Below are positions 1 to 47,970 of a stretch of DNA of 47,970 nt, piece after piece. The notes under the pieces were generated by a model. The model saw only the letters and a program-made list of their open reading frames with translations. It did no database searches and was not told where the DNA came from. The stretch spans positions 1 through 47,970 of IMG/VR virus record IMGVR_UViG_3300036668_000044, one strand, 5' to 3'. Numbering within the stretch: the stretch's first letter is position 1; each line of letters opens with the position of its first letter. Source of the DNA: a virus. The position numbers and the translations under genes were made by a program.

Positions 1-3
1 GAC

Positions 4-795
4 ATGGCAAAAAAAGAAGCAGGCGGTAGGTCAGCATCACAGAATGACTTCCTGGAGCCACTAACACCAGTAAGCGTAACAGCTTCCAATGTCGGCACAA
101 GCCGAGTATACAACGACGGAGCTGCCACAGTTTTATTTTCACTTCCAGCTAACTCACCAGCTGCAACTTCTTATTTAGTTACAGCCTCTACTGGACAAAC
201 GGGGACTGGATCTTCATCTCCAGTAACGGTAGAAGGGCTGGGTTCTTCCAGCACTCCAACTTTTACAGTTGTAGCTTCTAACGCATCTGGCGACTCAGGT
301 TCCTCATCCGCTACAACGGCTATTACAATAACCACAGTTCCAGCAACCATGGCAGCACCATCCGTTAGCACTCCAACTCCTTCATCAAGCACAAACCAAA
401 CAGGAACATCTACAGACTCAGTATCCTGGAGTGCACCAAACAATGGTGGATCCTCAATAACCACTTATCGCTGGACATCCTCTGATGGAAAGACGGGAAC
501 AACAACTGGAACATCTGTGTCAGTAAGCCAAGAGGGTGGCTCTGCTCAAACATATTCTGTTCGTGCAGAGAACTCCAACGGATCTGGATCTTACTCAAAC
601 AACTCTTCAAGCATAACCACTTTTGGATTTACTCCATTCAGTTTTGCTCCTTTTGGGTTTACACCATTTAGCTTTACTCCATTTAGCTTTACCCCCTTTG
701 GAGCTTTTGGGTTTACCCCCTTTGGAGCTTTTGGGTTTACCCCGTTTAACTTTGCTCCTTTCGGATTCGCTCCATTTAACTTTTCACCCAGGTAA
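4..795 (+). CDS. Fibronectin type III-like surface protein with C-terminal F-x-F-T-P repeats
   Basis: Probable virion surface or adhesin protein of 263 residues. Two fibronectin type III-like beta domains are readable, about residues 18-110 and 112-206, rich in Ser, Thr and Gly, with strands such as SYLVTAS, FTVVASNASG and YSVRAENSNGSG. The C-terminus (207-262) is ten pentapeptides of the form F-[G/S/N]-F-[T/A/S]-P, two of them with an FGA insertion. The frame is open back to base 1, so the true start may lie upstream of the window; the ATG at 4 has no visible ribosome site because the sequence begins there. It precedes an oxygenase-like gene and a tail fibre gene, which suggests a fibre or capsid decoration. 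The domain type is fairly clear; the virion role is inferred from context. Confidence 0.75.
   Translation: MAKKEAGGRSASQNDFLEPLTPVSVTASNVGTSRVYNDGAATVLFSLPANSPAATSYLVTASTGQTGTGSSSPVTVEGLGSSSTPTFTVVASNASGDSGSSSATTAITITTVPATMAAPSVSTPTPSSSTNQTGTSTDSVSWSAPNNGGSSITTYRWTSSDGKTGTTTGTSVSVSQEGGSAQTYSVRAENSNGSGSYSNNSSSITTFGFTPFSFAPFGFTPFSFTPFSFTPFGAFGFTPFGAFGFTPFNFAPFGFAPFNFSPR
622..789 (+). repeat. 15-base tandem repeat coding F-x-F-[T/A]-P pentapeptides
   Basis: Ten consecutive units of about 15 bases encode F-[GSN]-F-[TAS]-P; units six and seven carry a 9-base insertion coding F-G-A. Third codon positions vary between units (for example ACT, ACA and ACC for Thr) while the amino acids stay fixed. 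That suggests selection on the protein repeat rather than very recent slippage. Confidence 0.85.
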
Positions 796-806
796 TTCCA
801 CCTGTG

Positions 807-815
807 TGATATAAT
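807..815 (+). promoter_or_regulatory. Extended -10 promoter (TGaTATAAT) for the oxygenase-like gene
   Basis: TATAAT at 810-815 is preceded by TG plus one base. No -35 match is seen 17 bases upstream. Transcription would start near 822 and give a leader of about 19 bases containing GAGAAGGG (825-832), 8 bases before the ATG at 841. The 13 bases at 806-818 are identical to those of the promoter at 14207-14219. Confidence 0.7.
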
Positions 816-840
816 TATTAAATAGAGAAGGGTCTTACCG

Positions 841-1512
841 ATGCAACCTGAAAAAGCCATGCCACAACCAATGCAAAGCCATTCTAAGTCAACTCAGCCA
901 CACAAGTTCTTTGAGTCATTTCTAGACAATGACTTGGAGTCTTTAGCAAATGAGTTACAGGCCAGGTACCAGCTAATTAAAAACGTTGAGATTAGAGGTG
1001 TCACTCCTGTCACCGAAGCAGATGGTTGGATAGACTCTGGCAGTGTTTCAACTATGAAGTGGCAACAATACAACGTCTTCCAGTTTAATATTCCTGGTGT
1101 TCATAACCTTTACAAGGCTTTGTCTGAGATGGTTCACGAAGCCTGTAATTACTATGGAATAGATTTTGAGTCACAGAAATTTGTAGTCCAAGGCTGGTTC
1201 AATATTAACCACACAAAGACTGGGAAGCTAGATTGGCACGACCATGGCCCTGGAGGGGCCCCTCTATTTCACGGATACTATTCCGTAGCAGCAGAGCCTT
1301 CTGAGACACACTATATCGTAACGAACCAGGAAAAAAGAATTAATCATAATGTCAACAATCGTGCAATCTTATCAGAGATGGCCCACCCACACGCTATGGC
1401 AGATTGGGCTTGGGAAGGCCCAAGGATAACAATCGCATATGATGTTCTTCCTATGGAGCACTTGATACCAGGAGGGCCAGGCCAGGAGCAACATTGGATA
1501 CCTCTAATCTAA
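841..1512 (+). CDS. Putative 2OG-Fe(II) oxygenase superfamily protein
   Basis: Protein of 223 residues with features of the double-stranded beta-helix 2-oxoglutarate/Fe(II) dioxygenases. There is a WHDHG motif (H133, D134, H135) as the likely first iron-ligand pair, a following GYYSV strand, a distal MAHPHAM segment (H182 and H184 as candidate third ligand), and GPRITIAYD (R195) as the likely 2-oxoglutarate-binding Arg. This resembles the phage-rich 2OG-FeII_Oxy_5-type group. Such enzymes hydroxylate proteins, bases or small molecules; the substrate cannot be read here. The start has GAGAAGGG 8 bases upstream. It lies between a surface protein and tail fibre genes, away from the two other oxygenases at 42601-43970. 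The superfamily call is moderately sure, activity unproven. Confidence 0.65.
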   Translation: MQPEKAMPQPMQSHSKSTQPHKFFESFLDNDLESLANELQARYQLIKNVEIRGVTPVTEADGWIDSGSVSTMKWQQYNVFQFNIPGVHNLYKALSEMVHEACNYYGIDFESQKFVVQGWFNINHTKTGKLDWHDHGPGGAPLFHGYYSVAAEPSETHYIVTNQEKRINHNVNNRAILSEMAHPHAMADWAWEGPRITIAYDVLPMEHLIPGGPGQEQHWIPLI

Positions 1513-1529
1513 AAAAGATTTTATGCTTT

Positions 1530-1649
1530 ATGGGAAAGCACGATATAGTCATAGCTACATGCCCATTTACTAAAGCAGAGGCCAAGTCCTGTACCAGGTG
1601 TGACTTTGGAGACTCTCACAAAAAAGACAGTGGCATGTCTTTTAGCTAA
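1530..1649 (+). CDS. Very small Cys-containing protein, unknown
   Basis: A 39-codon frame in the gap between the oxygenase-like gene and the tail fibre. It reads MGKHDIVIATCPFTKAEAKS followed by CTRCDFG, that is one Cys-Pro and a C-x2-C pair, which could bind a metal or be redox active. The ribosome site is poor (an A-rich stretch only). Similar tiny Cys-pair proteins occur at 5749 and 42140 in this genome, which makes it more believable. No function can be assigned. It could also be a chance frame, since the gap is short. Confidence 0.4.
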   Translation: MGKHDIVIATCPFTKAEAKSCTRCDFGDSHKKDSGMSFS

Positions 1650-1657
1650 TAAAACAA

Positions 1658-1666
1658 TGTTATACT
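1658..1666 (+). promoter_or_regulatory. Extended -10 promoter (TGtTATACT) for the tail fibre gene
   Basis: TATACT at 1661-1666 preceded by TGt. The expected start is near 1673, giving a leader of about 33 bases. The leader holds the ribosome site AGGAGA at 1695-1700, 5 bases before a TTG start codon at 1706. Confidence 0.6.
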
Positions 1667-1705
1667 TAACTATCCTGGTATTTTTATGCCAGACAGGAGA
1701 TCATA

Positions 1706-3391
1706 TTGCTAATTAGGCTTCAACAAAGAAGAGGTACAGACACTCAGTGGTCTTCCTCAGACCCCGTTCTTGCTGCTGGAGAGATTGCCCTATCTACCGA
1801 TGACCAAACATTCAGGATGGGTGATGGAGTAACGGCTTGGTCCTTGTTGCCATATTTCCAGAATGCAGCAGACATAGAAGTAATCCGATTAGCCGTCTTG
1901 GCAAACGCAAACTCCTATTCTGACACAGAGCTTGATGCAGCTATCTTATCAACTAAGAGTACCCTGTCACAAGCCATCAGCGACTCAGAGACGGCATCAA
2001 ACACTTACACGGATACCGAGATAGCCTCTCTAATTGATTCAGCACCAGAAACTCTAAACACTCTTAAAGAAATAGCAGAAGCCATTGCTGAGAACGACGG
2101 AGACATCGGCACAATTCTTGCAGCTTTAGATACAAAAGCTGCTACCGACCACACGCATACCCTCTCCGACCTAACAAATGTAGACCCCTCAGGAGCTAAT
2201 TTAAACGATGTTCTGTTTTTTGACAACTCCGATCAAACCTGGAAGCCGAAAGAACTTATAGGCATCGATGCCATAACTGTAGCTACTGTAGTCCCCACAG
2301 GAGCAGGAGAGCTATCCTATAATTCCAACACAGGGGCTTTCAGTTTTGCTCCAGCCATAACTGGAGTTACAGCAGGATCTTTTGGGGTATTGAATAGTAC
2401 AACTACTTTTGCTGCATCCACAGGATCTGTATATACTTATTGGGATGGAGCAAAGAAACTAGAAGTGTCCATAACTACGACTTCTAGTTACGTAAACCTA
2501 ATAAGCCTGACCAGCGACCACTTCGGCTCGTCCTCGGTAAAGCTTGTTCGGGTGGTTGACTCTGTAGAGACAGATCTCTTCACTTGGCCAATCTTAGGTA
2601 CTAGGGACTTTGGCTGGACGTACTACGATCAGCATAATCTAGACGTAGGGACAGTAGTTACCTATAGAATTAAGGGCCAGTCGTCATCAGGTACCTCGTA
2701 CATTGGTAAAAACGCTGATGTTCAAATGCATGTTCAAGAAGTAGCTGGGGCCTTGGGAGGCCAGCCCACAAGCCCATACATATCCGTAGCCGTTGAGGGT
2801 ACTGGAAGCACCACTGGTGGCTTAGCTTACGACGACGGACTTCTTACTTACACCCCAGTGCTTCCTGCAGCAGCAGCACTATCAGAATTAACTGACGTAG
2901 ATTTAACTGGATTGTCAGACACGGATGTCTTGGCTTATGATCTAGCCTCTGGAACTTGGCTACCAGGTTCTGCAGCATCATCTGTAGCCCAACTTTCCGA
3001 CGTAGACCTAACAGGCATGATTGATAAATCCCTGTTGCAGTACTCTTCTTCATCGTATAAGTGGGAAGCTACGTCTATAGACATAGCTCCAAGTCTTGTA
3101 GCTTTTAACCCCAGGTACGGACCCTACACTTTTGAGATCACAGACAAAGACAAGATGGTAGAATGTACATCGGAGGTTACCTTCACGGTACCCAACAACT
3201 CTTCAGTAGCCTTTCCAATTGGATCAACGATAACTGTTATGCAGAAAGGTTCTGGTCAAATTACTATTGTGGGAGCTTCTGGGGTATCTCTGAACTTCAC
3301 CCCTAGCAACAAAACAAGGACCCAGTACTCTTCAGCAACTCTAATAAAGAGAGATACGAATGTCTGGTACTTGATGGGGGACCTAGAGTAA
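1706..3391 (+). CDS. Tail fibre / receptor-binding protein with Mtd-N-type N-terminus
   Basis: Protein of 561 residues. The start MLIRLQQRRGTDTQW with GEIALSTDD and MGDGVTAW (residues 1-50) is the N-terminal attachment domain seen in many phage fibres and in the major tropism determinant (Mtd-N family). A helical, coiled-coil-like stretch follows (about 60-150). Three related modules of the type L-[ST]-[DE]-[LV]-[TD]-x-V-D, then ending in W, appear at about 150-185, 390-425 and 428-455. The C-terminus (about 470-561) is a beta-rich tip with VTFTVPNNS and WYLMGDLE, as in other phage fibres. The start codon is TTG, chosen because AGGAGA precedes it and the family N-terminus begins there. It likely binds the host receptor. 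It is followed one base later by the Cys-rich gene, suggesting joint expression. Confidence 0.8.
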   Translation: MLIRLQQRRGTDTQWSSSDPVLAAGEIALSTDDQTFRMGDGVTAWSLLPYFQNAADIEVIRLAVLANANSYSDTELDAAILSTKSTLSQAISDSETASNTYTDTEIASLIDSAPETLNTLKEIAEAIAENDGDIGTILAALDTKAATDHTHTLSDLTNVDPSGANLNDVLFFDNSDQTWKPKELIGIDAITVATVVPTGAGELSYNSNTGAFSFAPAITGVTAGSFGVLNSTTTFAASTGSVYTYWDGAKKLEVSITTTSSYVNLISLTSDHFGSSSVKLVRVVDSVETDLFTWPILGTRDFGWTYYDQHNLDVGTVVTYRIKGQSSSGTSYIGKNADVQMHVQEVAGALGGQPTSPYISVAVEGTGSTTGGLAYDDGLLTYTPVLPAAAALSELTDVDLTGLSDTDVLAYDLASGTWLPGSAASSVAQLSDVDLTGMIDKSLLQYSSSSYKWEATSIDIAPSLVAFNPRYGPYTFEITDKDKMVECTSEVTFTVPNNSSVAFPIGSTITVMQKGSGQITIVGASGVSLNFTPSNKTRTQYSSATLIKRDTNVWYLMGDLE

Positions 3392-3392
3392 T

Positions 3393-4361
3393 ATGGGCAT
3401 AAAAGCAATCTTGCGAGCCAACCAGCAATCACTCCCAAAAGCTATAAGAACTATTTTTGCCTCTGAGTTTTCTGGGTCTTCCTTAAGCTCTGCTATCCTG
3501 GGACAGAGTAACAAAAGAAAGTGGTCCTTCCTTCGTGGAGTGTGGGGAATATCTTCTTCAAAACTAACAACTTCTGCCTCTTCTTCTACGTACCCCCTAA
3601 CCGTTGTTGACGCCCTCGTTCCCGATGTCAAGATAGAAATAAAAGATATGGGACAAGGTATTGGCGCAGCTCTATGGGTTACCGATGCAGGTAACTGGTG
3701 GTCAGTCTCATCAGAGCAAATCACGGAAAGTTGCAACTGTACGGGGTACACTTATTCCTGCGGTTGCTCCACATGCTCTGGCAGCTATTGTAATGGCTAC
3801 AATTGTGTCACTGGATACTATTGCCCACCAGCTTACTGTTGGCATAGCCAACCCTATTGCTCAAGCTGGAGCACACAGTACGGAAACTACTGCTCCTCTC
3901 GATACGCAAATGGTAACTGCTCGGGGTATACCCAGATATCCTGGCAAGATTGCGTATCGTACAGCGTCGACCAAGGCTGTTACGAGCCCGACTGTAGTAC
4001 TAGCTACGGATGTTGCTCGGCCACCTACTACTTCTCCTGTAATTGTGGCACCTGTAGCGGAACTTCTTGCGAGACCTGCTACCCACAGTACATTAGAGTC
4101 TTGCAATCTATAGCAAGTTCCGTGTCTGAGATAGTGAGCTGGAAAATCACGACTGTCTTACGCTCATTAAGGGTTAAGACTTCGAATAAAATGATAACTG
4201 TAGAGTCCTTTTCTGATGCCTCGCTGTATTCTCCAATTCGCACAGATTCTCATAACGCATCTACGGCTGTAGAGTCCACTAAATTTGGAATCGTGGTGTC
4301 CCCCTCCAGCTACAATGAGTCTAAAACTGTTTCCGAAATTAATATAGAAAGGGGTGTATAA
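3393..4361 (+). CDS. Cysteine-rich protein next to the tail fibre, unknown
   Basis: Protein of 322 residues in three parts. Residues 1-110 are a soluble domain ending in WVTDAGNWWSVSSEQ. Residues 114-229 carry 22 cysteines in 116 residues with many Tyr, Ser and Gly. Residues 230-322 are a Cys-free helical and beta tail. The Cys region starts with a CNC...CGCSTCSG pattern and ends with a similar CNCGTCSG pattern, so it may be an old duplication. No signal peptide is seen. The density suggests either a disulphide-locked virion domain or a multi-metal site. Placement directly after the tail fibre, with one base between, suggests a second adhesin or a fibre accessory. I do not recognise a family. 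Confidence 0.75.
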   Translation: MGIKAILRANQQSLPKAIRTIFASEFSGSSLSSAILGQSNKRKWSFLRGVWGISSSKLTTSASSSTYPLTVVDALVPDVKIEIKDMGQGIGAALWVTDAGNWWSVSSEQITESCNCTGYTYSCGCSTCSGSYCNGYNCVTGYYCPPAYCWHSQPYCSSWSTQYGNYCSSRYANGNCSGYTQISWQDCVSYSVDQGCYEPDCSTSYGCCSATYYFSCNCGTCSGTSCETCYPQYIRVLQSIASSVSEIVSWKITTVLRSLRVKTSNKMITVESFSDASLYSPIRTDSHNASTAVESTKFGIVVSPSSYNESKTVSEINIERGV

Positions 4362-4362
4362 T
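4355..4362 (+). promoter_or_regulatory. Leaderless promoter overlapping a stop codon (TGTATAAT)
   Basis: TATAAT at 4357-4362 ends exactly 6 bases before the ATG at 4369, so the first base of the mRNA should be the A of ATG. The TAA stop of the Cys-rich gene (4359-4361) lies inside the box. No ribosome site is possible in a leaderless mRNA and none is seen. Confidence 0.65.
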
Positions 4363-4368
4363 TAAAGT

Positions 4369-4599
4369 ATGACATTGCCATTACCAGACCTAGACCCCGT
4401 ACTCGAGCTGAAGCGTCCCCTTCACGAATTCTACCTAGCAGTCGTACACGAGGGTGTTGTTTATCAGGTTCTTAATTGTGAAGGCCAAGCCGCTGCGTTG
4501 TACATGTCAAACCCGACTTTTGTTCAAGTTGCCAATGGTGCCACAACCGTAGGTCAACTCTATGATGCTTCCACGGGTACATTCTCTAACGCAGAATAG
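4369..4599 (+). CDS. Small conserved phage protein, perhaps fibre-associated
   Basis: Protein of 76 residues beginning MTLPLPDLDPVLELKRPLHE and ending in FVQVANGATTVGQLYD followed by a short polar tail. This type of small protein, with an 'F-V-x-V' strand and a 'V-G-x-x-Y-D' strand near the C-terminus, often sits beside tail fibre genes in phages. No catalytic motif is present. The start is fixed by the -10 box 6 bases upstream. A fibre accessory or assembly role is inferred from position only. Confidence 0.6.
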   Translation: MTLPLPDLDPVLELKRPLHEFYLAVVHEGVVYQVLNCEGQAAALYMSNPTFVQVANGATTVGQLYDASTGTFSNAE

Positions 4600-4607
4600 T
4601 GTATACT
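4600..4607 (+). promoter_or_regulatory. -10 promoter (TGTATACT) with short leader
   Basis: TATACT at 4602-4607 follows the TAG stop (4597-4599) of the preceding gene. The ATG at 4626 is 18 bases downstream, so the leader would be about 12 bases, with only a weak GATCGG as possible ribosome site. Confidence 0.5.
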
Positions 4608-4625
4608 AGATAGAGATCGGACTCT

Positions 4626-5315
4626 ATGATGAAAATAATTAAGTTTTACGTAAATGAGCGTACTCGTAATTTTGGCCTACCTTTACCAGCTAAGAGAGTA
4701 CTTCCAGACTGGTTTAAAAAGGCAGAAAGTTTTTTTACAGACAAAAACGGAACCAAGTCCGCAGGGCTAAAAAAGTGCATGCCGTACATGGATGCTATGA
4801 TTTCTGGCTACGTTATAACTTTTCCAACTGACGTCGAAGTCTCTACGGATGAAGACGGAGACCTGAGCTTATCCTGGGACAGAAAGACCCCCTTTGGCAA
4901 TTTTATCAACGAAAGACCAGGTGGGCTAGGAGCTACAATGCCAAGACCTAAAGGGTTTGCTCCCAACCATTTGGTATTCTCAGGGAAATGGGCTTGGAAG
5001 ACTCCAAGAGGCTGGTCGACCCTCGTAACTCATCCCCTGAACAGGGATGACTTGCCTTTTAGAACAGTATCGGCCATAATGGACTCAGACGCATACTCCA
5101 GTGGAGGAAACATTCCTTTTTTTATTGAGGAGGGGTTTTCGGGGACTATCAAAGCTGGAACCCCCATCGCACAGATCTTGCCAGTCAAGAGATCTTCTTG
5201 GAAGATGGTGTTTGACAAGGGGATGAAAGATACTGTGGAGATAAAATCTACAATTGTCAGAAACCCAGACACTCCCTACAGTAAAATAGCATGGCATAGA
5301 AAGAAGTTTGACTAA
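4626..5315 (+). CDS. Conserved phage protein resembling the DUF6065 group
   Basis: Protein of 229 residues with a pattern I associate with an uncharacterised phage family (DUF6065-like). It has LPDWFKK near the N-terminus, GLKKCMPYMDAMISGYVIT (about 48-66), a WxxKTPRGWSTLVTHPLNRDDLPF block (about 124-147), DSDAY, then GTPIAQILPVKRSSWKM (about 180-196). It has no signal peptide or membrane segment. Two ATG codons in tandem (4626 and 4629) leave the exact start open. It overlaps the next gene by one base (TAATG). Members occur in diverse phages, often near structural genes; the function is unknown. Confidence 0.55.
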   Translation: MMKIIKFYVNERTRNFGLPLPAKRVLPDWFKKAESFFTDKNGTKSAGLKKCMPYMDAMISGYVITFPTDVEVSTDEDGDLSLSWDRKTPFGNFINERPGGLGATMPRPKGFAPNHLVFSGKWAWKTPRGWSTLVTHPLNRDDLPFRTVSAIMDSDAYSSGGNIPFFIEEGFSGTIKAGTPIAQILPVKRSSWKMVFDKGMKDTVEIKSTIVRNPDTPYSKIAWHRKKFD

Positions 5316-5749
5316 TGAGTATTAAAGATTTTATTAACAATATTAAGGACGACGTCCGTAAGCCAGAAAAGGCAAAGATCAATCCTAAGTGGGATGCAGA
5401 CTATATCCAGCTGACAACAGTCCAGGTCCTAAAGCTATTCCTGATAGACAAGTTGCTTCTAGGGAAAAATGCCCCCGTAGAACTGGAAAAGTTAAAGAAT
5501 GAGATTCAAGAAAAGAAAAACTTAAAGGACCCAAACTATAATCCTGCACCAAAAGACATATCTGTTTATCACCTAGCCATGGTGTTAGACTCCAAAGTTG
5601 TGGACGTTATAAGAGCAGACGAAAGAATAGCCGACTACCTTTTGGCAAGTCCAAAGTTCGTAGTCTTTAGTCCATCAGAGACTGACGTAAAACTAGGATA
5701 TCTTTACGAAAAGGAAAACTTTGTAAAACCTAAAGAGTCTGAAAAATAA
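5315..5749 (+). CDS. Hypothetical protein, 144 residues
   Basis: A Lys-rich, mostly helical protein starting MSIKDFINNIKDDV and ending in a charged KPKESEK tail. Residues 30-60 form an amphipathic helix (VQVLKLFLIDKLLLG) followed by a charged linker. The A of its ATG is the last base of the previous stop (TAATG), and it overlaps the next gene the same way, so the three genes 4626-6009 should be translated by coupling. I do not recognise a family. Confidence 0.65.
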   Translation: MSIKDFINNIKDDVRKPEKAKINPKWDADYIQLTTVQVLKLFLIDKLLLGKNAPVELEKLKNEIQEKKNLKDPNYNPAPKDISVYHLAMVLDSKVVDVIRADERIADYLLASPKFVVFSPSETDVKLGYLYEKENFVKPKESEK

Positions 5750-6009
5750 TGAGCGAAGATCTTCCGAATATCCCAAAGCTAGGGAAGACCGCTCGCCCCT
5801 GGGATCTCCTGAACCCCTCTATTGGTAGAGTGTCAAAAGAAGTTTCAAAGTCAAGAATGGACGCATGCCTCGGCTGTGAGTTCTTGTTTAAGCTCAGCAG
5901 ACAGTGCAGAAAATGTGGATGCCTAATGGACGCAAAAACAAAGCTGCCACATGCTACCTGTCCAATCGGCAAATGGGGAGCAGCAGAGCCAGAAGGCAAT
6001 GAAAAATAG
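5749..6009 (+). CDS. Small zinc-binding-type protein (CxxC ... CxxCxC ... CPxGKW)
   Basis: Protein of 86 residues. The C-terminal half carries CLGCEF, then CRKCGC, then TCPIGKWG, giving five to six Cys in a compact zinc-ribbon-like order. The closing C-P-[IL]-G-K-W signature recurs in small proteins of many marine and freshwater phages, where it is conserved but uncharacterised. The N-terminus (PWDLLNPSIGRVSKEV) is a short basic helix. It is translationally coupled to the gene before it. Metal binding is likely; the biological role is not known. Confidence 0.65.
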   Translation: MSEDLPNIPKLGKTARPWDLLNPSIGRVSKEVSKSRMDACLGCEFLFKLSRQCRKCGCLMDAKTKLPHATCPIGKWGAAEPEGNEK

Positions 6010-6017
6010 TTTTAGTA

Positions 6018-6026
6018 TGCTAAAAT
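6018..6026 (+). promoter_or_regulatory. Leaderless extended -10 promoter (TGcTAAAAT)
   Basis: TAAAAT at 6021-6026 is preceded by TGc and ends 6 bases before the ATG at 6033, so the mRNA should begin at the start codon of the giant LamG-like gene. No ribosome site is present. Confidence 0.6.
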
Positions 6027-6032
6027 AGAGCT

Positions 6033-9000
6033 ATGTCTCAACCCTCGAATCTTTATGCAGAAAAGATATTTGCAGAACACCCCATAGCTCTCTGGGCCCT
6101 AGAAGAGCAGGTAGACTATCTATCATTAGTCTCTGATCCCCAAAGAGACTTCTCCCAATGGCAGCCAGTAAATTCTGAAGTCTTGTCACCAGATAGTTCA
6201 GCCCTAGATTATCCAGCTCCTTACCCACTTTCACCCTTGGGTCTAATGTCGTTAACGACAAGCACCTCTGGGTTCACGTCCTTTGGCGCAGCCTCCCCCC
6301 TGGCATATCCAGTTATGGTTGATTCGTTTTCTTCTACGAAGGACACCTTCTGCATAGGCATTCATCTTCTAGCGGTCAGTCAAACAGTGCTCTCTATTTC
6401 AGTAGGGTACACTTATGTAGACTCAGAGACAGGCCTGCCCGTTACCAAGGCAACGTCCTTTCCAGTATCGTCAAACACCAACTGGTCTTTCATATCAGAA
6501 ACCTTTTCCGTTTCAGAAATAAACTCAGAGTCGTTCTACCCCTCAATCTCTGTAGTCTCGGCCCACCCAGAATCAATTACAGGTCCAATAACTCACCTAG
6601 TCTATGTCAATGGTCTTACCGTAGGGCAAAACGCAGAAGAGTTCAACTACGGGTCATTAGGAATTTCTCCATCTGGTCAAGAAGAAAATATCTTTGGTGT
6701 AGAACCCAGCGACATCCTAGTTCCGTCCGATCAGTATGGGATAGTAGGGAGAAAAGCTTACTATGTCGTAAAAGGCGGAAACAATCTAGTCTCTCAGAAC
6801 TCAGGGATGCCTCTTGTTTATGGCGCCCAGAATGCTACAGTCATGACAAATTCTCAGGGAACCCCCAACCTACTGATACCAGGATATGGGTTTATGAATG
6901 ATTCAGGAAGAAACAAGGAGTACACATTTGAAATGTGGTTTAGACTAAACTCTTTTGCAACATCTTCCACTAGGATTTTTGGACCAGTAGCCTCAAATGA
7001 CGGGATCTACATAGATGGAGCATTCTTAAGGTTAAAGCTAGGAGGTTCTATAGCATCACACTATGTAGGCGATTCCTTCAGGCCTATGCTCGTAAACATT
7101 AAAACTCTAAAAGACTCAGCTTCCTTGCTTATTAACGGAGAGTCGGTAGCAACTATAACGTTTGATTCAGCCACCATTCCTCTACCAGCTCCTAAACTTG
7201 ATGGAAAGAATCAAGACTTTTTAGCATTCTATACTTCAGACGCTGTTCCTCAGATTGATGTAGACTGCGTGGCCATCTACTCATACTCAGTTCCTTCCTT
7301 AGTAGCTAAAAGGCGAATGGCCTACGGCCAAGCTGTAGAGTTTCCAGAAAACGTAAACACGGCATACAGTGGGACAACGGCGTACTTCGATTATAACTTT
7401 GCAGATTACACAAACAATTATTCATACCCAAATATCGGAAGATGGTATCAGGGAATTTCAGACAACCTTGTTTTTGACAATGATGTCCTCTCAACGCCAA
7501 GCTACGGGCTCCCACAGTTAGTTATGCAGGATGAGACAACCTATAAGAATTGGGTTTCTGAAAACTCTGATAATCAGGTGGTAGACGAAGACCTGTTCTT
7601 CAGCTTTAGCTCACCTGGCTACCTGTACTTTGAAAAACTTAGAATGCTTACTCAAGATACCAGGGCTATTTATATGGTTTTTGAAACCTCAGGATACTCA
7701 GAGAACAAGCAGGTATTGCTTAGAGTTGAAGACAACTTGACAACCAACAACTTCGAGGTATCTGTTACTGGATCGGATGTGTCTTACACCCTAAACTACC
7801 AAGGAGTAGAGACTTCTCTATATACGGAGTCAGACCTGATAGCAAACACAAAAGCCTTTGCAGGGATAGACATAGACGGTTTGGCAAAGTATTTCGGAAG
7901 AACTTTTACTGCATTCTTTGGTAACAAGTCACGCCTCAGTGTTTATGTTGGATCAGACAAAGACTTTGAGAGCCCATTCTCAGGAAAGATTTACTCTATA
8001 AATTTCTGTACCAACAAAAACTTTCAGAAGGTCTCAGCCTTTTTCCAAGATCCAGAGATCATTAGCACAGACTTTGTTGCTGACGCAGGAGATAACTACT
8101 TTGGCACTGACGCATCGACATGGTTCAGAACCTTTGACGGAGGCTTTGTAGATTCTTTTAGCCTAGATGGAGCAGCCAGCCACATAGCGAGTTATAGCCT
8201 AAGAGCTAAAAGCATTTTTGATAATTACTCTATAGACATCCTAGCAGATTCTTATTGGGAAGATTACATTCCCCTAAAGCATTTTGCACAGTATGTCACC
8301 AACAGTGACTCAGGATCTTATTATGACTTGGATTTTTTGCAGTTTAACGTGGGATACCCAGCAATTAGAAAGTTCTTAGCTGGAAGTTTTGATACGTCTA
8401 ATAGCTCCGTAAAGAGTTATATAACTTTTCAGTACTTAGCTACAGGAGCGACAGCGCAACCAGGATACTTTACAGAGACCACGAGCGCACCACAGAGCGG
8501 TATTGTAGAGCCTGGAGATAACTGGATGACAACAAGGTACGAGGTTGTCAATGGTTCGATCATCTACCTTCCAAAGAACATAGACTTTTTAGACATAGCT
8601 TTGGTGACAAGCTTAGAGATAGTTTCCCAGGGCATCAGTTTAGATAAGATAAAGATAAAAAGCCTAGAGTATGCATCTCAGGCTTTTAATGGAGACACCT
8701 CAAACCCTATTGGGACTCGGTTTGGTCTCCCTGTGTTTCCCTACAGGAAATACAACCTTTACTACGACTATAAGACTAGGAACCCATACAAGATATACAA
8801 GAGGAGCTCTCCTTATCTTTACTTAACGTCAGACAGCGGAATCAAAAAGGTGGGAGAGCAAGAGAGGGTCACAGACAGAGGGCTTTCAATACCAGTTAAC
8901 TTAAACCTATCAGAAAAGTATAGGGTGGTATCTATGCAAATGGCAATGAGGTTTGACGAAGAATCTTTCCCCGACAAGGTCAGAGTATTTGAGGTTGAAG

Positions 9001-9569
9001 CAAAGAACTCATATATTAAGTTTTACTTAGCCAAGGTTGGAACTTCAGGAAAGAGGGCAAAGCTGTATGCCGTCAATGCAGCAACAGGCGCAGTAAACGA
9101 CGGTGTCGCTTTTTATCTTAATGGAAAGCTTGTCCGTCAACCTGTGATCAATCTAGACCAATGGAATATGCTAGGAGTGACATTCTCTACAGTTCTCAAT
9201 TTTGACTCATACTCTGGGGGCATCAGAATCACTGGGCCTCTAATGGTTAATAATGTTTCTCAATACCAGTCTACAAACCTACAGGAAATTCAGGAGCAAG
9301 ACTTTAGGCAATGGTCTGAGGTCGCCACTAACCCAGGAGACATCTCAGGCCTCGGCTGGAAGTTTTGGAGTAATACCTATATTTGGAATGGGGTTCTCGT
9401 AAAGTCCTCCACAAATATCTATGGAATAACTCCTGACGATATATATAGGACTTACATAGGGACAAATAAGATAATCGTTGACGACAATCAATCAATATCT
9501 ATAGGAAATTACGAGTATTCAGCTTATGCTGACATCAAGTGGACCACATCTGTTGCCACTCCCGTATAA
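6033..9569 (+). CDS. Giant LamG/concanavalin-like minor virion protein
   Basis: Protein of 1178 residues. It opens with YAEKIFAEHPIALWALEE, a start shared by large phage LamG proteins. At least three jelly-roll-like segments can be seen: about 295-410 (YTFEMWFRLNSF ... LLINGESVATI), about 525-680 (YLYFEKLRML ... IYMVFETSG), and about 960-1065 (VSMQMAMRFDE ... FYLNGKLVRQ). Such domains bind glycans, so a role in host surface binding or virion decoration is likely. No signal peptide, protease or glycosidase motif is evident. It is transcribed from its own apparently leaderless promoter and lies upstream of the portal rather than at the tail-tip cluster, so a head-associated location is possible. 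Confidence 0.7.
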   Translation: MSQPSNLYAEKIFAEHPIALWALEEQVDYLSLVSDPQRDFSQWQPVNSEVLSPDSSALDYPAPYPLSPLGLMSLTTSTSGFTSFGAASPLAYPVMVDSFSSTKDTFCIGIHLLAVSQTVLSISVGYTYVDSETGLPVTKATSFPVSSNTNWSFISETFSVSEINSESFYPSISVVSAHPESITGPITHLVYVNGLTVGQNAEEFNYGSLGISPSGQEENIFGVEPSDILVPSDQYGIVGRKAYYVVKGGNNLVSQNSGMPLVYGAQNATVMTNSQGTPNLLIPGYGFMNDSGRNKEYTFEMWFRLNSFATSSTRIFGPVASNDGIYIDGAFLRLKLGGSIASHYVGDSFRPMLVNIKTLKDSASLLINGESVATITFDSATIPLPAPKLDGKNQDFLAFYTSDAVPQIDVDCVAIYSYSVPSLVAKRRMAYGQAVEFPENVNTAYSGTTAYFDYNFADYTNNYSYPNIGRWYQGISDNLVFDNDVLSTPSYGLPQLVMQDETTYKNWVSENSDNQVVDEDLFFSFSSPGYLYFEKLRMLTQDTRAIYMVFETSGYSENKQVLLRVEDNLTTNNFEVSVTGSDVSYTLNYQGVETSLYTESDLIANTKAFAGIDIDGLAKYFGRTFTAFFGNKSRLSVYVGSDKDFESPFSGKIYSINFCTNKNFQKVSAFFQDPEIISTDFVADAGDNYFGTDASTWFRTFDGGFVDSFSLDGAASHIASYSLRAKSIFDNYSIDILADSYWEDYIPLKHFAQYVTNSDSGSYYDLDFLQFNVGYPAIRKFLAGSFDTSNSSVKSYITFQYLATGATAQPGYFTETTSAPQSGIVEPGDNWMTTRYEVVNGSIIYLPKNIDFLDIALVTSLEIVSQGISLDKIKIKSLEYASQAFNGDTSNPIGTRFGLPVFPYRKYNLYYDYKTRNPYKIYKRSSPYLYLTSDSGIKKVGEQERVTDRGLSIPVNLNLSEKYRVVSMQMAMRFDEESFPDKVRVFEVEAKNSYIKFYLAKVGTSGKRAKLYAVNAATGAVNDGVAFYLNGKLVRQPVINLDQWNMLGVTFSTVLNFDSYSGGIRITGPLMVNNVSQYQSTNLQEIQEQDFRQWSEVATNPGDISGLGWKFWSNTYIWNGVLVKSSTNIYGITPDDIYRTYIGTNKIIVDDNQSISIGNYEYSAYADIKWTTSVATPV

Positions 9570-9580
9570 TGTGGTATACT
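9553..9580 (+). promoter_or_regulatory. Promoter with tandem -10 boxes; TGgTATACT is leaderless
   Basis: TATACT at 9575-9580 is preceded by TGg and lies 7 bases before the ATG at 9588. TTGCCA at 9553-9558 is a 5/6 match to -35, 16 bases upstream. A second box, TATAAT at 9565-9570, contains the TAA stop of the LamG-like gene. Either box could be used; the nearer one gives a leaderless mRNA. Confidence 0.6.
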
Positions 9581-9587
9581 ATTGTAC

Positions 9588-9956
9588 ATGGAAGAGAATA
9601 ATAACGGGCAAATTGGTAAATCAAAGATTACAGTCTTAAACAAGGACTACCCCTGGGGTATTTATTTTTGGAAGAAAGCAAACGGGAAGCCTTATACAGA
9701 CGGCCACGGAAGTGTTTTAAACATTCCTTCACACAAAGGTGACGTTCTTCAGCTTCAGAAGCTAACAAACGAAGCGACAGCCCTAGGCCATGGTGATGGA
9801 TCTTACGAGTTTATAGCAGGTGCTGGCCGAGTTTCAGAAGAAGAGTATTCCGAGCAGGTAGATCGAATGAAGCAAGGACTCCTTCCAAACCTTAATGACT
9901 TAGGAGCTGTCCAAGCAGCCAAAGACACCATATCTCTTTATGGAGATGAGGAATAA
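9588..9956 (+). CDS. Conserved small protein upstream of the portal
   Basis: Protein of 122 residues from ATG 9588 (an in-frame TTG at 9582 lies between the -10 box and this ATG and is unlikely to be used). It has a small beta-rich N-terminal domain with NKDYPWGIYFWKKANGKPYT and a C-terminal charged helix. Its stop overlaps the portal start (TAATG), so it is probably made in fixed ratio with the portal. It could be a head accessory protein; no catalytic motif is seen and I do not recognise a named family. Confidence 0.6.
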   Translation: MEENNNGQIGKSKITVLNKDYPWGIYFWKKANGKPYTDGHGSVLNIPSHKGDVLQLQKLTNEATALGHGDGSYEFIAGAGRVSEEEYSEQVDRMKQGLLPNLNDLGAVQAAKDTISLYGDEE

Positions 9957-11557
9957 TGCCTGACTACGAAGTTCCATTTATTCAGGCAAACTTAGATCAA
10001 GAACAAAAGTCCGAAGACTTATTTAAAAAGCAAGACCCGTTTAACAAAAGCTGGGACATGCTTAAGGGCTTGGTCAACATCGAGCCAAATTTTAAGCGTA
10101 GAACTAGCAGAATCTCCAAGATTGCACCACCTACAGACAACTATCTCGCAACAGCAAGAGCAATTCCTACAGGTGAAGGCGCAGCCTCAAAAGAGATTAA
10201 TCCTGGAAGTGTATACAATAATGGCTACGGACTCTTTGACGTAATCACACCACCATGGAATCTTTACGAGCTAGCGAACTACTATGATACCTCGTTTGCG
10301 AACCACGCAGCTATTGACGCAAAGGTCGAAAACATTGTGGGCCTGGGTTATGATTTTGAGACAAACCAGAGAACAATGCTGAAGCTTGAGATGAACAACG
10401 ACAAAGAGGCCACAGCAAGAGCTAGGAAGAGAATTCAGAGAGTAAAGGTTGAGCTTAGAGATTGGCTAGAGAACCTAAACGATCAAGACTCAATGACTCA
10501 CACACTCATGAAGTTCTATACAGATGTGCAAGCAACTGGAAATGGCTACCTAGAAGTAGGTCGTAAAACAAACGGAGACATTGGTTATGTGGGACACATC
10601 CCAGCTACGACCATGAGAGTACGTAGACTCCGTGATGGTTACGTACAGATTATTGGTCAAAAGATTGTGTACTTCAGAAACTTTGGGGCAAAGAACAAGA
10701 ACCCTATAACCACTGACCCAAGGCCCAATGAAATTCTTCATTACAAAGAGTACTCGCCTCTTAATACGTTTTACGGTATTCCAGACATAATGTCTGCCAT
10801 ATCTTCCTTACACGGAGATCAACTTGCAAGTCAGTACAACATTGATTACTTTGCTAACAAAGCAACTCCAAGATACATTGTTACTCTTAAGGGTGCAAAG
10901 CTATCAGGCGATGCCGAAGATAAGCTATTCAGATTCTTACAGACTAGCCTAAAAGGTCAGTCCCACAGAACACTGTACATTCCTCTACCAGGAGATACAG
11001 AGAATAGCAAGGTAGAGTTTAAGATGGAACCCATAGAGAACGGTGTCCAGGAAGCCTCATTCAATGAGTACCGAATGCGAAATCGTGACGATATCCTTGT
11101 AGCCCACCAGGTACCTCTTTCTAAGATTGGAGGAGGAGACGGAGCAAGCATTGCAGCAGCTCTCGCTCAAGACCGTACGTTTAAAGAGCAGGTAGCCAGA
11201 CCAGCACAGACAAATCTAGAAAAAATGCTCAACAGGATTGTTCGTGAAAAGACAGACATCTTAGAATTAGCTTTTAACGAACTAACTCTGACGGATGAAA
11301 TTGCTCAGTCACAGATTCTAGAGACATATGTAAAGACTCAGGTCATGACTCCTAACGAAGCAAGAGAGGCCTTAGGATTGCCACAACGACCAGATGGAGA
11401 TGAAATGTTTGACTTATCTCCTCGCCAAGCAACCGACGCAAGAGCCAACCTTGCACAAAACCGTGAAAGAGATAGTGAAAGATCTAATAACCAGGCAGAT
11501 TCATCTGGTACAATAGATGGTAGGAATGCACAAGGAGAGGGTAGGGCCAGTAACTAG
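9956..11557 (+). CDS. Portal protein (PBSX/HK97-type)
   Basis: Protein of 533 residues that forms the dodecameric ring at one capsid vertex for DNA passage. Recognisable landmarks are FANHAAIDAKVENIVGLGY (about 113-131), HYKEYSPLNTFYGIPDIMSA (about 262-281), QYNIDYFANKATPRYIVTLK (about 296-315), the 'RNRDDILVAHQVPLSKIGG' segment (about 376-394) and a C-terminal wing with MTPNEAREALGLPQRPDGDE. These match the phage portal family of PBSX and HK97-like phages. The C-terminal 40 residues are polar and probably disordered. Its position directly before the protease and major capsid genes supports the call. Confidence 0.92.
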   Translation: MPDYEVPFIQANLDQEQKSEDLFKKQDPFNKSWDMLKGLVNIEPNFKRRTSRISKIAPPTDNYLATARAIPTGEGAASKEINPGSVYNNGYGLFDVITPPWNLYELANYYDTSFANHAAIDAKVENIVGLGYDFETNQRTMLKLEMNNDKEATARARKRIQRVKVELRDWLENLNDQDSMTHTLMKFYTDVQATGNGYLEVGRKTNGDIGYVGHIPATTMRVRRLRDGYVQIIGQKIVYFRNFGAKNKNPITTDPRPNEILHYKEYSPLNTFYGIPDIMSAISSLHGDQLASQYNIDYFANKATPRYIVTLKGAKLSGDAEDKLFRFLQTSLKGQSHRTLYIPLPGDTENSKVEFKMEPIENGVQEASFNEYRMRNRDDILVAHQVPLSKIGGGDGASIAAALAQDRTFKEQVARPAQTNLEKMLNRIVREKTDILELAFNELTLTDEIAQSQILETYVKTQVMTPNEAREALGLPQRPDGDEMFDLSPRQATDARANLAQNRERDSERSNNQADSSGTIDGRNAQGEGRASN

Positions 11558-11597
11558 TTTTTGCTAATATTACAAAAACGTAACAATTTAGCAAAAA
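11558..11597 (+). repeat. Perfect 10-base inverted repeat just upstream of the protease promoter
   Basis: TTTTTGCTAA at 11558-11567 pairs perfectly with TTAGCAAAAA at 11588-11597. The 20-base interior holds a further TTAC/GTAA pair around AAAAAC. A weak -35-like GTAACA (11580-11585) sits in the interior, 17 bases from the -10 box at 11603. It could be an operator, an mRNA 3' hairpin for the portal transcript, or both. The T-run is at the 5' side, so it is not a classical + strand terminator. Confidence 0.7.
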
Positions 11598-11602
11598 GGG
11601 TC

Positions 11603-11608
11603 TATAAT
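11603..11608 (+). promoter_or_regulatory. Near-leaderless promoter for the protease gene
   Basis: TATAAT at 11603-11608 lies 8 bases before the ATG at 11617. No Shine-Dalgarno sequence is present in that gap. A palindrome covers the region where the -35 would lie. Confidence 0.65.
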
Positions 11609-11616
11609 ATAGTAGT

Positions 11617-12984
11617 ATGACTATTTTAAAAGCACAGTGGGATTCAGACGGCGATAAGCTGCGACTTTCAATGCCCTTTTCCAAGGTTGATAAAGAGCGT
11701 AGAATTGTGTCTGGGTTTGCCACTTTAGACAACGTAGACAAGCAAGATGACATAGTCACTGCCGATGCCAGCCTCGACGCATTTAAAAGATTTCGTGGGA
11801 ATATTAGAGAGATGCACCAGCCACTGGCAGTTGGCAAGATGGTAGCTTTTAAAGAAGACAAATACTTTGACCCAGAAAGCAACAAGTTCTTTTCTGGAGT
11901 TTACGTTTCTGCTTACGTATCTAAGGGTGCACAAGACACTTGGGAAAAGGTTCTAGACGGAACCCTTTCTGGTTTTTCCATTGGTGGGAGAATGAACAAG
12001 TGGGACGACGCTTATGATGCAAAGATGGACAAGCCTATTCGTATTATTAAAGAGTACGACTTAGTAGAGCTCTCCTTGGTAGATACCCCAGCAAACCAGT
12101 TTGCAAACATTCTGTCCGTTGAAAAAGTAGACGGAGCTGACGTTCTTAAAGGCGATTTTGTAGACATCGAGATAGAAAATGTCTTCTACGATGAAGAGTC
12201 TGGACTCGTTGTTCTCTCAACAGAAGAGACAGCTCAAACCCCTATTGATGGTTCTGAAATGAAGAACATAGGTTTCGTTGAAAAGAATGATAACGAAAAA
12301 ACAGAAATGATGAAGTTCTTAGTTGATAGTGCTAAAGGCATTAATCTTTCTAAGATGACAAAGGAGGTAAGTCCTATGACTGACAAAATGAATGAGGTAG
12401 CAGAAGCTGCCGTAACAAAGTCAGATGAGGTCGCTCCAGAGGCAGATGCCCTAGTAGAAGCAGTAGCTACAGAAGATGTAGCAAAAGCAGACACACCAGA
12501 GGTTGCAAAGACAGAGAACATGGAAGAAGACGAAGAAAAGTCTTACTCAGATGATGAGGAAGAAAAGAAAAAGTCTGAAACTATGGATGAGGAAGAAGAA
12601 GAAATGAAGACTGCAAAGTCAGATTCTCCAGAAGCCACTGTTGAAGTAACTGAAGAGGTATCAAAATCAGATGATGTATCAAGTGGGATAGCAGAGCTAA
12701 CCTCTACAGTTACATCAGCCTTTAGCGATCTGACAGCAGTCGTAAAATCTCTAAATGAGGAGATTGCTGATCTGAAGAAATCACTAGGCCTAGCAACTGC
12801 AAAACTTGAGGATGCAGAAGTTGGTTTTAATGAGCTTGGGAAGAGGGTAGACGCAGTTGAGTCTGACACCGCTTTCCGCAAATCTGGCGATCTCGGCGAG
12901 ATTGTACAGGAAACTCAGATGGAAAAATCTGAGCAATCCCTATGGGGCGGTCGTTTCCTCAAAACTGCCGATTTATTTAAATGA
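11617..12984 (+). CDS. Prohead serine protease (XkdF/HK97-like) fused to scaffold
   Basis: Protein of 455 residues. Residues 1-170 are the capsid maturation protease: REMHQP with H67, the GFSIGG segment with S121 (or S118) as nucleophile, and YDLVELSLVDTPAN with E151, in the order known for the XkdF/HK97 prohead protease families. Residues from about 250 to 455 are very acidic and helical (EEDEEKSYSDDEEEKKKS, then a coiled-coil stretch LNEEIADLKKSLGLATAKLE), as expected of an internal scaffold removed by proteolysis. A strong internal ribosome site at 12361 suggests the scaffold is also made alone. The start is leaderless. Its stop overlaps an ATG at 12981, but the capsid gene starts later. 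Confidence 0.88.
   Translation: MTILKAQWDSDGDKLRLSMPFSKVDKERRIVSGFATLDNVDKQDDIVTADASLDAFKRFRGNIREMHQPLAVGKMVAFKEDKYFDPESNKFFSGVYVSAYVSKGAQDTWEKVLDGTLSGFSIGGRMNKWDDAYDAKMDKPIRIIKEYDLVELSLVDTPANQFANILSVEKVDGADVLKGDFVDIEIENVFYDEESGLVVLSTEETAQTPIDGSEMKNIGFVEKNDNEKTEMMKFLVDSAKGINLSKMTKEVSPMTDKMNEVAEAAVTKSDEVAPEADALVEAVATEDVAKADTPEVAKTENMEEDEEKSYSDDEEEKKKSETMDEEEEEMKTAKSDSPEATVEVTEEVSKSDDVSSGIAELTSTVTSAFSDLTAVVKSLNEEIADLKKSLGLATAKLEDAEVGFNELGKRVDAVESDTAFRKSGDLGEIVQETQMEKSEQSLWGGRFLKTADLFK
12361..12378 (+). promoter_or_regulatory. Internal ribosome binding site and in-frame ATG inside the protease gene
   Basis: AAGGAGGT at 12361-12368 is an 8-base match to the 16S anti-Shine-Dalgarno. AGGAGG ends 8 bases before ATG 12376. 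That ATG is in the protease frame (codon 254). A match this strong is rare in the window; the capsid gene has a comparable one. Confidence 0.8.
12376..12984 (+). CDS. Nested scaffold protein from internal start
   Basis: Predicted 202-residue product beginning MTDKMNEVAEAAVTKSD, in the same frame and with the same C-terminus as the protease gene. It is very acidic in its first half and coiled-coil-like in its second (about 105-180), typical of phage scaffolds that fill the procapsid and guide major capsid assembly. The arrangement copies lambda C/Nu3, where a scaffold is made from an internal in-frame start of the protease gene. Support here is the position of AAGGAGGT and the domain boundary it falls on. 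The alternative is that only the fusion is made and the ribosome site is coincidental, which seems unlikely given its quality. Confidence 0.72.
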   Translation: MTDKMNEVAEAAVTKSDEVAPEADALVEAVATEDVAKADTPEVAKTENMEEDEEKSYSDDEEEKKKSETMDEEEEEMKTAKSDSPEATVEVTEEVSKSDDVSSGIAELTSTVTSAFSDLTAVVKSLNEEIADLKKSLGLATAKLEDAEVGFNELGKRVDAVESDTAFRKSGDLGEIVQETQMEKSEQSLWGGRFLKTADLFK

Positions 12985-13003
12985 ATAAACTAAACAATCA
13001 CTT

Positions 13004-13009
13004 AGGAGG
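13004..13009 (+). promoter_or_regulatory. Strong ribosome site deciding the major capsid start
   Basis: AGGAGG (followed by TGA) lies 7 bases before ATG 13017. An in-frame ATG at 12981 overlaps the protease stop and lacks this spacing, so 13017 is the likely start. Confidence 0.85.
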
Positions 13010-13016
13010 TGACAAT

Positions 13017-14138
13017 ATGTCGGAAGAAATTATCAAGAACAACCCAGACACAGCTGGCGACGACTCTGGACTATATAACGGAGAAGGTGCTTTTGCTTCT
13101 GGAGGTATTGGTGGAGTAACTACTCCTGGAGCTTCAACTCTAGGAAATATTCCAACTGCAAACATGGGAGTAACAAGCGGTGGTAATGCCGTCAACCCTT
13201 CTGGTGATGCTGGTAGCGGTATCCTACGCCCTGAACAGGCACGTCGTTTTATTGACTACGTATGGGATGCAACAGTTCTCGCCAAGGATGGTCGTCGTGT
13301 TACAATGCGAGCGAACACCATGGAGCTAGAAAAGGTTAATGTTGGAGAGCGTGTTATCCGTGCAGCAGCACAGGCAACTGGCGACTACAACAACACAGGC
13401 GCTACCTTTACAAAGGTAGAGCTAACCACAAAGAAGATTCGTTTGGACTGGGAAGTCTCTGCTGAATCACTAGAGGATGGAGTCGAGGGCGCAGCCCTAG
13501 AGGATCACCTAGTACGTCTAATGACAGGTGCTTTTGCAAATGACATCGAGGACCTAGCCATCAACGGCGACGGTACTACTGGTGACTTCTTGTCAATCAT
13601 GGACGGGTTCGTAAACAGGTCTAAGACTGGTGGAGCACACGAGTCAATAGTTACTGTAGAGAACAACTCATGGACCCCAGAGGTCATGCAGAACCTTATC
13701 CTGGCTATGCCACGTAAGTACCGTGCTATCAAGAACAACCTAAAGTTCTATGCAGGTACAGACGCATTCCAGGGTATCGTTAAGAACAACGGAACACTTG
13801 CAGACGCTATTGCTGAGGCCTTCGGATCTCATCCAGGCGCTGCTGGCACTCCATCGGGACGTGACCGTTACCTAGACGGCGCAGACCAGACATTCGGTGG
13901 AGCTCGCTCTACCCGTGTTCTTGGTGTGCAGGTACAAGAAGTACCTTACTACCCAGCTGGCTTCGTTGATCTAACCTTCCCACAGAACCGTGTTTGGGGT
14001 TTCCAGAGAGACATCACTGTAAACCGTGAGTACAAGGCTAAGAAGGACACCATTGAGTACACCGTATTCGTACGTTTCGGTATTCAGTGGGAAGAAGAGG
14101 ACGCAATTGCTTGGGCTGACGCTGCAGCAGATGCATAA
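13017..14138 (+). CDS. Major capsid protein (HK97 fold)
   Basis: Protein of 373 residues. The first 65 residues are Gly/Ser/Asn-rich and probably flexible (an N-arm or a segment cut during maturation). The core begins at GILRPEQARRFIDYVWDATVL. Landmarks of an HK97-type capsid protein include TTKKIRLDWEVSAESLED, the E-loop to P-domain helix region ending in AINGDGT, the LAMPRKYR helix and FYAGTDAFQGIV, and the C-terminal VNREYKAKKDTIEYTVFVRF strand. It sits after portal and protease-scaffold and is followed by a strong terminator, as expected for the most abundant virion protein. No decoration or Ig domain is fused. Confidence 0.9.
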   Translation: MSEEIIKNNPDTAGDDSGLYNGEGAFASGGIGGVTTPGASTLGNIPTANMGVTSGGNAVNPSGDAGSGILRPEQARRFIDYVWDATVLAKDGRRVTMRANTMELEKVNVGERVIRAAAQATGDYNNTGATFTKVELTTKKIRLDWEVSAESLEDGVEGAALEDHLVRLMTGAFANDIEDLAINGDGTTGDFLSIMDGFVNRSKTGGAHESIVTVENNSWTPEVMQNLILAMPRKYRAIKNNLKFYAGTDAFQGIVKNNGTLADAIAEAFGSHPGAAGTPSGRDRYLDGADQTFGGARSTRVLGVQVQEVPYYPAGFVDLTFPQNRVWGFQRDITVNREYKAKKDTIEYTVFVRFGIQWEEEDAIAWADAAADA

Positions 14139-14155
14139 TCTATAACTAAATAACC

Positions 14156-14197
14156 TTAAGGGGGGCTGGGGCATCTCGCCCTGGCCCTCTTTTTTTA
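14156..14197 (+). terminator. Rho-independent terminator after the major capsid gene
   Basis: A G-rich arm (about 14160-14172) pairs with a C-rich arm (about 14177-14189) through about 12 pairs, including wobbles and one bulge, around an ATCTC loop, followed by seven T residues (14190-14196). It separates the head operon from the connector operon. Confidence 0.85.
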
Positions 14198-14207
14198 CTT
14201 AATTCAG

Positions 14208-14216
14208 TGATATAAT
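14208..14216 (+). promoter_or_regulatory. Extended -10 promoter (TGaTATAAT) for the connector operon
   Basis: TATAAT at 14211-14216 with TGa before it, directly after the capsid terminator. The leader is about 22 bases and contains AAGGAG (14233-14238), 6 bases before ATG 14245. The 13 bases at 14207-14219 equal those at 806-818. Confidence 0.75.
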
Positions 14217-14244
14217 TATCATATAGAAAGCAAAGGAGAATCAA

Positions 14245-14733
14245 ATGTCAGATTTCAAAGAACACGCCCGTGACGGCGACGGAGACGGTCTAGTTCAGGA
14301 CGGTACAGAATGGGAACGTCCAGTGGCAGAAGAGGCAGAAGAGGCTCAAAAAGAGTCAGAAGCTGAACTGTTCGCAGAAGAGCTAGGAATTGAGGCTTCT
14401 GTTTCAGAAGCTGTAGAGGAAGAGTCAGTAATCAGTACTCCTACTTATAAGTCAGATAAGGGCTCAAAAAAGAAAGCTATGACTTCAGTAGCTGACGGAG
14501 TAATTGGAACCGACGTTCCGTCAAAGCCAAAAGCCAAGGTTACCAACCAGGTAAAGAACATTACAGACAAGACAGTAGCTATCTACTCTGGTCGTAATGT
14601 CCGCTGGGAAGGTGTTGGAAAGATCAACAAGGGTTACAACATCTTAGACCCTGAGACTGCAGATCTATGGATCGGTAAGCTGTCTCACGTTAGACTTGCT
14701 ACTCCAGAAGAGGTTTCTAGGGAACTAGGCTAA
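14245..14733 (+). CDS. Acidic head-associated protein with DGDGDG motif
   Basis: Protein of 162 residues in two parts. Residues 8-25 read DGDGDGLVQDGTEWERP, an EF-hand or dockerin-like Ca-binding pattern that I associate with small proteins near the capsid gene in actinobacteriophages. A long acidic Glu/Ala-rich helix follows (about 25-60). The C-terminal domain (about 95-162, VKNITDKTVAIYSGRNVRWEG) is a small beta-type fold. It is the first gene after the capsid terminator with a good ribosome site. It may be a capsid decoration or head completion protein. The function is inferred from position. Confidence 0.6.
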   Translation: MSDFKEHARDGDGDGLVQDGTEWERPVAEEAEEAQKESEAELFAEELGIEASVSEAVEEESVISTPTYKSDKGSKKKAMTSVADGVIGTDVPSKPKAKVTNQVKNITDKTVAIYSGRNVRWEGVGKINKGYNILDPETADLWIGKLSHVRLATPEEVSRELG

Positions 14734-14737
14734 CCTC

Positions 14738-15625
14738 ATGGAGATATTGAGGGTTCCACCATATAACACCATTAGTGCATCGATAGATGTCTCTGTCGCA
14801 GGAGATTCCTACGAGGTGTCTATTATTAATATGGTGGACTCCTCTTTATCAACAGTCACAGTAGTAGCATCAGCAAATTCAAAAGTTGCTATTCCGCTAC
14901 CTTCAGACTATGACTCAGAGTTTTTGTTACAGATAGATGAAGAAGAGCACCAAGTAGAAGTTACAAGACCATACGTAAACCCCAAGACTAAAGCCGACAC
15001 CGCATCAGCAATCGCAGAGTATGCAGGTAACGAAGAGATCGCAAGAGCAATAATTGACTCGATCATAAAAGAAGGATTCTATTACAAAAAGCATGTTCTA
15101 GAGATGATAGGAATGGGTTCAGACTACTTGCCTATATGGGTAGAGTCAAGAAAAGTTTTGCAGGTGTACGAGAACAACGTTCTTATCTTTGATGCCTCTG
15201 CCCCCTCCTCATACTCCAGAGCATTTGCAATCTCTGCAGATAAGACCTCGGTCATAGAAACTACTTATGACGCTGGAAGCGTAAATCGTTTAGAAAGTGC
15301 GGTAATCATGATCCCACTAGCAGCTACAGACTCCAACCACATGACATATTACAACAGTGGCTTTGTTAAGAATTCAGACTATAAGGTTATCTTGGCAGCA
15401 GGATACAAAAACGTACCATCAGACATCGTAAAAGCCACCGAGCTTTTAGTAGAGGATATTTCGTGTGGCAAGTTGGACTATTACAAAAGGTACATATCAG
15501 ATTACAGCACTGACCAGTTTAAGATAAAGTTTGATAACCGAGTATTCGAAGGAACAGGAAACATAATGGTAGATAAAATACTTTCAAAGTATTACAAGTC
15601 TATCACTAGACTAGGGGTCCTGTAG
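14738..15625 (+). CDS. Head-tail connector (adaptor) protein
   Basis: Protein of 295 residues. The N-terminal 80 residues form a beta domain. The remainder has the helical features of gp6-type adaptors that dock under the portal: AIAEYAGNEEIARAIIDSII (about 91-110), GYKNVPSDIVKATELLVEDI (about 225-244) and a C-terminal helix ending YYKSITRLGVL. It lies in the canonical place between capsid and neck genes. The ribosome site is weak, and the gap to the previous gene is only 4 bases, so coupling is probable. Confidence 0.7.
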   Translation: MEILRVPPYNTISASIDVSVAGDSYEVSIINMVDSSLSTVTVVASANSKVAIPLPSDYDSEFLLQIDEEEHQVEVTRPYVNPKTKADTASAIAEYAGNEEIARAIIDSIIKEGFYYKKHVLEMIGMGSDYLPIWVESRKVLQVYENNVLIFDASAPSSYSRAFAISADKTSVIETTYDAGSVNRLESAVIMIPLAATDSNHMTYYNSGFVKNSDYKVILAAGYKNVPSDIVKATELLVEDISCGKLDYYKRYISDYSTDQFKIKFDNRVFEGTGNIMVDKILSKYYKSITRLGVL

Positions 15626-15626
15626 C

Positions 15627-16076
15627 ATGTCCGTAAATGAGACTCCAGATTTCTTGTACCCCACATTGGCAACAGTTTTCTACCCCTTAGTTGAGCAGGG
15701 GGCCTACGGAAACATTAAGAAACAGTGGATAGCCGACAGGATAGTTGCTGTGAGCATGAACAGCCAGGGCTCTGCCATGAGCGAGGATGTCAAGCCCAAC
15801 GTAAACATCACCCAAGAAGTTACCCTCGTGGGAAGAACGAAGACAGACCTGAGAGTCTCCAGTAAGCTTGCAAAGACTTCAATAACAAACATCGTAGTTA
15901 GTAATTTTTGTGACAAGAATGGGAATCAGATCTATATCGAGACAGCAGGCATTAGGATAGGGAAGTCAACCATATTTGAGGTAGCTGGTCAAGAGCCATT
16001 CCTAGGACCTTTCGGCAACGTAGAGTATTACAAGGTTATGCTTAAAAGATCTGAGAACCAGTCAGTAGATATTTAA
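15627..16076 (+). CDS. Head closure / stopper-like neck protein
   Basis: Protein of 149 residues, mostly beta strands (IVAVSMNSQGS, NITQEVTLVGRTKTDLRVSS, IYIETAGIRIGKSTIFEV). Its size, position and beta-barrel-like composition fit the stopper or head-closure proteins that seal the connector after packaging. AGGGG upstream of the ATG serves as ribosome site. There is no diagnostic motif, so the call rests on synteny: adaptor, stopper, gp10-like, terminator, tube. Confidence 0.5.
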   Translation: MSVNETPDFLYPTLATVFYPLVEQGAYGNIKKQWIADRIVAVSMNSQGSAMSEDVKPNVNITQEVTLVGRTKTDLRVSSKLAKTSITNIVVSNFCDKNGNQIYIETAGIRIGKSTIFEVAGQEPFLGPFGNVEYYKVMLKRSENQSVDI

Positions 16077-16754
16077 ATGAAAGTCTCGTATAACACGGCA
16101 AAGTTTGCCAGAGAGATGAATAACATCATAGACTACTCCATAGGCTTTCTCGAGGGTGCCCAAAAGGGAAAGACCATGTTCCTGAGGAACCTAGGAGAGA
16201 ACGCCACAGAGATAATGAAAGAGTTCGTGGACTCAAGTGCTAGGATAAATCCAGAGTCTCTTCACCACGTATATGAGTGGTACAAGAACGGCAGCCCAGA
16301 AGCCAGACTCTTTGATATAAACTATACAGTTAGTAACTTGGGACTCTCTTTTAAGTCATCACTTAGCCAGTCTTCATCAGTAAAAGCTGGATCGAAAGTA
16401 CCATTTTATGACAAGGCGAGAATCATGGAAGAGGGTATTCCTGTTACCATAAGGCCCGTCTCATCTCAAGTTCTAGTTTTTGACGTGGATGGAGAGACTG
16501 TGTTTACAAAAAAAGAAATCAGAGTAGAAAATCCAGGTGGAGTAGAAGTCCAAGGATCTTTGGAAAGAACGCTAGACATGTTTATGAGACAATACTTTAC
16601 TCAAGCATTCCTGTATAATAGTGGTATAGCAAAACACTTTAGCAATGGCACCATGTTTAAGAATAACATGAGATCGGGCAAGAGTCTAGGTAAGCCAAAA
16701 GGTATTGAGACAGGCTATCGCTGGATCGTTAACGTATCAAAGGGAGCTCTATAA
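16077..16754 (+). CDS. HK97 gp10-like neck / tail completion protein
   Basis: Protein of 225 residues. The N-terminal helix (REMNNIIDYSIGFLEGAQKG) precedes a helical region and LHHVYEWYKNGSPEARLFD (about 62-80). A conserved beta block follows: RIMEEGIPVTIRPVSSQVLVF (about 118-138) and ENPGGVEVQGSLERTL. These patterns fit the gp10-like minor structural proteins found before the tail tube gene. It starts directly after the previous stop and overlaps the next gene by one base. Confidence 0.6.
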   Translation: MKVSYNTAKFAREMNNIIDYSIGFLEGAQKGKTMFLRNLGENATEIMKEFVDSSARINPESLHHVYEWYKNGSPEARLFDINYTVSNLGLSFKSSLSQSSSVKAGSKVPFYDKARIMEEGIPVTIRPVSSQVLVFDVDGETVFTKKEIRVENPGGVEVQGSLERTLDMFMRQYFTQAFLYNSGIAKHFSNGTMFKNNMRSGKSLGKPKGIETGYRWIVNVSKGAL

Positions 16755-17311
16755 TGACAATTTTTTATCCACCAGCTTTTATTAATGGATACATGAAAGA
16801 AAAGATTACGGATTACTTTTCTGAGAATCCCCTCAACGGTTTTACGGGTGACACTAACCTGCCCTTCTTCCCCACCAGTCCTACAGCTATAGAAGACTTG
16901 ACAGCAAGCTTTCCAAATGGTGGTGGGCAGTTCGCAGTCTACGATAGAATGATGAAAATGAGAAGGTCCCCATTCCCACACATCAAGTCAGAGCAGCTGC
17001 TTTATTACTTCTATGCAACTGGAGAAAATCCCATTCCGTTCATGATTGAGCTAGCTCAAAAGGTTCAAGACCTTCTAGACAATGAGGATGAGTCTGCTCA
17101 AGATCTTAATGCTTGGATAAAAGCAAAGCAGTCTTCAGCATCACCTCTAGTCGATGATTCAGGAACCCCACTCCCCCTTCCATTCTTTCACAAGATAAAA
17201 ATTTACCAGCTTGAAGAGAGCAGAGATATTGTTGATTTTGGCACAGCCAGAACCTTTGCAGGTAATAAAATAATTATTGACTATGACTGGCATAAGAGTA
17301 GTTCTTCATAA
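16754..17311 (+). CDS. Tail terminator-like protein
   Basis: Protein of 185 residues located just before the tail tube gene, the usual site for the tail terminator (lambda gpU / tail completion) that ends tube growth and joins the head. It has an alpha/beta composition with HIKSEQLLYYFYATGENPIP and a C-terminal FHKIKIYQLEESRDIVDFG strand pair, features seen in this class. The call is by synteny and size; no catalytic motif is expected. Confidence 0.6.
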   Translation: MTIFYPPAFINGYMKEKITDYFSENPLNGFTGDTNLPFFPTSPTAIEDLTASFPNGGGQFAVYDRMMKMRRSPFPHIKSEQLLYYFYATGENPIPFMIELAQKVQDLLDNEDESAQDLNAWIKAKQSSASPLVDDSGTPLPLPFFHKIKIYQLEESRDIVDFGTARTFAGNKIIIDYDWHKSSSS

Positions 17312-17316
17312 ACCTC

Positions 17317-17325
17317 TGGTATAAT
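17317..17325 (+). promoter_or_regulatory. Extended -10 promoter (TGgTATAAT) for the tail tube gene
   Basis: TATAAT at 17320-17325 preceded by TGg. Expected start near 17332 with a leader of about 50 bases, long for this genome, ending in AGAGGTGA as ribosome site about 8 bases before ATG 17383. Confidence 0.75.
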
Positions 17326-17382
17326 TGTAATTGAGGAAACAAACGCCCTTTCTATCTATTAAGAAAAAGAGGTGAAAGAAAT

Positions 17383-18030
17383 ATGGCATATACACGTGGT
17401 ACGAGTGCAAACATCATTGTTGGTGCAGCAGCTCTATTTACATACGAACTTGGCGAGTTGAATGACGCAGCCATGCCAGCCTACGTTGATAACGAATCCC
17501 TAAAGGATACGCTTGAGGCAGATGCTGACTTCCGAAATGTTGGTTACACCAGCAACGGACTGGAGCTACAGTTCCAGCCAGACTTCGGAGAAGTAAGCGT
17601 TGACCAGGTACTAGACGTTGCAAAACTTTACAAGCAGGGTATGCAGGTTAACCTGAATACATCGTTTGCAGAGGCAACACTAGAGAACCTACTGTTTGCA
17701 GTAGCTGGACAGGATGACGACCTAGTCGACGTAGTCGGCACAGGTGGAACATCTTCCACACTAAGCACCCTAAACCTGTCCGCAGGTGACATCGGTGAGT
17801 GTCCAGTAGAGCGTGGTTTGGTTGCTGTTGGTCCAGGTACAGGAGACTGTGCTGCTGGTTCAGCAATTGAGCGAATCTATGTTGCATACCGTGCACTCTC
17901 AATCGAGAGCGTTACAGTATCAGCTAAGCGTGACGAAGCAACAATGTTTGAGGTAAGCTTCCGCTTGCTACCAAACAACGCTGCATCATACGGAAAGATC
18001 GTTGACCGCACACTAGAAATGCCTGCGTAA
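17383..18030 (+). CDS. Major tail (tube) protein
   Basis: Protein of 215 residues, largely beta (NGLELQFQPDFGEVSVDQV, YRALSIESVTVSAKRDEATMFEVSFRLLP), as expected for a siphovirus tube subunit. It has its own promoter, a good ribosome site and an intrinsic terminator right after it, so it is a single-gene unit. This fits the need for many copies per virion. It lies between the tail terminator and the tail assembly chaperones. Codon use is visibly richer in CGT, GTA and GCA codons than in neighbours, consistent with high expression. Confidence 0.8.
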   Translation: MAYTRGTSANIIVGAAALFTYELGELNDAAMPAYVDNESLKDTLEADADFRNVGYTSNGLELQFQPDFGEVSVDQVLDVAKLYKQGMQVNLNTSFAEATLENLLFAVAGQDDDLVDVVGTGGTSSTLSTLNLSAGDIGECPVERGLVAVGPGTGDCAAGSAIERIYVAYRALSIESVTVSAKRDEATMFEVSFRLLPNNAASYGKIVDRTLEMPA

Positions 18031-18055
18031 GCAGACCAAAAGATTAGTTAGATTT

Positions 18056-18087
18056 CCCCCTAGTGTAATGCTAGGGGGTTTTCTTTT
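18056..18087 (+). terminator. Rho-independent terminator after the tail tube gene
   Basis: A perfect 8-base stem, CCCCCTAG (18056-18063) with CTAGGGGG (18071-18078), around a TGTAATG loop, followed by TTTTCTTTT. The T-tract runs straight into the next promoter. Confidence 0.95.
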
Positions 18088-18095
18088 GCTATAAT
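18087..18095 (+). promoter_or_regulatory. Leaderless extended -10 promoter (TGcTATAAT) for the long tail chaperone
   Basis: TATAAT at 18090-18095 preceded by TGc; 6 bases later the ATG at 18102. The -35 position falls within the terminator hairpin, so no -35 is available. The mRNA should begin at the A of ATG. Confidence 0.75.
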
Positions 18096-18101
18096 AGAAG
18101 C

Positions 18102-18794
18102 ATGGCAACTAGAGTATATAATTCAGGATACGTCTACACAGTAGACGGGGCAGAGATTTACGTAACCCCACTTAAAATAAAGTTTCTCCGTGACTTCATG
18201 GTTGAGTTCGCAGAGGTAAGGACTTCTAAGGGTTCTAACGATGATGTAGCTCTTAAGCATCTCATAGAGTGCATAAGAATATCTATGAGACAGTACTACC
18301 CCTCAATAAAGACATCCGAAGAAGTCGAGGACAACTTTGATGTTCAAACTCTTTACGAAATACTCAATTACGCAGCAGACATCAGTCTGAGTACAGAAAA
18401 GCCTGAGCCAATATCTGATCAGGCTAAAGAGTCAGAAGCAAGCTGGGAAACTTTTGACCTTGCCAGTCTAGAGGCAGAAGCTTTTCTTCTGGGAATTTGG
18501 AAAGACTATGCGGAGTTGGAGAGTTCTATTTCCTTGCCAGAACTAAGTAAGACCATAGAGATGAAGAGAGAGCTTGACTACGCAGAGAAGAAGTTCTTGG
18601 CAGCTATGCAGGGTGTTGACCTGGATGAGCAGACGGGTAAGAAAGAGGCTAACGCATGGGAAGAGATGAAGGCCAGAGTATTCTCACGTGGAAAGACCTC
18701 AGACCCTGACGATATTATAGCCTTACAGGGAAACAACGCTGCAAAGGCTGGTTTCGGTATAGGTATGGGCCTGTCGTATGAGAAGATCGGATAA
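18102..18794 (+). CDS. Long tail assembly chaperone (G-T equivalent in one ORF)
   Basis: Protein of 230 residues. Residues 15-97 form the 'G' half (VTPLKIKFLRDFMVEF ... LIECIRISMRQYYPSI). The second half (about 140-230, LPELSKTIEMKRELDYAEKK ... WEEMKARVFSRG, LQGNNAAKAGFGIGMGL) resembles the 'T' extension that other phages add by a programmed -1 frameshift. Here both halves are in one uninterrupted frame. It sits before the tape measure gene, the diagnostic location, and should keep the tape measure protein soluble and recruit tube subunits. It is leaderless, hence perhaps poorly expressed. The short paralogue follows at 18858. Confidence 0.75.
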   Translation: MATRVYNSGYVYTVDGAEIYVTPLKIKFLRDFMVEFAEVRTSKGSNDDVALKHLIECIRISMRQYYPSIKTSEEVEDNFDVQTLYEILNYAADISLSTEKPEPISDQAKESEASWETFDLASLEAEAFLLGIWKDYAELESSISLPELSKTIEMKRELDYAEKKFLAAMQGVDLDEQTGKKEANAWEEMKARVFSRGKTSDPDDIIALQGNNAAKAGFGIGMGLSYEKIG

Positions 18795-18809
18795 TCCGTC
18801 CCCTAACTA

Positions 18810-18818
18810 TGCTATAAT
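18810..18818 (+). promoter_or_regulatory. Extended -10 promoter (TGcTATAAT) for the short tail chaperone
   Basis: TATAAT at 18813-18818 with TGc before it. Transcription should start about 18825, at the base of a small hairpin (18823-18840). Confidence 0.75.
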
Positions 18819-18822
18819 TGTG

Positions 18823-18840
18823 TAGACCAATAAAGGTCTA
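18823..18840 (+). promoter_or_regulatory. 5'-end stem-loop in the leader of the short tail chaperone mRNA
   Basis: TAGACC (18823-18828) pairs with GGTCTA (18835-18840) around AATAAA. It would lie at the very 5' end of the transcript, where such hairpins can protect mRNA. The ribosome site GGAGAGG follows at 18842-18848, 9 bases before ATG 18858. Confidence 0.6.
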
Positions 18841-18857
18841 TGGAGAGGTAAACACAA

Positions 18858-19172
18858 ATGGCTACAACAACTATCGGGCAAACCGAGATCGAACTAATGG
18901 ATGGAACTAAGCTAACCGTTCGTCCCCTAAAGGTTTCACTGCTACGCTCATTTTTGAAGAAGTTTGGAGAAATTTCTGAGGTTGCTACAGACAATGACAA
19001 GTCAATGGACATTCTTATGGAGTGTGTGCAGATTGCAATGCGTCAGTACAAGCCAGAAATTGCGGATGATCTAAAGGCTCTTGAAGAGAACCTAGATCTT
19101 CCAACTGTTTACAAGGTGGTAGAAGCAGCATCAGGCATAGTCCTAGATGATGCCAATGTTCTTGCAACATAA
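18858..19172 (+). CDS. Short tail assembly chaperone (G-only paralogue)
   Basis: Protein of 104 residues that aligns with the first half of the preceding gene: shared V-x-P-L-K-[IV]-x-x-L-R-x-F near residue 25, and E-C-x-x-x-x-M-R-Q-Y-x-P near residue 60, with roughly one third identity by eye over about 80 residues. It lacks the T-like C-terminal half. It has its own promoter, a hairpin-capped leader and a proper ribosome site, all suggesting it is made in excess over the long form. It ends 24 bases before the tape measure gene. Together the pair probably replaces the frameshift-made G and GT pair. Confidence 0.75.
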   Translation: MATTTIGQTEIELMDGTKLTVRPLKVSLLRSFLKKFGEISEVATDNDKSMDILMECVQIAMRQYKPEIADDLKALEENLDLPTVYKVVEAASGIVLDDANVLAT

Positions 19173-19195
19173 TACTTAACACGAGGTGCTAGTGA

Positions 19196-22100
19196 ATGGC
19201 TGATTTCGAAGCTAAATTCGGCGTAAACATAGATACAACGGCAGCTCTTGCATCGATTAAGCAACTTCAGTCTCAAATATCAACCTTTCATCGGCAGCTT
19301 GCAAAGGGGTCGGCAGTCAACACTGCTAGCCAACAGAACCTACAACGTAACTTAATATCCGACATAAACTCATCTGGTAAGTTTAATGCCAGTATGCAAA
19401 GAGTGCATTCCACCACAGAGAACTTCACGAATGCTCTTGAGAAAAACAAGCTGTCTATGGGACAGTACTTTAGATACGCTGGTGGGGCATCTAAAACCTT
19501 TGGTCGTAAATTCATTAGTGAGTTTAATACCATAAACAAGGTAGCACGAGAACGTGTAAAAACCCTGCAGACCCAATACATTGCCATGGGTCGAGACGCT
19601 AATGGGGCACTACAATCTATAGCAGTCAGACCTTTGAGTCTGGACATGAACAATCTCGCCACTAAAACAGCTATAGCAGCCCAGAAGCAACAAATCTTTA
19701 ACCAACTGCTTAGGCAGGGGTCTACCAACCTACTGAACTTCGGAAAGAATACTCAGTGGGCTGGTAGACAGCTTATGGTTGGTTTTACTATTCCTCTAGC
19801 AATCTTCGGATCCATGGCTGGTAAAACATTCATGAAGGTCGAAGAAGAAGCTATTAGATTTAGGCGTGTCTACGGAGAGCTCTTCACCCCACCAGAAGAA
19901 GCCAACGCCATGATTGACCAGCTTAAAGAGTTGGCCTCAGAGTTTACCCAGTATGGAGTATCCCTAGAATCAACCCTGGCCCTAGCCTCAGACGTAGCTG
20001 CCATGGGTAAGACAGGGGCAGACCTAATGGCCCAAGTATCAGAAGCTACAAGGCTGTCCGTGCTGGGATCTGTGGATCAAGCAAAAGCCCTAGAGGCTAC
20101 GATCTCTGTAACAAACGCTTTCGGAATCTCGGCAGAAGACTTAGCAGGAAAGATAGACTTTCTTAACGCTGTAGAGAACCAGACAGTGACGGCCATTGAA
20201 GACTTAACCATAGCTATTCCAAAAGCTGGTCCAGTTATCCAACAGCTTGGTGGAAGCGTAGAAGACCTAGCCTACTTCTTGACCGCCATGAAAGAGGGTG
20301 GCATCAATGCCTCAGAAGGAGCTAACGCTCTAAAGTCGGGTCTTGCCAGAATAATTAACCCAACCATTAAAGCATCAGAAATGATGAAGGGTCTGGGAAT
20401 TAACATTAATGGTATTGTTGAGGGCAACGCAGGAGACATAAAGACAACCGTAACAGAGCTTGCTTTTGCGCTAGATGAATTGCAGCCTTTGCAAAGATCG
20501 AGAGCTATTGAAGAACTTTTTGGAAAGTTTCAGTTCGCAAGAATCTCAACCCTATTCCAGAACATAACAAAAGAGGGTAGCCAGGCAGCAAGGGTTCTAG
20601 ATTTAACTAGAGCTTCAACTCAAGAGCTTGCAAACCTATCTTCCAAAGAGCTTGGAGCTGTTTCAGAGTCAACCACCTTCGCATTCAAGAAGGCTTTTGA
20701 GGACTTGAGGATTGCCATTGCTCCTATTGGAGAGCAATTCATCAAAGCAGCCACACCTATTATTCAGTTTGCTACTAAACTTCTTAGCCAATTCGATAAG
20801 ATGGGTGACGGAGCAAAGAACTTTGTCGTAATCTTAACAGCTGTCCTGGGACTAATAGCCCCCGTAGCTCTGATGACGTTTGGTCTTCTTGCTAACGGCG
20901 CAGCAAACATTCTTAAAGGTTTTGCAGCTCTAAGAACTATGTTCCTAAGAACAGCTCAGGACACCAGCGTACTGGGAAGCCAAACTCAGTACCTGACACA
21001 GGAGCAACTGATAGCCAACGCAGCATCAGCATCTCTTGAGCAGTCACACATGAGGCTAACTCAGCAGTTCACATCCGAGACTACAGCTGTATCCCTATTG
21101 ACAGCAGCATACGAAAAAGCAGCTCTCGCTGCATCAAGGCTAACAGCAGTTCGTCCCATGCCAACATCCATCGGAAAAGGTGCGGTCAAAGGATACGCTT
21201 CTGGTGGAATAATCTCAGGTGAGGGAACAGGGACTTCAGACTCTATCTTGGCGCAGGTCTCTAATGGAGAAGCTATCATACCAGCCAAGGTAGTAAGCAA
21301 GAATCCAGGATTTTTTGCTAAGCTTATTTCAGGAGGAATCCCAGGATTTGCTAAAGGCGGAATTCTCGGAGGTAAGGTCAACGTCGGAGGCAAAGAGTAT
21401 GGTGTCCCAGATGGAAGAAGTTCAGGAGCCATGCAGTCCAGAATACAAGGTCTCGCCGATGCAGGGACATCCCTTGACTCCCTGACCTCTGTTATGGATA
21501 AGCTAGAGGCCCAATCAAAATTAACCGCAGCAGCCCTTAAAGCAGAGGTCAGAGCCAGAGGACTGTCTCCTAAAGGTGGCCCAAGCGAGGTACAGAGAGC
21601 TCACCTTACCCTGCCTACAAAAAATGCAGACGGATCTATGGGTCTTTCTGGTCTAACCAGAGAAATGTCCAGAGAGCAAAACATAGCACTTAGGGCTGGG
21701 CAGAATAAGGATCAGTTCTTAAAAGAGTATTCTTCAAGAAAAGGTGGCCTCACCGCTGCAGGAGAAGCTGGCATGCGACAGACGGGAGCCCTAGGACCCA
21801 GGGAATCTATGTCTTCGGATATGGTAGCTACCATGCAACAGCTTGACGACGAAATAGGAAAGTTAGCCCACGAGCTCTCTGTAGACGGTTTAGTATCTGA
21901 CGCCGAGCTAGCAAAAGCTGCAGACATCGTAATCAGAAAAGCAGAGTCTAAGTCAGGGAATACGGGAACTGCAGGCAGTGCTCTGAGAGAAAGACAAAAA
22001 GCCCAAGTAGCTACTAGGTCAGCAATATCATCAAAGATGAATGCGGAAAACATTAGGTCTGGAAAAACTTCTCTTCGAGGTAATGGTGTCACTCTCGTTG

Positions 22101-25100
22101 ATTCAAATGGAGCAGTTCAAGGCAAACTGCACAAGGCTGATGCTGATAGGGCTCACGCTGCTAGATCTGCTCAGGAGAAAAGAGAGATCACAGCTGCTTC
22201 TAGGGTAAGTAGCTCAACGACAGCTCTAGCTGGACAAAGGTCCTACACAGGATATAAGCAGATGTCTTCACCAGCAAATAGCCAGTCCGCCCTTATCAAA
22301 AAGGGAGCTGAAGACACAAAAGCCTATAACAAGGGAGTCCAAAGCAACAAGTCTCAAGACCAGTATATGCAGAACAGAGATCGGAAGAGCCCACACAGGC
22401 TCGCTGCCAAAGATGGATCCGATGACGCTAAAGCTTACAACCAGGGAGTAAAGTCTGGGTCTAGGAGATCCTCAAGTGCTGGCCAGCAGAGGCAGTCTGG
22501 AATCGTAGATGCTGCAAGTCAGAAGCCAGCAGGCAAAAGAAGGTCCTCAACTCCTCAGCAAAACACGTCTGGAGATGCAGCGAGAGCTGCGGTTGCACAA
22601 AGGCAATCCGTTGTAGCGACCCAAGCCCAAAGCGCAGCTACAAAAAACAGCACTGCAAGACTTCAGAAGATGTCAGGTGCCCTAAGCGGAGGAATGTTTG
22701 CTCTTACCTCTCTTGCAGGTGCAGGAATGATGGCAGGTGGAAAGCTTGGAGAGGTATCTCAGAAGGTCTTCCAGTTGTCAGGAGTCTTCTTTGCCTTAAT
22801 CCAGATAACTCAGATGCTTACAAAAGAAAGTTTCTTGCTTTCCGTAGCCAACAGAAAAAGAGCAGCCTCAGAAGCTGCAGCCACGGTCGCTTCCGCAGGT
22901 GGAGGAGGATTGAAGAAGGGGCTTGCAGGTCTCAGCGCTTTCGTTGGAGGTCCTATGAAGATGGCTTTTGTCGCAGCTGGTCTAGCTGTGGCAGGACTTA
23001 TCGCTGTGTTCATGCACTTTAAGAAAAAATCTGATGAAGCAGCAAAGAAGGTAGAGAATCTAGGGAAAGCTTCAAACTTTAGCGCAGAAAAGCTACAAGC
23101 TCTGGGTACGCTTTTTGGAAAAGACATAAACACTAGCTCCCCTGGTTCGTTAGGTGGCAAGACCAACGGAAAGAACGCAGACCAGAAGAAGCAGATTGAC
23201 GAGTTGTCAAAGAGTGAAGAGCTAAAGGCTCAGTTTGGAGATGAGATTGCTGGACTTGAATCCGCTTCTAATGCTCAGGCTAAGTCAATAATGAGGTCTT
23301 TAGCTTTTGCCTTAGCCTCTGGAGGGGTAGACGAAGAGTCCGCAGGAATAATTCTACAGTCAATAGCCATCGCAGCAGAGAAGGGAAACTTAGGTCTAGA
23401 TTTTTCTAAGATTCCAGTTACAATCCCCGACTTAACAAAAGACAGACTCGAAGTTTCTGAATCCGCTAATAGCGCTTTCGACAGTGCCTTAGTGCGAAAC
23501 ACTCCGAACCCCACAGATGTTCAAAAAGCAAGACAGGTATTTGAGGAATTTGGACAACAGCTAACTCAAGATGTTATATCCACGGCCTCTGACCTGGGGT
23601 CTCTAAGGACTGAGTTTGAGAACTCAGCGATGTCAAGTCTAGACTTCTCCACTAGCGTGACAAAGTTGCTAAGGCCTTTGACTAGTCTAGAAGAAGAAAT
23701 GCAAAAACTATTGCTGCCTAACCTAGCTGAGCAGTTGAACCTAGATCCAGAAGCCTTTGTTAACGTTGAAAACTTAGCTGGAGCTCTCTCAGTTCTTAAA
23801 GCAGTAGCCATGGGGATTGACATCGACGCCTCGTTCCTGGAGACATTCAATAAAAGACCTAAGAACTCCGAAGACAAAAAAGAGCAAGCCTTGGCTCAAA
23901 GAGAGCTAAACAAGATCATAGAGAAGAACATAGAGCTTACAATTAAGGGCAGAAAAGCTACCGAAGATAAAATCATTACCGATCAAGCAGCAGCTGACCT
24001 AGCCGACCTTGAAGCAGAAGTCATAGCAGCTAAAGAGAAGAAAGCAGCTTTTGAAGCCTTGGTTCTCGCAGGCAAAGACCAAACAGAAGCTTTAGAGATG
24101 GTATCAAACGGTAACATGCTAGTAGCTCTAACCTCAGCAATTGCTGCAGATGAGGTTAATCGCTTAAACAACAACATGGGAGATACAACCGCTGTGGAGG
24201 ACGCTATGGCTTTGTTTGCAGAGCTGGCAGCCCAAGAGTTGCCTTCCTTTGACCGAACCTCAGGCTCAGGAGATAAGAGCCCCTACCAGCTAGCCATTGA
24301 GTCACTAAAAGAAGAAAGAGCTCAGATAAAGAATAACCTAAAAGCTTACGGACTACTACGTAAAGCTGGTATGGATATTTCTGCAGCTTCTGATGCAGCG
24401 TCTGACTCAACCTTAGCTCTTGCTCTAGCTACTACAAAAGTAGGAAGTAAGAAGTATAAGGAGATCTTGTCTCTTGTAAAAGAGATTGACGTAGTAAGCA
24501 AGAAGAATGCTTTGAGAGAACTCCTTGGTGGCAGGTCAGAACAGATTCAGATGCAATCTCAGTTCTTAAAGATAGTTCCGATTCTTAGTAAGATGGGGGT
24601 TGAGGCACAGGACATAGTCGACATTCTTGGAAATGCAGACTTAGCAAAGGCTTTCATTGCAGATCTTAAAGATGGAAAGCTGGATGCTGCAGCACTGAAA
24701 AACTACCTAAAGCAAATTGAAATGATGAAGTCTCTTGAGATTCAGGTAACTCTTACGACTCCTGAAGGTCAGGCAGCAGCTGTAAGCGAAGCCTTTTCTA
24801 ATATCTCAGAATGGTTCGCAACAAAGAAAGCAGCCATAGATATTCAGTTCCGACCTCGGTTCGACGCTGCAGGTAAAATAATAAAAGAAGCAGAAGAGGC
24901 TATCGAATCCTATACAGACAAAGTAAGCGAAAACGAATACCAGTTGTCTGGAATAGAAAGGTCTGAAGATGCTATCAACGAAAAATACGAAGCAAGAATT
25001 AAGTCTCTGGAGGCAATTCAGAACGTAAACAAGCTCATTCAGTCACAAGAGAAGGCGTCTCTAAACGTAGCTGACGCACTGTCTCGTGGTGACATAGCTG

Positions 25101-26035
25101 CTGCAGCACAGGCGGTACAGGAAGCCAGGTCCCAGGCAGCTTCAGACCAAGCTGACACGATGAAGGCAAACATTGACACAGCTAAGGAAAGAGAGTTAGC
25201 TTCCATAACTTCGACCAGTGGCCAAACGAGGGTTGAGCTGGAGAAGCAGATTGCTGGCTGGAAGCAAGAGATTGAAAGAATTGAGCACGATACCTTGGTC
25301 CCAGCCCAGAGGTCTCTAAACATAGCGGAAAAAGCAAGAGACGCACAGTTTGACACTCTGACCTATCTGGGTAGAACAGAAACGCAGTGGGGAGACATTG
25401 AGAACGCAACTAACCTAGCTCGAGTTGAAGCAGAGTCTTACATGGAGGCAATAAAGAAAGCTTTGGCTCTTCTTCCAGGACTAACTGGAGGTAAAGTAGA
25501 CTTAGGTATGGGTCCCGTAGACAAGGGCAACTCCAACGACTCTGAGACAGCAGAGCTTAACAGGCTAATTCAGATTACTAGAGACAGAGTCCGTAGTGGC
25601 AACTTTGAAGATGCAGCCATGGGGAAAAGGCTCGAGAGCATAAACATTGAAAGAATTAAAAAAGTTAGAGGCTTGACTGGAGATCAAAATACTATGGGTG
25701 GCAGAGGATACGCCATGGGTGGAGTGGTCAGAGGATATTCTATGGGAGGCCTGGTTCCCAAGTACTTTGCTAGCGGAGGCTTTGCTATGGGTTCTGACAC
25801 TGTTCCAGCAATGCTGACTCCAGGAGAGTTCGTAATGCGCAAGTCAGCAGTAAAGAGTTTCGGGGTAGATAAGATGAAGTCAATGAATAATGGAACATCC
25901 TCAGCTGATTCAGTGTATAATTATAGCTTGAACGTAAATGTTAAGTCAGATGCCAACCCTGACCAGATTGCTAGTGCAGTGATGCAAAAAATAAAGAGTA
26001 TAGACTCTCAAAGAATACGTGGAGGTAGGTCGTAA
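19196..26035 (+). CDS. Tape measure protein
   Basis: Protein of 2279 residues that sets tail length and is ejected with DNA. Hydrophobic segments lie at about 185-205, 541-575, 1165-1205 and 1239-1272 (for example FVVILTAVLGLIAPVALMTF), consistent with membrane insertion. The region 60-560 resembles the phage tape measure core family (TP901-like; LEATISVTNAFGISAEDLAG, MKEGGINASEGANALKSGLA). Residues 690-1150 are Ser/Lys/Gln-rich and low in structure. Helical, coiled-coil-rich parts occupy 1270-2150. Two SGG...G-[TS]-D-[ST] blocks occur, near 665-700 and at the C-terminus (FASGGFAMGSDTVPAMLTPG). No lysozyme or peptidase motif is visible. GAGGTG precedes the ATG. Confidence 0.95.
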   Translation: MADFEAKFGVNIDTTAALASIKQLQSQISTFHRQLAKGSAVNTASQQNLQRNLISDINSSGKFNASMQRVHSTTENFTNALEKNKLSMGQYFRYAGGASKTFGRKFISEFNTINKVARERVKTLQTQYIAMGRDANGALQSIAVRPLSLDMNNLATKTAIAAQKQQIFNQLLRQGSTNLLNFGKNTQWAGRQLMVGFTIPLAIFGSMAGKTFMKVEEEAIRFRRVYGELFTPPEEANAMIDQLKELASEFTQYGVSLESTLALASDVAAMGKTGADLMAQVSEATRLSVLGSVDQAKALEATISVTNAFGISAEDLAGKIDFLNAVENQTVTAIEDLTIAIPKAGPVIQQLGGSVEDLAYFLTAMKEGGINASEGANALKSGLARIINPTIKASEMMKGLGININGIVEGNAGDIKTTVTELAFALDELQPLQRSRAIEELFGKFQFARISTLFQNITKEGSQAARVLDLTRASTQELANLSSKELGAVSESTTFAFKKAFEDLRIAIAPIGEQFIKAATPIIQFATKLLSQFDKMGDGAKNFVVILTAVLGLIAPVALMTFGLLANGAANILKGFAALRTMFLRTAQDTSVLGSQTQYLTQEQLIANAASASLEQSHMRLTQQFTSETTAVSLLTAAYEKAALAASRLTAVRPMPTSIGKGAVKGYASGGIISGEGTGTSDSILAQVSNGEAIIPAKVVSKNPGFFAKLISGGIPGFAKGGILGGKVNVGGKEYGVPDGRSSGAMQSRIQGLADAGTSLDSLTSVMDKLEAQSKLTAAALKAEVRARGLSPKGGPSEVQRAHLTLPTKNADGSMGLSGLTREMSREQNIALRAGQNKDQFLKEYSSRKGGLTAAGEAGMRQTGALGPRESMSSDMVATMQQLDDEIGKLAHELSVDGLVSDAELAKAADIVIRKAESKSGNTGTAGSALRERQKAQVATRSAISSKMNAENIRSGKTSLRGNGVTLVDSNGAVQGKLHKADADRAHAARSAQEKREITAASRVSSSTTALAGQRSYTGYKQMSSPANSQSALIKKGAEDTKAYNKGVQSNKSQDQYMQNRDRKSPHRLAAKDGSDDAKAYNQGVKSGSRRSSSAGQQRQSGIVDAASQKPAGKRRSSTPQQNTSGDAARAAVAQRQSVVATQAQSAATKNSTARLQKMSGALSGGMFALTSLAGAGMMAGGKLGEVSQKVFQLSGVFFALIQITQMLTKESFLLSVANRKRAASEAAATVASAGGGGLKKGLAGLSAFVGGPMKMAFVAAGLAVAGLIAVFMHFKKKSDEAAKKVENLGKASNFSAEKLQALGTLFGKDINTSSPGSLGGKTNGKNADQKKQIDELSKSEELKAQFGDEIAGLESASNAQAKSIMRSLAFALASGGVDEESAGIILQSIAIAAEKGNLGLDFSKIPVTIPDLTKDRLEVSESANSAFDSALVRNTPNPTDVQKARQVFEEFGQQLTQDVISTASDLGSLRTEFENSAMSSLDFSTSVTKLLRPLTSLEEEMQKLLLPNLAEQLNLDPEAFVNVENLAGALSVLKAVAMGIDIDASFLETFNKRPKNSEDKKEQALAQRELNKIIEKNIELTIKGRKATEDKIITDQAAADLADLEAEVIAAKEKKAAFEALVLAGKDQTEALEMVSNGNMLVALTSAIAADEVNRLNNNMGDTTAVEDAMALFAELAAQELPSFDRTSGSGDKSPYQLAIESLKEERAQIKNNLKAYGLLRKAGMDISAASDAASDSTLALALATTKVGSKKYKEILSLVKEIDVVSKKNALRELLGGRSEQIQMQSQFLKIVPILSKMGVEAQDIVDILGNADLAKAFIADLKDGKLDAAALKNYLKQIEMMKSLEIQVTLTTPEGQAAAVSEAFSNISEWFATKKAAIDIQFRPRFDAAGKIIKEAEEAIESYTDKVSENEYQLSGIERSEDAINEKYEARIKSLEAIQNVNKLIQSQEKASLNVADALSRGDIAAAAQAVQEARSQAASDQADTMKANIDTAKERELASITSTSGQTRVELEKQIAGWKQEIERIEHDTLVPAQRSLNIAEKARDAQFDTLTYLGRTETQWGDIENATNLARVEAESYMEAIKKALALLPGLTGGKVDLGMGPVDKGNSNDSETAELNRLIQITRDRVRSGNFEDAAMGKRLESINIERIKKVRGLTGDQNTMGGRGYAMGGVVRGYSMGGLVPKYFASGGFAMGSDTVPAMLTPGEFVMRKSAVKSFGVDKMKSMNNGTSSADSVYNYSLNVNVKSDANPDQIASAVMQKIKSIDSQRIRGGRS

Positions 26036-26688
26036 TGGCAAGCAACGCTTATGTTACTGGTAGGCAGAAGTATGCAAGACCTCAAGCTGTGCTTTGGTCA
26101 GAGACAGAGCCTGTTCTGACAAACGGGTTATACCTGCCATCGGGTTCCGAGCCAGGTTCTAATAATTGGATCAAAGGCAATGACGAGTTCATAATCCTCT
26201 CTGACCACAACAGGCAACCTATTGATGTTGCTATAGAGAGAATAGAAAACAGGCAAAGGACTATTAACGGAAGAATGCGATCTCACCATATTGCAGACAA
26301 GATAACTCTAGCCCTGTCTTGGGACATGCTTCCTTCAAAATCTTACGCTTTAGACCCTAAGTTCGATACCGAGGGAAAGACTGAATACCTTGGCGGTTCT
26401 GGAGTCCCAGGTAAAACAGACATGGAGTATACGGTTGACGGTGGCGCTGGAGGCGCAGAGCTTCTTCACTGGTACAACAATCACCAAGGATCTTTTTGGG
26501 TAATGCTCTCTTACGACAATTACAAGGACACTGTTTTTAACGGAACAGACATGTACTCAGACCTGGCTATACAGAGGTACACTCAGGTAAAAGAAATGTT
26601 CGTTTCAGACTTTACCTATAGCATCCAAAAGAGGGGTGCTGGAAACTTAGATCTTTGGAATCTGTCCGTATCTCTGGAAGAGGCCTAA
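26035..26688 (+). CDS. Distal tail protein-like
   Basis: Protein of 217 residues directly after the tape measure gene, where the distal tail (Dit) protein is usual. Beta-rich, with DEFIILSDHNRQPIDVAIERI (about 50-70), a DKITLALSWDMLPSKSYAL segment and LDLWNLSVSLEEA at the end. It probably forms the hub linking the tube to the tail tip. GGAGGT lies about 10 bases before the ATG, and the start overlaps the tape measure stop by one base. Confidence 0.6.
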   Translation: MASNAYVTGRQKYARPQAVLWSETEPVLTNGLYLPSGSEPGSNNWIKGNDEFIILSDHNRQPIDVAIERIENRQRTINGRMRSHHIADKITLALSWDMLPSKSYALDPKFDTEGKTEYLGGSGVPGKTDMEYTVDGGAGGAELLHWYNNHQGSFWVMLSYDNYKDTVFNGTDMYSDLAIQRYTQVKEMFVSDFTYSIQKRGAGNLDLWNLSVSLEEA

Positions 26689-29600
26689 ATGTATAATAGT
26701 CCAGAACTCAGTTCTCACATAAACACATCTGCAACAATAAAGTCTCAGACCCTAATCTTGGCTGAGTGGAATATGAACTTTGCAGATAATATAGAATTGG
26801 TAGGAAACTACAGATTTCGTCCAAGGGATGAAACAAAGTTCTCAAACATCCCTAATTCCTTTGATCCCTATGACACTGGTGGATACTACACAAACGCCAC
26901 CGATGCGGATGTCGTAATCCAAGGAGGATACCTAGACCAAACACTAAGCAGTCAAGAGTTAATTCCCACAGCCTTTCTTTCTATAAAGCAAAAAGAAAAA
27001 CTTCTATATTCTTTAGATGACTGCTTTGCAAGGTTCAGGCCAAGGTCTGGAATAAACAAGCTTCGCATTGGAGTAAATAACAACTATACTCACTCTGCAA
27101 ACATGTATATGTCTCAGAGACCAAGGTACTATGCTTCAGATAAGAAAGACAAGTTTAAGTACTGGACGTCATACAGGACAGAGGGTGGCATAGAGTATGG
27201 GATTGCTAATGATCAGCAGGGCAGTAAGTTCTACATAAGTGATGCAGCCCCCTTCGTAGTATACAAAGAGCCTGTGCCAGCTAACAGAGTTGTCGTAAAG
27301 ATGCAGACGAATATTGGTTCCATAGATCTGGGACCCTTCTCTACAGAGGACGGAGCAATAGATGATCCTTTATACGGAGAGCTCTATCAGACGACACCTG
27401 TTGACTGGGAAATCCAGTACTTAGATGCCGATAACTCCTGGGTAAACGCACTATCATTCTTATCATCTGACAGGAGAAGAGATGGGTCTCCTATCATCGG
27501 TTCCGACGGATATGTGGAGATTGGATACGGCCTAGACATACCAGAAGCTTTTGTAGAAAGTTTTAGCCTGGTGGGAGAAGTTTCCGACTTTCTTTCTTTA
27601 GTGCCATCCGACAGGGTCGGAGACGCATACCTGGTCAGGGATAACGCTTCTGACGGTGGGACATACCACGTATGGACAGGAACGTATTACATGTCATTTG
27701 CTTCAAGTTATTCTTGGAGGCTCACCGACTATGAGAATGACTCTTATAAGATCATAACATCTAAGATCGTAAACGCAGATAGCTTTGTCTCCGTGTCTGG
27801 ACTTCCAGAGTACAGAGAGTTCAAGTACATCAACGGTCTTCGGGTAGTGGCCAAGACCATGAATAACCTAAACTCCACTTTTGACCTTATCGATCTATCG
27901 CCTAGGCTGGTTGCGGATATCTCAGATTATACAGAAGCTTTGTCTATACAAAAGAACGCCTCAGACTTAGGTATTAGTGGTTTGCCAGTTGGACAGCTAC
28001 TAGCCTCCACGGGATCTATAACAATCTTTGACCCCGACAGAGCCTTTGACAAAAACAATAAAAAAAGTCTTATCTCTAAGTATGCTGCAAACAACCTCAG
28101 CATATCAATCTTTGATGCCTTTTTTGGCGTGGATGGGGTCGATTACTACGTTCCGATAAAGACTCTATACGCAGATGGATTCCCCCAGATAGAACACGCA
28201 AACAGAAAAGTAACTATTAATCTAAGGGACAAGTTTTTCTATTTCGAGTCCCTCCAGGCACCACAAGTATTCCTCCCAGATATATCGCTCTCTTATGCAA
28301 TATCAGTATTGCTAGACTCGATTGGATTTTCTAATTACGTATTCAAGAGACTAGATTCAGAGTCTGATCCTGTAATCCCCTTCTTCTACGTTCCACCAGA
28401 CAAGACAGTAGCCGAAATTCTTAATGAGTTGGCGGTGTCTACCCAGTCAGCAATGTACTTTGACGAGGACAACAACTTCATAGTTTGCTCCAGAGGTTAC
28501 ATGCTTCCAGGATCTGGGGAAAGACTTTCGGATACAGTTATATACGGAAGCAAGGATGACTCAAAAAACCTAGAGTCAATCATTGACGTAGCCCAGCAGG
28601 GAATGGAAGTCTTTAACGACGGGAACATAAACTTCTCCGTAAACTATATTCAGAAGAGTTACGGAACAATAAGGCAAGCCTACGTAATGGACAAAGATAA
28701 GACCTGGATCTATAAGCCAGTGCTGCTCTGGGAAGTTCCATCGGAGGACACAACTAAGGCTATTAATGAAAGCTCTTCCACTCAGTCTGGGTACGTACTA
28801 GGGGCTATGCCACTTAATACAAGTGTTACGGACGTAATCCCCTACGTGTCTAATGGAGAAGTCAGGAATAACATTATTGACATTGGAGAAGCTGTCTACT
28901 GGCTATCTAGGTATAGTGGTTACTTCTACGCTAACGGAGAAATTATAAGATTTGATGCAGTTGAGTACAGCGTTCCTCAAAGAGTGACAAGTAACAATGC
29001 CACCTCAGCAAGTAACGTTTGGCTAACAAGTACACAAGACTACAAAGAGTATTTCTCCCAGCTACCTTTTAATGGAAAGATCTATCCAACAGGAAGAATT
29101 CGGATTTACGCAGAGCCTAACTTTGAGTCTAACCAGGGGCTAGTCAGCTTAAAAAATGGAGAAGTGGCTAAACATGGTAGAGGCCAATTCGGAACAGAGG
29201 TGACCTCCCACTCTGCAGGAATAGACAATTACTGGACAGGACTTTCTTCAATTTCTGGAACAGTCTCTGACCCATTCAGTAAGAGGGCCCTAGACGCAGC
29301 ACAAGCTACAGGTCTAGCATCCTTTGCGATCAACGTGTCTGATACTGGTTCATCTGGAACTACAGATATCCTAGAGGTTAAGTCAAGAGCTTCTAAGTCC
29401 TATAGGTCAAGTACCATCAAAAACTTTTTGTCTAACACCTACGAGATGGAGTCCACTGACTCCCAAGCTCTCTATAGCCCAGACACCCTGCAAGCTTCAG
29501 CTTTGGTCTTTAACGGACCTAGCCTTGCATCTGACCAACTGTCAAAGAACCACGTATCTTATGTCTACAAGTCTCTTGCAGGAAGAGAAACTTCAATGAC

Positions 29601-31035
29601 AAGCTTTGGGACTCGAATGAGGATTATTGGCAAGATAGAAAACAGCGAGACAACTTCTCAGTCCCCAGCAGGAGGCATGCCATACTATACAGTATCAGGT
29701 GGCTCAGCAAATCAGGATGCCTCCATATCTGGTGGATCAGGTGGGCTAGGAGTTCTGATAGAGCCAACATACGGAACTGGATACTACTTTGAGCTAGCAG
29801 CCTTGTCAGATAGAAACATTGAGAACTATGACACTGGAAACATTTATAACATAGCTTTTTACAAAAGCACAAAGTCAGGATCAGGGAATAAGATACAGTT
29901 CCAGACTCACTACCTTTGGAACGGACTCTCTAGTGTCCTAGTCGATGACGGCAAGTTTACTGGACAAGGAAGAATTTTAGCAGAAGAAAACACCACAGTA
30001 TACGACCTGGCAGTAGAGTATGAAGACTTTGCTTCCTACAGAAGGTTTTACTTATACATCAACGGAACCCAAATTGCAACCGTAGATGATAAAGATCCCC
30101 TTCCTGTATATCAGAACATGTCTATGTTTGTCAGGGGTTCCTCACGGTGCATGTTTGAGCATGTGTTTGCTTTGTCAAATAACTACGGAGAGAACCCCTC
30201 TTCAAAGATTGATGCTCCAATCTCCACTGCCTTTGGAACTCAGTCAATAACCTCAAACGAAGCCTTTAGAAAGTATTCTATCTCTGGTCTAGTTCAGTCG
30301 ACATACCTGTCTGGGATAAGTAGCTCAGGAACAAAGTACAACATTTTTTACGATGAGTTCGGGACCATAATGAGAGAGGCAGCCTACTTTGACATAAAGT
30401 ATGATAAAGCTTACCCAGCTCTCTACGCCAGACTATCTCCTACGTTTAACAAGCTAAGAGGCTACGTGGTATCTGGATTCCAAGGAAACCCCTATGGGGC
30501 AGAGTTCTTAATCTTTAACGCTACAGATACACAGTTAGTCCTAGATGAGACAAGTGGAAACTACCTAAGGATCCAGGGTGTTACTTTTACCCAGTCAGGC
30601 CAGACTGCATTATCCGTAGACGAGTTCTACCAAAAGCACAGCGACCTAAGAGACACCTCGTTTGTCAATGATCCAGAAATCAGGTCTCCGCTATTAGTAA
30701 AAGAAGAATACAAGAACATAAAAGATAGCAGAATGAAGTATGGAAGAAGAGAGTTCACTCTTGACGCAAACTACTTGCAGACAAATGAAGACGCAAGGTC
30801 AATGATGTCATGGGTCATGTCAAAAGTATCTAAGGAGAGATTGGCTGTAGGAGTAGATATATTCCCTAACCCTATGATACAGCTGGGAGATATCGTAAAC
30901 ATATACTACAAAGACTCTGACGGTACGGACAGAATCTTGCCAGAAACTATTCAGTTTGTAGTATACTCAATATCATACACAAAGAATAGTGGCGACAGTT
31001 CCTCTATGATGTTATACCTAAGTGAGGTAGGATAA
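26689..31035 (+). CDS. Large tail tip / minor tail protein with LamG-like insert
   Basis: Protein of 1448 residues. The N-terminal half (to about 640) resembles phage tail-associated baseplate proteins: PVDWEIQYLDADNSW, VTINLRDKFFYFESLQAPQV, SVLLDSIGFSNYVF, FFYVPPDKTVAEILNELAVS with STQSAMYFDEDNNFIV (about 565-605). A jelly-roll-like insert lies at about 970-1170. The C-terminus (1340-1448) returns to a tail-tip pattern (ANYLQTNEDARSMMSWVMSK ... GDIVNIYYKDSDGTDRIL). It is probably the tail-tip hub that carries the fibres. A TATAAT sequence at its 5' end is part of codons 2 and 3 and is not taken as a promoter. Confidence 0.75.
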   Translation: MYNSPELSSHINTSATIKSQTLILAEWNMNFADNIELVGNYRFRPRDETKFSNIPNSFDPYDTGGYYTNATDADVVIQGGYLDQTLSSQELIPTAFLSIKQKEKLLYSLDDCFARFRPRSGINKLRIGVNNNYTHSANMYMSQRPRYYASDKKDKFKYWTSYRTEGGIEYGIANDQQGSKFYISDAAPFVVYKEPVPANRVVVKMQTNIGSIDLGPFSTEDGAIDDPLYGELYQTTPVDWEIQYLDADNSWVNALSFLSSDRRRDGSPIIGSDGYVEIGYGLDIPEAFVESFSLVGEVSDFLSLVPSDRVGDAYLVRDNASDGGTYHVWTGTYYMSFASSYSWRLTDYENDSYKIITSKIVNADSFVSVSGLPEYREFKYINGLRVVAKTMNNLNSTFDLIDLSPRLVADISDYTEALSIQKNASDLGISGLPVGQLLASTGSITIFDPDRAFDKNNKKSLISKYAANNLSISIFDAFFGVDGVDYYVPIKTLYADGFPQIEHANRKVTINLRDKFFYFESLQAPQVFLPDISLSYAISVLLDSIGFSNYVFKRLDSESDPVIPFFYVPPDKTVAEILNELAVSTQSAMYFDEDNNFIVCSRGYMLPGSGERLSDTVIYGSKDDSKNLESIIDVAQQGMEVFNDGNINFSVNYIQKSYGTIRQAYVMDKDKTWIYKPVLLWEVPSEDTTKAINESSSTQSGYVLGAMPLNTSVTDVIPYVSNGEVRNNIIDIGEAVYWLSRYSGYFYANGEIIRFDAVEYSVPQRVTSNNATSASNVWLTSTQDYKEYFSQLPFNGKIYPTGRIRIYAEPNFESNQGLVSLKNGEVAKHGRGQFGTEVTSHSAGIDNYWTGLSSISGTVSDPFSKRALDAAQATGLASFAINVSDTGSSGTTDILEVKSRASKSYRSSTIKNFLSNTYEMESTDSQALYSPDTLQASALVFNGPSLASDQLSKNHVSYVYKSLAGRETSMTSFGTRMRIIGKIENSETTSQSPAGGMPYYTVSGGSANQDASISGGSGGLGVLIEPTYGTGYYFELAALSDRNIENYDTGNIYNIAFYKSTKSGSGNKIQFQTHYLWNGLSSVLVDDGKFTGQGRILAEENTTVYDLAVEYEDFASYRRFYLYINGTQIATVDDKDPLPVYQNMSMFVRGSSRCMFEHVFALSNNYGENPSSKIDAPISTAFGTQSITSNEAFRKYSISGLVQSTYLSGISSSGTKYNIFYDEFGTIMREAAYFDIKYDKAYPALYARLSPTFNKLRGYVVSGFQGNPYGAEFLIFNATDTQLVLDETSGNYLRIQGVTFTQSGQTALSVDEFYQKHSDLRDTSFVNDPEIRSPLLVKEEYKNIKDSRMKYGRREFTLDANYLQTNEDARSMMSWVMSKVSKERLAVGVDIFPNPMIQLGDIVNIYYKDSDGTDRILPETIQFVVYSISYTKNSGDSSSMMLYLSEVG

Positions 31036-31036
31036 G

Positions 31037-31513
31037 ATGGCTTCAGCAACACCAGAACTTCCCCAGATTATTGCAAAGACATATGCTACATCCAGCGAAG
31101 ACTTTTTAAAGCCAGCTACGATAGACCTAATGCTTGATAGTTCAGAAGTAACTATAGAGCTAATGACAAACCTAATCTTTGAAGAGATAGGTGGGCAAGA
31201 GCTAATTAGTCTTAGTAGGCATGACATGCTTAACGGGCAAGATGTGTCCTACCAGCCCATAAGAAACATGAACAGGATAGCCTTGCAGTATAGCCCTCGA
31301 TCCTTAGTTCCCCTATCGGGCTCTTCTGACGAGTTCTTTAAAAACTTTGCAATTAACATAGATGAAAAGCTTCCTACAGAAGAATACTCGGTGGGATACT
31401 TCGAGGATGTTACTGGAGATATCGTCATAAACTTAAACAATATTTCCCAAGATGAGCAAGTAGAGATCCAGGTTATTTCATCTACAAGGCTATTTAATGA
31501 TACAATATACTAG
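31037..31513 (+). CDS. Minor tail protein, unknown
   Basis: Protein of 158 residues starting MASATPELPQIIAKTYATSS, one base after the tail-tip gene. It has a helical N-terminus (residues 20-60) and a beta C-terminal half (VGYFEDVTGDIVINLNNISQ). GAGGTAGG lies before its ATG. It probably belongs to the tail-tip set by position. No family is recognised. Confidence 0.6.
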   Translation: MASATPELPQIIAKTYATSSEDFLKPATIDLMLDSSEVTIELMTNLIFEEIGGQELISLSRHDMLNGQDVSYQPIRNMNRIALQYSPRSLVPLSGSSDEFFKNFAINIDEKLPTEEYSVGYFEDVTGDIVINLNNISQDEQVEIQVISSTRLFNDTIY

Positions 31514-31521
31514 GAACAACT

Positions 31522-32670
31522 ATGATTACTAATACTGGAAAAACTATACTTGCCAAATATCTTATTGGCCAAGCACCTGCCTATGCCTCGTATATTGCAG
31601 TAGGTTGCGGACCAAACGCACTCTTGAAAACAGACGTAATCCCCTCAGAAGAATTTGCAGTAAAGACAAGCTTAGACTTTGAGATGTTCAGAGTTCCCAT
31701 AATCTCTAGGGGTTACGTACAGGATGATGGAGTATCGAAGATAGTTTTGACGGCAGAGCTACCGACCTCTGACAGGTACGAAATCACCGAGCTTGGAGTT
31801 TATTCAGCAGGCTCAAACCCTTCAGCAGGAGCTTACGACTCCAGGATGGTCTATGCCTTTAGCAGCAACGAAAGTTGGGAACAGCACACAGGAGAAACCA
31901 TCTCTCAAATACCAAACATTTTGGTATCTCTAGGAGACGAAGTAACAACTTATAACATTGTACAAACTGCTAATGCATTCTTTACTAACGCAGACAATAA
32001 GACAATGTCTAACACTGCCAGGATAGGTAGAAACGAGACCCCCAGGTACTTAAACAGTACTCTTTTTATAGCAGGAAACTCCTCCACTTTGACCTATGAT
32101 GGAACACACCTGACACCAACCAGCGGTAGCCATGTACACATTACAGGTATTTCTGCAGACTACAATAAGAACTCTCCAGAGGATGAGCTAAGGCTAGTAT
32201 TTTCTGTAGTCAACAGAGAGGCTAACTCAGCTCTCATTCCCGACTCAGTAAAGATTATAGTTGAGTTCACCTCTGCAGACACTTCACTAGAATCGGGAGA
32301 CTGGGCCAGGATGGAAGTTGTCGTGGATGACATCTCTTCCTCGGATGCCTCAACCCAAAAGCATGACTTTACAAATGACAGATATGTTAACTATACTATT
32401 CAGCTAAATGACCTGAGTACCAGTGAAGGCTTTTCCTGGCAGAATGTATCGACAGTTAAAGTCTACGCTTCCGCAGAGGTGGGTGGGGTAGTCACAAATG
32501 ATTTCTACATCGCTCTTGACGGCCTTAGGCTTGAGAACGTAACAAGCTTTAATCCTCTATATGGACTTTCTGGATACTCCGTGATTCAGACTTTGGACGC
32601 TACGCCAATTACAAAATTTGCCAATACGGCAAACTTGGTAGAGTTTAGGTTTGGCCTGGGGGTAGAATAA
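31522..32670 (+). CDS. Tail fibre / tip protein with conserved N-terminal domain
   Basis: Protein of 382 residues. The start MITNTGKTILAKYLIGQAPA then YASYIAVGCGPNA is a frequent N-terminal attachment domain of fibre-like proteins in actinophage-type siphoviruses, and RYEITELGVYSAG (about 89-101) belongs to it. Residues 185-350 look like a carbohydrate-binding beta sandwich (LRLVFSVVNRE ... FYIALDGLRLENV). The gene before ends in ATATACTAG, so a TATACT box (31506-31511) lies 10 bases from this ATG, but AGGAA also fits a ribosome site. Likely a host-contact protein. Confidence 0.65.
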   Translation: MITNTGKTILAKYLIGQAPAYASYIAVGCGPNALLKTDVIPSEEFAVKTSLDFEMFRVPIISRGYVQDDGVSKIVLTAELPTSDRYEITELGVYSAGSNPSAGAYDSRMVYAFSSNESWEQHTGETISQIPNILVSLGDEVTTYNIVQTANAFFTNADNKTMSNTARIGRNETPRYLNSTLFIAGNSSTLTYDGTHLTPTSGSHVHITGISADYNKNSPEDELRLVFSVVNREANSALIPDSVKIIVEFTSADTSLESGDWARMEVVVDDISSSDASTQKHDFTNDRYVNYTIQLNDLSTSEGFSWQNVSTVKVYASAEVGGVVTNDFYIALDGLRLENVTSFNPLYGLSGYSVIQTLDATPITKFANTANLVEFRFGLGVE

Positions 32671-33101
32671 TGGCAATCAAAAAAGCCAAGTTCCCAGCAT
32701 CCCAGCTCCCAGCTATCAACGCAGAAACCGAGGGGTATCTGTTTAGGTTTCGAATTGTGTCTGAAGATAAGAACAGAACCTCTGCGTGGTCACCTGTATA
32801 CTCCCTAGACCCTGATTACGTTTATGACTTGGGTGTAGCAGCTCTCACCGTGTCAGGTTCAATTCTCACAGTATCTTGGGATGCAGTAAATATTGTTATT
32901 AACGAAGAGAACGTTAGGCTAGTGAACAACTATGATATATGGGTTAGCTGGAACGGATCTGACTACGAGTTTTACGGATCAACTCCTGTAACGTATGCGA
33001 ATATCTTAAAGCCTGCTTCTGCAACAGCAAACGCTGTGAGAATCTACCACAAGACTAACCCCCCTACAGAAATACCAAAGTTTAAGCTATACGACATATA
33101 G
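32670..33101 (+). CDS. Small beta-sandwich tail protein
   Basis: Protein of 143 residues. It contains a fibronectin III-like arrangement: YLFRFRIVSEDKNRTSAWSP, GSILTVSWDAVN and a YDIWVSWNGSDYEFYG strand pair. It overlaps the previous stop by one base (TAATG). It is probably attached to the tail tip or its fibres. Confidence 0.55.
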   Translation: MAIKKAKFPASQLPAINAETEGYLFRFRIVSEDKNRTSAWSPVYSLDPDYVYDLGVAALTVSGSILTVSWDAVNIVINEENVRLVNNYDIWVSWNGSDYEFYGSTPVTYANILKPASATANAVRIYHKTNPPTEIPKFKLYDI

Positions 33102-33112
33102 CCATCGCCTTG

Positions 33113-33121
33113 TGCTATAAT
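33113..33121 (+). promoter_or_regulatory. Near-leaderless extended -10 promoter (TGcTATAAT)
   Basis: TATAAT at 33116-33121 preceded by TGc, 8 bases before ATG 33130. No ribosome site is seen in the gap. Confidence 0.7.
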
Positions 33122-33129
33122 TAACTACT

Positions 33130-33573
33130 ATGGCTAGAATACCAACACCCACAAGAGGACAACCTCTCGATGTATCGTACATCTATCAGATCGTTGAAGC
33201 AATCAACGAACTTGCTAACCTGGCGTCTTCATCAACTTATAAGTATGCCTCCATAGATACTACCTCTGGAGCCCAGAACATGCTTATGACGGAAACCCGT
33301 CTTACCGCAGGTGAGATTGCGGTATATCCAACCTTGACGTCTATCACAGCAAAGACTTCCAAAGCGTTTTCTTATTCATTCAAGGGCGAGTATAAGTATC
33401 CTCCAATCGTAACAGCTACGCCTGTTCTGATCGAGGGCACATCGGCTGGTCAAGACATGTCTGTTATCATAACTAGTATTACAACTTCAAGAGTGGACGG
33501 TAGCGTTACCTTCAACACTGGTGGTACAATCGCAGCTAAGGTTGATATCATTGCCGTGGGCGTACCCCTATAA
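33130..33573 (+). CDS. Small fibre-like tail protein
   Basis: Protein of 147 residues. Residues 1-40 form a helical attachment segment (GQPLDVSYIYQIVEAINELA). The rest is beta-rich (FSYSFKGEYKYPPIVTATPV, GSVTFNTGGTIAAKVDIIAV). The architecture resembles short phage fibre tips. It is the last structural gene of the block and has its own apparently leaderless promoter. Confidence 0.55.
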   Translation: MARIPTPTRGQPLDVSYIYQIVEAINELANLASSSTYKYASIDTTSGAQNMLMTETRLTAGEIAVYPTLTSITAKTSKAFSYSFKGEYKYPPIVTATPVLIEGTSAGQDMSVIITSITTSRVDGSVTFNTGGTIAAKVDIIAVGVPL

Positions 33574-33577
33574 AACT

Positions 33578-34117
33578 ATGAATCGTAAAGGTAGTATTGA
33601 GGACGAGGAGTATAACTCTAAGCCAGCTATTCTTGGTAGCAAGAGAGTTTGGTTTCTTAACGGGTACCTAGTAAGATCTCACCACATAAACAAGTCAAAC
33701 GGAATTATGTCCGTGTATAACATAATCGAAGATAGAATTGAAAGCTGCCTAATAGGAGACTTTAAGAAGAATCGAAAGAAAGCTTTTACTGTAGGGCAGA
33801 CCGCAGAGCTAGTTAACCGACACAAAAAGTACATGCCATCTCTAGTTAAGAGAGGCGTCATCCCTCCAGCAACTGGATCACAAAAGGGGGGAGGCACTGC
33901 TTGGCAAGTAAGAAGTTATTATTCAGAAACCCAAGTCCACGAGATTCGTGATATACTTGCATCCTACCACATCGGCCAGCCACGCAAAGATGGGTTGATC
34001 ACAAATAACATGACACCCAATAAGCAAGAGTTGACAAGACGAATGGGCGATGGTATACTGACATATACAAGAACAGAAGATGGGAGATTCATTCCAGTTT
34101 GGTCTGAATCAATTTAG
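33578..34117 (+). CDS. Helix-turn-helix (MerR-like) putative regulator
   Basis: Protein of 179 residues from ATG 33578; the frame is open 57 bases further upstream but that part overlaps the previous gene. Residues about 62-115 read FTVGQTAELVNRHKKYMPSL then VKRGVIPPATG and a WQVRSYYSETQVHEIRDIL helix, typical of a MerR/excisionase-type winged helix that reads DNA. It lies exactly between the structural and replication modules, so it may control the switch between them. TATAAA sits only 3 bases from the ATG, too close for a normal leaderless start. DNA binding is likely; the target is unknown. Confidence 0.65.
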   Translation: MNRKGSIEDEEYNSKPAILGSKRVWFLNGYLVRSHHINKSNGIMSVYNIIEDRIESCLIGDFKKNRKKAFTVGQTAELVNRHKKYMPSLVKRGVIPPATGSQKGGGTAWQVRSYYSETQVHEIRDILASYHIGQPRKDGLITNNMTPNKQELTRRMGDGILTYTRTEDGRFIPVWSESI

Positions 34118-34131
34118 AGAGAGAAGTTGTT

Positions 34132-34341
34132 ATGGAAAACGAAATCACCAAAGTCAAAGTTGGGCTAGGATACACTCTTAACCTCGGTAACTTTCAATCG
34201 TTACGTATTGACCTAGAGATTACAGATAACAAGCGTGAGGGCGAAAACACAACAGAAGCCTTTGATCGTGTATACGCATTCGTAGAGGATCGTCTGGCAG
34301 AAAAAGTCAAGGAAGCCTCCGCTGAGCTAGAAAACAAGTAA
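34132..34341 (+). CDS. Small conserved phage protein
   Basis: Protein of 69 residues with VKVGLGYTLNLGNFQSLRID, EITDNKREGENTTEAFDRVY and a C-terminal charged helix (AEKVKEASAELENK). This 'LGNF-x-S-x-R-[IV]-D' pattern recurs in small phage proteins next to replication genes. AGAGAGAAG is the ribosome site. It overlaps the next gene by one base. Function unknown. Confidence 0.65.
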   Translation: MENEITKVKVGLGYTLNLGNFQSLRIDLEITDNKREGENTTEAFDRVYAFVEDRLAEKVKEASAELENK

Positions 34342-34649
34342 TGGCAGACCGCAAGGAAAGGTTTGCCTTGCTGAGTCGATACGCTAAGCTCCACGCTTTG
34401 AAGTATGAGGCAAGGTCCCAACTAAACCTAAACGTAGAACAATGGGCCTCAGATGCCCTAGTAGAATCTTACGGTTTACAATTCTGTTATGATCTGCTAG
34501 ACTATTACTTCGAAGTAGCCCAAAATCCGACATGGAAATATTTTGCAAATTACGCACAGAACATTAACGATAAGCGTAATCAATACCAGCAAGATTTATA
34601 CGACAGACAGCAACGCAGAGTTGCAGCGAAGAAGTGGTTAAGTGAGTAA
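34341..34649 (+). CDS. Hypothetical helical protein before the helicase
   Basis: Protein of 102 residues, almost entirely helical and basic at the C-terminus (NINDKRNQYQQDLYDRQQRR). It is coupled to both neighbours: it shares one base with the previous stop and overlaps the helicase start by 8 bases. The position suggests a replication accessory role such as helicase loading, but no motif proves this. Confidence 0.5.
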   Translation: MADRKERFALLSRYAKLHALKYEARSQLNLNVEQWASDALVESYGLQFCYDLLDYYFEVAQNPTWKYFANYAQNINDKRNQYQQDLYDRQQRRVAAKKWLSE

Positions 34650-35862
34650 CGCAGAGTCCAAAGTCATATCCGCAGTCCTAAAAGACAAGCAGGTTCACGT
34701 TTTGCTACAGGCGAACGTTCAGAACTTGATGGTAACTCACGGAGATATCTGGGAATTTATAAGAACATATTTCGAGCGCAACGGGTCCACTCCACCTGTT
34801 GATCTAGTCGTTGATAAGTTTAGAGACTTTATTCCAGAGGACGGCATCGGAGCAACAAAGTATCACCTAGAAGAGCTACAGTCTGAGTTTATGAACTCAA
34901 GCCTTAAAGAGCTTATCCGTAATGCAGCAGCAGACATTCAGGCAGACAAGTCTCCAGAAGCCTTAGAGCTTTTAATTTCAAAGACTGCAGAGTTAAAGAA
35001 AAACGCATCCACCGTCCGAGACATTGATGCTACTGACCTCGGAGATGCTGTTGCCTATTACGAAAACGCAAAGAAGATGGCAGCCTTGGGTATCCAGGGA
35101 ATCAGAACTGGCTTGCCAGGATTTGACGATTACCTCCCAGCAGGGATTACCCCTGGGCAATTAGGAGTGTTCCTTGCGTATCCAGGTATCGGCAAGTCTT
35201 GGTTGTCCCTATACTTTGCGGTACAGGCATGGAAGCTCGGTAAGACCCCCATGGTAGTAAGCCTAGAGATGAGCGAGACAGAAGTTCGTAATCGTGTATT
35301 TACAATTATGGGTGAAGGGCTCTGGTCTCATCGTAAGCTATCTGCTGGTGAAATTGAGATTGAAGATCTTAAGAATTGGCACAAGAGCAAGCTTGAGGGC
35401 AAGCCTGAGTTTCATATCATATCTAATGACTCTGGTGGAGAAGTAACCCCATCAGTTCTTCGTGGAAAGATTGACCAGTACAAGCCAGATTTTATTATTG
35501 TTGACTACCTTCAGCTAATGTCTCCTAACCAGAAATCTGAGAATGAGACTGTAAGAATGAAGAATCTTTCTCGTGAGCTGAAGCTAATGGCTATTTCAGA
35601 GGAGATCCCAATCCTGGCTATATCCTCAGCGACCCCTGACGACGTCACCAAGCTAGACACAGTCCCAACCCTAGGTCAAACTGCCTGGAGCCGTCAAATC
35701 GCCTACGATGCCGACTGGGTGCTTGCTCTGGGTAGGGGACCTAACTCCGATGTCATAGAATGTGTGTTCAGAAAGAACCGTAATGGGTTCATGGGCGAGT
35801 TTTTAGTTCAAGCTGATTTTGATAAAGGTTGGTATAAGTACAAAGACTATCAAGAAAGCTAG
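34642..35862 (+). CDS. DnaB-like replicative helicase
   Basis: Protein of 406 residues, an SF4/RecA-fold hexameric helicase that unwinds the fork. The Walker A motif is PGIGKSW (G184, K185, S186), followed by VSLEMSETEVRNR (motif H1a), the Walker B IIVDYLQLMSP (about 288-298), and LSRELKLMAISEEIPILAIS (motif 3 region). The N-terminal 150 residues are helical, with no primase or zinc domain; the primase is encoded separately. The start codon is GTG at 34642, overlapping the preceding stop. It is somewhat shorter than bacterial DnaB (about 450-470), typical of phage versions. Confidence 0.88.
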   Translation: MSNAESKVISAVLKDKQVHVLLQANVQNLMVTHGDIWEFIRTYFERNGSTPPVDLVVDKFRDFIPEDGIGATKYHLEELQSEFMNSSLKELIRNAAADIQADKSPEALELLISKTAELKKNASTVRDIDATDLGDAVAYYENAKKMAALGIQGIRTGLPGFDDYLPAGITPGQLGVFLAYPGIGKSWLSLYFAVQAWKLGKTPMVVSLEMSETEVRNRVFTIMGEGLWSHRKLSAGEIEIEDLKNWHKSKLEGKPEFHIISNDSGGEVTPSVLRGKIDQYKPDFIIVDYLQLMSPNQKSENETVRMKNLSRELKLMAISEEIPILAISSATPDDVTKLDTVPTLGQTAWSRQIAYDADWVLALGRGPNSDVIECVFRKNRNGFMGEFLVQADFDKGWYKYKDYQES

Positions 35863-35868
35863 TATAAT
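35863..35868 (+). promoter_or_regulatory. Leaderless promoter (TATAAT, 6-base gap)
   Basis: TATAAT immediately follows the helicase stop codon (TAG 35860-35862) and ends 6 bases before ATG 35875. No TGn extension and no -35 are seen. Confidence 0.6.
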
Positions 35869-35874
35869 AGATGC

Positions 35875-36201
35875 ATGGATTACTTGCATCACAAGCCGAT
35901 AAAGAAGTTCTCGTTAGAGGGAACAATTCACGACGATGCCTCTTTCATAAGATTAAAAATAGAATACGTAAACTTACTAAAAAGCGAGATGAGACTTTCT
36001 GGCTATGTACAAAGAATAGATATTGACCCAGACTTCACAATAGGGTATAATGAAAAAACAGAGTACTACAACTTCGAACTAACACTATATGGAATATACA
36101 CAGGAAAGAAAAAGAGTGAATGGATAGAGTCAGTAAACGCAACACAGGTCATCTATACTCCGAAGAGCAAATCAAACGAGTTCTCACAGGAGCAGGCCTA
36201 A
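35875..36201 (+). CDS. Hypothetical protein between helicase and primase
   Basis: Protein of 108 residues, mixed alpha/beta, with FIRLKIEYVNLLKSEMRLSG and YNFELTLYGIYTGKKKSEW. Its last 82 bases overlap the primase gene in another frame, an unusually long overlap for this genome. It has an apparently leaderless promoter. No family is recognised; a primosome accessory is possible by location. Confidence 0.55.
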   Translation: MDYLHHKPIKKFSLEGTIHDDASFIRLKIEYVNLLKSEMRLSGYVQRIDIDPDFTIGYNEKTEYYNFELTLYGIYTGKKKSEWIESVNATQVIYTPKSKSNEFSQEQA

Positions 36202-37064
36202 CTATAGAGGGTGAAGTCGACGTAGACTTTCTCCTTTTTTGCCCATTCCATCCAAACCATCGCACCCCAGCTGGAGAAGTCGATAAATCAAAGGGAACCT
36301 TCTTTTGTTTTTCATGTCACAAAGTTGCAGACTTGATAGAGCTAGTCATGCACACATCCTCCAGAACATATTTTGAGTCTGCTAGATTTATTAAGAGTAA
36401 AGAGACTGAGATTAATCTCGCTATGGAGATTGACAGGCAGCTATACGTAAAGCCCCTATATGTTCCCTACGACGACCTTCAGATCATAAGGCTCTCCTCA
36501 GAAGCTTTAGAGTCCACACGAGCTAAGGAATACTTTTCTGGTAGAAAAATTACAGAAGAGTCTATGCGAAAGTTTAGACTTGGATTCTCTGAGAGGCAGG
36601 ACATGGTGACAGTCCCAGTCGCAGCACCAGACGGAACTAGCATTGGGTTTGTGGGTAGGTCGGTAGAGGGGAAGTCATTTAAGAACACTCCAGGTCTACC
36701 AAAAAGTAAAGTATTGTTCAACCTTCATAGGATAAAAACATCCAACAGTGTGTATGTTGTCGAGTCATCCTTTGATGTCATTAGGCTTGATCAGTGTGGC
36801 CTACCAGCAGTTGCTACTCTAGGATCTAACGTATCCTCAATACAAATAGGACTTCTTCAAAAGTACTTCAATAATATTTTTGTTATTGCAGATAACGATG
36901 AGGCAGGGGGGAATATGGTAACTAAGCTTCAAGATAAGCTTAAGGGCCGTGTATCCGTAATAAAGATAGACAAAAAATATAAAGACGTTGGAGACATGCC
37001 AGACGAAGAGATTAAAAAGTTAGACATTGCGTTTGACAAATCTATAGAGGGCATGCTACAATAA
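36120..37064 (+). CDS. DnaG-like primase (zinc finger plus TOPRIM)
   Basis: Protein of 314 residues that should lay RNA primers for replication. It has an N-terminal CHC2 zinc finger: CPFH (C43 region) then CFSCH about 25 residues later. The TOPRIM domain shows VYVVESSFDVIRL (catalytic Glu, about 212-224) and VIADNDEAGG (DxD, about 258-267). The length is about half that of bacterial DnaG and it lacks the helicase-binding C-terminal domain, like many phage primases. The start at 36120 overlaps the previous gene by 82 bases; no later in-frame start comes before the zinc finger, so this start is preferred. Confidence 0.88.
   Translation: MDRVSKRNTGHLYSEEQIKRVLTGAGLTIEGEVDVDFLLFCPFHPNHRTPAGEVDKSKGTFFCFSCHKVADLIELVMHTSSRTYFESARFIKSKETEINLAMEIDRQLYVKPLYVPYDDLQIIRLSSEALESTRAKEYFSGRKITEESMRKFRLGFSERQDMVTVPVAAPDGTSIGFVGRSVEGKSFKNTPGLPKSKVLFNLHRIKTSNSVYVVESSFDVIRLDQCGLPAVATLGSNVSSIQIGLLQKYFNNIFVIADNDEAGGNMVTKLQDKLKGRVSVIKIDKKYKDVGDMPDEEIKKLDIAFDKSIEGMLQ
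37033..37062 (+). promoter_or_regulatory. Sigma70-type promoter with -35 for the ssDNA-binding-like gene
   Basis: TTGACA at 37033-37038, an 18-base spacer, and TACAAT at 37057-37062 preceded by TGc. The box overlaps the primase TAA stop (37062-37064). The leader is about 26 bases and contains AGGAG before ATG 37095. Confidence 0.75.
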
Positions 37065-37094
37065 AAACAACTGAAAAACTAACAGGAGAAAACC

Positions 37095-37748
37095 ATGAGC
37101 GTAATCAAAGGGCTAAAAGATATCAATGCAATACTTGATAAGCCAAAGTATGAATCAACAGGTCAGAAGATCCGTTGGGTAAAACTAGCAGACGGTCAAG
37201 CAGCAAAGATCCGTTTTGTAGAAGAGCTTGACACAGAATCAGCAAGCTATAACGATGACAGGGGACTGTCAGTAGTTATTTCAGAGCACACCAATCCAAA
37301 AGACTACAAGCGAAAAGCTGCTTGTACCCAGGAAACAGAAGGTCGCTGCTTTGCTTGTGAGATGTCTCGTAAAGAGCCTAAAGCTGGTTGGAGAAACAAA
37401 CTCCGCTTTTACTGCAACGTTCTTATGGACGATGGAATGGAAGAGCCTTACGTAGCCGTATGGTCTCAGGGTGTCTCGAAGCAATCAGCCTTTAACACGA
37501 TTCGGGAGTACGCCCTAGAAACTGGTAGCGTGTCAAACCTGGAGTGGAAGCTAAAGCGTAACGGAGTCGGAACTGAGACTAACTACACGCTCCTTCCTAC
37601 AAAGCCAGACTCAGAGCCATACACATGGCCTGACCTTGAGCTTCCAGACCTAGAGAAGGTTGTTCGTGAAGTTCCTTATGCAGAACAAGAAGCCTTCTAC
37701 CTAGGCTTTGATCAGCCATCAGTCACATCCGCCAACATTGATTGGTAA
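37095..37748 (+). CDS. Putative single-stranded DNA-binding protein
   Basis: Protein of 217 residues. It has a beta-rich core (IRWVKLADGQAAKIRFVEEL, NKLRFYCNVLMDDG), a possible zinc site with C-x(n)-C-x2-C (ACTQETEGRCFACEMS, about 76-91) and a C-terminus that becomes acidic and ends NIDW. These features fit phage ssDNA-binding proteins of the gp32-like type. The genetic setting fits: strong promoter with perfect -35, good ribosome site, and its own terminator, placed between primase and polymerase. OB-fold assignment needs a profile search. Confidence 0.65.
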   Translation: MSVIKGLKDINAILDKPKYESTGQKIRWVKLADGQAAKIRFVEELDTESASYNDDRGLSVVISEHTNPKDYKRKAACTQETEGRCFACEMSRKEPKAGWRNKLRFYCNVLMDDGMEEPYVAVWSQGVSKQSAFNTIREYALETGSVSNLEWKLKRNGVGTETNYTLLPTKPDSEPYTWPDLELPDLEKVVREVPYAEQEAFYLGFDQPSVTSANIDW

Positions 37749-37762
37749 TTAACTAACATTCT

Positions 37763-37793
37763 TGGGGGTAGCAATCACGCTGCCCCCATTTTT
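37763..37793 (+). terminator. Rho-independent terminator after the ssDNA-binding-like gene
   Basis: GGGGGTAGC (37764-37772) pairs with GCTGCCCCC (37779-37787), 9 pairs with one wobble, around AATCAC, followed by ATTTTT. Confidence 0.92.
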
Positions 37794-37809
37794 GTCTCTC
37801 TTCAGCCCC

Positions 37810-37838
37810 TTGACAATAACAAACAACTGTGTCATAAT
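37810..37838 (+). promoter_or_regulatory. Strong sigma70-type promoter for the DnaE operon
   Basis: TTGACA (37810-37815) matches the -35 consensus exactly, with a 17-base spacer and CATAAT (37833-37838) preceded by TGt. The leader is about 25 bases with AGAAGGA, 6 bases before ATG 37869. It is the clearest full promoter in the window. Confidence 0.88.
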
Positions 37839-37868
37839 CTTAATAATACAAAACATAGAAGGAAATCA

Positions 37869-40800
37869 ATGAGTTACGCTGGACTACACGTACACACGCA
37901 CTATTCACTATTCGACGGTATTGCTACTCCACAAGAGTATGTCGACAGAGCCGTAGAGCTGGGTATGCCAGCAATTGCTATCACCGACCACGGAAGTCTC
38001 TCTGGACACCGTGAGATGTATCGTGCTGCAAAGGCAGCAGGCATCAAGCCCATCCTCGGAATCGAGGGATACATTACTAAGGATCGCCTTCTCCACGAAG
38101 ACAAGAAGCACTTGAATGATCCACTAGACCTGAACTACAACCACCTAATTATTCTTGCAAAGAATGACAAGGGTTTAGAGAACCTAAATAAGCTAAACGA
38201 ACTTGCTTGGACTGAAGGATTTTATCGTAAGCCTCGTATTGACTGGGTAATCCTGGAACAGTACAAAGAAGGACTGATCGTAACCTCTGGATGTCTCTCT
38301 GGTGTCCTAGCAAAAGCCATCGAGGCCGACGAGCTAGCCTACGCAAAAGAGCATGTCCAGTGGTGTAAGAAGACTTTTGGAGATGACTATTACATAGAGG
38401 TAATGCCTCACAACCCACCAGAGATCAACAAGACTCTTTTGGCACTCGCAGATGAGTTTGGGGTTACTCCAGTAGTCACACCTGATTGCCACCACTCAGA
38501 TCCAGGGCAGAAAGACATCCAGGAGCTAAAGTTAATCCTAAATTCCTACTCTAATAAGACTCTTAAAGATGTTACTTACGAGAAGTCAACTAAGCACGAG
38601 AAGCTAAACGACCGTCTAGATTACCTGTACGGCGCAGATCGCCCAATGACCTTTAAGCGATTTGACATATACCTACTGTCTGACGAAGAGATGCACACAG
38701 CCATGAAGGCTCAGGGTATTGACCGAGAAGACATGTACCAAGCAACTAGAGACATTGTTGCAAAGGTAGAAGACTACGACATTAGAGACCACCAAGACCT
38801 CTTGCCAGTACAGTATCAGAACCCAGACAAAGAACTTTATGACCTAGCAATTGCAGGACTAAAGATCAGAGGCCTAGATACAAACCAAGAGTACCTTGAC
38901 CGTTTGGATGTAGAGCTGAAAGTTATTAAGGACAAGAAGTTTGGTCCTTACTTCCTAGTCGTAAGGTCTATGATTGCTTGGGCTAAGAAAGAAGATATCA
39001 TGGTTGGGCCTGGTCGAGGCTCTGCTGCTGGCTCTTTGCTTTGCTATGCTCTAGAGATTACAGATATAGATCCTATAGTTCACGGGCTCCTATTCTTTAG
39101 GTTTATTAACCCAGACCGTAATGACTTCCCAGATATTGATACTGACATTCAGGACACCAGAAGAGAAGAAGTTAAGGATTACCTGACTAGGCAGTATCGC
39201 CACGTGGCATCTATTGCGACCTTCCTCGAGTTTCGTGGTAAGGGAATGATTAGAGACATTTCACGTGTCCTCAATATCCCCCTGATGGATGTGAACAAGC
39301 TTCTTAAACTTGTCGATGACTGGGAAGACTTTACTATGTCTAAGCAGTCTGCGTGGTTTCGTGAAAAGTATCCAGAGGTAGAGGTATATGGTAACCAACT
39401 CCGTGGTCGGATCCGAGGCACAGGAATTCACGCTGCTGGTGTTGTAACTTCTAAGGAGCCAATATTTAAATATGCCCCTCTAGAAACAAGAACCTCTCCA
39501 GGAACTAAAGAAAGAATTCCTGTAGTCGCTGTAGACATGGCTGAGGCAGAGAGAATTGGTCTAATTAAGATTGACGCTCTAGGCCTCAAGACTCTGTCCG
39601 TGATTCAGGATACACTTAAGATTGTCGCTAGTAGGACTGGTAAGAAGATTGACCTCCATGATATAGATATGGATGACAAAAATGTCTACGCCATGCTGTC
39701 CGATGGTCACACAAAGGGTGTCTTCCAGTGTGAAGCAACTCCATATACAAATCTTCTAGTTAAGATGGGGGTGAAGAACTTCTCAGAGCTGGCAGCTTCT
39801 AATGCCTTGGTCCGCCCTGGCGCTGCAAACACTATTGGTAAAGATTACATTGCTCGCAAGCAGGGTAGGCAGAGTATTAGCTACCACCACAAAGTGTTCA
39901 AGGAGTTCACGGAAGAGACTTATGGTTGTATCTTGTACCAGGAGCAGGTCATGCAAGCGTGTGTCCACCTTGGAGGAATGACAATGGCAGAAGCAGACAC
40001 TGTTCGTAAGATCATTGGAAAAAAGAAGGATGCCAAAGAGTTTGACCAGTTTAGGGATAAGTTTGTAAAGGGAGCATCTCAGTTTGTATCCCCAAACGTC
40101 GCAGGAGACCTCTGGAGCGACTTTGAGGCCCACGCAGGATACTCTTTCAATAAGTCTCACGCCGTGGCTTACTCGACGCTCTCATACTGGACTGCATGGT
40201 TAAAGTATGTCTATCCTCTAGAGTTCATGTATTCAGTGCTCAAGAATGAAAAAGATAAGGATGCCAGGACCGAGTATCTTATCGAGGCTAAGCGTATGAA
40301 TATTCCCGTAAGGCTTCCTCACATAAACGACTCTGATGCCGACTTTAAAATTGAAGGCAAAGGAATAAGATTTGGTCTAACCGCTATAAAGTATATATCC
40401 GACAACATTGCTGGAAAGTTTATGGAAGCTAGGCCATTTTCATCGTACAAGGAACTTCATGAATTCACAACCTCAAAGGGTAACGGGGTAAACACTAGAG
40501 CCCTATCATCTCTAAAGATTATTGGAGGAGCAACCTTCGATGATAATCCTAGGAATGACGAAGAGATTAAAGAGAATCTATACGAGTACTTAAACTTGCC
40601 AGAGTTTAATATTCCTGTGCCTTCGCACTACCACGCCTTTATGGACGAGGTATGTGACTTCGAAGAAAAGGGATCTTTTGTCTTAATGGGAATGGTCAAG
40701 AGCATAAAGCGTGGAAAGGGTTGGTCTAGGGTAGAACTTTTGGATAAAACTGGAAGCGTAGGTATCTTTGACGATGAGGACACCACTATTGAGCCAGGAC

Positions 40801-41153
40801 AGACTTACCTGTTGTTAGCAAGTGATAACAGAATTGTTACAGCTATACCAGCAGCTGAGATAAAGGATTCTAAGGCCTCAATTATTAGGTTCTTAAACTA
40901 CAAGACATTGCCCTTTAAGGACGATGAGTTGTACGTTGTAGCATTTAACACCAGGGTTACGAAAGCAGGCAAGAAAATGGGATCCCTCACCCTTGCCGAT
41001 GCTTCACGTGACCTCCACCCAGTCACTGTATTTCCTACGGCATTTCCAAAGGCATACATGAAGATTAAAGAAGGAACAGCTTATAGGTTCTCTCTAGGAA
41101 AAACGAAAGATGGAACAATTATTTTGGAGGATGTATTAGATGACAACGTTTGA
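37869..41153 (+). CDS. dnaE: DNA polymerase III alpha subunit (DnaE-type replicase)
   Basis: Protein of 1094 residues, a family C DNA polymerase. The N-terminal PHP domain starts with LHVHTHYSLFDG (H7, H9, H11) and continues AITDHGSLSG and TSGCLSG, with its metal-binding residues apparently intact. The palm carries GPGRGSAAGSLL (about 380-391), PDIDTDIQ (about 420-427, two catalytic Asp) and KIDALGLKTL (about 565, third Asp). A helix-hairpin-helix region and an OB-like domain (about 935-1000, VLMGMVKSIKRGKGWSRVEL) follow. It is slightly shorter than cellular DnaE (about 1160). Having a bacterial-type replicase rather than a family A or B polymerase is characteristic of some actinobacterial and other phages. 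Its end overlaps the recombinase gene by 14 bases. Confidence 0.95.
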   Translation: MSYAGLHVHTHYSLFDGIATPQEYVDRAVELGMPAIAITDHGSLSGHREMYRAAKAAGIKPILGIEGYITKDRLLHEDKKHLNDPLDLNYNHLIILAKNDKGLENLNKLNELAWTEGFYRKPRIDWVILEQYKEGLIVTSGCLSGVLAKAIEADELAYAKEHVQWCKKTFGDDYYIEVMPHNPPEINKTLLALADEFGVTPVVTPDCHHSDPGQKDIQELKLILNSYSNKTLKDVTYEKSTKHEKLNDRLDYLYGADRPMTFKRFDIYLLSDEEMHTAMKAQGIDREDMYQATRDIVAKVEDYDIRDHQDLLPVQYQNPDKELYDLAIAGLKIRGLDTNQEYLDRLDVELKVIKDKKFGPYFLVVRSMIAWAKKEDIMVGPGRGSAAGSLLCYALEITDIDPIVHGLLFFRFINPDRNDFPDIDTDIQDTRREEVKDYLTRQYRHVASIATFLEFRGKGMIRDISRVLNIPLMDVNKLLKLVDDWEDFTMSKQSAWFREKYPEVEVYGNQLRGRIRGTGIHAAGVVTSKEPIFKYAPLETRTSPGTKERIPVVAVDMAEAERIGLIKIDALGLKTLSVIQDTLKIVASRTGKKIDLHDIDMDDKNVYAMLSDGHTKGVFQCEATPYTNLLVKMGVKNFSELAASNALVRPGAANTIGKDYIARKQGRQSISYHHKVFKEFTEETYGCILYQEQVMQACVHLGGMTMAEADTVRKIIGKKKDAKEFDQFRDKFVKGASQFVSPNVAGDLWSDFEAHAGYSFNKSHAVAYSTLSYWTAWLKYVYPLEFMYSVLKNEKDKDARTEYLIEAKRMNIPVRLPHINDSDADFKIEGKGIRFGLTAIKYISDNIAGKFMEARPFSSYKELHEFTTSKGNGVNTRALSSLKIIGGATFDDNPRNDEEIKENLYEYLNLPEFNIPVPSHYHAFMDEVCDFEEKGSFVLMGMVKSIKRGKGWSRVELLDKTGSVGIFDDEDTTIEPGQTYLLLASDNRIVTAIPAAEIKDSKASIIRFLNYKTLPFKDDELYVVAFNTRVTKAGKKMGSLTLADASRDLHPVTVFPTAFPKAYMKIKEGTAYRFSLGKTKDGTIILEDVLDDNV

Positions 41154-42147
41154 AGAAGCTCTAGCAATGCTCAACCCGAAGCTTAGGAAGAAGGTTGCGT
41201 CAGGTATTGGCATTAAAACTGAATTCCAGGCTACCCCTAGTATGGGCCTGAATAAGGCCTTAGGTGGCGGACTGCCTTATGGAAGGCAGGTTCTTCTCTG
41301 GGGTAGCAAGTCCAGTGCAAAGTCATCTTTATGTCTTCAGACAGTAGCAATGGCACAGAAGGATGGAAAGCTTTGCGCATGGGTAGATGCCGAGATGTCT
41401 TACGATGAAGAGTGGGCACTTGCTCTAGGAGTAGACACCTCACAGTTAATATACTCTGAGGCCAGAAGCACTAATGACATGGTCGATGTAGTAGTCGGTC
41501 TTCTAAATGCAGGAGTCGATATGATTGTCATTGATAGTATTAGTTCTCTTCTGCCAGCGGTATACTTTGAAAAAGATTCTGATGAGCTAAAGCAGCTGGA
41601 GAATACAAAGCAGATAGGTGCAGAATCTAAAGACTTGAAGCATGCTTGGTTAATGATCAACTATGCAAACAACAGAGAAAAGCCAGCACTGATCATGGCA
41701 ATTTCTCAGTCTAGGACTAACATTGGTGGGCTGTATGCTACTCAGCAGCCATCTGGTGGTCAGACTACTCAGTTCATGTCCTCGACAATCATAAAGCTAT
41801 TCTCTTCAACTTCTGATAACAATGCTATCAAGCATAAGATTCCCGTAGGAGACAAGCTTATCGAGCAGAAGGTTGGCCGAAAGGTGCGCTGGGAAGTAAC
41901 CCACTCAAAGACATCTGCTCCAGGAGAGACCGCAGAGTACGACTTCTACTTTAAGGGAGACCTTATAGGAATAGATACCGTTGGAGACCTAGTAGACACA
42001 GCAGAGATGATGGGGCTAACAGAGCGTGGAGGAGCTTGGTACAAGCTTCCTAACGGTGAAAAAGCTCAGGGTAGGGATGCCTTTATCAAGTACGTAAAAG
42101 AAAACCCAGAGTACCAAGAAGAGTTAAGGGGGAAGATCCTTGGCTAA
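41140..42147 (+). CDS. RecA/UvsX-like recombinase
   Basis: Protein of 335 residues for strand exchange during recombination-dependent replication or repair. The Walker A region reads GSKSSAKSS (G55 to S63): the usual last Gly before Lys is Ala60, as in UvsX-type recombinases that also depart from the consensus. Walker B is MIVIDSISSLLP (about 127-138), and the DNA-binding L2 loop region is ISQSRTNIGGLYATQQPSGG (about 188-207). GGAGG lies 9 bases before ATG. It overlaps the polymerase gene, so both are made together. No C-terminal RecA regulatory tail is present. Confidence 0.9.
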   Translation: MTTFEEALAMLNPKLRKKVASGIGIKTEFQATPSMGLNKALGGGLPYGRQVLLWGSKSSAKSSLCLQTVAMAQKDGKLCAWVDAEMSYDEEWALALGVDTSQLIYSEARSTNDMVDVVVGLLNAGVDMIVIDSISSLLPAVYFEKDSDELKQLENTKQIGAESKDLKHAWLMINYANNREKPALIMAISQSRTNIGGLYATQQPSGGQTTQFMSSTIIKLFSSTSDNNAIKHKIPVGDKLIEQKVGRKVRWEVTHSKTSAPGETAEYDFYFKGDLIGIDTVGDLVDTAEMMGLTERGGAWYKLPNGEKAQGRDAFIKYVKENPEYQEELRGKILG

Positions 42148-42316
42148 CGGTAAGTATGAGATCTTTGCTGGTGAGTTTCCATGCCATACATGCAAGGTAA
42201 TAGTCAAAAGCCTTAGGCTTTATGTAGATACAAAAGAAACTACCTGGCTGTGCCCTGAGAGGCACTTGTCTTCTGTGTCTTTTGCTCAAAAGAAAAGCAG
42301 GAAAAACTATGAGTGA
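42140..42316 (+). CDS. Small zinc-ribbon protein (TTG start)
   Basis: A 58-residue frame from TTG 42140 that overlaps the recombinase stop by 8 bases. It reads as a zinc ribbon: CHTCK (residues 15-19) and LCPERH (residues 37-42) separated by a VKSLRLYVD strand pair. It ends in a basic tail (KKSRKNYE). A purine-rich GGGGGAAG stretch lies 5 bases before the TTG. It overlaps the next gene by 8 bases. It could bind nucleic acid or a polymerase. No named family is recognised, but the Cys-His spacing, basic tail and tight coupling make it a probable gene. Confidence 0.65.
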   Translation: MANGKYEIFAGEFPCHTCKVIVKSLRLYVDTKETTWLCPERHLSSVSFAQKKSRKNYE

Positions 42317-42596
42317 ACGAGGAGAGTCAAAGCGCATTGGTGCTAAGCAGCACAAGAACTCAGGACGAAACATGGTCAAGGGTGATGCTAGCTGGGAAAA
42401 CTTCGTTGTTGACTTTAAGGAGTATCCTAAAGGCATAACCGTAAACAAAGACATCTGGGCCAAAGCTGTAACAGACGCTATGACACAGGGCAAAGATCCA
42501 GCTCTCATCCTTGTGCTAGGAGAAGGAAACCAGAAGGTCAGGCTTGCAGTTATTGAGTTTGAGATCTTAGACCAGCTAGTTAAGGGTGTATACTAA
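42309..42596 (+). CDS. Putative PD-(D/E)XK-type nuclease or resolvase-like protein
   Basis: Protein of 95 residues from ATG 42309, with GCAGGA 6 bases upstream; an in-frame TTG at 42282 is less likely. The sequence ERGESKRIGAKQHKNSGRN then MVKGDASWENFVVDFKEYPK has the order Glu / Gly-Asp / (V)D-x-K seen in small phage nucleases and Holliday-junction resolvases of the PD-(D/E)XK fold. A final strand set (PALILVLGEGNQKVRLAVIEF) completes a compact alpha/beta fold. The family match is suggestive only. Its stop overlaps the next promoter. Confidence 0.5.
   Translation: MSERGESKRIGAKQHKNSGRNMVKGDASWENFVVDFKEYPKGITVNKDIWAKAVTDAMTQGKDPALILVLGEGNQKVRLAVIEFEILDQLVKGVY
42589..42594 (+). promoter_or_regulatory. 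Leaderless promoter (TATACT) overlapping a stop codon
   Basis: TATACT ends 6 bases before ATG 42601 and overlaps the TAA stop (42594-42596) of the nuclease-like gene. Confidence 0.6.
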
Positions 42597-42600
42597 TAGT

Positions 42601-43389
42601 ATGAATAAATTTACTGCCCCTGGTATGTGGGATTACCTAACAGATATGAGCAAGTTCAATGAAACCTTGCCAATCTACGTGGAAAAGCCATTCTCTGAAG
42701 ATCAGATAGACAGAGTCAAAGCTATCATAGAAAACCTTCTTAACGTAAAACCAGAACATTACCTTGTTCCAGGTGGACAAGAAGAATACCGTGGTAAAAA
42801 CTGGTATGACCCAAAGAAAGTTTCTCACATGTCCAGAGAGATGGTAGAGTTCTTAGCCCCAATGGACCTCGAATTAACCATGGACAAGTATGCCAAGCAC
42901 CTACACCAAGATGAAATTAAGCTATGCCACTACAGTTACATAGACTATAACCCAGTTCATGGAGATGGAAAATATGCTCCCTCCCTACCTCCACATATAG
43001 ACAACACTGAGACACTGGTCACGTTTAACTACATGCTAGACGGAAATATTGATTGGGAGATTTATATTGATGGCAAGTCCTACGATCTAAAGGTCGGAGA
43101 TGCCATAATGTTCAGTGCAGTGAATCAGCCTCACTTTAGGCCAAAGCGTAACTGGAAAGACGGGGAGTTCGTAAAGATCCTTACTTTTGATTACTCTCCC
43201 CTAACAGATTGGAGATTCTTAAAACAAGATTTCCCTCTTGACCCCTTAAAGTTTCAGGGTAGGATTGCAGCATACAACAAAGCTCTTTCCAATGAGCCCA
43301 AGATGCAAAGCGCATGGTCAATGTATAATCAGTTAGGCACGGCCCTGGGTTATGACACAAACACTCACGGTTCCTTGGATAGTGTATAA
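42601..43389 (+). CDS. 2OG-Fe(II) oxygenase-like protein, first of a tandem pair
   Basis: Protein of 262 residues. The candidate iron ligands are PHID (H132, D134) and H178 in QPHFRPKR, with R180 or R183 as 2-oxoglutarate ligand; between them lie beta strands TLVTFNYMLDG, WEIYIDGKSYDLKVGDAIMF as in the jelly-roll core of this superfamily. The H-[FW]-R-P-K motif is shared with the next gene, so the two are distant paralogues. The C-terminal 55 residues are an added helical tail. No substrate motif can be read. The start is set by the -10 box 6 bases upstream. Confidence 0.7.
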   Translation: MNKFTAPGMWDYLTDMSKFNETLPIYVEKPFSEDQIDRVKAIIENLLNVKPEHYLVPGGQEEYRGKNWYDPKKVSHMSREMVEFLAPMDLELTMDKYAKHLHQDEIKLCHYSYIDYNPVHGDGKYAPSLPPHIDNTETLVTFNYMLDGNIDWEIYIDGKSYDLKVGDAIMFSAVNQPHFRPKRNWKDGEFVKILTFDYSPLTDWRFLKQDFPLDPLKFQGRIAAYNKALSNEPKMQSAWSMYNQLGTALGYDTNTHGSLDSV

Positions 43390-43390
43390 T
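43385..43390 (+). promoter_or_regulatory. Leaderless promoter (TATAAT) overlapping a stop codon
   Basis: TATAAT ends 7 bases before ATG 43398 and contains the TAA stop (43387-43389) of the preceding oxygenase. No -35 or TGn is seen. Confidence 0.6.
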
Positions 43391-43397
43391 AGTTATT

Positions 43398-43970
43398 ATG
43401 ACTATTCAGCAAAATCTAATTATATCTAACGTCTTGTCCGATGCTGAGATCCATTCGGTATATGAGCACATAAATAACACACCAGTAGATAAGACACAGG
43501 TGATAAACCATATAGGTCACAGAGCATACCATAGCTGGTTGCCCCAGAGCGTAGTAGACAAGCTTACATCAGTAGCCCAATCCACTACAAAAAGAGGCCT
43601 TGAGCTTAGAGAGCTTTCTTTCGCCAGGTATAGTCACGAGCTATCTCCTAGACTTCAGCCACATCTAGATTCAGGGTTTAAGGAGCAAAGGCTAACCTTT
43701 GATCTTCAGATTGGAGGTAACGTTCTCTGGCCAATCTCAGTAGAAGGCTCGGAGTTTACTTTAGTAAATAACCAAGCCTTAACTTTTGCAGGAACCCACC
43801 AAATTCACTGGAGGCCCAAGACTACTTTTCTAGAGGGGCAATACCTGGACATGGTATTTTGTCATTATTCGTTTGTCGATGATGAGCCAAACTCTCTAGG
43901 AGATGAGCACTACTTGCCATTGAGAGCAAGGTGTGATAAACTAATACAGATATACAATAATGAAAGTTAA
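43398..43970 (+). CDS. 2OG-Fe(II) oxygenase-like protein, second of a tandem pair
   Basis: Protein of 190 residues, near the minimal size for the fold. PHLD supplies H89 and D91; IHWRPK supplies H137 and R139. The strands FDLQIGGNVLWPISVEGSEF and LVNNQALTFAGTHQ lie between, as expected. It resembles the preceding protein in the H-x-D to H-[FW]-R-P-K layout but lacks its C-terminal tail. It differs clearly from the third oxygenase-like gene at 841. It is followed 3 bases later by another small gene. Catalytic residues look complete; the substrate is unknown. Confidence 0.7.
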   Translation: MTIQQNLIISNVLSDAEIHSVYEHINNTPVDKTQVINHIGHRAYHSWLPQSVVDKLTSVAQSTTKRGLELRELSFARYSHELSPRLQPHLDSGFKEQRLTFDLQIGGNVLWPISVEGSEFTLVNNQALTFAGTHQIHWRPKTTFLEGQYLDMVFCHYSFVDDEPNSLGDEHYLPLRARCDKLIQIYNNES

Positions 43971-43973
43971 CTA

Positions 43974-44279
43974 ATGGATAAAGAAACTACAACAATTGAT
44001 ATGCTCAATGGGCTAAGTGAGATCGCAGATTTCATGGAAGACGAAGAGCTGACAAAAGCCTTAGTGACCATATCAAAGTTAGTGTTGAGACCAGATATTC
44101 CTATGAATGTTGCGGTAATAGAAATTGTTAGGCTGCAAGCAATTGCAGCAAAAATGTCCTTCAGGGCTACCTGGATGGTAAACGTAGATAAAGGAGATAG
44201 AGCGAAGAAGAACATCTACTTCACAGCAGCAGAATCAATTAACAATCTTGTATCTGCACTCAAGTATATTATTCGCTAA
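43974..44279 (+). CDS. Conserved helical phage protein
   Basis: Protein of 101 residues, helical throughout: EIADFMEDEELTKALVTISK, then VIEIVRLQAIAAKMSFRATW and a C-terminal AAESINNLVSALKYIIR. The 'A-A-K-x-x-x-x-A-T-W' centre recurs in small proteins of actinobacteriophages next to exonuclease and resolvase genes. A recombination accessory role is possible by context only. The start lies 3 bases after the oxygenase stop. Confidence 0.6.
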   Translation: MDKETTTIDMLNGLSEIADFMEDEELTKALVTISKLVLRPDIPMNVAVIEIVRLQAIAAKMSFRATWMVNVDKGDRAKKNIYFTAAESINNLVSALKYIIR

Positions 44280-44286
44280 AAACGTT

Positions 44287-45102
44287 ATGGCTAAAAACTT
44301 ACTAGATCAAATTATGATAAAGGCTTCGGCAGCAACTGCCTACAAGAGGTCGTTCGTTGACGTCGATGCCCTAAGTGAAAAGATTAAGACTGGATATACA
44401 ATTAAGCGTGTGTCCAAGCACACCCAGAAGAAAACCTTTGCTCCATCTACCGTAGCTTACGGCCACGGGGAATGTCCTCGATACTGGTACCTAGCTTTTG
44501 ACGGTACAACTTTTACCGACAGTGCAGATGCCTACGGTGGAGCTAATATGACAGCTGGTACAAAATCTCACGAGAGAATACAGGAAGCCATGGGCAACGT
44601 CCCAGACTTTTTGGTTGACTCTGAGTTTAGGATTACAGCTAACGATCCACCCATCTTTGGGTTTGGAGACGTTATTCTAAACGTAGACGGTAAAGAACTG
44701 TTGGGTGAGATTAAGACTATGCCTAATGAGGGCTTCGAGTATCGTAAGGCAGCAGGAAGACCTAAGACTGGTCACCTAGTACAGCTTCTAATTTATATGA
44801 AAATCTTAGGTAAGGAAGAAGCAGTTCTTATTTATGAAAACAAAAACAATCATGAGCTACTGATTTTACCAGTAGTTCTCAATGATTATTACATTAAGTG
44901 GGTTAATGGCACGTTTGACTGGTTAAGGTCAGTTCGTAAGGCATGGACAGACAGGACATTGCCTGAAAAGAACTACAGGTCAAACTCAAGGATTTGCAAG
45001 GGATGCCCCGTAAAGGCTACTTGTGATCTTGCTGGTAAGGGAGATATAAAAATACTATCCCTGGAGCCTATAAATGAAGAGCAAGCACTGTCAGTGGTGT
45101 GA
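44287..45102 (+). CDS. RecB/Cas4-like PD-(D/E)XK nuclease with Fe-S cysteines
   Basis: Protein of 271 residues from ATG 44287 (an upstream in-frame extension overlaps the previous gene). Four cysteines, C63 (ECPRYWY) and C237, C240, C246 (CKGCPVKATC), match the 4Fe-4S arrangement of Cas4/AddB-type nucleases. Catalytic residues: H95 (KSHE), D128 (FGFGD), E141 and K143 (GEIKT), then QLLIYM (motif QxxxY). It should degrade DNA ends, making single strands for the RecA-like recombinase. It overlaps the zinc finger gene by 29 bases. A host-DNA degradation role is an alternative. Confidence 0.85.
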   Translation: MAKNLLDQIMIKASAATAYKRSFVDVDALSEKIKTGYTIKRVSKHTQKKTFAPSTVAYGHGECPRYWYLAFDGTTFTDSADAYGGANMTAGTKSHERIQEAMGNVPDFLVDSEFRITANDPPIFGFGDVILNVDGKELLGEIKTMPNEGFEYRKAAGRPKTGHLVQLLIYMKILGKEEAVLIYENKNNHELLILPVVLNDYYIKWVNGTFDWLRSVRKAWTDRTLPEKNYRSNSRICKGCPVKATCDLAGKGDIKILSLEPINEEQALSVV

Positions 45103-45388
45103 TAACACCTTTGCCTCCGTAATATCCTATCAAGTTTATTGCTCGGCAGAATGCCGTGAGGCAGCCACAAAAGAAAAAATAGCAGCACGATATGTGCAGA
45201 CTAGAACCAATAGAAGGATTGGCAAAACAAGGTTGTGCAAAAATTGTAATGCCAATCTTTCTATCTATAACGATGACCCAGTTTGTGCACGGTGCACCAT
45301 AAATCCAAAAGATCTTGGCATCGCTATAAAAGACCTGAAGGGGTTGGCAAATGGAAAAGATAGTCAAGCTGTCAAAAAAGAAGATTAA
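45074..45388 (+). CDS. Double zinc-finger protein
   Basis: Protein of 104 residues with two treble-clef-like zinc sites: CQWCDNTF ... VYCSAECREA (residues 6-27) and CKNCNANLSIYNDDPVCARC (about 55-74), joined by a basic helix (KEKIAARYVQTRTNRRIGK). It overlaps the nuclease gene by 29 bases and the resolvase gene by 38 bases, so all three are translated together. It probably binds DNA or bridges nuclease and resolvase. Arrangements like this are conserved in several actinophages; no function is established that I can name. Confidence 0.7.
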   Translation: MKSKHCQWCDNTFASVISYQVYCSAECREAATKEKIAARYVQTRTNRRIGKTRLCKNCNANLSIYNDDPVCARCTINPKDLGIAIKDLKGLANGKDSQAVKKED

Positions 45389-45947
45389 TCCTAGGCCTAA
45401 GCCAAGGAGAATCTGCTCAATTGACGCTAGTACAAATAGCCTTGCTTTTGCAATCTTCGATGATGTAAAGCTGACACACGTAGGCAAGATTGAATTCGAA
45501 GGCAACAACGCATACGAAAAACTCGTTGACGCAGCAAAGAAGTCAGGATCATTCTTTAAGCTATTTGAGATAGATGCAATAGTTATAGAACATACGATCT
45601 TTATTAATAGTCCAAAAACAGCTGCTGACTTAGCCTTAGTGCAGGGAGCTATGCTAGGAGCTGCAGGCCAGAGTGGAGTTCCAACGGCAGGGTCAATCAA
45701 TCCCATCGCTTGGCAAACATATCTTGGAAACAAGAAGCTTAGCCAAGAAGAAAAGCTTGCCATCATGAAAGAGTTCCCAGAGAAGTCTACTTCCTGGTAC
45801 AAGGCATATGACAGAGATTTCAGGAAGCAAAGAACAATCAGACTAGTAAACATCCACTATAATAAAACCATTACTGATAATGATGTAGCCGATGCCGTAG
45901 GTGTGGGACACTATGCTATCAATAACTGGGATAAGTTAGGGACTTGA
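45351..45947 (+). CDS. RuvC-like Holliday junction resolvase
   Basis: Protein of 198 residues with an RNase H fold. The metal-binding acids are D in SIDASTNSLAFA (about 24-35), E in AIVIEHTIF (about 76-84), and D in ITDNDVADAVGVGHYA (about 174-189). It should cut branched DNA before packaging. Its first 20 residues are very basic (SKKKINPRPKPRR). Together with the adjacent nuclease and the recombinase it makes a recombination set. Confidence 0.82.
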   Translation: MEKIVKLSKKKINPRPKPRRICSIDASTNSLAFAIFDDVKLTHVGKIEFEGNNAYEKLVDAAKKSGSFFKLFEIDAIVIEHTIFINSPKTAADLALVQGAMLGAAGQSGVPTAGSINPIAWQTYLGNKKLSQEEKLAIMKEFPEKSTSWYKAYDRDFRKQRTIRLVNIHYNKTITDNDVADAVGVGHYAINNWDKLGT

Positions 45948-45961
45948 CAACAAGGACAAAA

Positions 45962-46114
45962 ATGGCTAAACTATATACAAGCAAGGTGTGGCTAACGAAG
46001 AGATACGTAATGGATAAAAAGACACCACAAGAGATTGCAAAAGAGTGTGGAGCCAGTCTTGAAACCATATATGTATATCTTGCAAAACACGGATTAAGGA
46101 AATCACGTAGATGA
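45962..46114 (+). CDS. Small helix-turn-helix protein
   Basis: A 50-residue gene. It reads WLTKRYVMDKKTPQEIAKEC then GASLETIYVYLAKHGLRKSRR, a homeodomain-like HTH (residues 10-45) of the resolvase/transposase type, 'T-x-x-E-I-A ... S-x-x-T-I-x-x-x-L-x-x-x-G-L'. AAGGA lies 5 bases before the ATG. The stop overlaps the next start (ATGA). Such stand-alone HTH proteins are common in actinobacteriophages and may regulate transcription or assist the terminase. DNA binding is likely. Confidence 0.75.
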   Translation: MAKLYTSKVWLTKRYVMDKKTPQEIAKECGASLETIYVYLAKHGLRKSRR

Positions 46115-46374
46115 GCTTACAAACAGAACAAGATATTGAACGGGTAGCTAACCAGGTAAAAGAACTCCTAGTGGCTAAGAATCGATCCTACGGTGACTCA
46201 GCATTGCACCCCAGCAGGATCTTCTCCAAGTCAGACAACGTTGAGCAACTTTTGGTTCGAATTGACGACAAGCTATCAAGGATTCAGAACGGTCACGACT
46301 GGCCTGGGGACAACGAGATCGACGACCTAATCGGATATCTGGTACTATTAAAGATCGCAAAGGAGAGATCATAA
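46111..46374 (+). CDS. DUF1599-like (nucleotide modification associated domain 1) protein
   Basis: Protein of 87 residues. The pattern LVAKNRSYGDSALHPSRIFS, then VEQLLVRIDDKLSRIQNG and DLIGYLVLLKIA is characteristic of the DUF1599 / Nmad1 group, a compact all-alpha fold related to MazG-type pyrophosphohydrolases. Members are proposed to act in modified nucleotide metabolism or nucleotide clearing. It is coupled to its neighbours on both sides by ATGA and TAATG overlaps. The family match is good; the reaction is not established. Confidence 0.72.
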   Translation: MSLQTEQDIERVANQVKELLVAKNRSYGDSALHPSRIFSKSDNVEQLLVRIDDKLSRIQNGHDWPGDNEIDDLIGYLVLLKIAKERS

Positions 46375-46667
46375 TGGGTAGACGCAAGCTATCAACCGTA
46401 GTTCACCACAGTATCTTTGAAACGAAAACCAGCTTTGAGCTCAACGGATTTCTAATAACTGCTGGTGACCTCGTAAAGGTTAAGGGCGAATATGGGACAA
46501 AGTTTAAGGTTCGTGGACTAACTACCAACACAGAGACTGGGGCTCAATGGATAGACACCTTTGAGATGATTCGTGGCCAAGCCTCAGCTTTTAGAGCGTT
46601 TAAGATAGACAGAATTAAGAGAGTGCCTCAAAGAGGAAAGAGAGCCAAGCGTGTCAACGGAATCTGA
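46374..46667 (+). CDS. Small conserved basic protein before the terminase
   Basis: Protein of 97 residues with a beta-barrel-like N-terminal part (FELNGFLITAGDLVKVKGEY, then GTKFKVRGLTTNTETGAQWI) and a strongly basic tail (RIKRVPQRGKRAKRVNGI). An SH3-like nucleic-acid-binding fold is plausible. Small proteins of this kind precede terminase genes in several actinophages. It overlaps the small terminase by 17 bases. Confidence 0.6.
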   Translation: MGRRKLSTVVHHSIFETKTSFELNGFLITAGDLVKVKGEYGTKFKVRGLTTNTETGAQWIDTFEMIRGQASAFRAFKIDRIKRVPQRGKRAKRVNGI

Positions 46668-47181
46668 TTTAGTAGTACACCTGGATCAAGTTAACTCTGT
46701 AGTTACGGAGTACTTAAAGGGTAGCGATCCCACCAAGATATCTAAAGACTTGGCCATGCCTAGGCAAAAGGTAGTTGGGTATATCAATGAGTGGCGAGCA
46801 ATGGCTTCAGACAACGCTGCTATCCGTGCTAGAGCTAAGGAAGCTCTTGTCGGTGCAGACACCCATTACTCTAAGCTTATAGAAAAAGCCTACGAAGTTA
46901 TTGACGAGTCTACCATGATGGGAAACCTACAGGCCAAAACTGGAGGTATCAAGTTAGTCATGGATCTAGAGTCTCGTCGTATAGATATGCTTCAGAAAGC
47001 TGGCCTGCTAGAAAATAAAGAATTAGCAGAAGAGATGGTTGAAATTGAAGAACGCCAGCAGATTCTTATTCAGATACTAAAAGATGTTGCTTCACAGCAT
47101 CCAGAGATCAGGGATAAGATCATGGCTCGTCTATCTCAGGCTACAAAGCCAGGAGAGACAGTAACGATTGTGAATGAATAA
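46651..47181 (+). CDS. Terminase small subunit
   Basis: Protein of 176 residues from GTG 46651. The N-terminal HTH (YLKGSDPTKISKDLAMPRQK then VVGYINEW, about 18-45) would recognise the packaging site. A helical oligomerisation core follows (DTHYSKLIEKAYEVIDEST ... LESRRIDMLQKAGLLE), and a coiled-coil tail. It lies directly before the large subunit with a one-base overlap (TAATG), the classic order. An AAAGAGGAAAGAG stretch serves as ribosome site. Confidence 0.8.
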   Translation: MSTESDLVVHLDQVNSVVTEYLKGSDPTKISKDLAMPRQKVVGYINEWRAMASDNAAIRARAKEALVGADTHYSKLIEKAYEVIDESTMMGNLQAKTGGIKLVMDLESRRIDMLQKAGLLENKELAEEMVEIEERQQILIQILKDVASQHPEIRDKIMARLSQATKPGETVTIVNE

Positions 47182-47970
47182 TGTTTGATGATTTCTTAGA
47201 AGCCCTTGAGGACACACCCTTTGCAGAGATACCCGTAGATGCAAAGACCTTTGCAGAGGGAGTAGACTACCTGGGGCTACCTCCCCTGTCTCCTAGCCAG
47301 TATGACATCGTAGAAGCTATGAGTCAAATATACAGGAAAGCAGATCTTGTTTCCCTGATGGGATTCGAAGAGGGAAGTCAGTACTACAAAAAATATACTA
47401 AGAATGAGGTTATCCTACAGCTTGGAAAGGGTAGCGGAAAAGACTTTACCTCTACTGTAGCCTGTGCATACATTGTGTACAAGCTTCTATGCCTAAAGGA
47501 CCCAGCAAGATACTTCGGAAAGCCAGCTGGAGACGCTATAGACATTATTAACATTGCTATCAACGCTCAGCAGGCAAAGAACGTTTTCTTTAAGGGATTT
47601 AAATCTAAGATTGAAAGATCTCCTTGGTTCCAAGGAAAGTACTATTCAAAGATGGATAGCATAGAGTTTGATCACTCCATAACAGTTTACTCTGGTCACT
47701 CAGAGCGTGAGTCTCACGAGGGACTAAACCTATTGCTTGCAGTACTGGACGAGATCTCAGGCTTCGCTGCTGAGGTAGGAACTGGCAATGACCAAGGTAA
47801 GACCGCAGACAACATATATAAAGCCTTCCGTGCCTCAGTTGACTCTAGATTTCCAGACTTGGGAAAAGTAGCCCTGCTGTCCTTTCCCCGTTACCCAGGA
47901 GACTTTATCTCTCAAAGGTATGATGCAGTCATTGCTGAGAAAGAAGTTATAACCAAGCACCACACGTTTG
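47181..47970 (+). CDS. Terminase large subunit, cut by the window end
   Basis: The first 263 codons of the packaging ATPase are present. Walker A is LGKGSGKD (G82 to D88) in VILQLGKGSGKDFTSTVACA. Walker B is LLLAVLDEISGFA with D190 and the catalytic E191. Other landmarks are AINAQQAKNVFFKGF (about 133-147) and YSGHSERESHEG. The nuclease domain lies beyond the window. The protein powers DNA translocation through the portal encoded at 9956. The start overlaps the small subunit stop by one base. Confidence 0.9.
   Translation, partial: MFDDFLEALEDTPFAEIPVDAKTFAEGVDYLGLPPLSPSQYDIVEAMSQIYRKADLVSLMGFEEGSQYYKKYTKNEVILQLGKGSGKDFTSTVACAYIVYKLLCLKDPARYFGKPAGDAIDIINIAINAQQAKNVFFKGFKSKIERSPWFQGKYYSKMDSIEFDHSITVYSGHSERESHEGLNLLLAVLDEISGFAAEVGTGNDQGKTADNIYKAFRASVDSRFPDLGKVALLSFPRYPGDFISQRYDAVIAEKEVITKHHTF

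Follow-up and report, generated by a model that had tools for sequence, protein, structure and literature searches.

Candidate leaderless genes behind −10 boxes placed at start codons in an uncultured virus related to the Stanwilliamsviridae

In the virus record IMGVR_UViG_3300036668_000044, nine TATAAT-like hexamers stand a few bases before an ATG, and an earlier note on this DNA had read them as −10 boxes of leaderless genes. Are these hexamers promoters that would set the 5' end of the mRNA on the start codon, or are they due to chance, to misplaced starts or to the tight packing of a compact genome?

Position of the boxes and affiliation of the virus

The window, i.e. the whole stretch of DNA analysed, comprises 47,970 bases (44% G+C) of one uncultured virus record, which may be a fragment. 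Its genes lie on the + strand. PHROG matches were obtained for a portal (9956), a head maturation protease (11617), a virion structural protein with a major head match (12981), tail proteins, a DnaB-like helicase (34642), a primase (36120), an SSB (37095), a DNA polymerase (37869), a recombinase (41140), a Holliday junction resolvase (42282), a Cas4-like exonuclease (44248) and a terminase (47181). The order portal, protease, capsid, tail, helicase, primase, SSB and DnaE is shared, together with homology, with LukeCage and Moab (Stanwilliamsviridae), the protease of the window being about 42-43% identical at most to theirs. Such homology and synteny, in structural as in replication genes, indicate that the virus belongs to the Stanwilliamsviridae or is a close relative. 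WhiB genes were present in 5/5 large relatives and in LukeCage, and Corynebacterium was the sole carrier among the controls; they are not known outside Actinobacteria and their phages. Judged from the relatives and the WhiB genes, the hosts are probably actinobacterial. None of the genome contigs searched for a host encodes a relative.

Re-reading of the nine hexamers confirmed their coordinates and their distances to ATG (6, 6, 7, 8, 6, 8, 6, 6 and 7 nt) exactly as the earlier note had given them (Table 1).

Table 1. Boxes, start codons and terminator in the window (gap: nucleotides between box and ATG)
Feature	Start codon and gene	Positions	Strand	Remark
TATAAT, gap 6	ATG 4369 (76 aa, function unknown)	4357..4371	+	box overlaps stop codon of upstream gene, which ends at 4361
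TGC-TAAAAT extended −10, gap 6	ATG 6033 (1178 aa)	6018..6035	+	
double box TATAATGTGG-TATACT, gap 7	ATG 9588 (small gene before portal)	9565..9590	+	
TATAAT, gap 8	ATG 11617 (head maturation protease, phrog_9427)	11603..11619	+	
intrinsic terminator, hairpin and T tract		18056..18078	+	ends just upstream of the −10 box of 18102
TGC-TATAAT extended −10, gap 6	ATG 18102 (tail-assembly-chaperone-like, phrog_10504)	18087..18104	+	
TGC-TATAAT extended −10, gap 8	ATG 33130	33113..33132	+	
TATAAT, gap 6	ATG 35875 (phrog_17515, between helicase and primase)	35863..35877	+	directly after helicase stop codon
TATACT, gap 6	ATG 42601	42589..42603	+	start without support from diverged relatives
TATAAT, gap 7	ATG 43398	43385..43400	+	box overlaps upstream stop

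Enrichment before start codons

TATAAT, TATACT or TAAAAT ends 6-8 nt before 9 of the 47 curated gene starts that have enough upstream sequence. The earlier note had proposed comparing hexamer-to-start distances, in this genome and its relatives, with shuffled sequence, and this comparison came out clearly in favor of the pattern: in 2000 dinucleotide shuffles of the 60-nt upstream regions the mean was 0.33 and the maximum 3. The same layout was found at 2/797 other ATGs of the + strand and 1/613 of the − strand (Fisher p=1e-10). The hexamer list was picked after inspecting the data, so that the independent tests on relatives weigh more. Among IMG/VR relatives, a box at gap 6-8 was detected in 76/656 orthologous starts against 9/4500 internal in-frame ATGs (p=2e-59), the starts having been placed by protein alignment after removal of near-identical contigs and duplicate upstream regions. 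The gap histogram of these 656 starts contained 44 boxes at gap 6, 17 at 7, 15 at 8, 49 at 9 and 12 at 10, and 1-9 boxes at each of the other gaps, with a background of about 3-5.

In a near-identical 111-kb contig (IMGVR_UViG_3300037346_000220), 23/132 genes carry the layout, 14 of them at gap 6 exactly, against 0/468 internal ATGs; more distant contigs have it in 17/139 and 7/111 genes. The corresponding counts are 5/53 in Rhodococcus phage Grayson, 3/44 in LukeCage, 3/45 in Moab and 0/48 in Vibrio phage Ceto. Annotation-free box-to-ATG counts over the relatives (39% G+C) were dropped for gene-anchored counts owing to the background of TAAAAT in coding frames. When exact TATAAT-N6/7-ATG was compared with TATAAT-N14/15-ATG on both strands, the numbers were 15 vs 2 in the 111-kb contig, 5 vs 0 in LukeCage, 5 vs 0 in Moab and 3 vs 0 in Jay2Jay; they were 14 vs 14 in T4 and 4 vs 5 in SPO1. 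A chance origin of the hexamers in AT-rich upstream regions could draw on the post hoc choice of the hexamer set and on the base composition of the window, but for the set as a whole it is excluded by the shuffles, the internal ATG controls and the out-of-sample relatives, and we consider it vanishingly improbable. The individual sites at 42601, 43398 and 4369 could still be chance occurrences.

The pattern would also lose its meaning if the listed ATGs were not the true starts, i.e. if other codons with ordinary signals were used and the boxes drove leadered mRNAs. Two observations are compatible with this: the ORFs that contain ATG 9588 and ATG 42601 offer alternative start codons, TTG 9582 for the former and, overlapping the box, GTG 42586 for the latter; moreover, for 42601 and 43398 the homology in most relatives does not begin at the listed Met. 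Against it, orthologue alignments mostly open at residue 1-3 of the proposed protein (6033, 42/65; 11617, 76/76; 18102, 72/84; 33130, 21/21; 35875, 15/17), and the annotated starts in cultured phages are the box-defined ATGs. Wrong starts are thus a very improbable explanation.

Promoter type, Shine-Dalgarno sequences and conservation

In the 134 aligned box-bearing starts, G occupies the position two bases before the box in 72%, T the position three bases before it in 67% and T the position five bases before it in 63%; TG stands at the extended −10 position in 81/134. By this base composition, the boxes are mostly of the extended −10 promoter type, TRTGnTATAAT. Base counts upstream of the 134 boxes revealed no conserved −35 hexamer, and a TTGACA-spaced scan for −35 elements was not clearly above shuffles. 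The start codon is ATG in 131/134 cases. Over the 656 orthologous starts, Shine-Dalgarno (SD)-like matches of at least 4 bases accompany 16% of the starts that have a box and 75% of those that lack one; by these counts, the box takes the place of the SD sequence in the IMG/VR relatives. The absence of an SD in the gap, pointed out in the earlier note, holds true, though it is nearly automatic at 6-8 nt; none of the nine window genes has a match of at least 4 bases at ordinary spacing, and most other genes have one. No match to a phage sigma-70 region 2 or to IF3_C was found in the five large relatives or in LukeCage; the simplest assumption is therefore that the phage uses host RNA polymerase and that host initiation is unmodified, and a phage-encoded sigma factor or IF3 was rejected as the cause.

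The boxes were then followed through diverged relatives. Orthologues of 6033, whose protein has no PHROG match, keep TRTGnTAAAATAGAC at gap 6-9 in most cases; a few have a longer gap, with an SD. For the small gene ahead of the portal, a gap-7 box is present in 13/13 precisely mapped orthologues, and the double box is conserved as TATARTRTGGTATACT at 33/50 loci. For the protease, a box was present in 56/57 mapped orthologues (gap 4-10, mode 9), and for 35875 in 9/9 nonredundant orthologues (gap 5-7). Among the relatives that bear a box before 18102, 33/36 have it at gap 6. The terminator hairpin ends 11 nt before this box; a similar hairpin with T tract was detected in 15/42 relatives by a crude scan, and in more by eye, and the order terminator, extended −10, ATG recurs. 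The paralogous tail-assembly-chaperone family splits cleanly into 31 starts with a box and no SD and 28 with an SD and no box; in the window, the first paralogue (18102) has the box without SD and the second (18858) the SD without box. Orthologues of 33130 have a gap-6 box in 4 relatives and a gap-9 box in 2, and are leadered with an SD in 6. The idea that 33130 and ORF 33521, which overlaps it, form one fused frame was rejected, as a single ORF spanning both occurs in no relative. Diverged orthologues of 43398 have an SD and no box, and no orthologue of the 4369 gene was found beyond near-identical contigs. Conservation in diverged relatives makes six of the nine sites firm; those at 4369, 42601 and 43398 are single-genome predictions.

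Five cultured Streptomyces phages (LukeCage, Moab, Jay2Jay, Coruscant and Wakanda), whose starts were annotated by others, also show the layout. In 5/5, a TATAAT or TATACT precedes the annotated ATG of the head-to-tail adaptor gene (31748 in Coruscant, 31069 in Jay2Jay) by exactly 6 nt, and a TATAAT stands at gap 6-7 before the gene that follows a minor tail protein (45933 in Coruscant, 45258 in Jay2Jay). For LukeCage gene 47, the leaderless model would place the start 15 nt upstream of the annotated codon. For the adaptor gene and the gene after the minor tail protein the flanks have diverged, and the proteins are 26-42% identical between subfamilies. The adaptor homologue of the window (14738) and its relatives are SD-led or lack a box. 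Genes thus appear to switch between leaderless-type and SD-led modes, as reported for bacteria (PMC3160421).

These data also bear on the possibility that the promoters are real and their proximity to ATG incidental to a compact genome, translation proceeding mostly from longer read-through mRNAs by coupling or from a weak upstream SD. For several boxes the space between the genes is indeed 4-28 nt, two boxes share bases with the upstream stop codon, and four of the nine genes have a weak SD-like AAGG/AAAG(G) of 4-5 bases located 15-17 nt away, upstream of the box, where it is usable on longer transcripts only. However, crowding predicts a broad spread of gaps, whereas gap 6 dominates (14/23 in the 111-kb contig) and gaps 11-25 are at background; SD depletion coincides exactly with box adjacency, and 11617 and 18102 keep the adjacency despite 59-71 nt of room. 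Incidental crowding is therefore decidedly unlikely as the general explanation.

Leaderless reading and known systems

The best explanation takes the nine boxes for the −10 elements of promoters of the host sigma-A type, mostly extended −10 (TRTGn) and devoid of a conserved −35, whose placement would start transcription at the A of ATG or 1-3 nt before it. With the usual 6-nt discriminator, gap 6 would put +1 at the A of ATG and gap 8-9 would put it 1-3 nt to the left. The resulting SD-free mRNA would be translated by the leaderless route, which is routine for actinobacterial ribosomes. Such a layout would give the phage gene-level promoters within intergenic gaps of 4-71 nt, some of which share bases with the upstream stop codon or come straight after a terminator. 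It is highly probable that host −10 promoters have been fused to start codons in this way, giving leaderless mRNA; promoter activity, start sites, 70S translation and the use of host sigma-A are what we infer from the sequence.

The proposal of leaderless genes is strongly supported by box position, extended −10 context, SD loss and conservation, but it has to be amended for the families with gaps of 8-10, in which the spacing suggests a leader of 1-4 nt: for 11617 and many 6033 orthologues such a leader is likelier than none. In the protease and 6033 families the gaps cluster around 8-9, and a very short leader may remain there. The starts at 4369, 35875, 42601 and 43398 lie 4-12 nt past an upstream stop, and coupling from read-through mRNA is also possible at these genes. 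The further step, to a phage that "relies on" leaderless initiation by 70S ribosomes, goes beyond these data, about 81% of the window genes being without the layout and most of these having an SD or a stop-start overlap. That a large lineage of actinobacterial viruses, the Stanwilliamsviridae with their uncultured relatives, has held on across deep divergence to fixed fusions of promoter and start codon, free of SD, in essential genes for capsid, tail and replication because leaderless initiation is needed in infection, for example if phage or host alters the state of ribosomes or initiation factors, is a speculative and rather unlikely reading.

These results describe a well-supported new instance of a known phenomenon. 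Work of comparable comparative depth was not found in the literature searched, which under-represents subscription journals. Leaderless genes would here be a systematic and conserved part of the expression plan of a phage lineage, beyond single cases. The layout offers a cheap rule for gene-start correction and promoter finding in actinophages, whose genes may defeat callers that depend on the SD, and, being common to cultured Streptomyces phages, it makes the start sites directly mappable.

Leaderless genes are recognized by TA-like signals that lie about 12 bp upstream of the start; they are commonest in Actinobacteria and Deinococcus-Thermus and exceed 20% of genes in Actinobacteria (PMC3160421), and the −10 region of such TA-led genes is adjacent to the ORF (PMC12340547). 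The phage genes share with them a TANNNT-type −10 (first T about 12 bp upstream), the lack of SD, a share of about one-fifth and a change of initiation mode between orthologues; they differ in belonging to a tailed phage and in having a full TATAAT with extended −10, a form that a G+C content of 44% may favor. The share of 17-19% (9/47 and 23/132), about one gene in six, is near the reported one, about what an actinobacterial host would predict. With this and with the precedents in cluster O mycobacteriophages and phiYS40, the earlier view that a repeated leaderless layout is unusual for such a phage is not supported.

According to the account in PMC3594737, most middle and late mRNAs of Thermus phage phiYS40 were shown by experiment to be leaderless (Sevostyanova 2007), and shifts of host IF2/IF3 are reported. 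Leaderless mRNA for many genes would be common to both phages; as far as that account goes, leaderless use is experimental in phiYS40 and predicted here, and our data gave no sign of initiation-factor manipulation. As a positive control, the phiYS40 genome showed no enrichment of the simple TATAAT-gap 6/7-ATG (4 vs 6 at gap 14/15), presumably since its promoters differ; absence of the pattern is thus no proof of absent leaderless mRNA.

In cluster O mycobacteriophages, the SigA promoters PL1, PR2 and PL2, including a divergent pair, are predicted to be leaderless with +1 at the first base of the start codon (PMC4351075), and one leaderless gene is predicted in Adephagia (PMC11373665). The cluster O genomes resemble the present lineage in being actinophages with +1 predicted at that base; three promoters per genome are described there, versus about 23 in 111 kb here, with comparative conservation. 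The Stanwilliamsviridae, finally, have the same gene order as the window (small gene, portal, protease and capsid to tail, helicase, primase, SSB, DnaE and RecA) and leaderless-type starts, but in a different set of genes, the adaptor being leaderless-type in the Streptomyces phages and SD-led in the relatives of the window.

Start modes and promoter surroundings

The two neighbouring tail-assembly-chaperone-like genes belong to one PHROG family; one has a leaderless-type start and the other is led by a Shine-Dalgarno sequence, an internal comparison of start modes provided by nature. Ahead of the small gene preceding the portal gene, TATAAT and TATACT lie 10 nt apart, and this pair is kept in most relatives. 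Immediately 5' of the -10 box of the head maturation protease gene, AAAAAGGG is also kept in relatives; it is possibly promoter context, or a Shine-Dalgarno sequence serving longer transcripts.

Features discussed, in window coordinates unless a contig or phage is named
Feature	Position	Family
Tail-assembly-chaperone-like gene	18102-18794	phrog_10504
Tail-assembly-chaperone-like gene	18858-19172	phrog_10504
Double -10-like box (TATAAT, TATACT)	9565-9580	
AAAAAGGG and protease -10 box region	11590-11617	
Leaderless-type gene, 1178 aa	6033-9569	
Weak match	42586-43389	phrog_2954
Weak match	43398-43970	phrog_2954
ORF, GTG start	33521-34117	
Head-to-head leaderless-type pair	G001 (L133-L138 joined) 14540-14605	
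Head-to-head leaderless-type pair	G001 (L133-L138 joined) 22050-22125	
Head-to-head leaderless-type pair	G004 (L139-L144 joined) 42630-42705	
Head-to-head leaderless-type pair	G004 (L139-L144 joined) 51900-51960	
LukeCage gene 47 start region	L129:4240-4261	

Genes with absent or weak family matches, and an overlapping ORF

The 1178-aa product gave no match in the PHROG comparison; relatives have a counterpart at about 40% identity. The ferrochelatase label of phrog_2954, weakly matched by two adjoining genes, is doubtful. The GTG-start ORF and the 3' end of 33130-33573 share 53 nt, read in different frames; since a single ORF spanning both was found in no relative, they are not obviously a broken gene.

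Starts in related phages

In G001, a contig near-identical to the window, and in G004, another joined contig, -10 boxes stand back to back with about 40-55 bp between the two start codons, an arrangement in which overlapping promoters would give both genes a leaderless start. In the cultured Streptomyces phage LukeCage, a second in-frame ATG lies 15 nt 5' of the annotated ATG of gene 47 and is preceded by TATGAT with a gap of 6 nt; gene 47 has probably been annotated too short at its start.

Follow-up and report, generated by a model that had tools for sequence, protein, structure and literature searches.

Tail assembly chaperones as two separate genes: very probable descent from a frameshifting gene in a siphovirus-like lineage

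How does a phage obtain two forms of its tail assembly chaperone when they are encoded by two genes rather than one? In most long-tailed phages, the two forms of this tail-building helper protein come from a single gene via a ribosome slip. Few recoding events in phages are as widely conserved as the frameshift in the chaperone gene, whose presumed purpose is to fix the ratio of the two products, G and GT. The question is raised by a virus record of 47,970 bases with a G+C content of 44% (the whole stretch of DNA that was analysed, hereafter the window), in which a long gene with both halves in frame is followed by a second, short gene. In phage lambda, gpG and gpGT are made at about 30:1 by -1 frameshifting, with the tape measure as the binding partner of G and the tail tube protein as that of T (PMC5009743).

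The long gene (TAC-NC, 18102..18794, + strand) is one open frame of 230 codons (230 aa), and the short gene (TAC-N, 18858..19172, + strand) has 104 codons (104 aa). These coordinates and lengths are exactly those of an earlier note on this DNA, which had also correctly described the long form as holding both halves in one continuous frame. Three parts can be distinguished in the long protein: an N domain (residues 1-97), a linker (about 98-113), and a T-like domain (about 114-230); the short protein is a paralogue of the N domain. The two genes point in the same direction and are flanked by the major tail protein and tape measure genes, an order that is repeated in relatives. The upstream neighbour (17383..18030, +) matches phrog_2175 (5e-31) and phrog_885, a major tail protein family (0.004), and is syntenic with genes labelled major tail protein in Streptomyces phages; the downstream neighbour (19196..26035, +) matches the tape measure family phrog_10030 (6e-98).

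Paralogy and fusion are evident in the sequences themselves. In BLASTP, residues 1-96 of each protein align over about 97 aa with 34% identity and 62% positives (E=1e-19). The similarity between the two proteins is therefore strong, and the claim that the short gene repeats the first half of the long one, at about one third identity, is borne out. Both the long N half and the short protein match phrog_10504, and the C half of the long protein belongs to a separate family, phrog_10474; the N domain is thus common to both forms and the extra C domain is found in the long form only.

The assignment of these proteins as chaperones rests on relatives, position and structure. A Pfam search of the window proteins gave no significant match, and the PHROG families that they match are of unknown function, as would be expected if the two were not chaperones but small tail proteins unrelated to each other, or if the locus were an artefact of assembly. 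That reading is scarcely credible, since the arrangement repeats in 59 divergent clusters from independent contigs and the Streptomyces phage homologues are annotated as frameshifted tail assembly chaperones. Among named chaperone profiles, the window proteins themselves have a weak direct match (phrog_1932, E=0.056), and aligned relatives match phrog_1932, 344 and 330, all tail assembly chaperones. Structural resemblance to a named chaperone points the same way: the BFVD entry that fits the short model best is a viral protein with the name tail assembly chaperone (E=3.6e-7, TM 0.76). The AlphaFold2 models (pLDDT 84.5 for the long and 70.7 for the short form) have similar N domains, each with a beta-hairpin and a set of helices. 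A Foldseek search of the models against the PDB returned nothing significant, and a sequence search of solved structures gave only noise, including meaningless low-score prion rows. In a VIA comparison the HK97 tail assembly chaperone 2ob9 ranked first for both models, at low Z scores of 4.0 and 4.5 that alone prove little. Taken together, the two genes are very probably a tail assembly chaperone pair equivalent to lambda gpG/gpGT but carried as separate genes, derived from an ancestral frameshift gene that was duplicated and then fused and split.

A survey of relatives for the split or frameshifted state, named in the earlier note as a check, has now been run on viral contigs, one genome contig and nine phage records, with loci classified by profiles of the N and T domains. 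It covered 382 loci, a count that exceeds the number of contigs because some contigs were matched by more than one query; 376 were classifiable and six hold too little of the region. N and T are fused in one frame and followed by a second N in 194 of the 376, and in 178 the only N is followed by a T that lies in the -1 frame. The second N is absent from the remaining four fused loci because their contigs end within 119 nt. Mixed loci, that is, a fusion that lacks a second N although its contig runs on, or a frameshift gene with a second N, were not found among the 376. Clustering at 80% T identity gave 109 uniform clusters, of which 59 are fused and 50 frameshift. The junction of N and T in the fused long protein lies where a frameshift product would join the two domains.

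Frameshifting relatives also occur among isolated phages. A tblastn search of 50,697 phage records matches Streptomyces phages of the family Stanwilliamsviridae, and in all nine records of this family that were examined a single N gene precedes a T in the -1 frame, annotated in two of them as joined frameshift genes. With two long and two short forms as queries, matches came only from Streptomyces phages and three Rhodococcus phages, at one place per record; the records examined among them have two-frame arrangements, and this search found no split arrangement in an isolated phage. As for prophage or cellular copies, there was one genome-contig match, in a MAG labelled cyanobacterium, with the frameshift arrangement. 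In one fused locus (L034 in our numbering of loci), an ORF of 209 aa, methyltransferase-like by eye, lies between the long and short genes and widens the gap to 776 nt, compared with a median of 47; the pair therefore tolerates separation.

If the split genes descend from a frameshift gene, the fate of the slip site is of direct concern. Among 177 frameshift loci with a resolved start, 156 have a canonical heptamer at the same codon (about 98-100, inside the overlap): C_CCA_AAC in 94, G_GGA_AAC in 37 and C_CCA_AAU in 25. The other 21 lack a canonical heptamer there, 20 having none at all and one only AAACCCA. Among the representatives inspected, those without a heptamer (L084, L085, L088, L097, L098 and similar loci) are of the Boydwoodruffvirinae type, with GAC CCG GAA at this place. 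The heptamer has also changed in place, with G_GGA_AAC used in one frameshift group comprising L129, L176-L180, L187-L190, L195, L196, L200, L207-L209 and L223 and C_CCA_AAC/U in most others, and in two frameshift-type loci (L355, L358) it lies only about 10 nt from the stop codon, compared with the usual 34-46 nt.

In the fused clade, the short genes have kept the G-like tail and lost the heptamer. The decayed site of the window's short gene (19146..19157, +) reads GAT GAT GCC AAT, continuing GTT CTT GCA, where frameshifting sisters have GAC GAC CCA AAC/T (followed by CTT CTA GCG after AAC). No heptamer was found in the window's short gene or at the junction of its long gene, where T is already in frame. 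Near the end of the short gene, heptamers occur in five of 58 fused representatives, with differing sequences, and the -1 frame of this gene shuts within 20 codons in nearly all of them. Extension of the short gene at a slippery site is accordingly not indicated, and residual slippage in either gene was rejected, as the fused clade has no conserved heptamer in either. A variant is that the long gene slips at its junction, in the manner of dnaX, and so releases a short product to which the separate short gene is a supplement. Scattered in-frame heptamers, mostly A-runs, do occur near the long junction in 12 of 59 fused representatives; however, they vary in position and sequence, none is a canonical heptamer at the ancestral codon and the window's own junction has none, so that this variant is very unlikely.

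Trees of the chaperone domains built with FastTree group the fused loci together. The 59 fused representatives form a single clade in their T domains (SH 0.979), and likewise in their long N domains (0.997) and their short N domains (0.946). In a tree of concatenated tail protein and tape measure sequences, the fused clade is nested among paraphyletic frameshift lineages, and frameshifting is therefore the older state. Since duplication and fusion happened about once, the coupling of the fusion with a second copy counts as one event kept through diversification and not as many independent ones.

One frameshift lineage, L212, shows a significant conflict between trees: its tape measure groups with those of the fused loci L144 and L169, and its major tail protein falls outside the fused clade. 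This suggests gene exchange inside the tail module, although L212 may represent a single reversion to frameshifting. Reversion inside the fused clade had also seemed to be indicated by L125 and L129, which were nested in it in an initial T tree sparse in frameshift relatives, and was rejected when they fell outside with more relatives. Mosaicism is the simpler reading, because that nesting disappeared with more sampling and because the tail protein favours a position of L212 outside the clade.

The history would then have run as follows. In the ancestor, a single gene would have yielded both G and GT, the ribosome slipping into the -1 frame at a heptamer of the C_CCA_AAC/U type. On the stem of the clade, the G gene would have been duplicated along with its promoter. 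The first copy would have been fused in frame to T, its -10 box coming to lie at the start codon and giving a predicted leaderless message, and the second would have retained both the tail of G and a leader with a Shine-Dalgarno sequence while losing T and the slippery site.

The stoichiometry of the two forms may be set by initiation instead of recoding, as the earlier note had proposed together with a promoter for each gene. Copies of a predicted extended -10 promoter, TGCTATAAT, do lie upstream of both (18087..18095 and 18810..18818, +), and the window has six exact TGNTATAAT sites where 1.75 are expected, a number reached in none of 100 shuffles. Between the tail protein gene and the long gene is an intrinsic terminator (18056..18086, +), with a 10-pair stem CCCCCTAG...CTAGGGGG and a T-run; a terminator-like hairpin with a T-run stands upstream of the long gene in all 58 fused representatives. 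The promoter lies 6 nt upstream of the long ATG, and a leaderless start, also claimed earlier, is predicted from this spacing and from the lack of a Shine-Dalgarno sequence. Both features are conserved across the clade: in 55 of 58 representatives a -10 box that matches at 5/6 or better, usually with TG, has its end 5-9 nt from the long ATG, at exactly 6 nt in 44, and a Shine-Dalgarno sequence precedes the long gene in 0 of 77 distinct fused upstream regions.

The short gene has signals of another kind. Its promoter is followed by a leader of about 33 nt (18-41 nt across the fused clade), and a -10 is located 9-50 nt upstream in all 77 distinct regions. A Shine-Dalgarno sequence is present in 76 of these 77, as AGGAGG in 54; the figure for the N gene of frameshift loci is 23/24. 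The strong ribosome site attributed to the short gene does exist in the window, but it is weaker than stated, being only the Shine-Dalgarno-like GGAGAGG (18842..18848, +) with its GAGG about 9 nt from the ATG. The hairpin said to cap the leader did not hold up. The small 5' hairpin GACC-AATAAA-GGTC (18825..18838, +) is not significant (z -1.4), and only 14 of 58 representatives have one that beats 95% of shuffles; a conserved hairpin in the short leader was rejected on these grounds.

A strong terminator-like structure between the long and short genes is absent from 57 of 58 representatives (present in one), so readthrough from the long promoter should add to transcription from the short gene's own, and the short form is probably in excess. 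To judge from sequence alone, then, the long message is predicted to start without a leader and the short gene to be transcribed from its own promoter and by readthrough, signals that would probably favour an excess of the short form. Leaderless initiation is not unique to the long gene: at window positions 4369, 6033, 11617, 33130, 35875 and 43398, a -10-like hexamer ends 6-8 nt before an ATG that has no Shine-Dalgarno sequence, and leaderless expression, as predicted from this signature, looks common in this phage.

The earlier note had also supposed that the duplicate could have diverged in function. Divergence is indeed seen, but it is the N domain of the long form that has diverged: mean pairwise identity among 58 representatives is 47% for the long N domain, compared with 67% for the short protein, the conserved copy, and 65% for T, and the short protein is more conserved than the long N domain in 1634 of 1653 pairs. 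Such unequal divergence is impossible for a frameshift gene, in which a single N domain serves both products. A residue difference also runs through the whole clade, with PLKIKYLR in the long form and PLKISLLR in the short.

These differences are consistent with a second function for the duplicate, in which the two N domains would form a specialised hetero-oligomer, as opposed to a mere reset of dosage; we consider this possible, at somewhat less than an even chance. Frameshifting forces the N domains of G and GT to be identical, and the split may have left the long N domain free to take on a task of its own, such as initiating the complex at one end of the tape measure, a suggestion that deserves the same tentative standing. 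Faster change can equally reflect relaxed constraint on a minority subunit, however, and most invariant positions are common to both copies, whose models have the same beta-hairpin and helices. In the mechanism proposed for the separate genes, the N domain would coat the tape measure protein; the long form, expected to be the scarcer of the two, would use its T domain to recruit the major tail protein. The most complete version, namely a full natural transition from frameshifting to two separately initiated genes in which leaderless versus Shine-Dalgarno initiation sets the chaperone ratio and the long N domain is a distinct nucleating subunit, is put forward tentatively, as a possibility rather than the expected outcome.

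Several known systems can be compared with this locus. Lambda gpG/gpGT and the Stanwilliamsviridae chaperones occupy the same position, between the major tail protein and the tape measure, and in the Stanwilliamsviridae the N and T domains are homologous to those described here; in both cases, however, one gene with a -1 frameshift stands where this lineage has two genes and no slip site. In TP901-1, an engineered G-T fusion without a separate G gave particles that look complete but are non-infectious (PMC4493119). This construct resembles the long form in its one continuous frame and differs in having lost the separate G, whereas in the natural loci a second G gene is always retained; the construct's lack of infectivity fits the absence, among the surveyed loci, of a fusion without a second G.

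The closest parallel is found in some T4-like phages, for which the passage of PMC10885494 that cites Vladimirov et al. (2022) reports one short gene and one longer fused gene without a frameshift. The likeness is one of arrangement, with descent from a common pair no more than a possibility; PF12322 (T4_baseplate) has weak matches from only three of 73 members, with a best E of 0.0012. T4-like phages are myoviruses, whereas the present lineage is siphovirus-like and actinophage-related; in contrast to the T4-like pair, the order here is long gene before short, a separate promoter is predicted for each of them, the long message is predicted to lack a leader, and close relatives still frameshift. 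The earlier reading of a split state without frameshifting is thus supported, but not as an unprecedented one: the arrangement is a further natural case of a known solution, unusually well sampled, with the transition preserved in living relatives.

A large lineage without frameshifting, beside sisters that keep it, constitutes a natural experiment in the reasons for keeping recoding and in what can take its place. Two questions can now be put to a direct test: can genes with separate initiation maintain the ratio, and must the common N domain be identical in the two forms? For annotators, the missing frameshift at such loci is not an error. Elsewhere in the window, a protein encoded at 1706-3391 has a major tropism determinant N-terminal domain (PF18454, E=2.5e-9), and a replication block at 36120-42147 contains homologues of DnaG-like primase, DNA polymerase III alpha and RecA.
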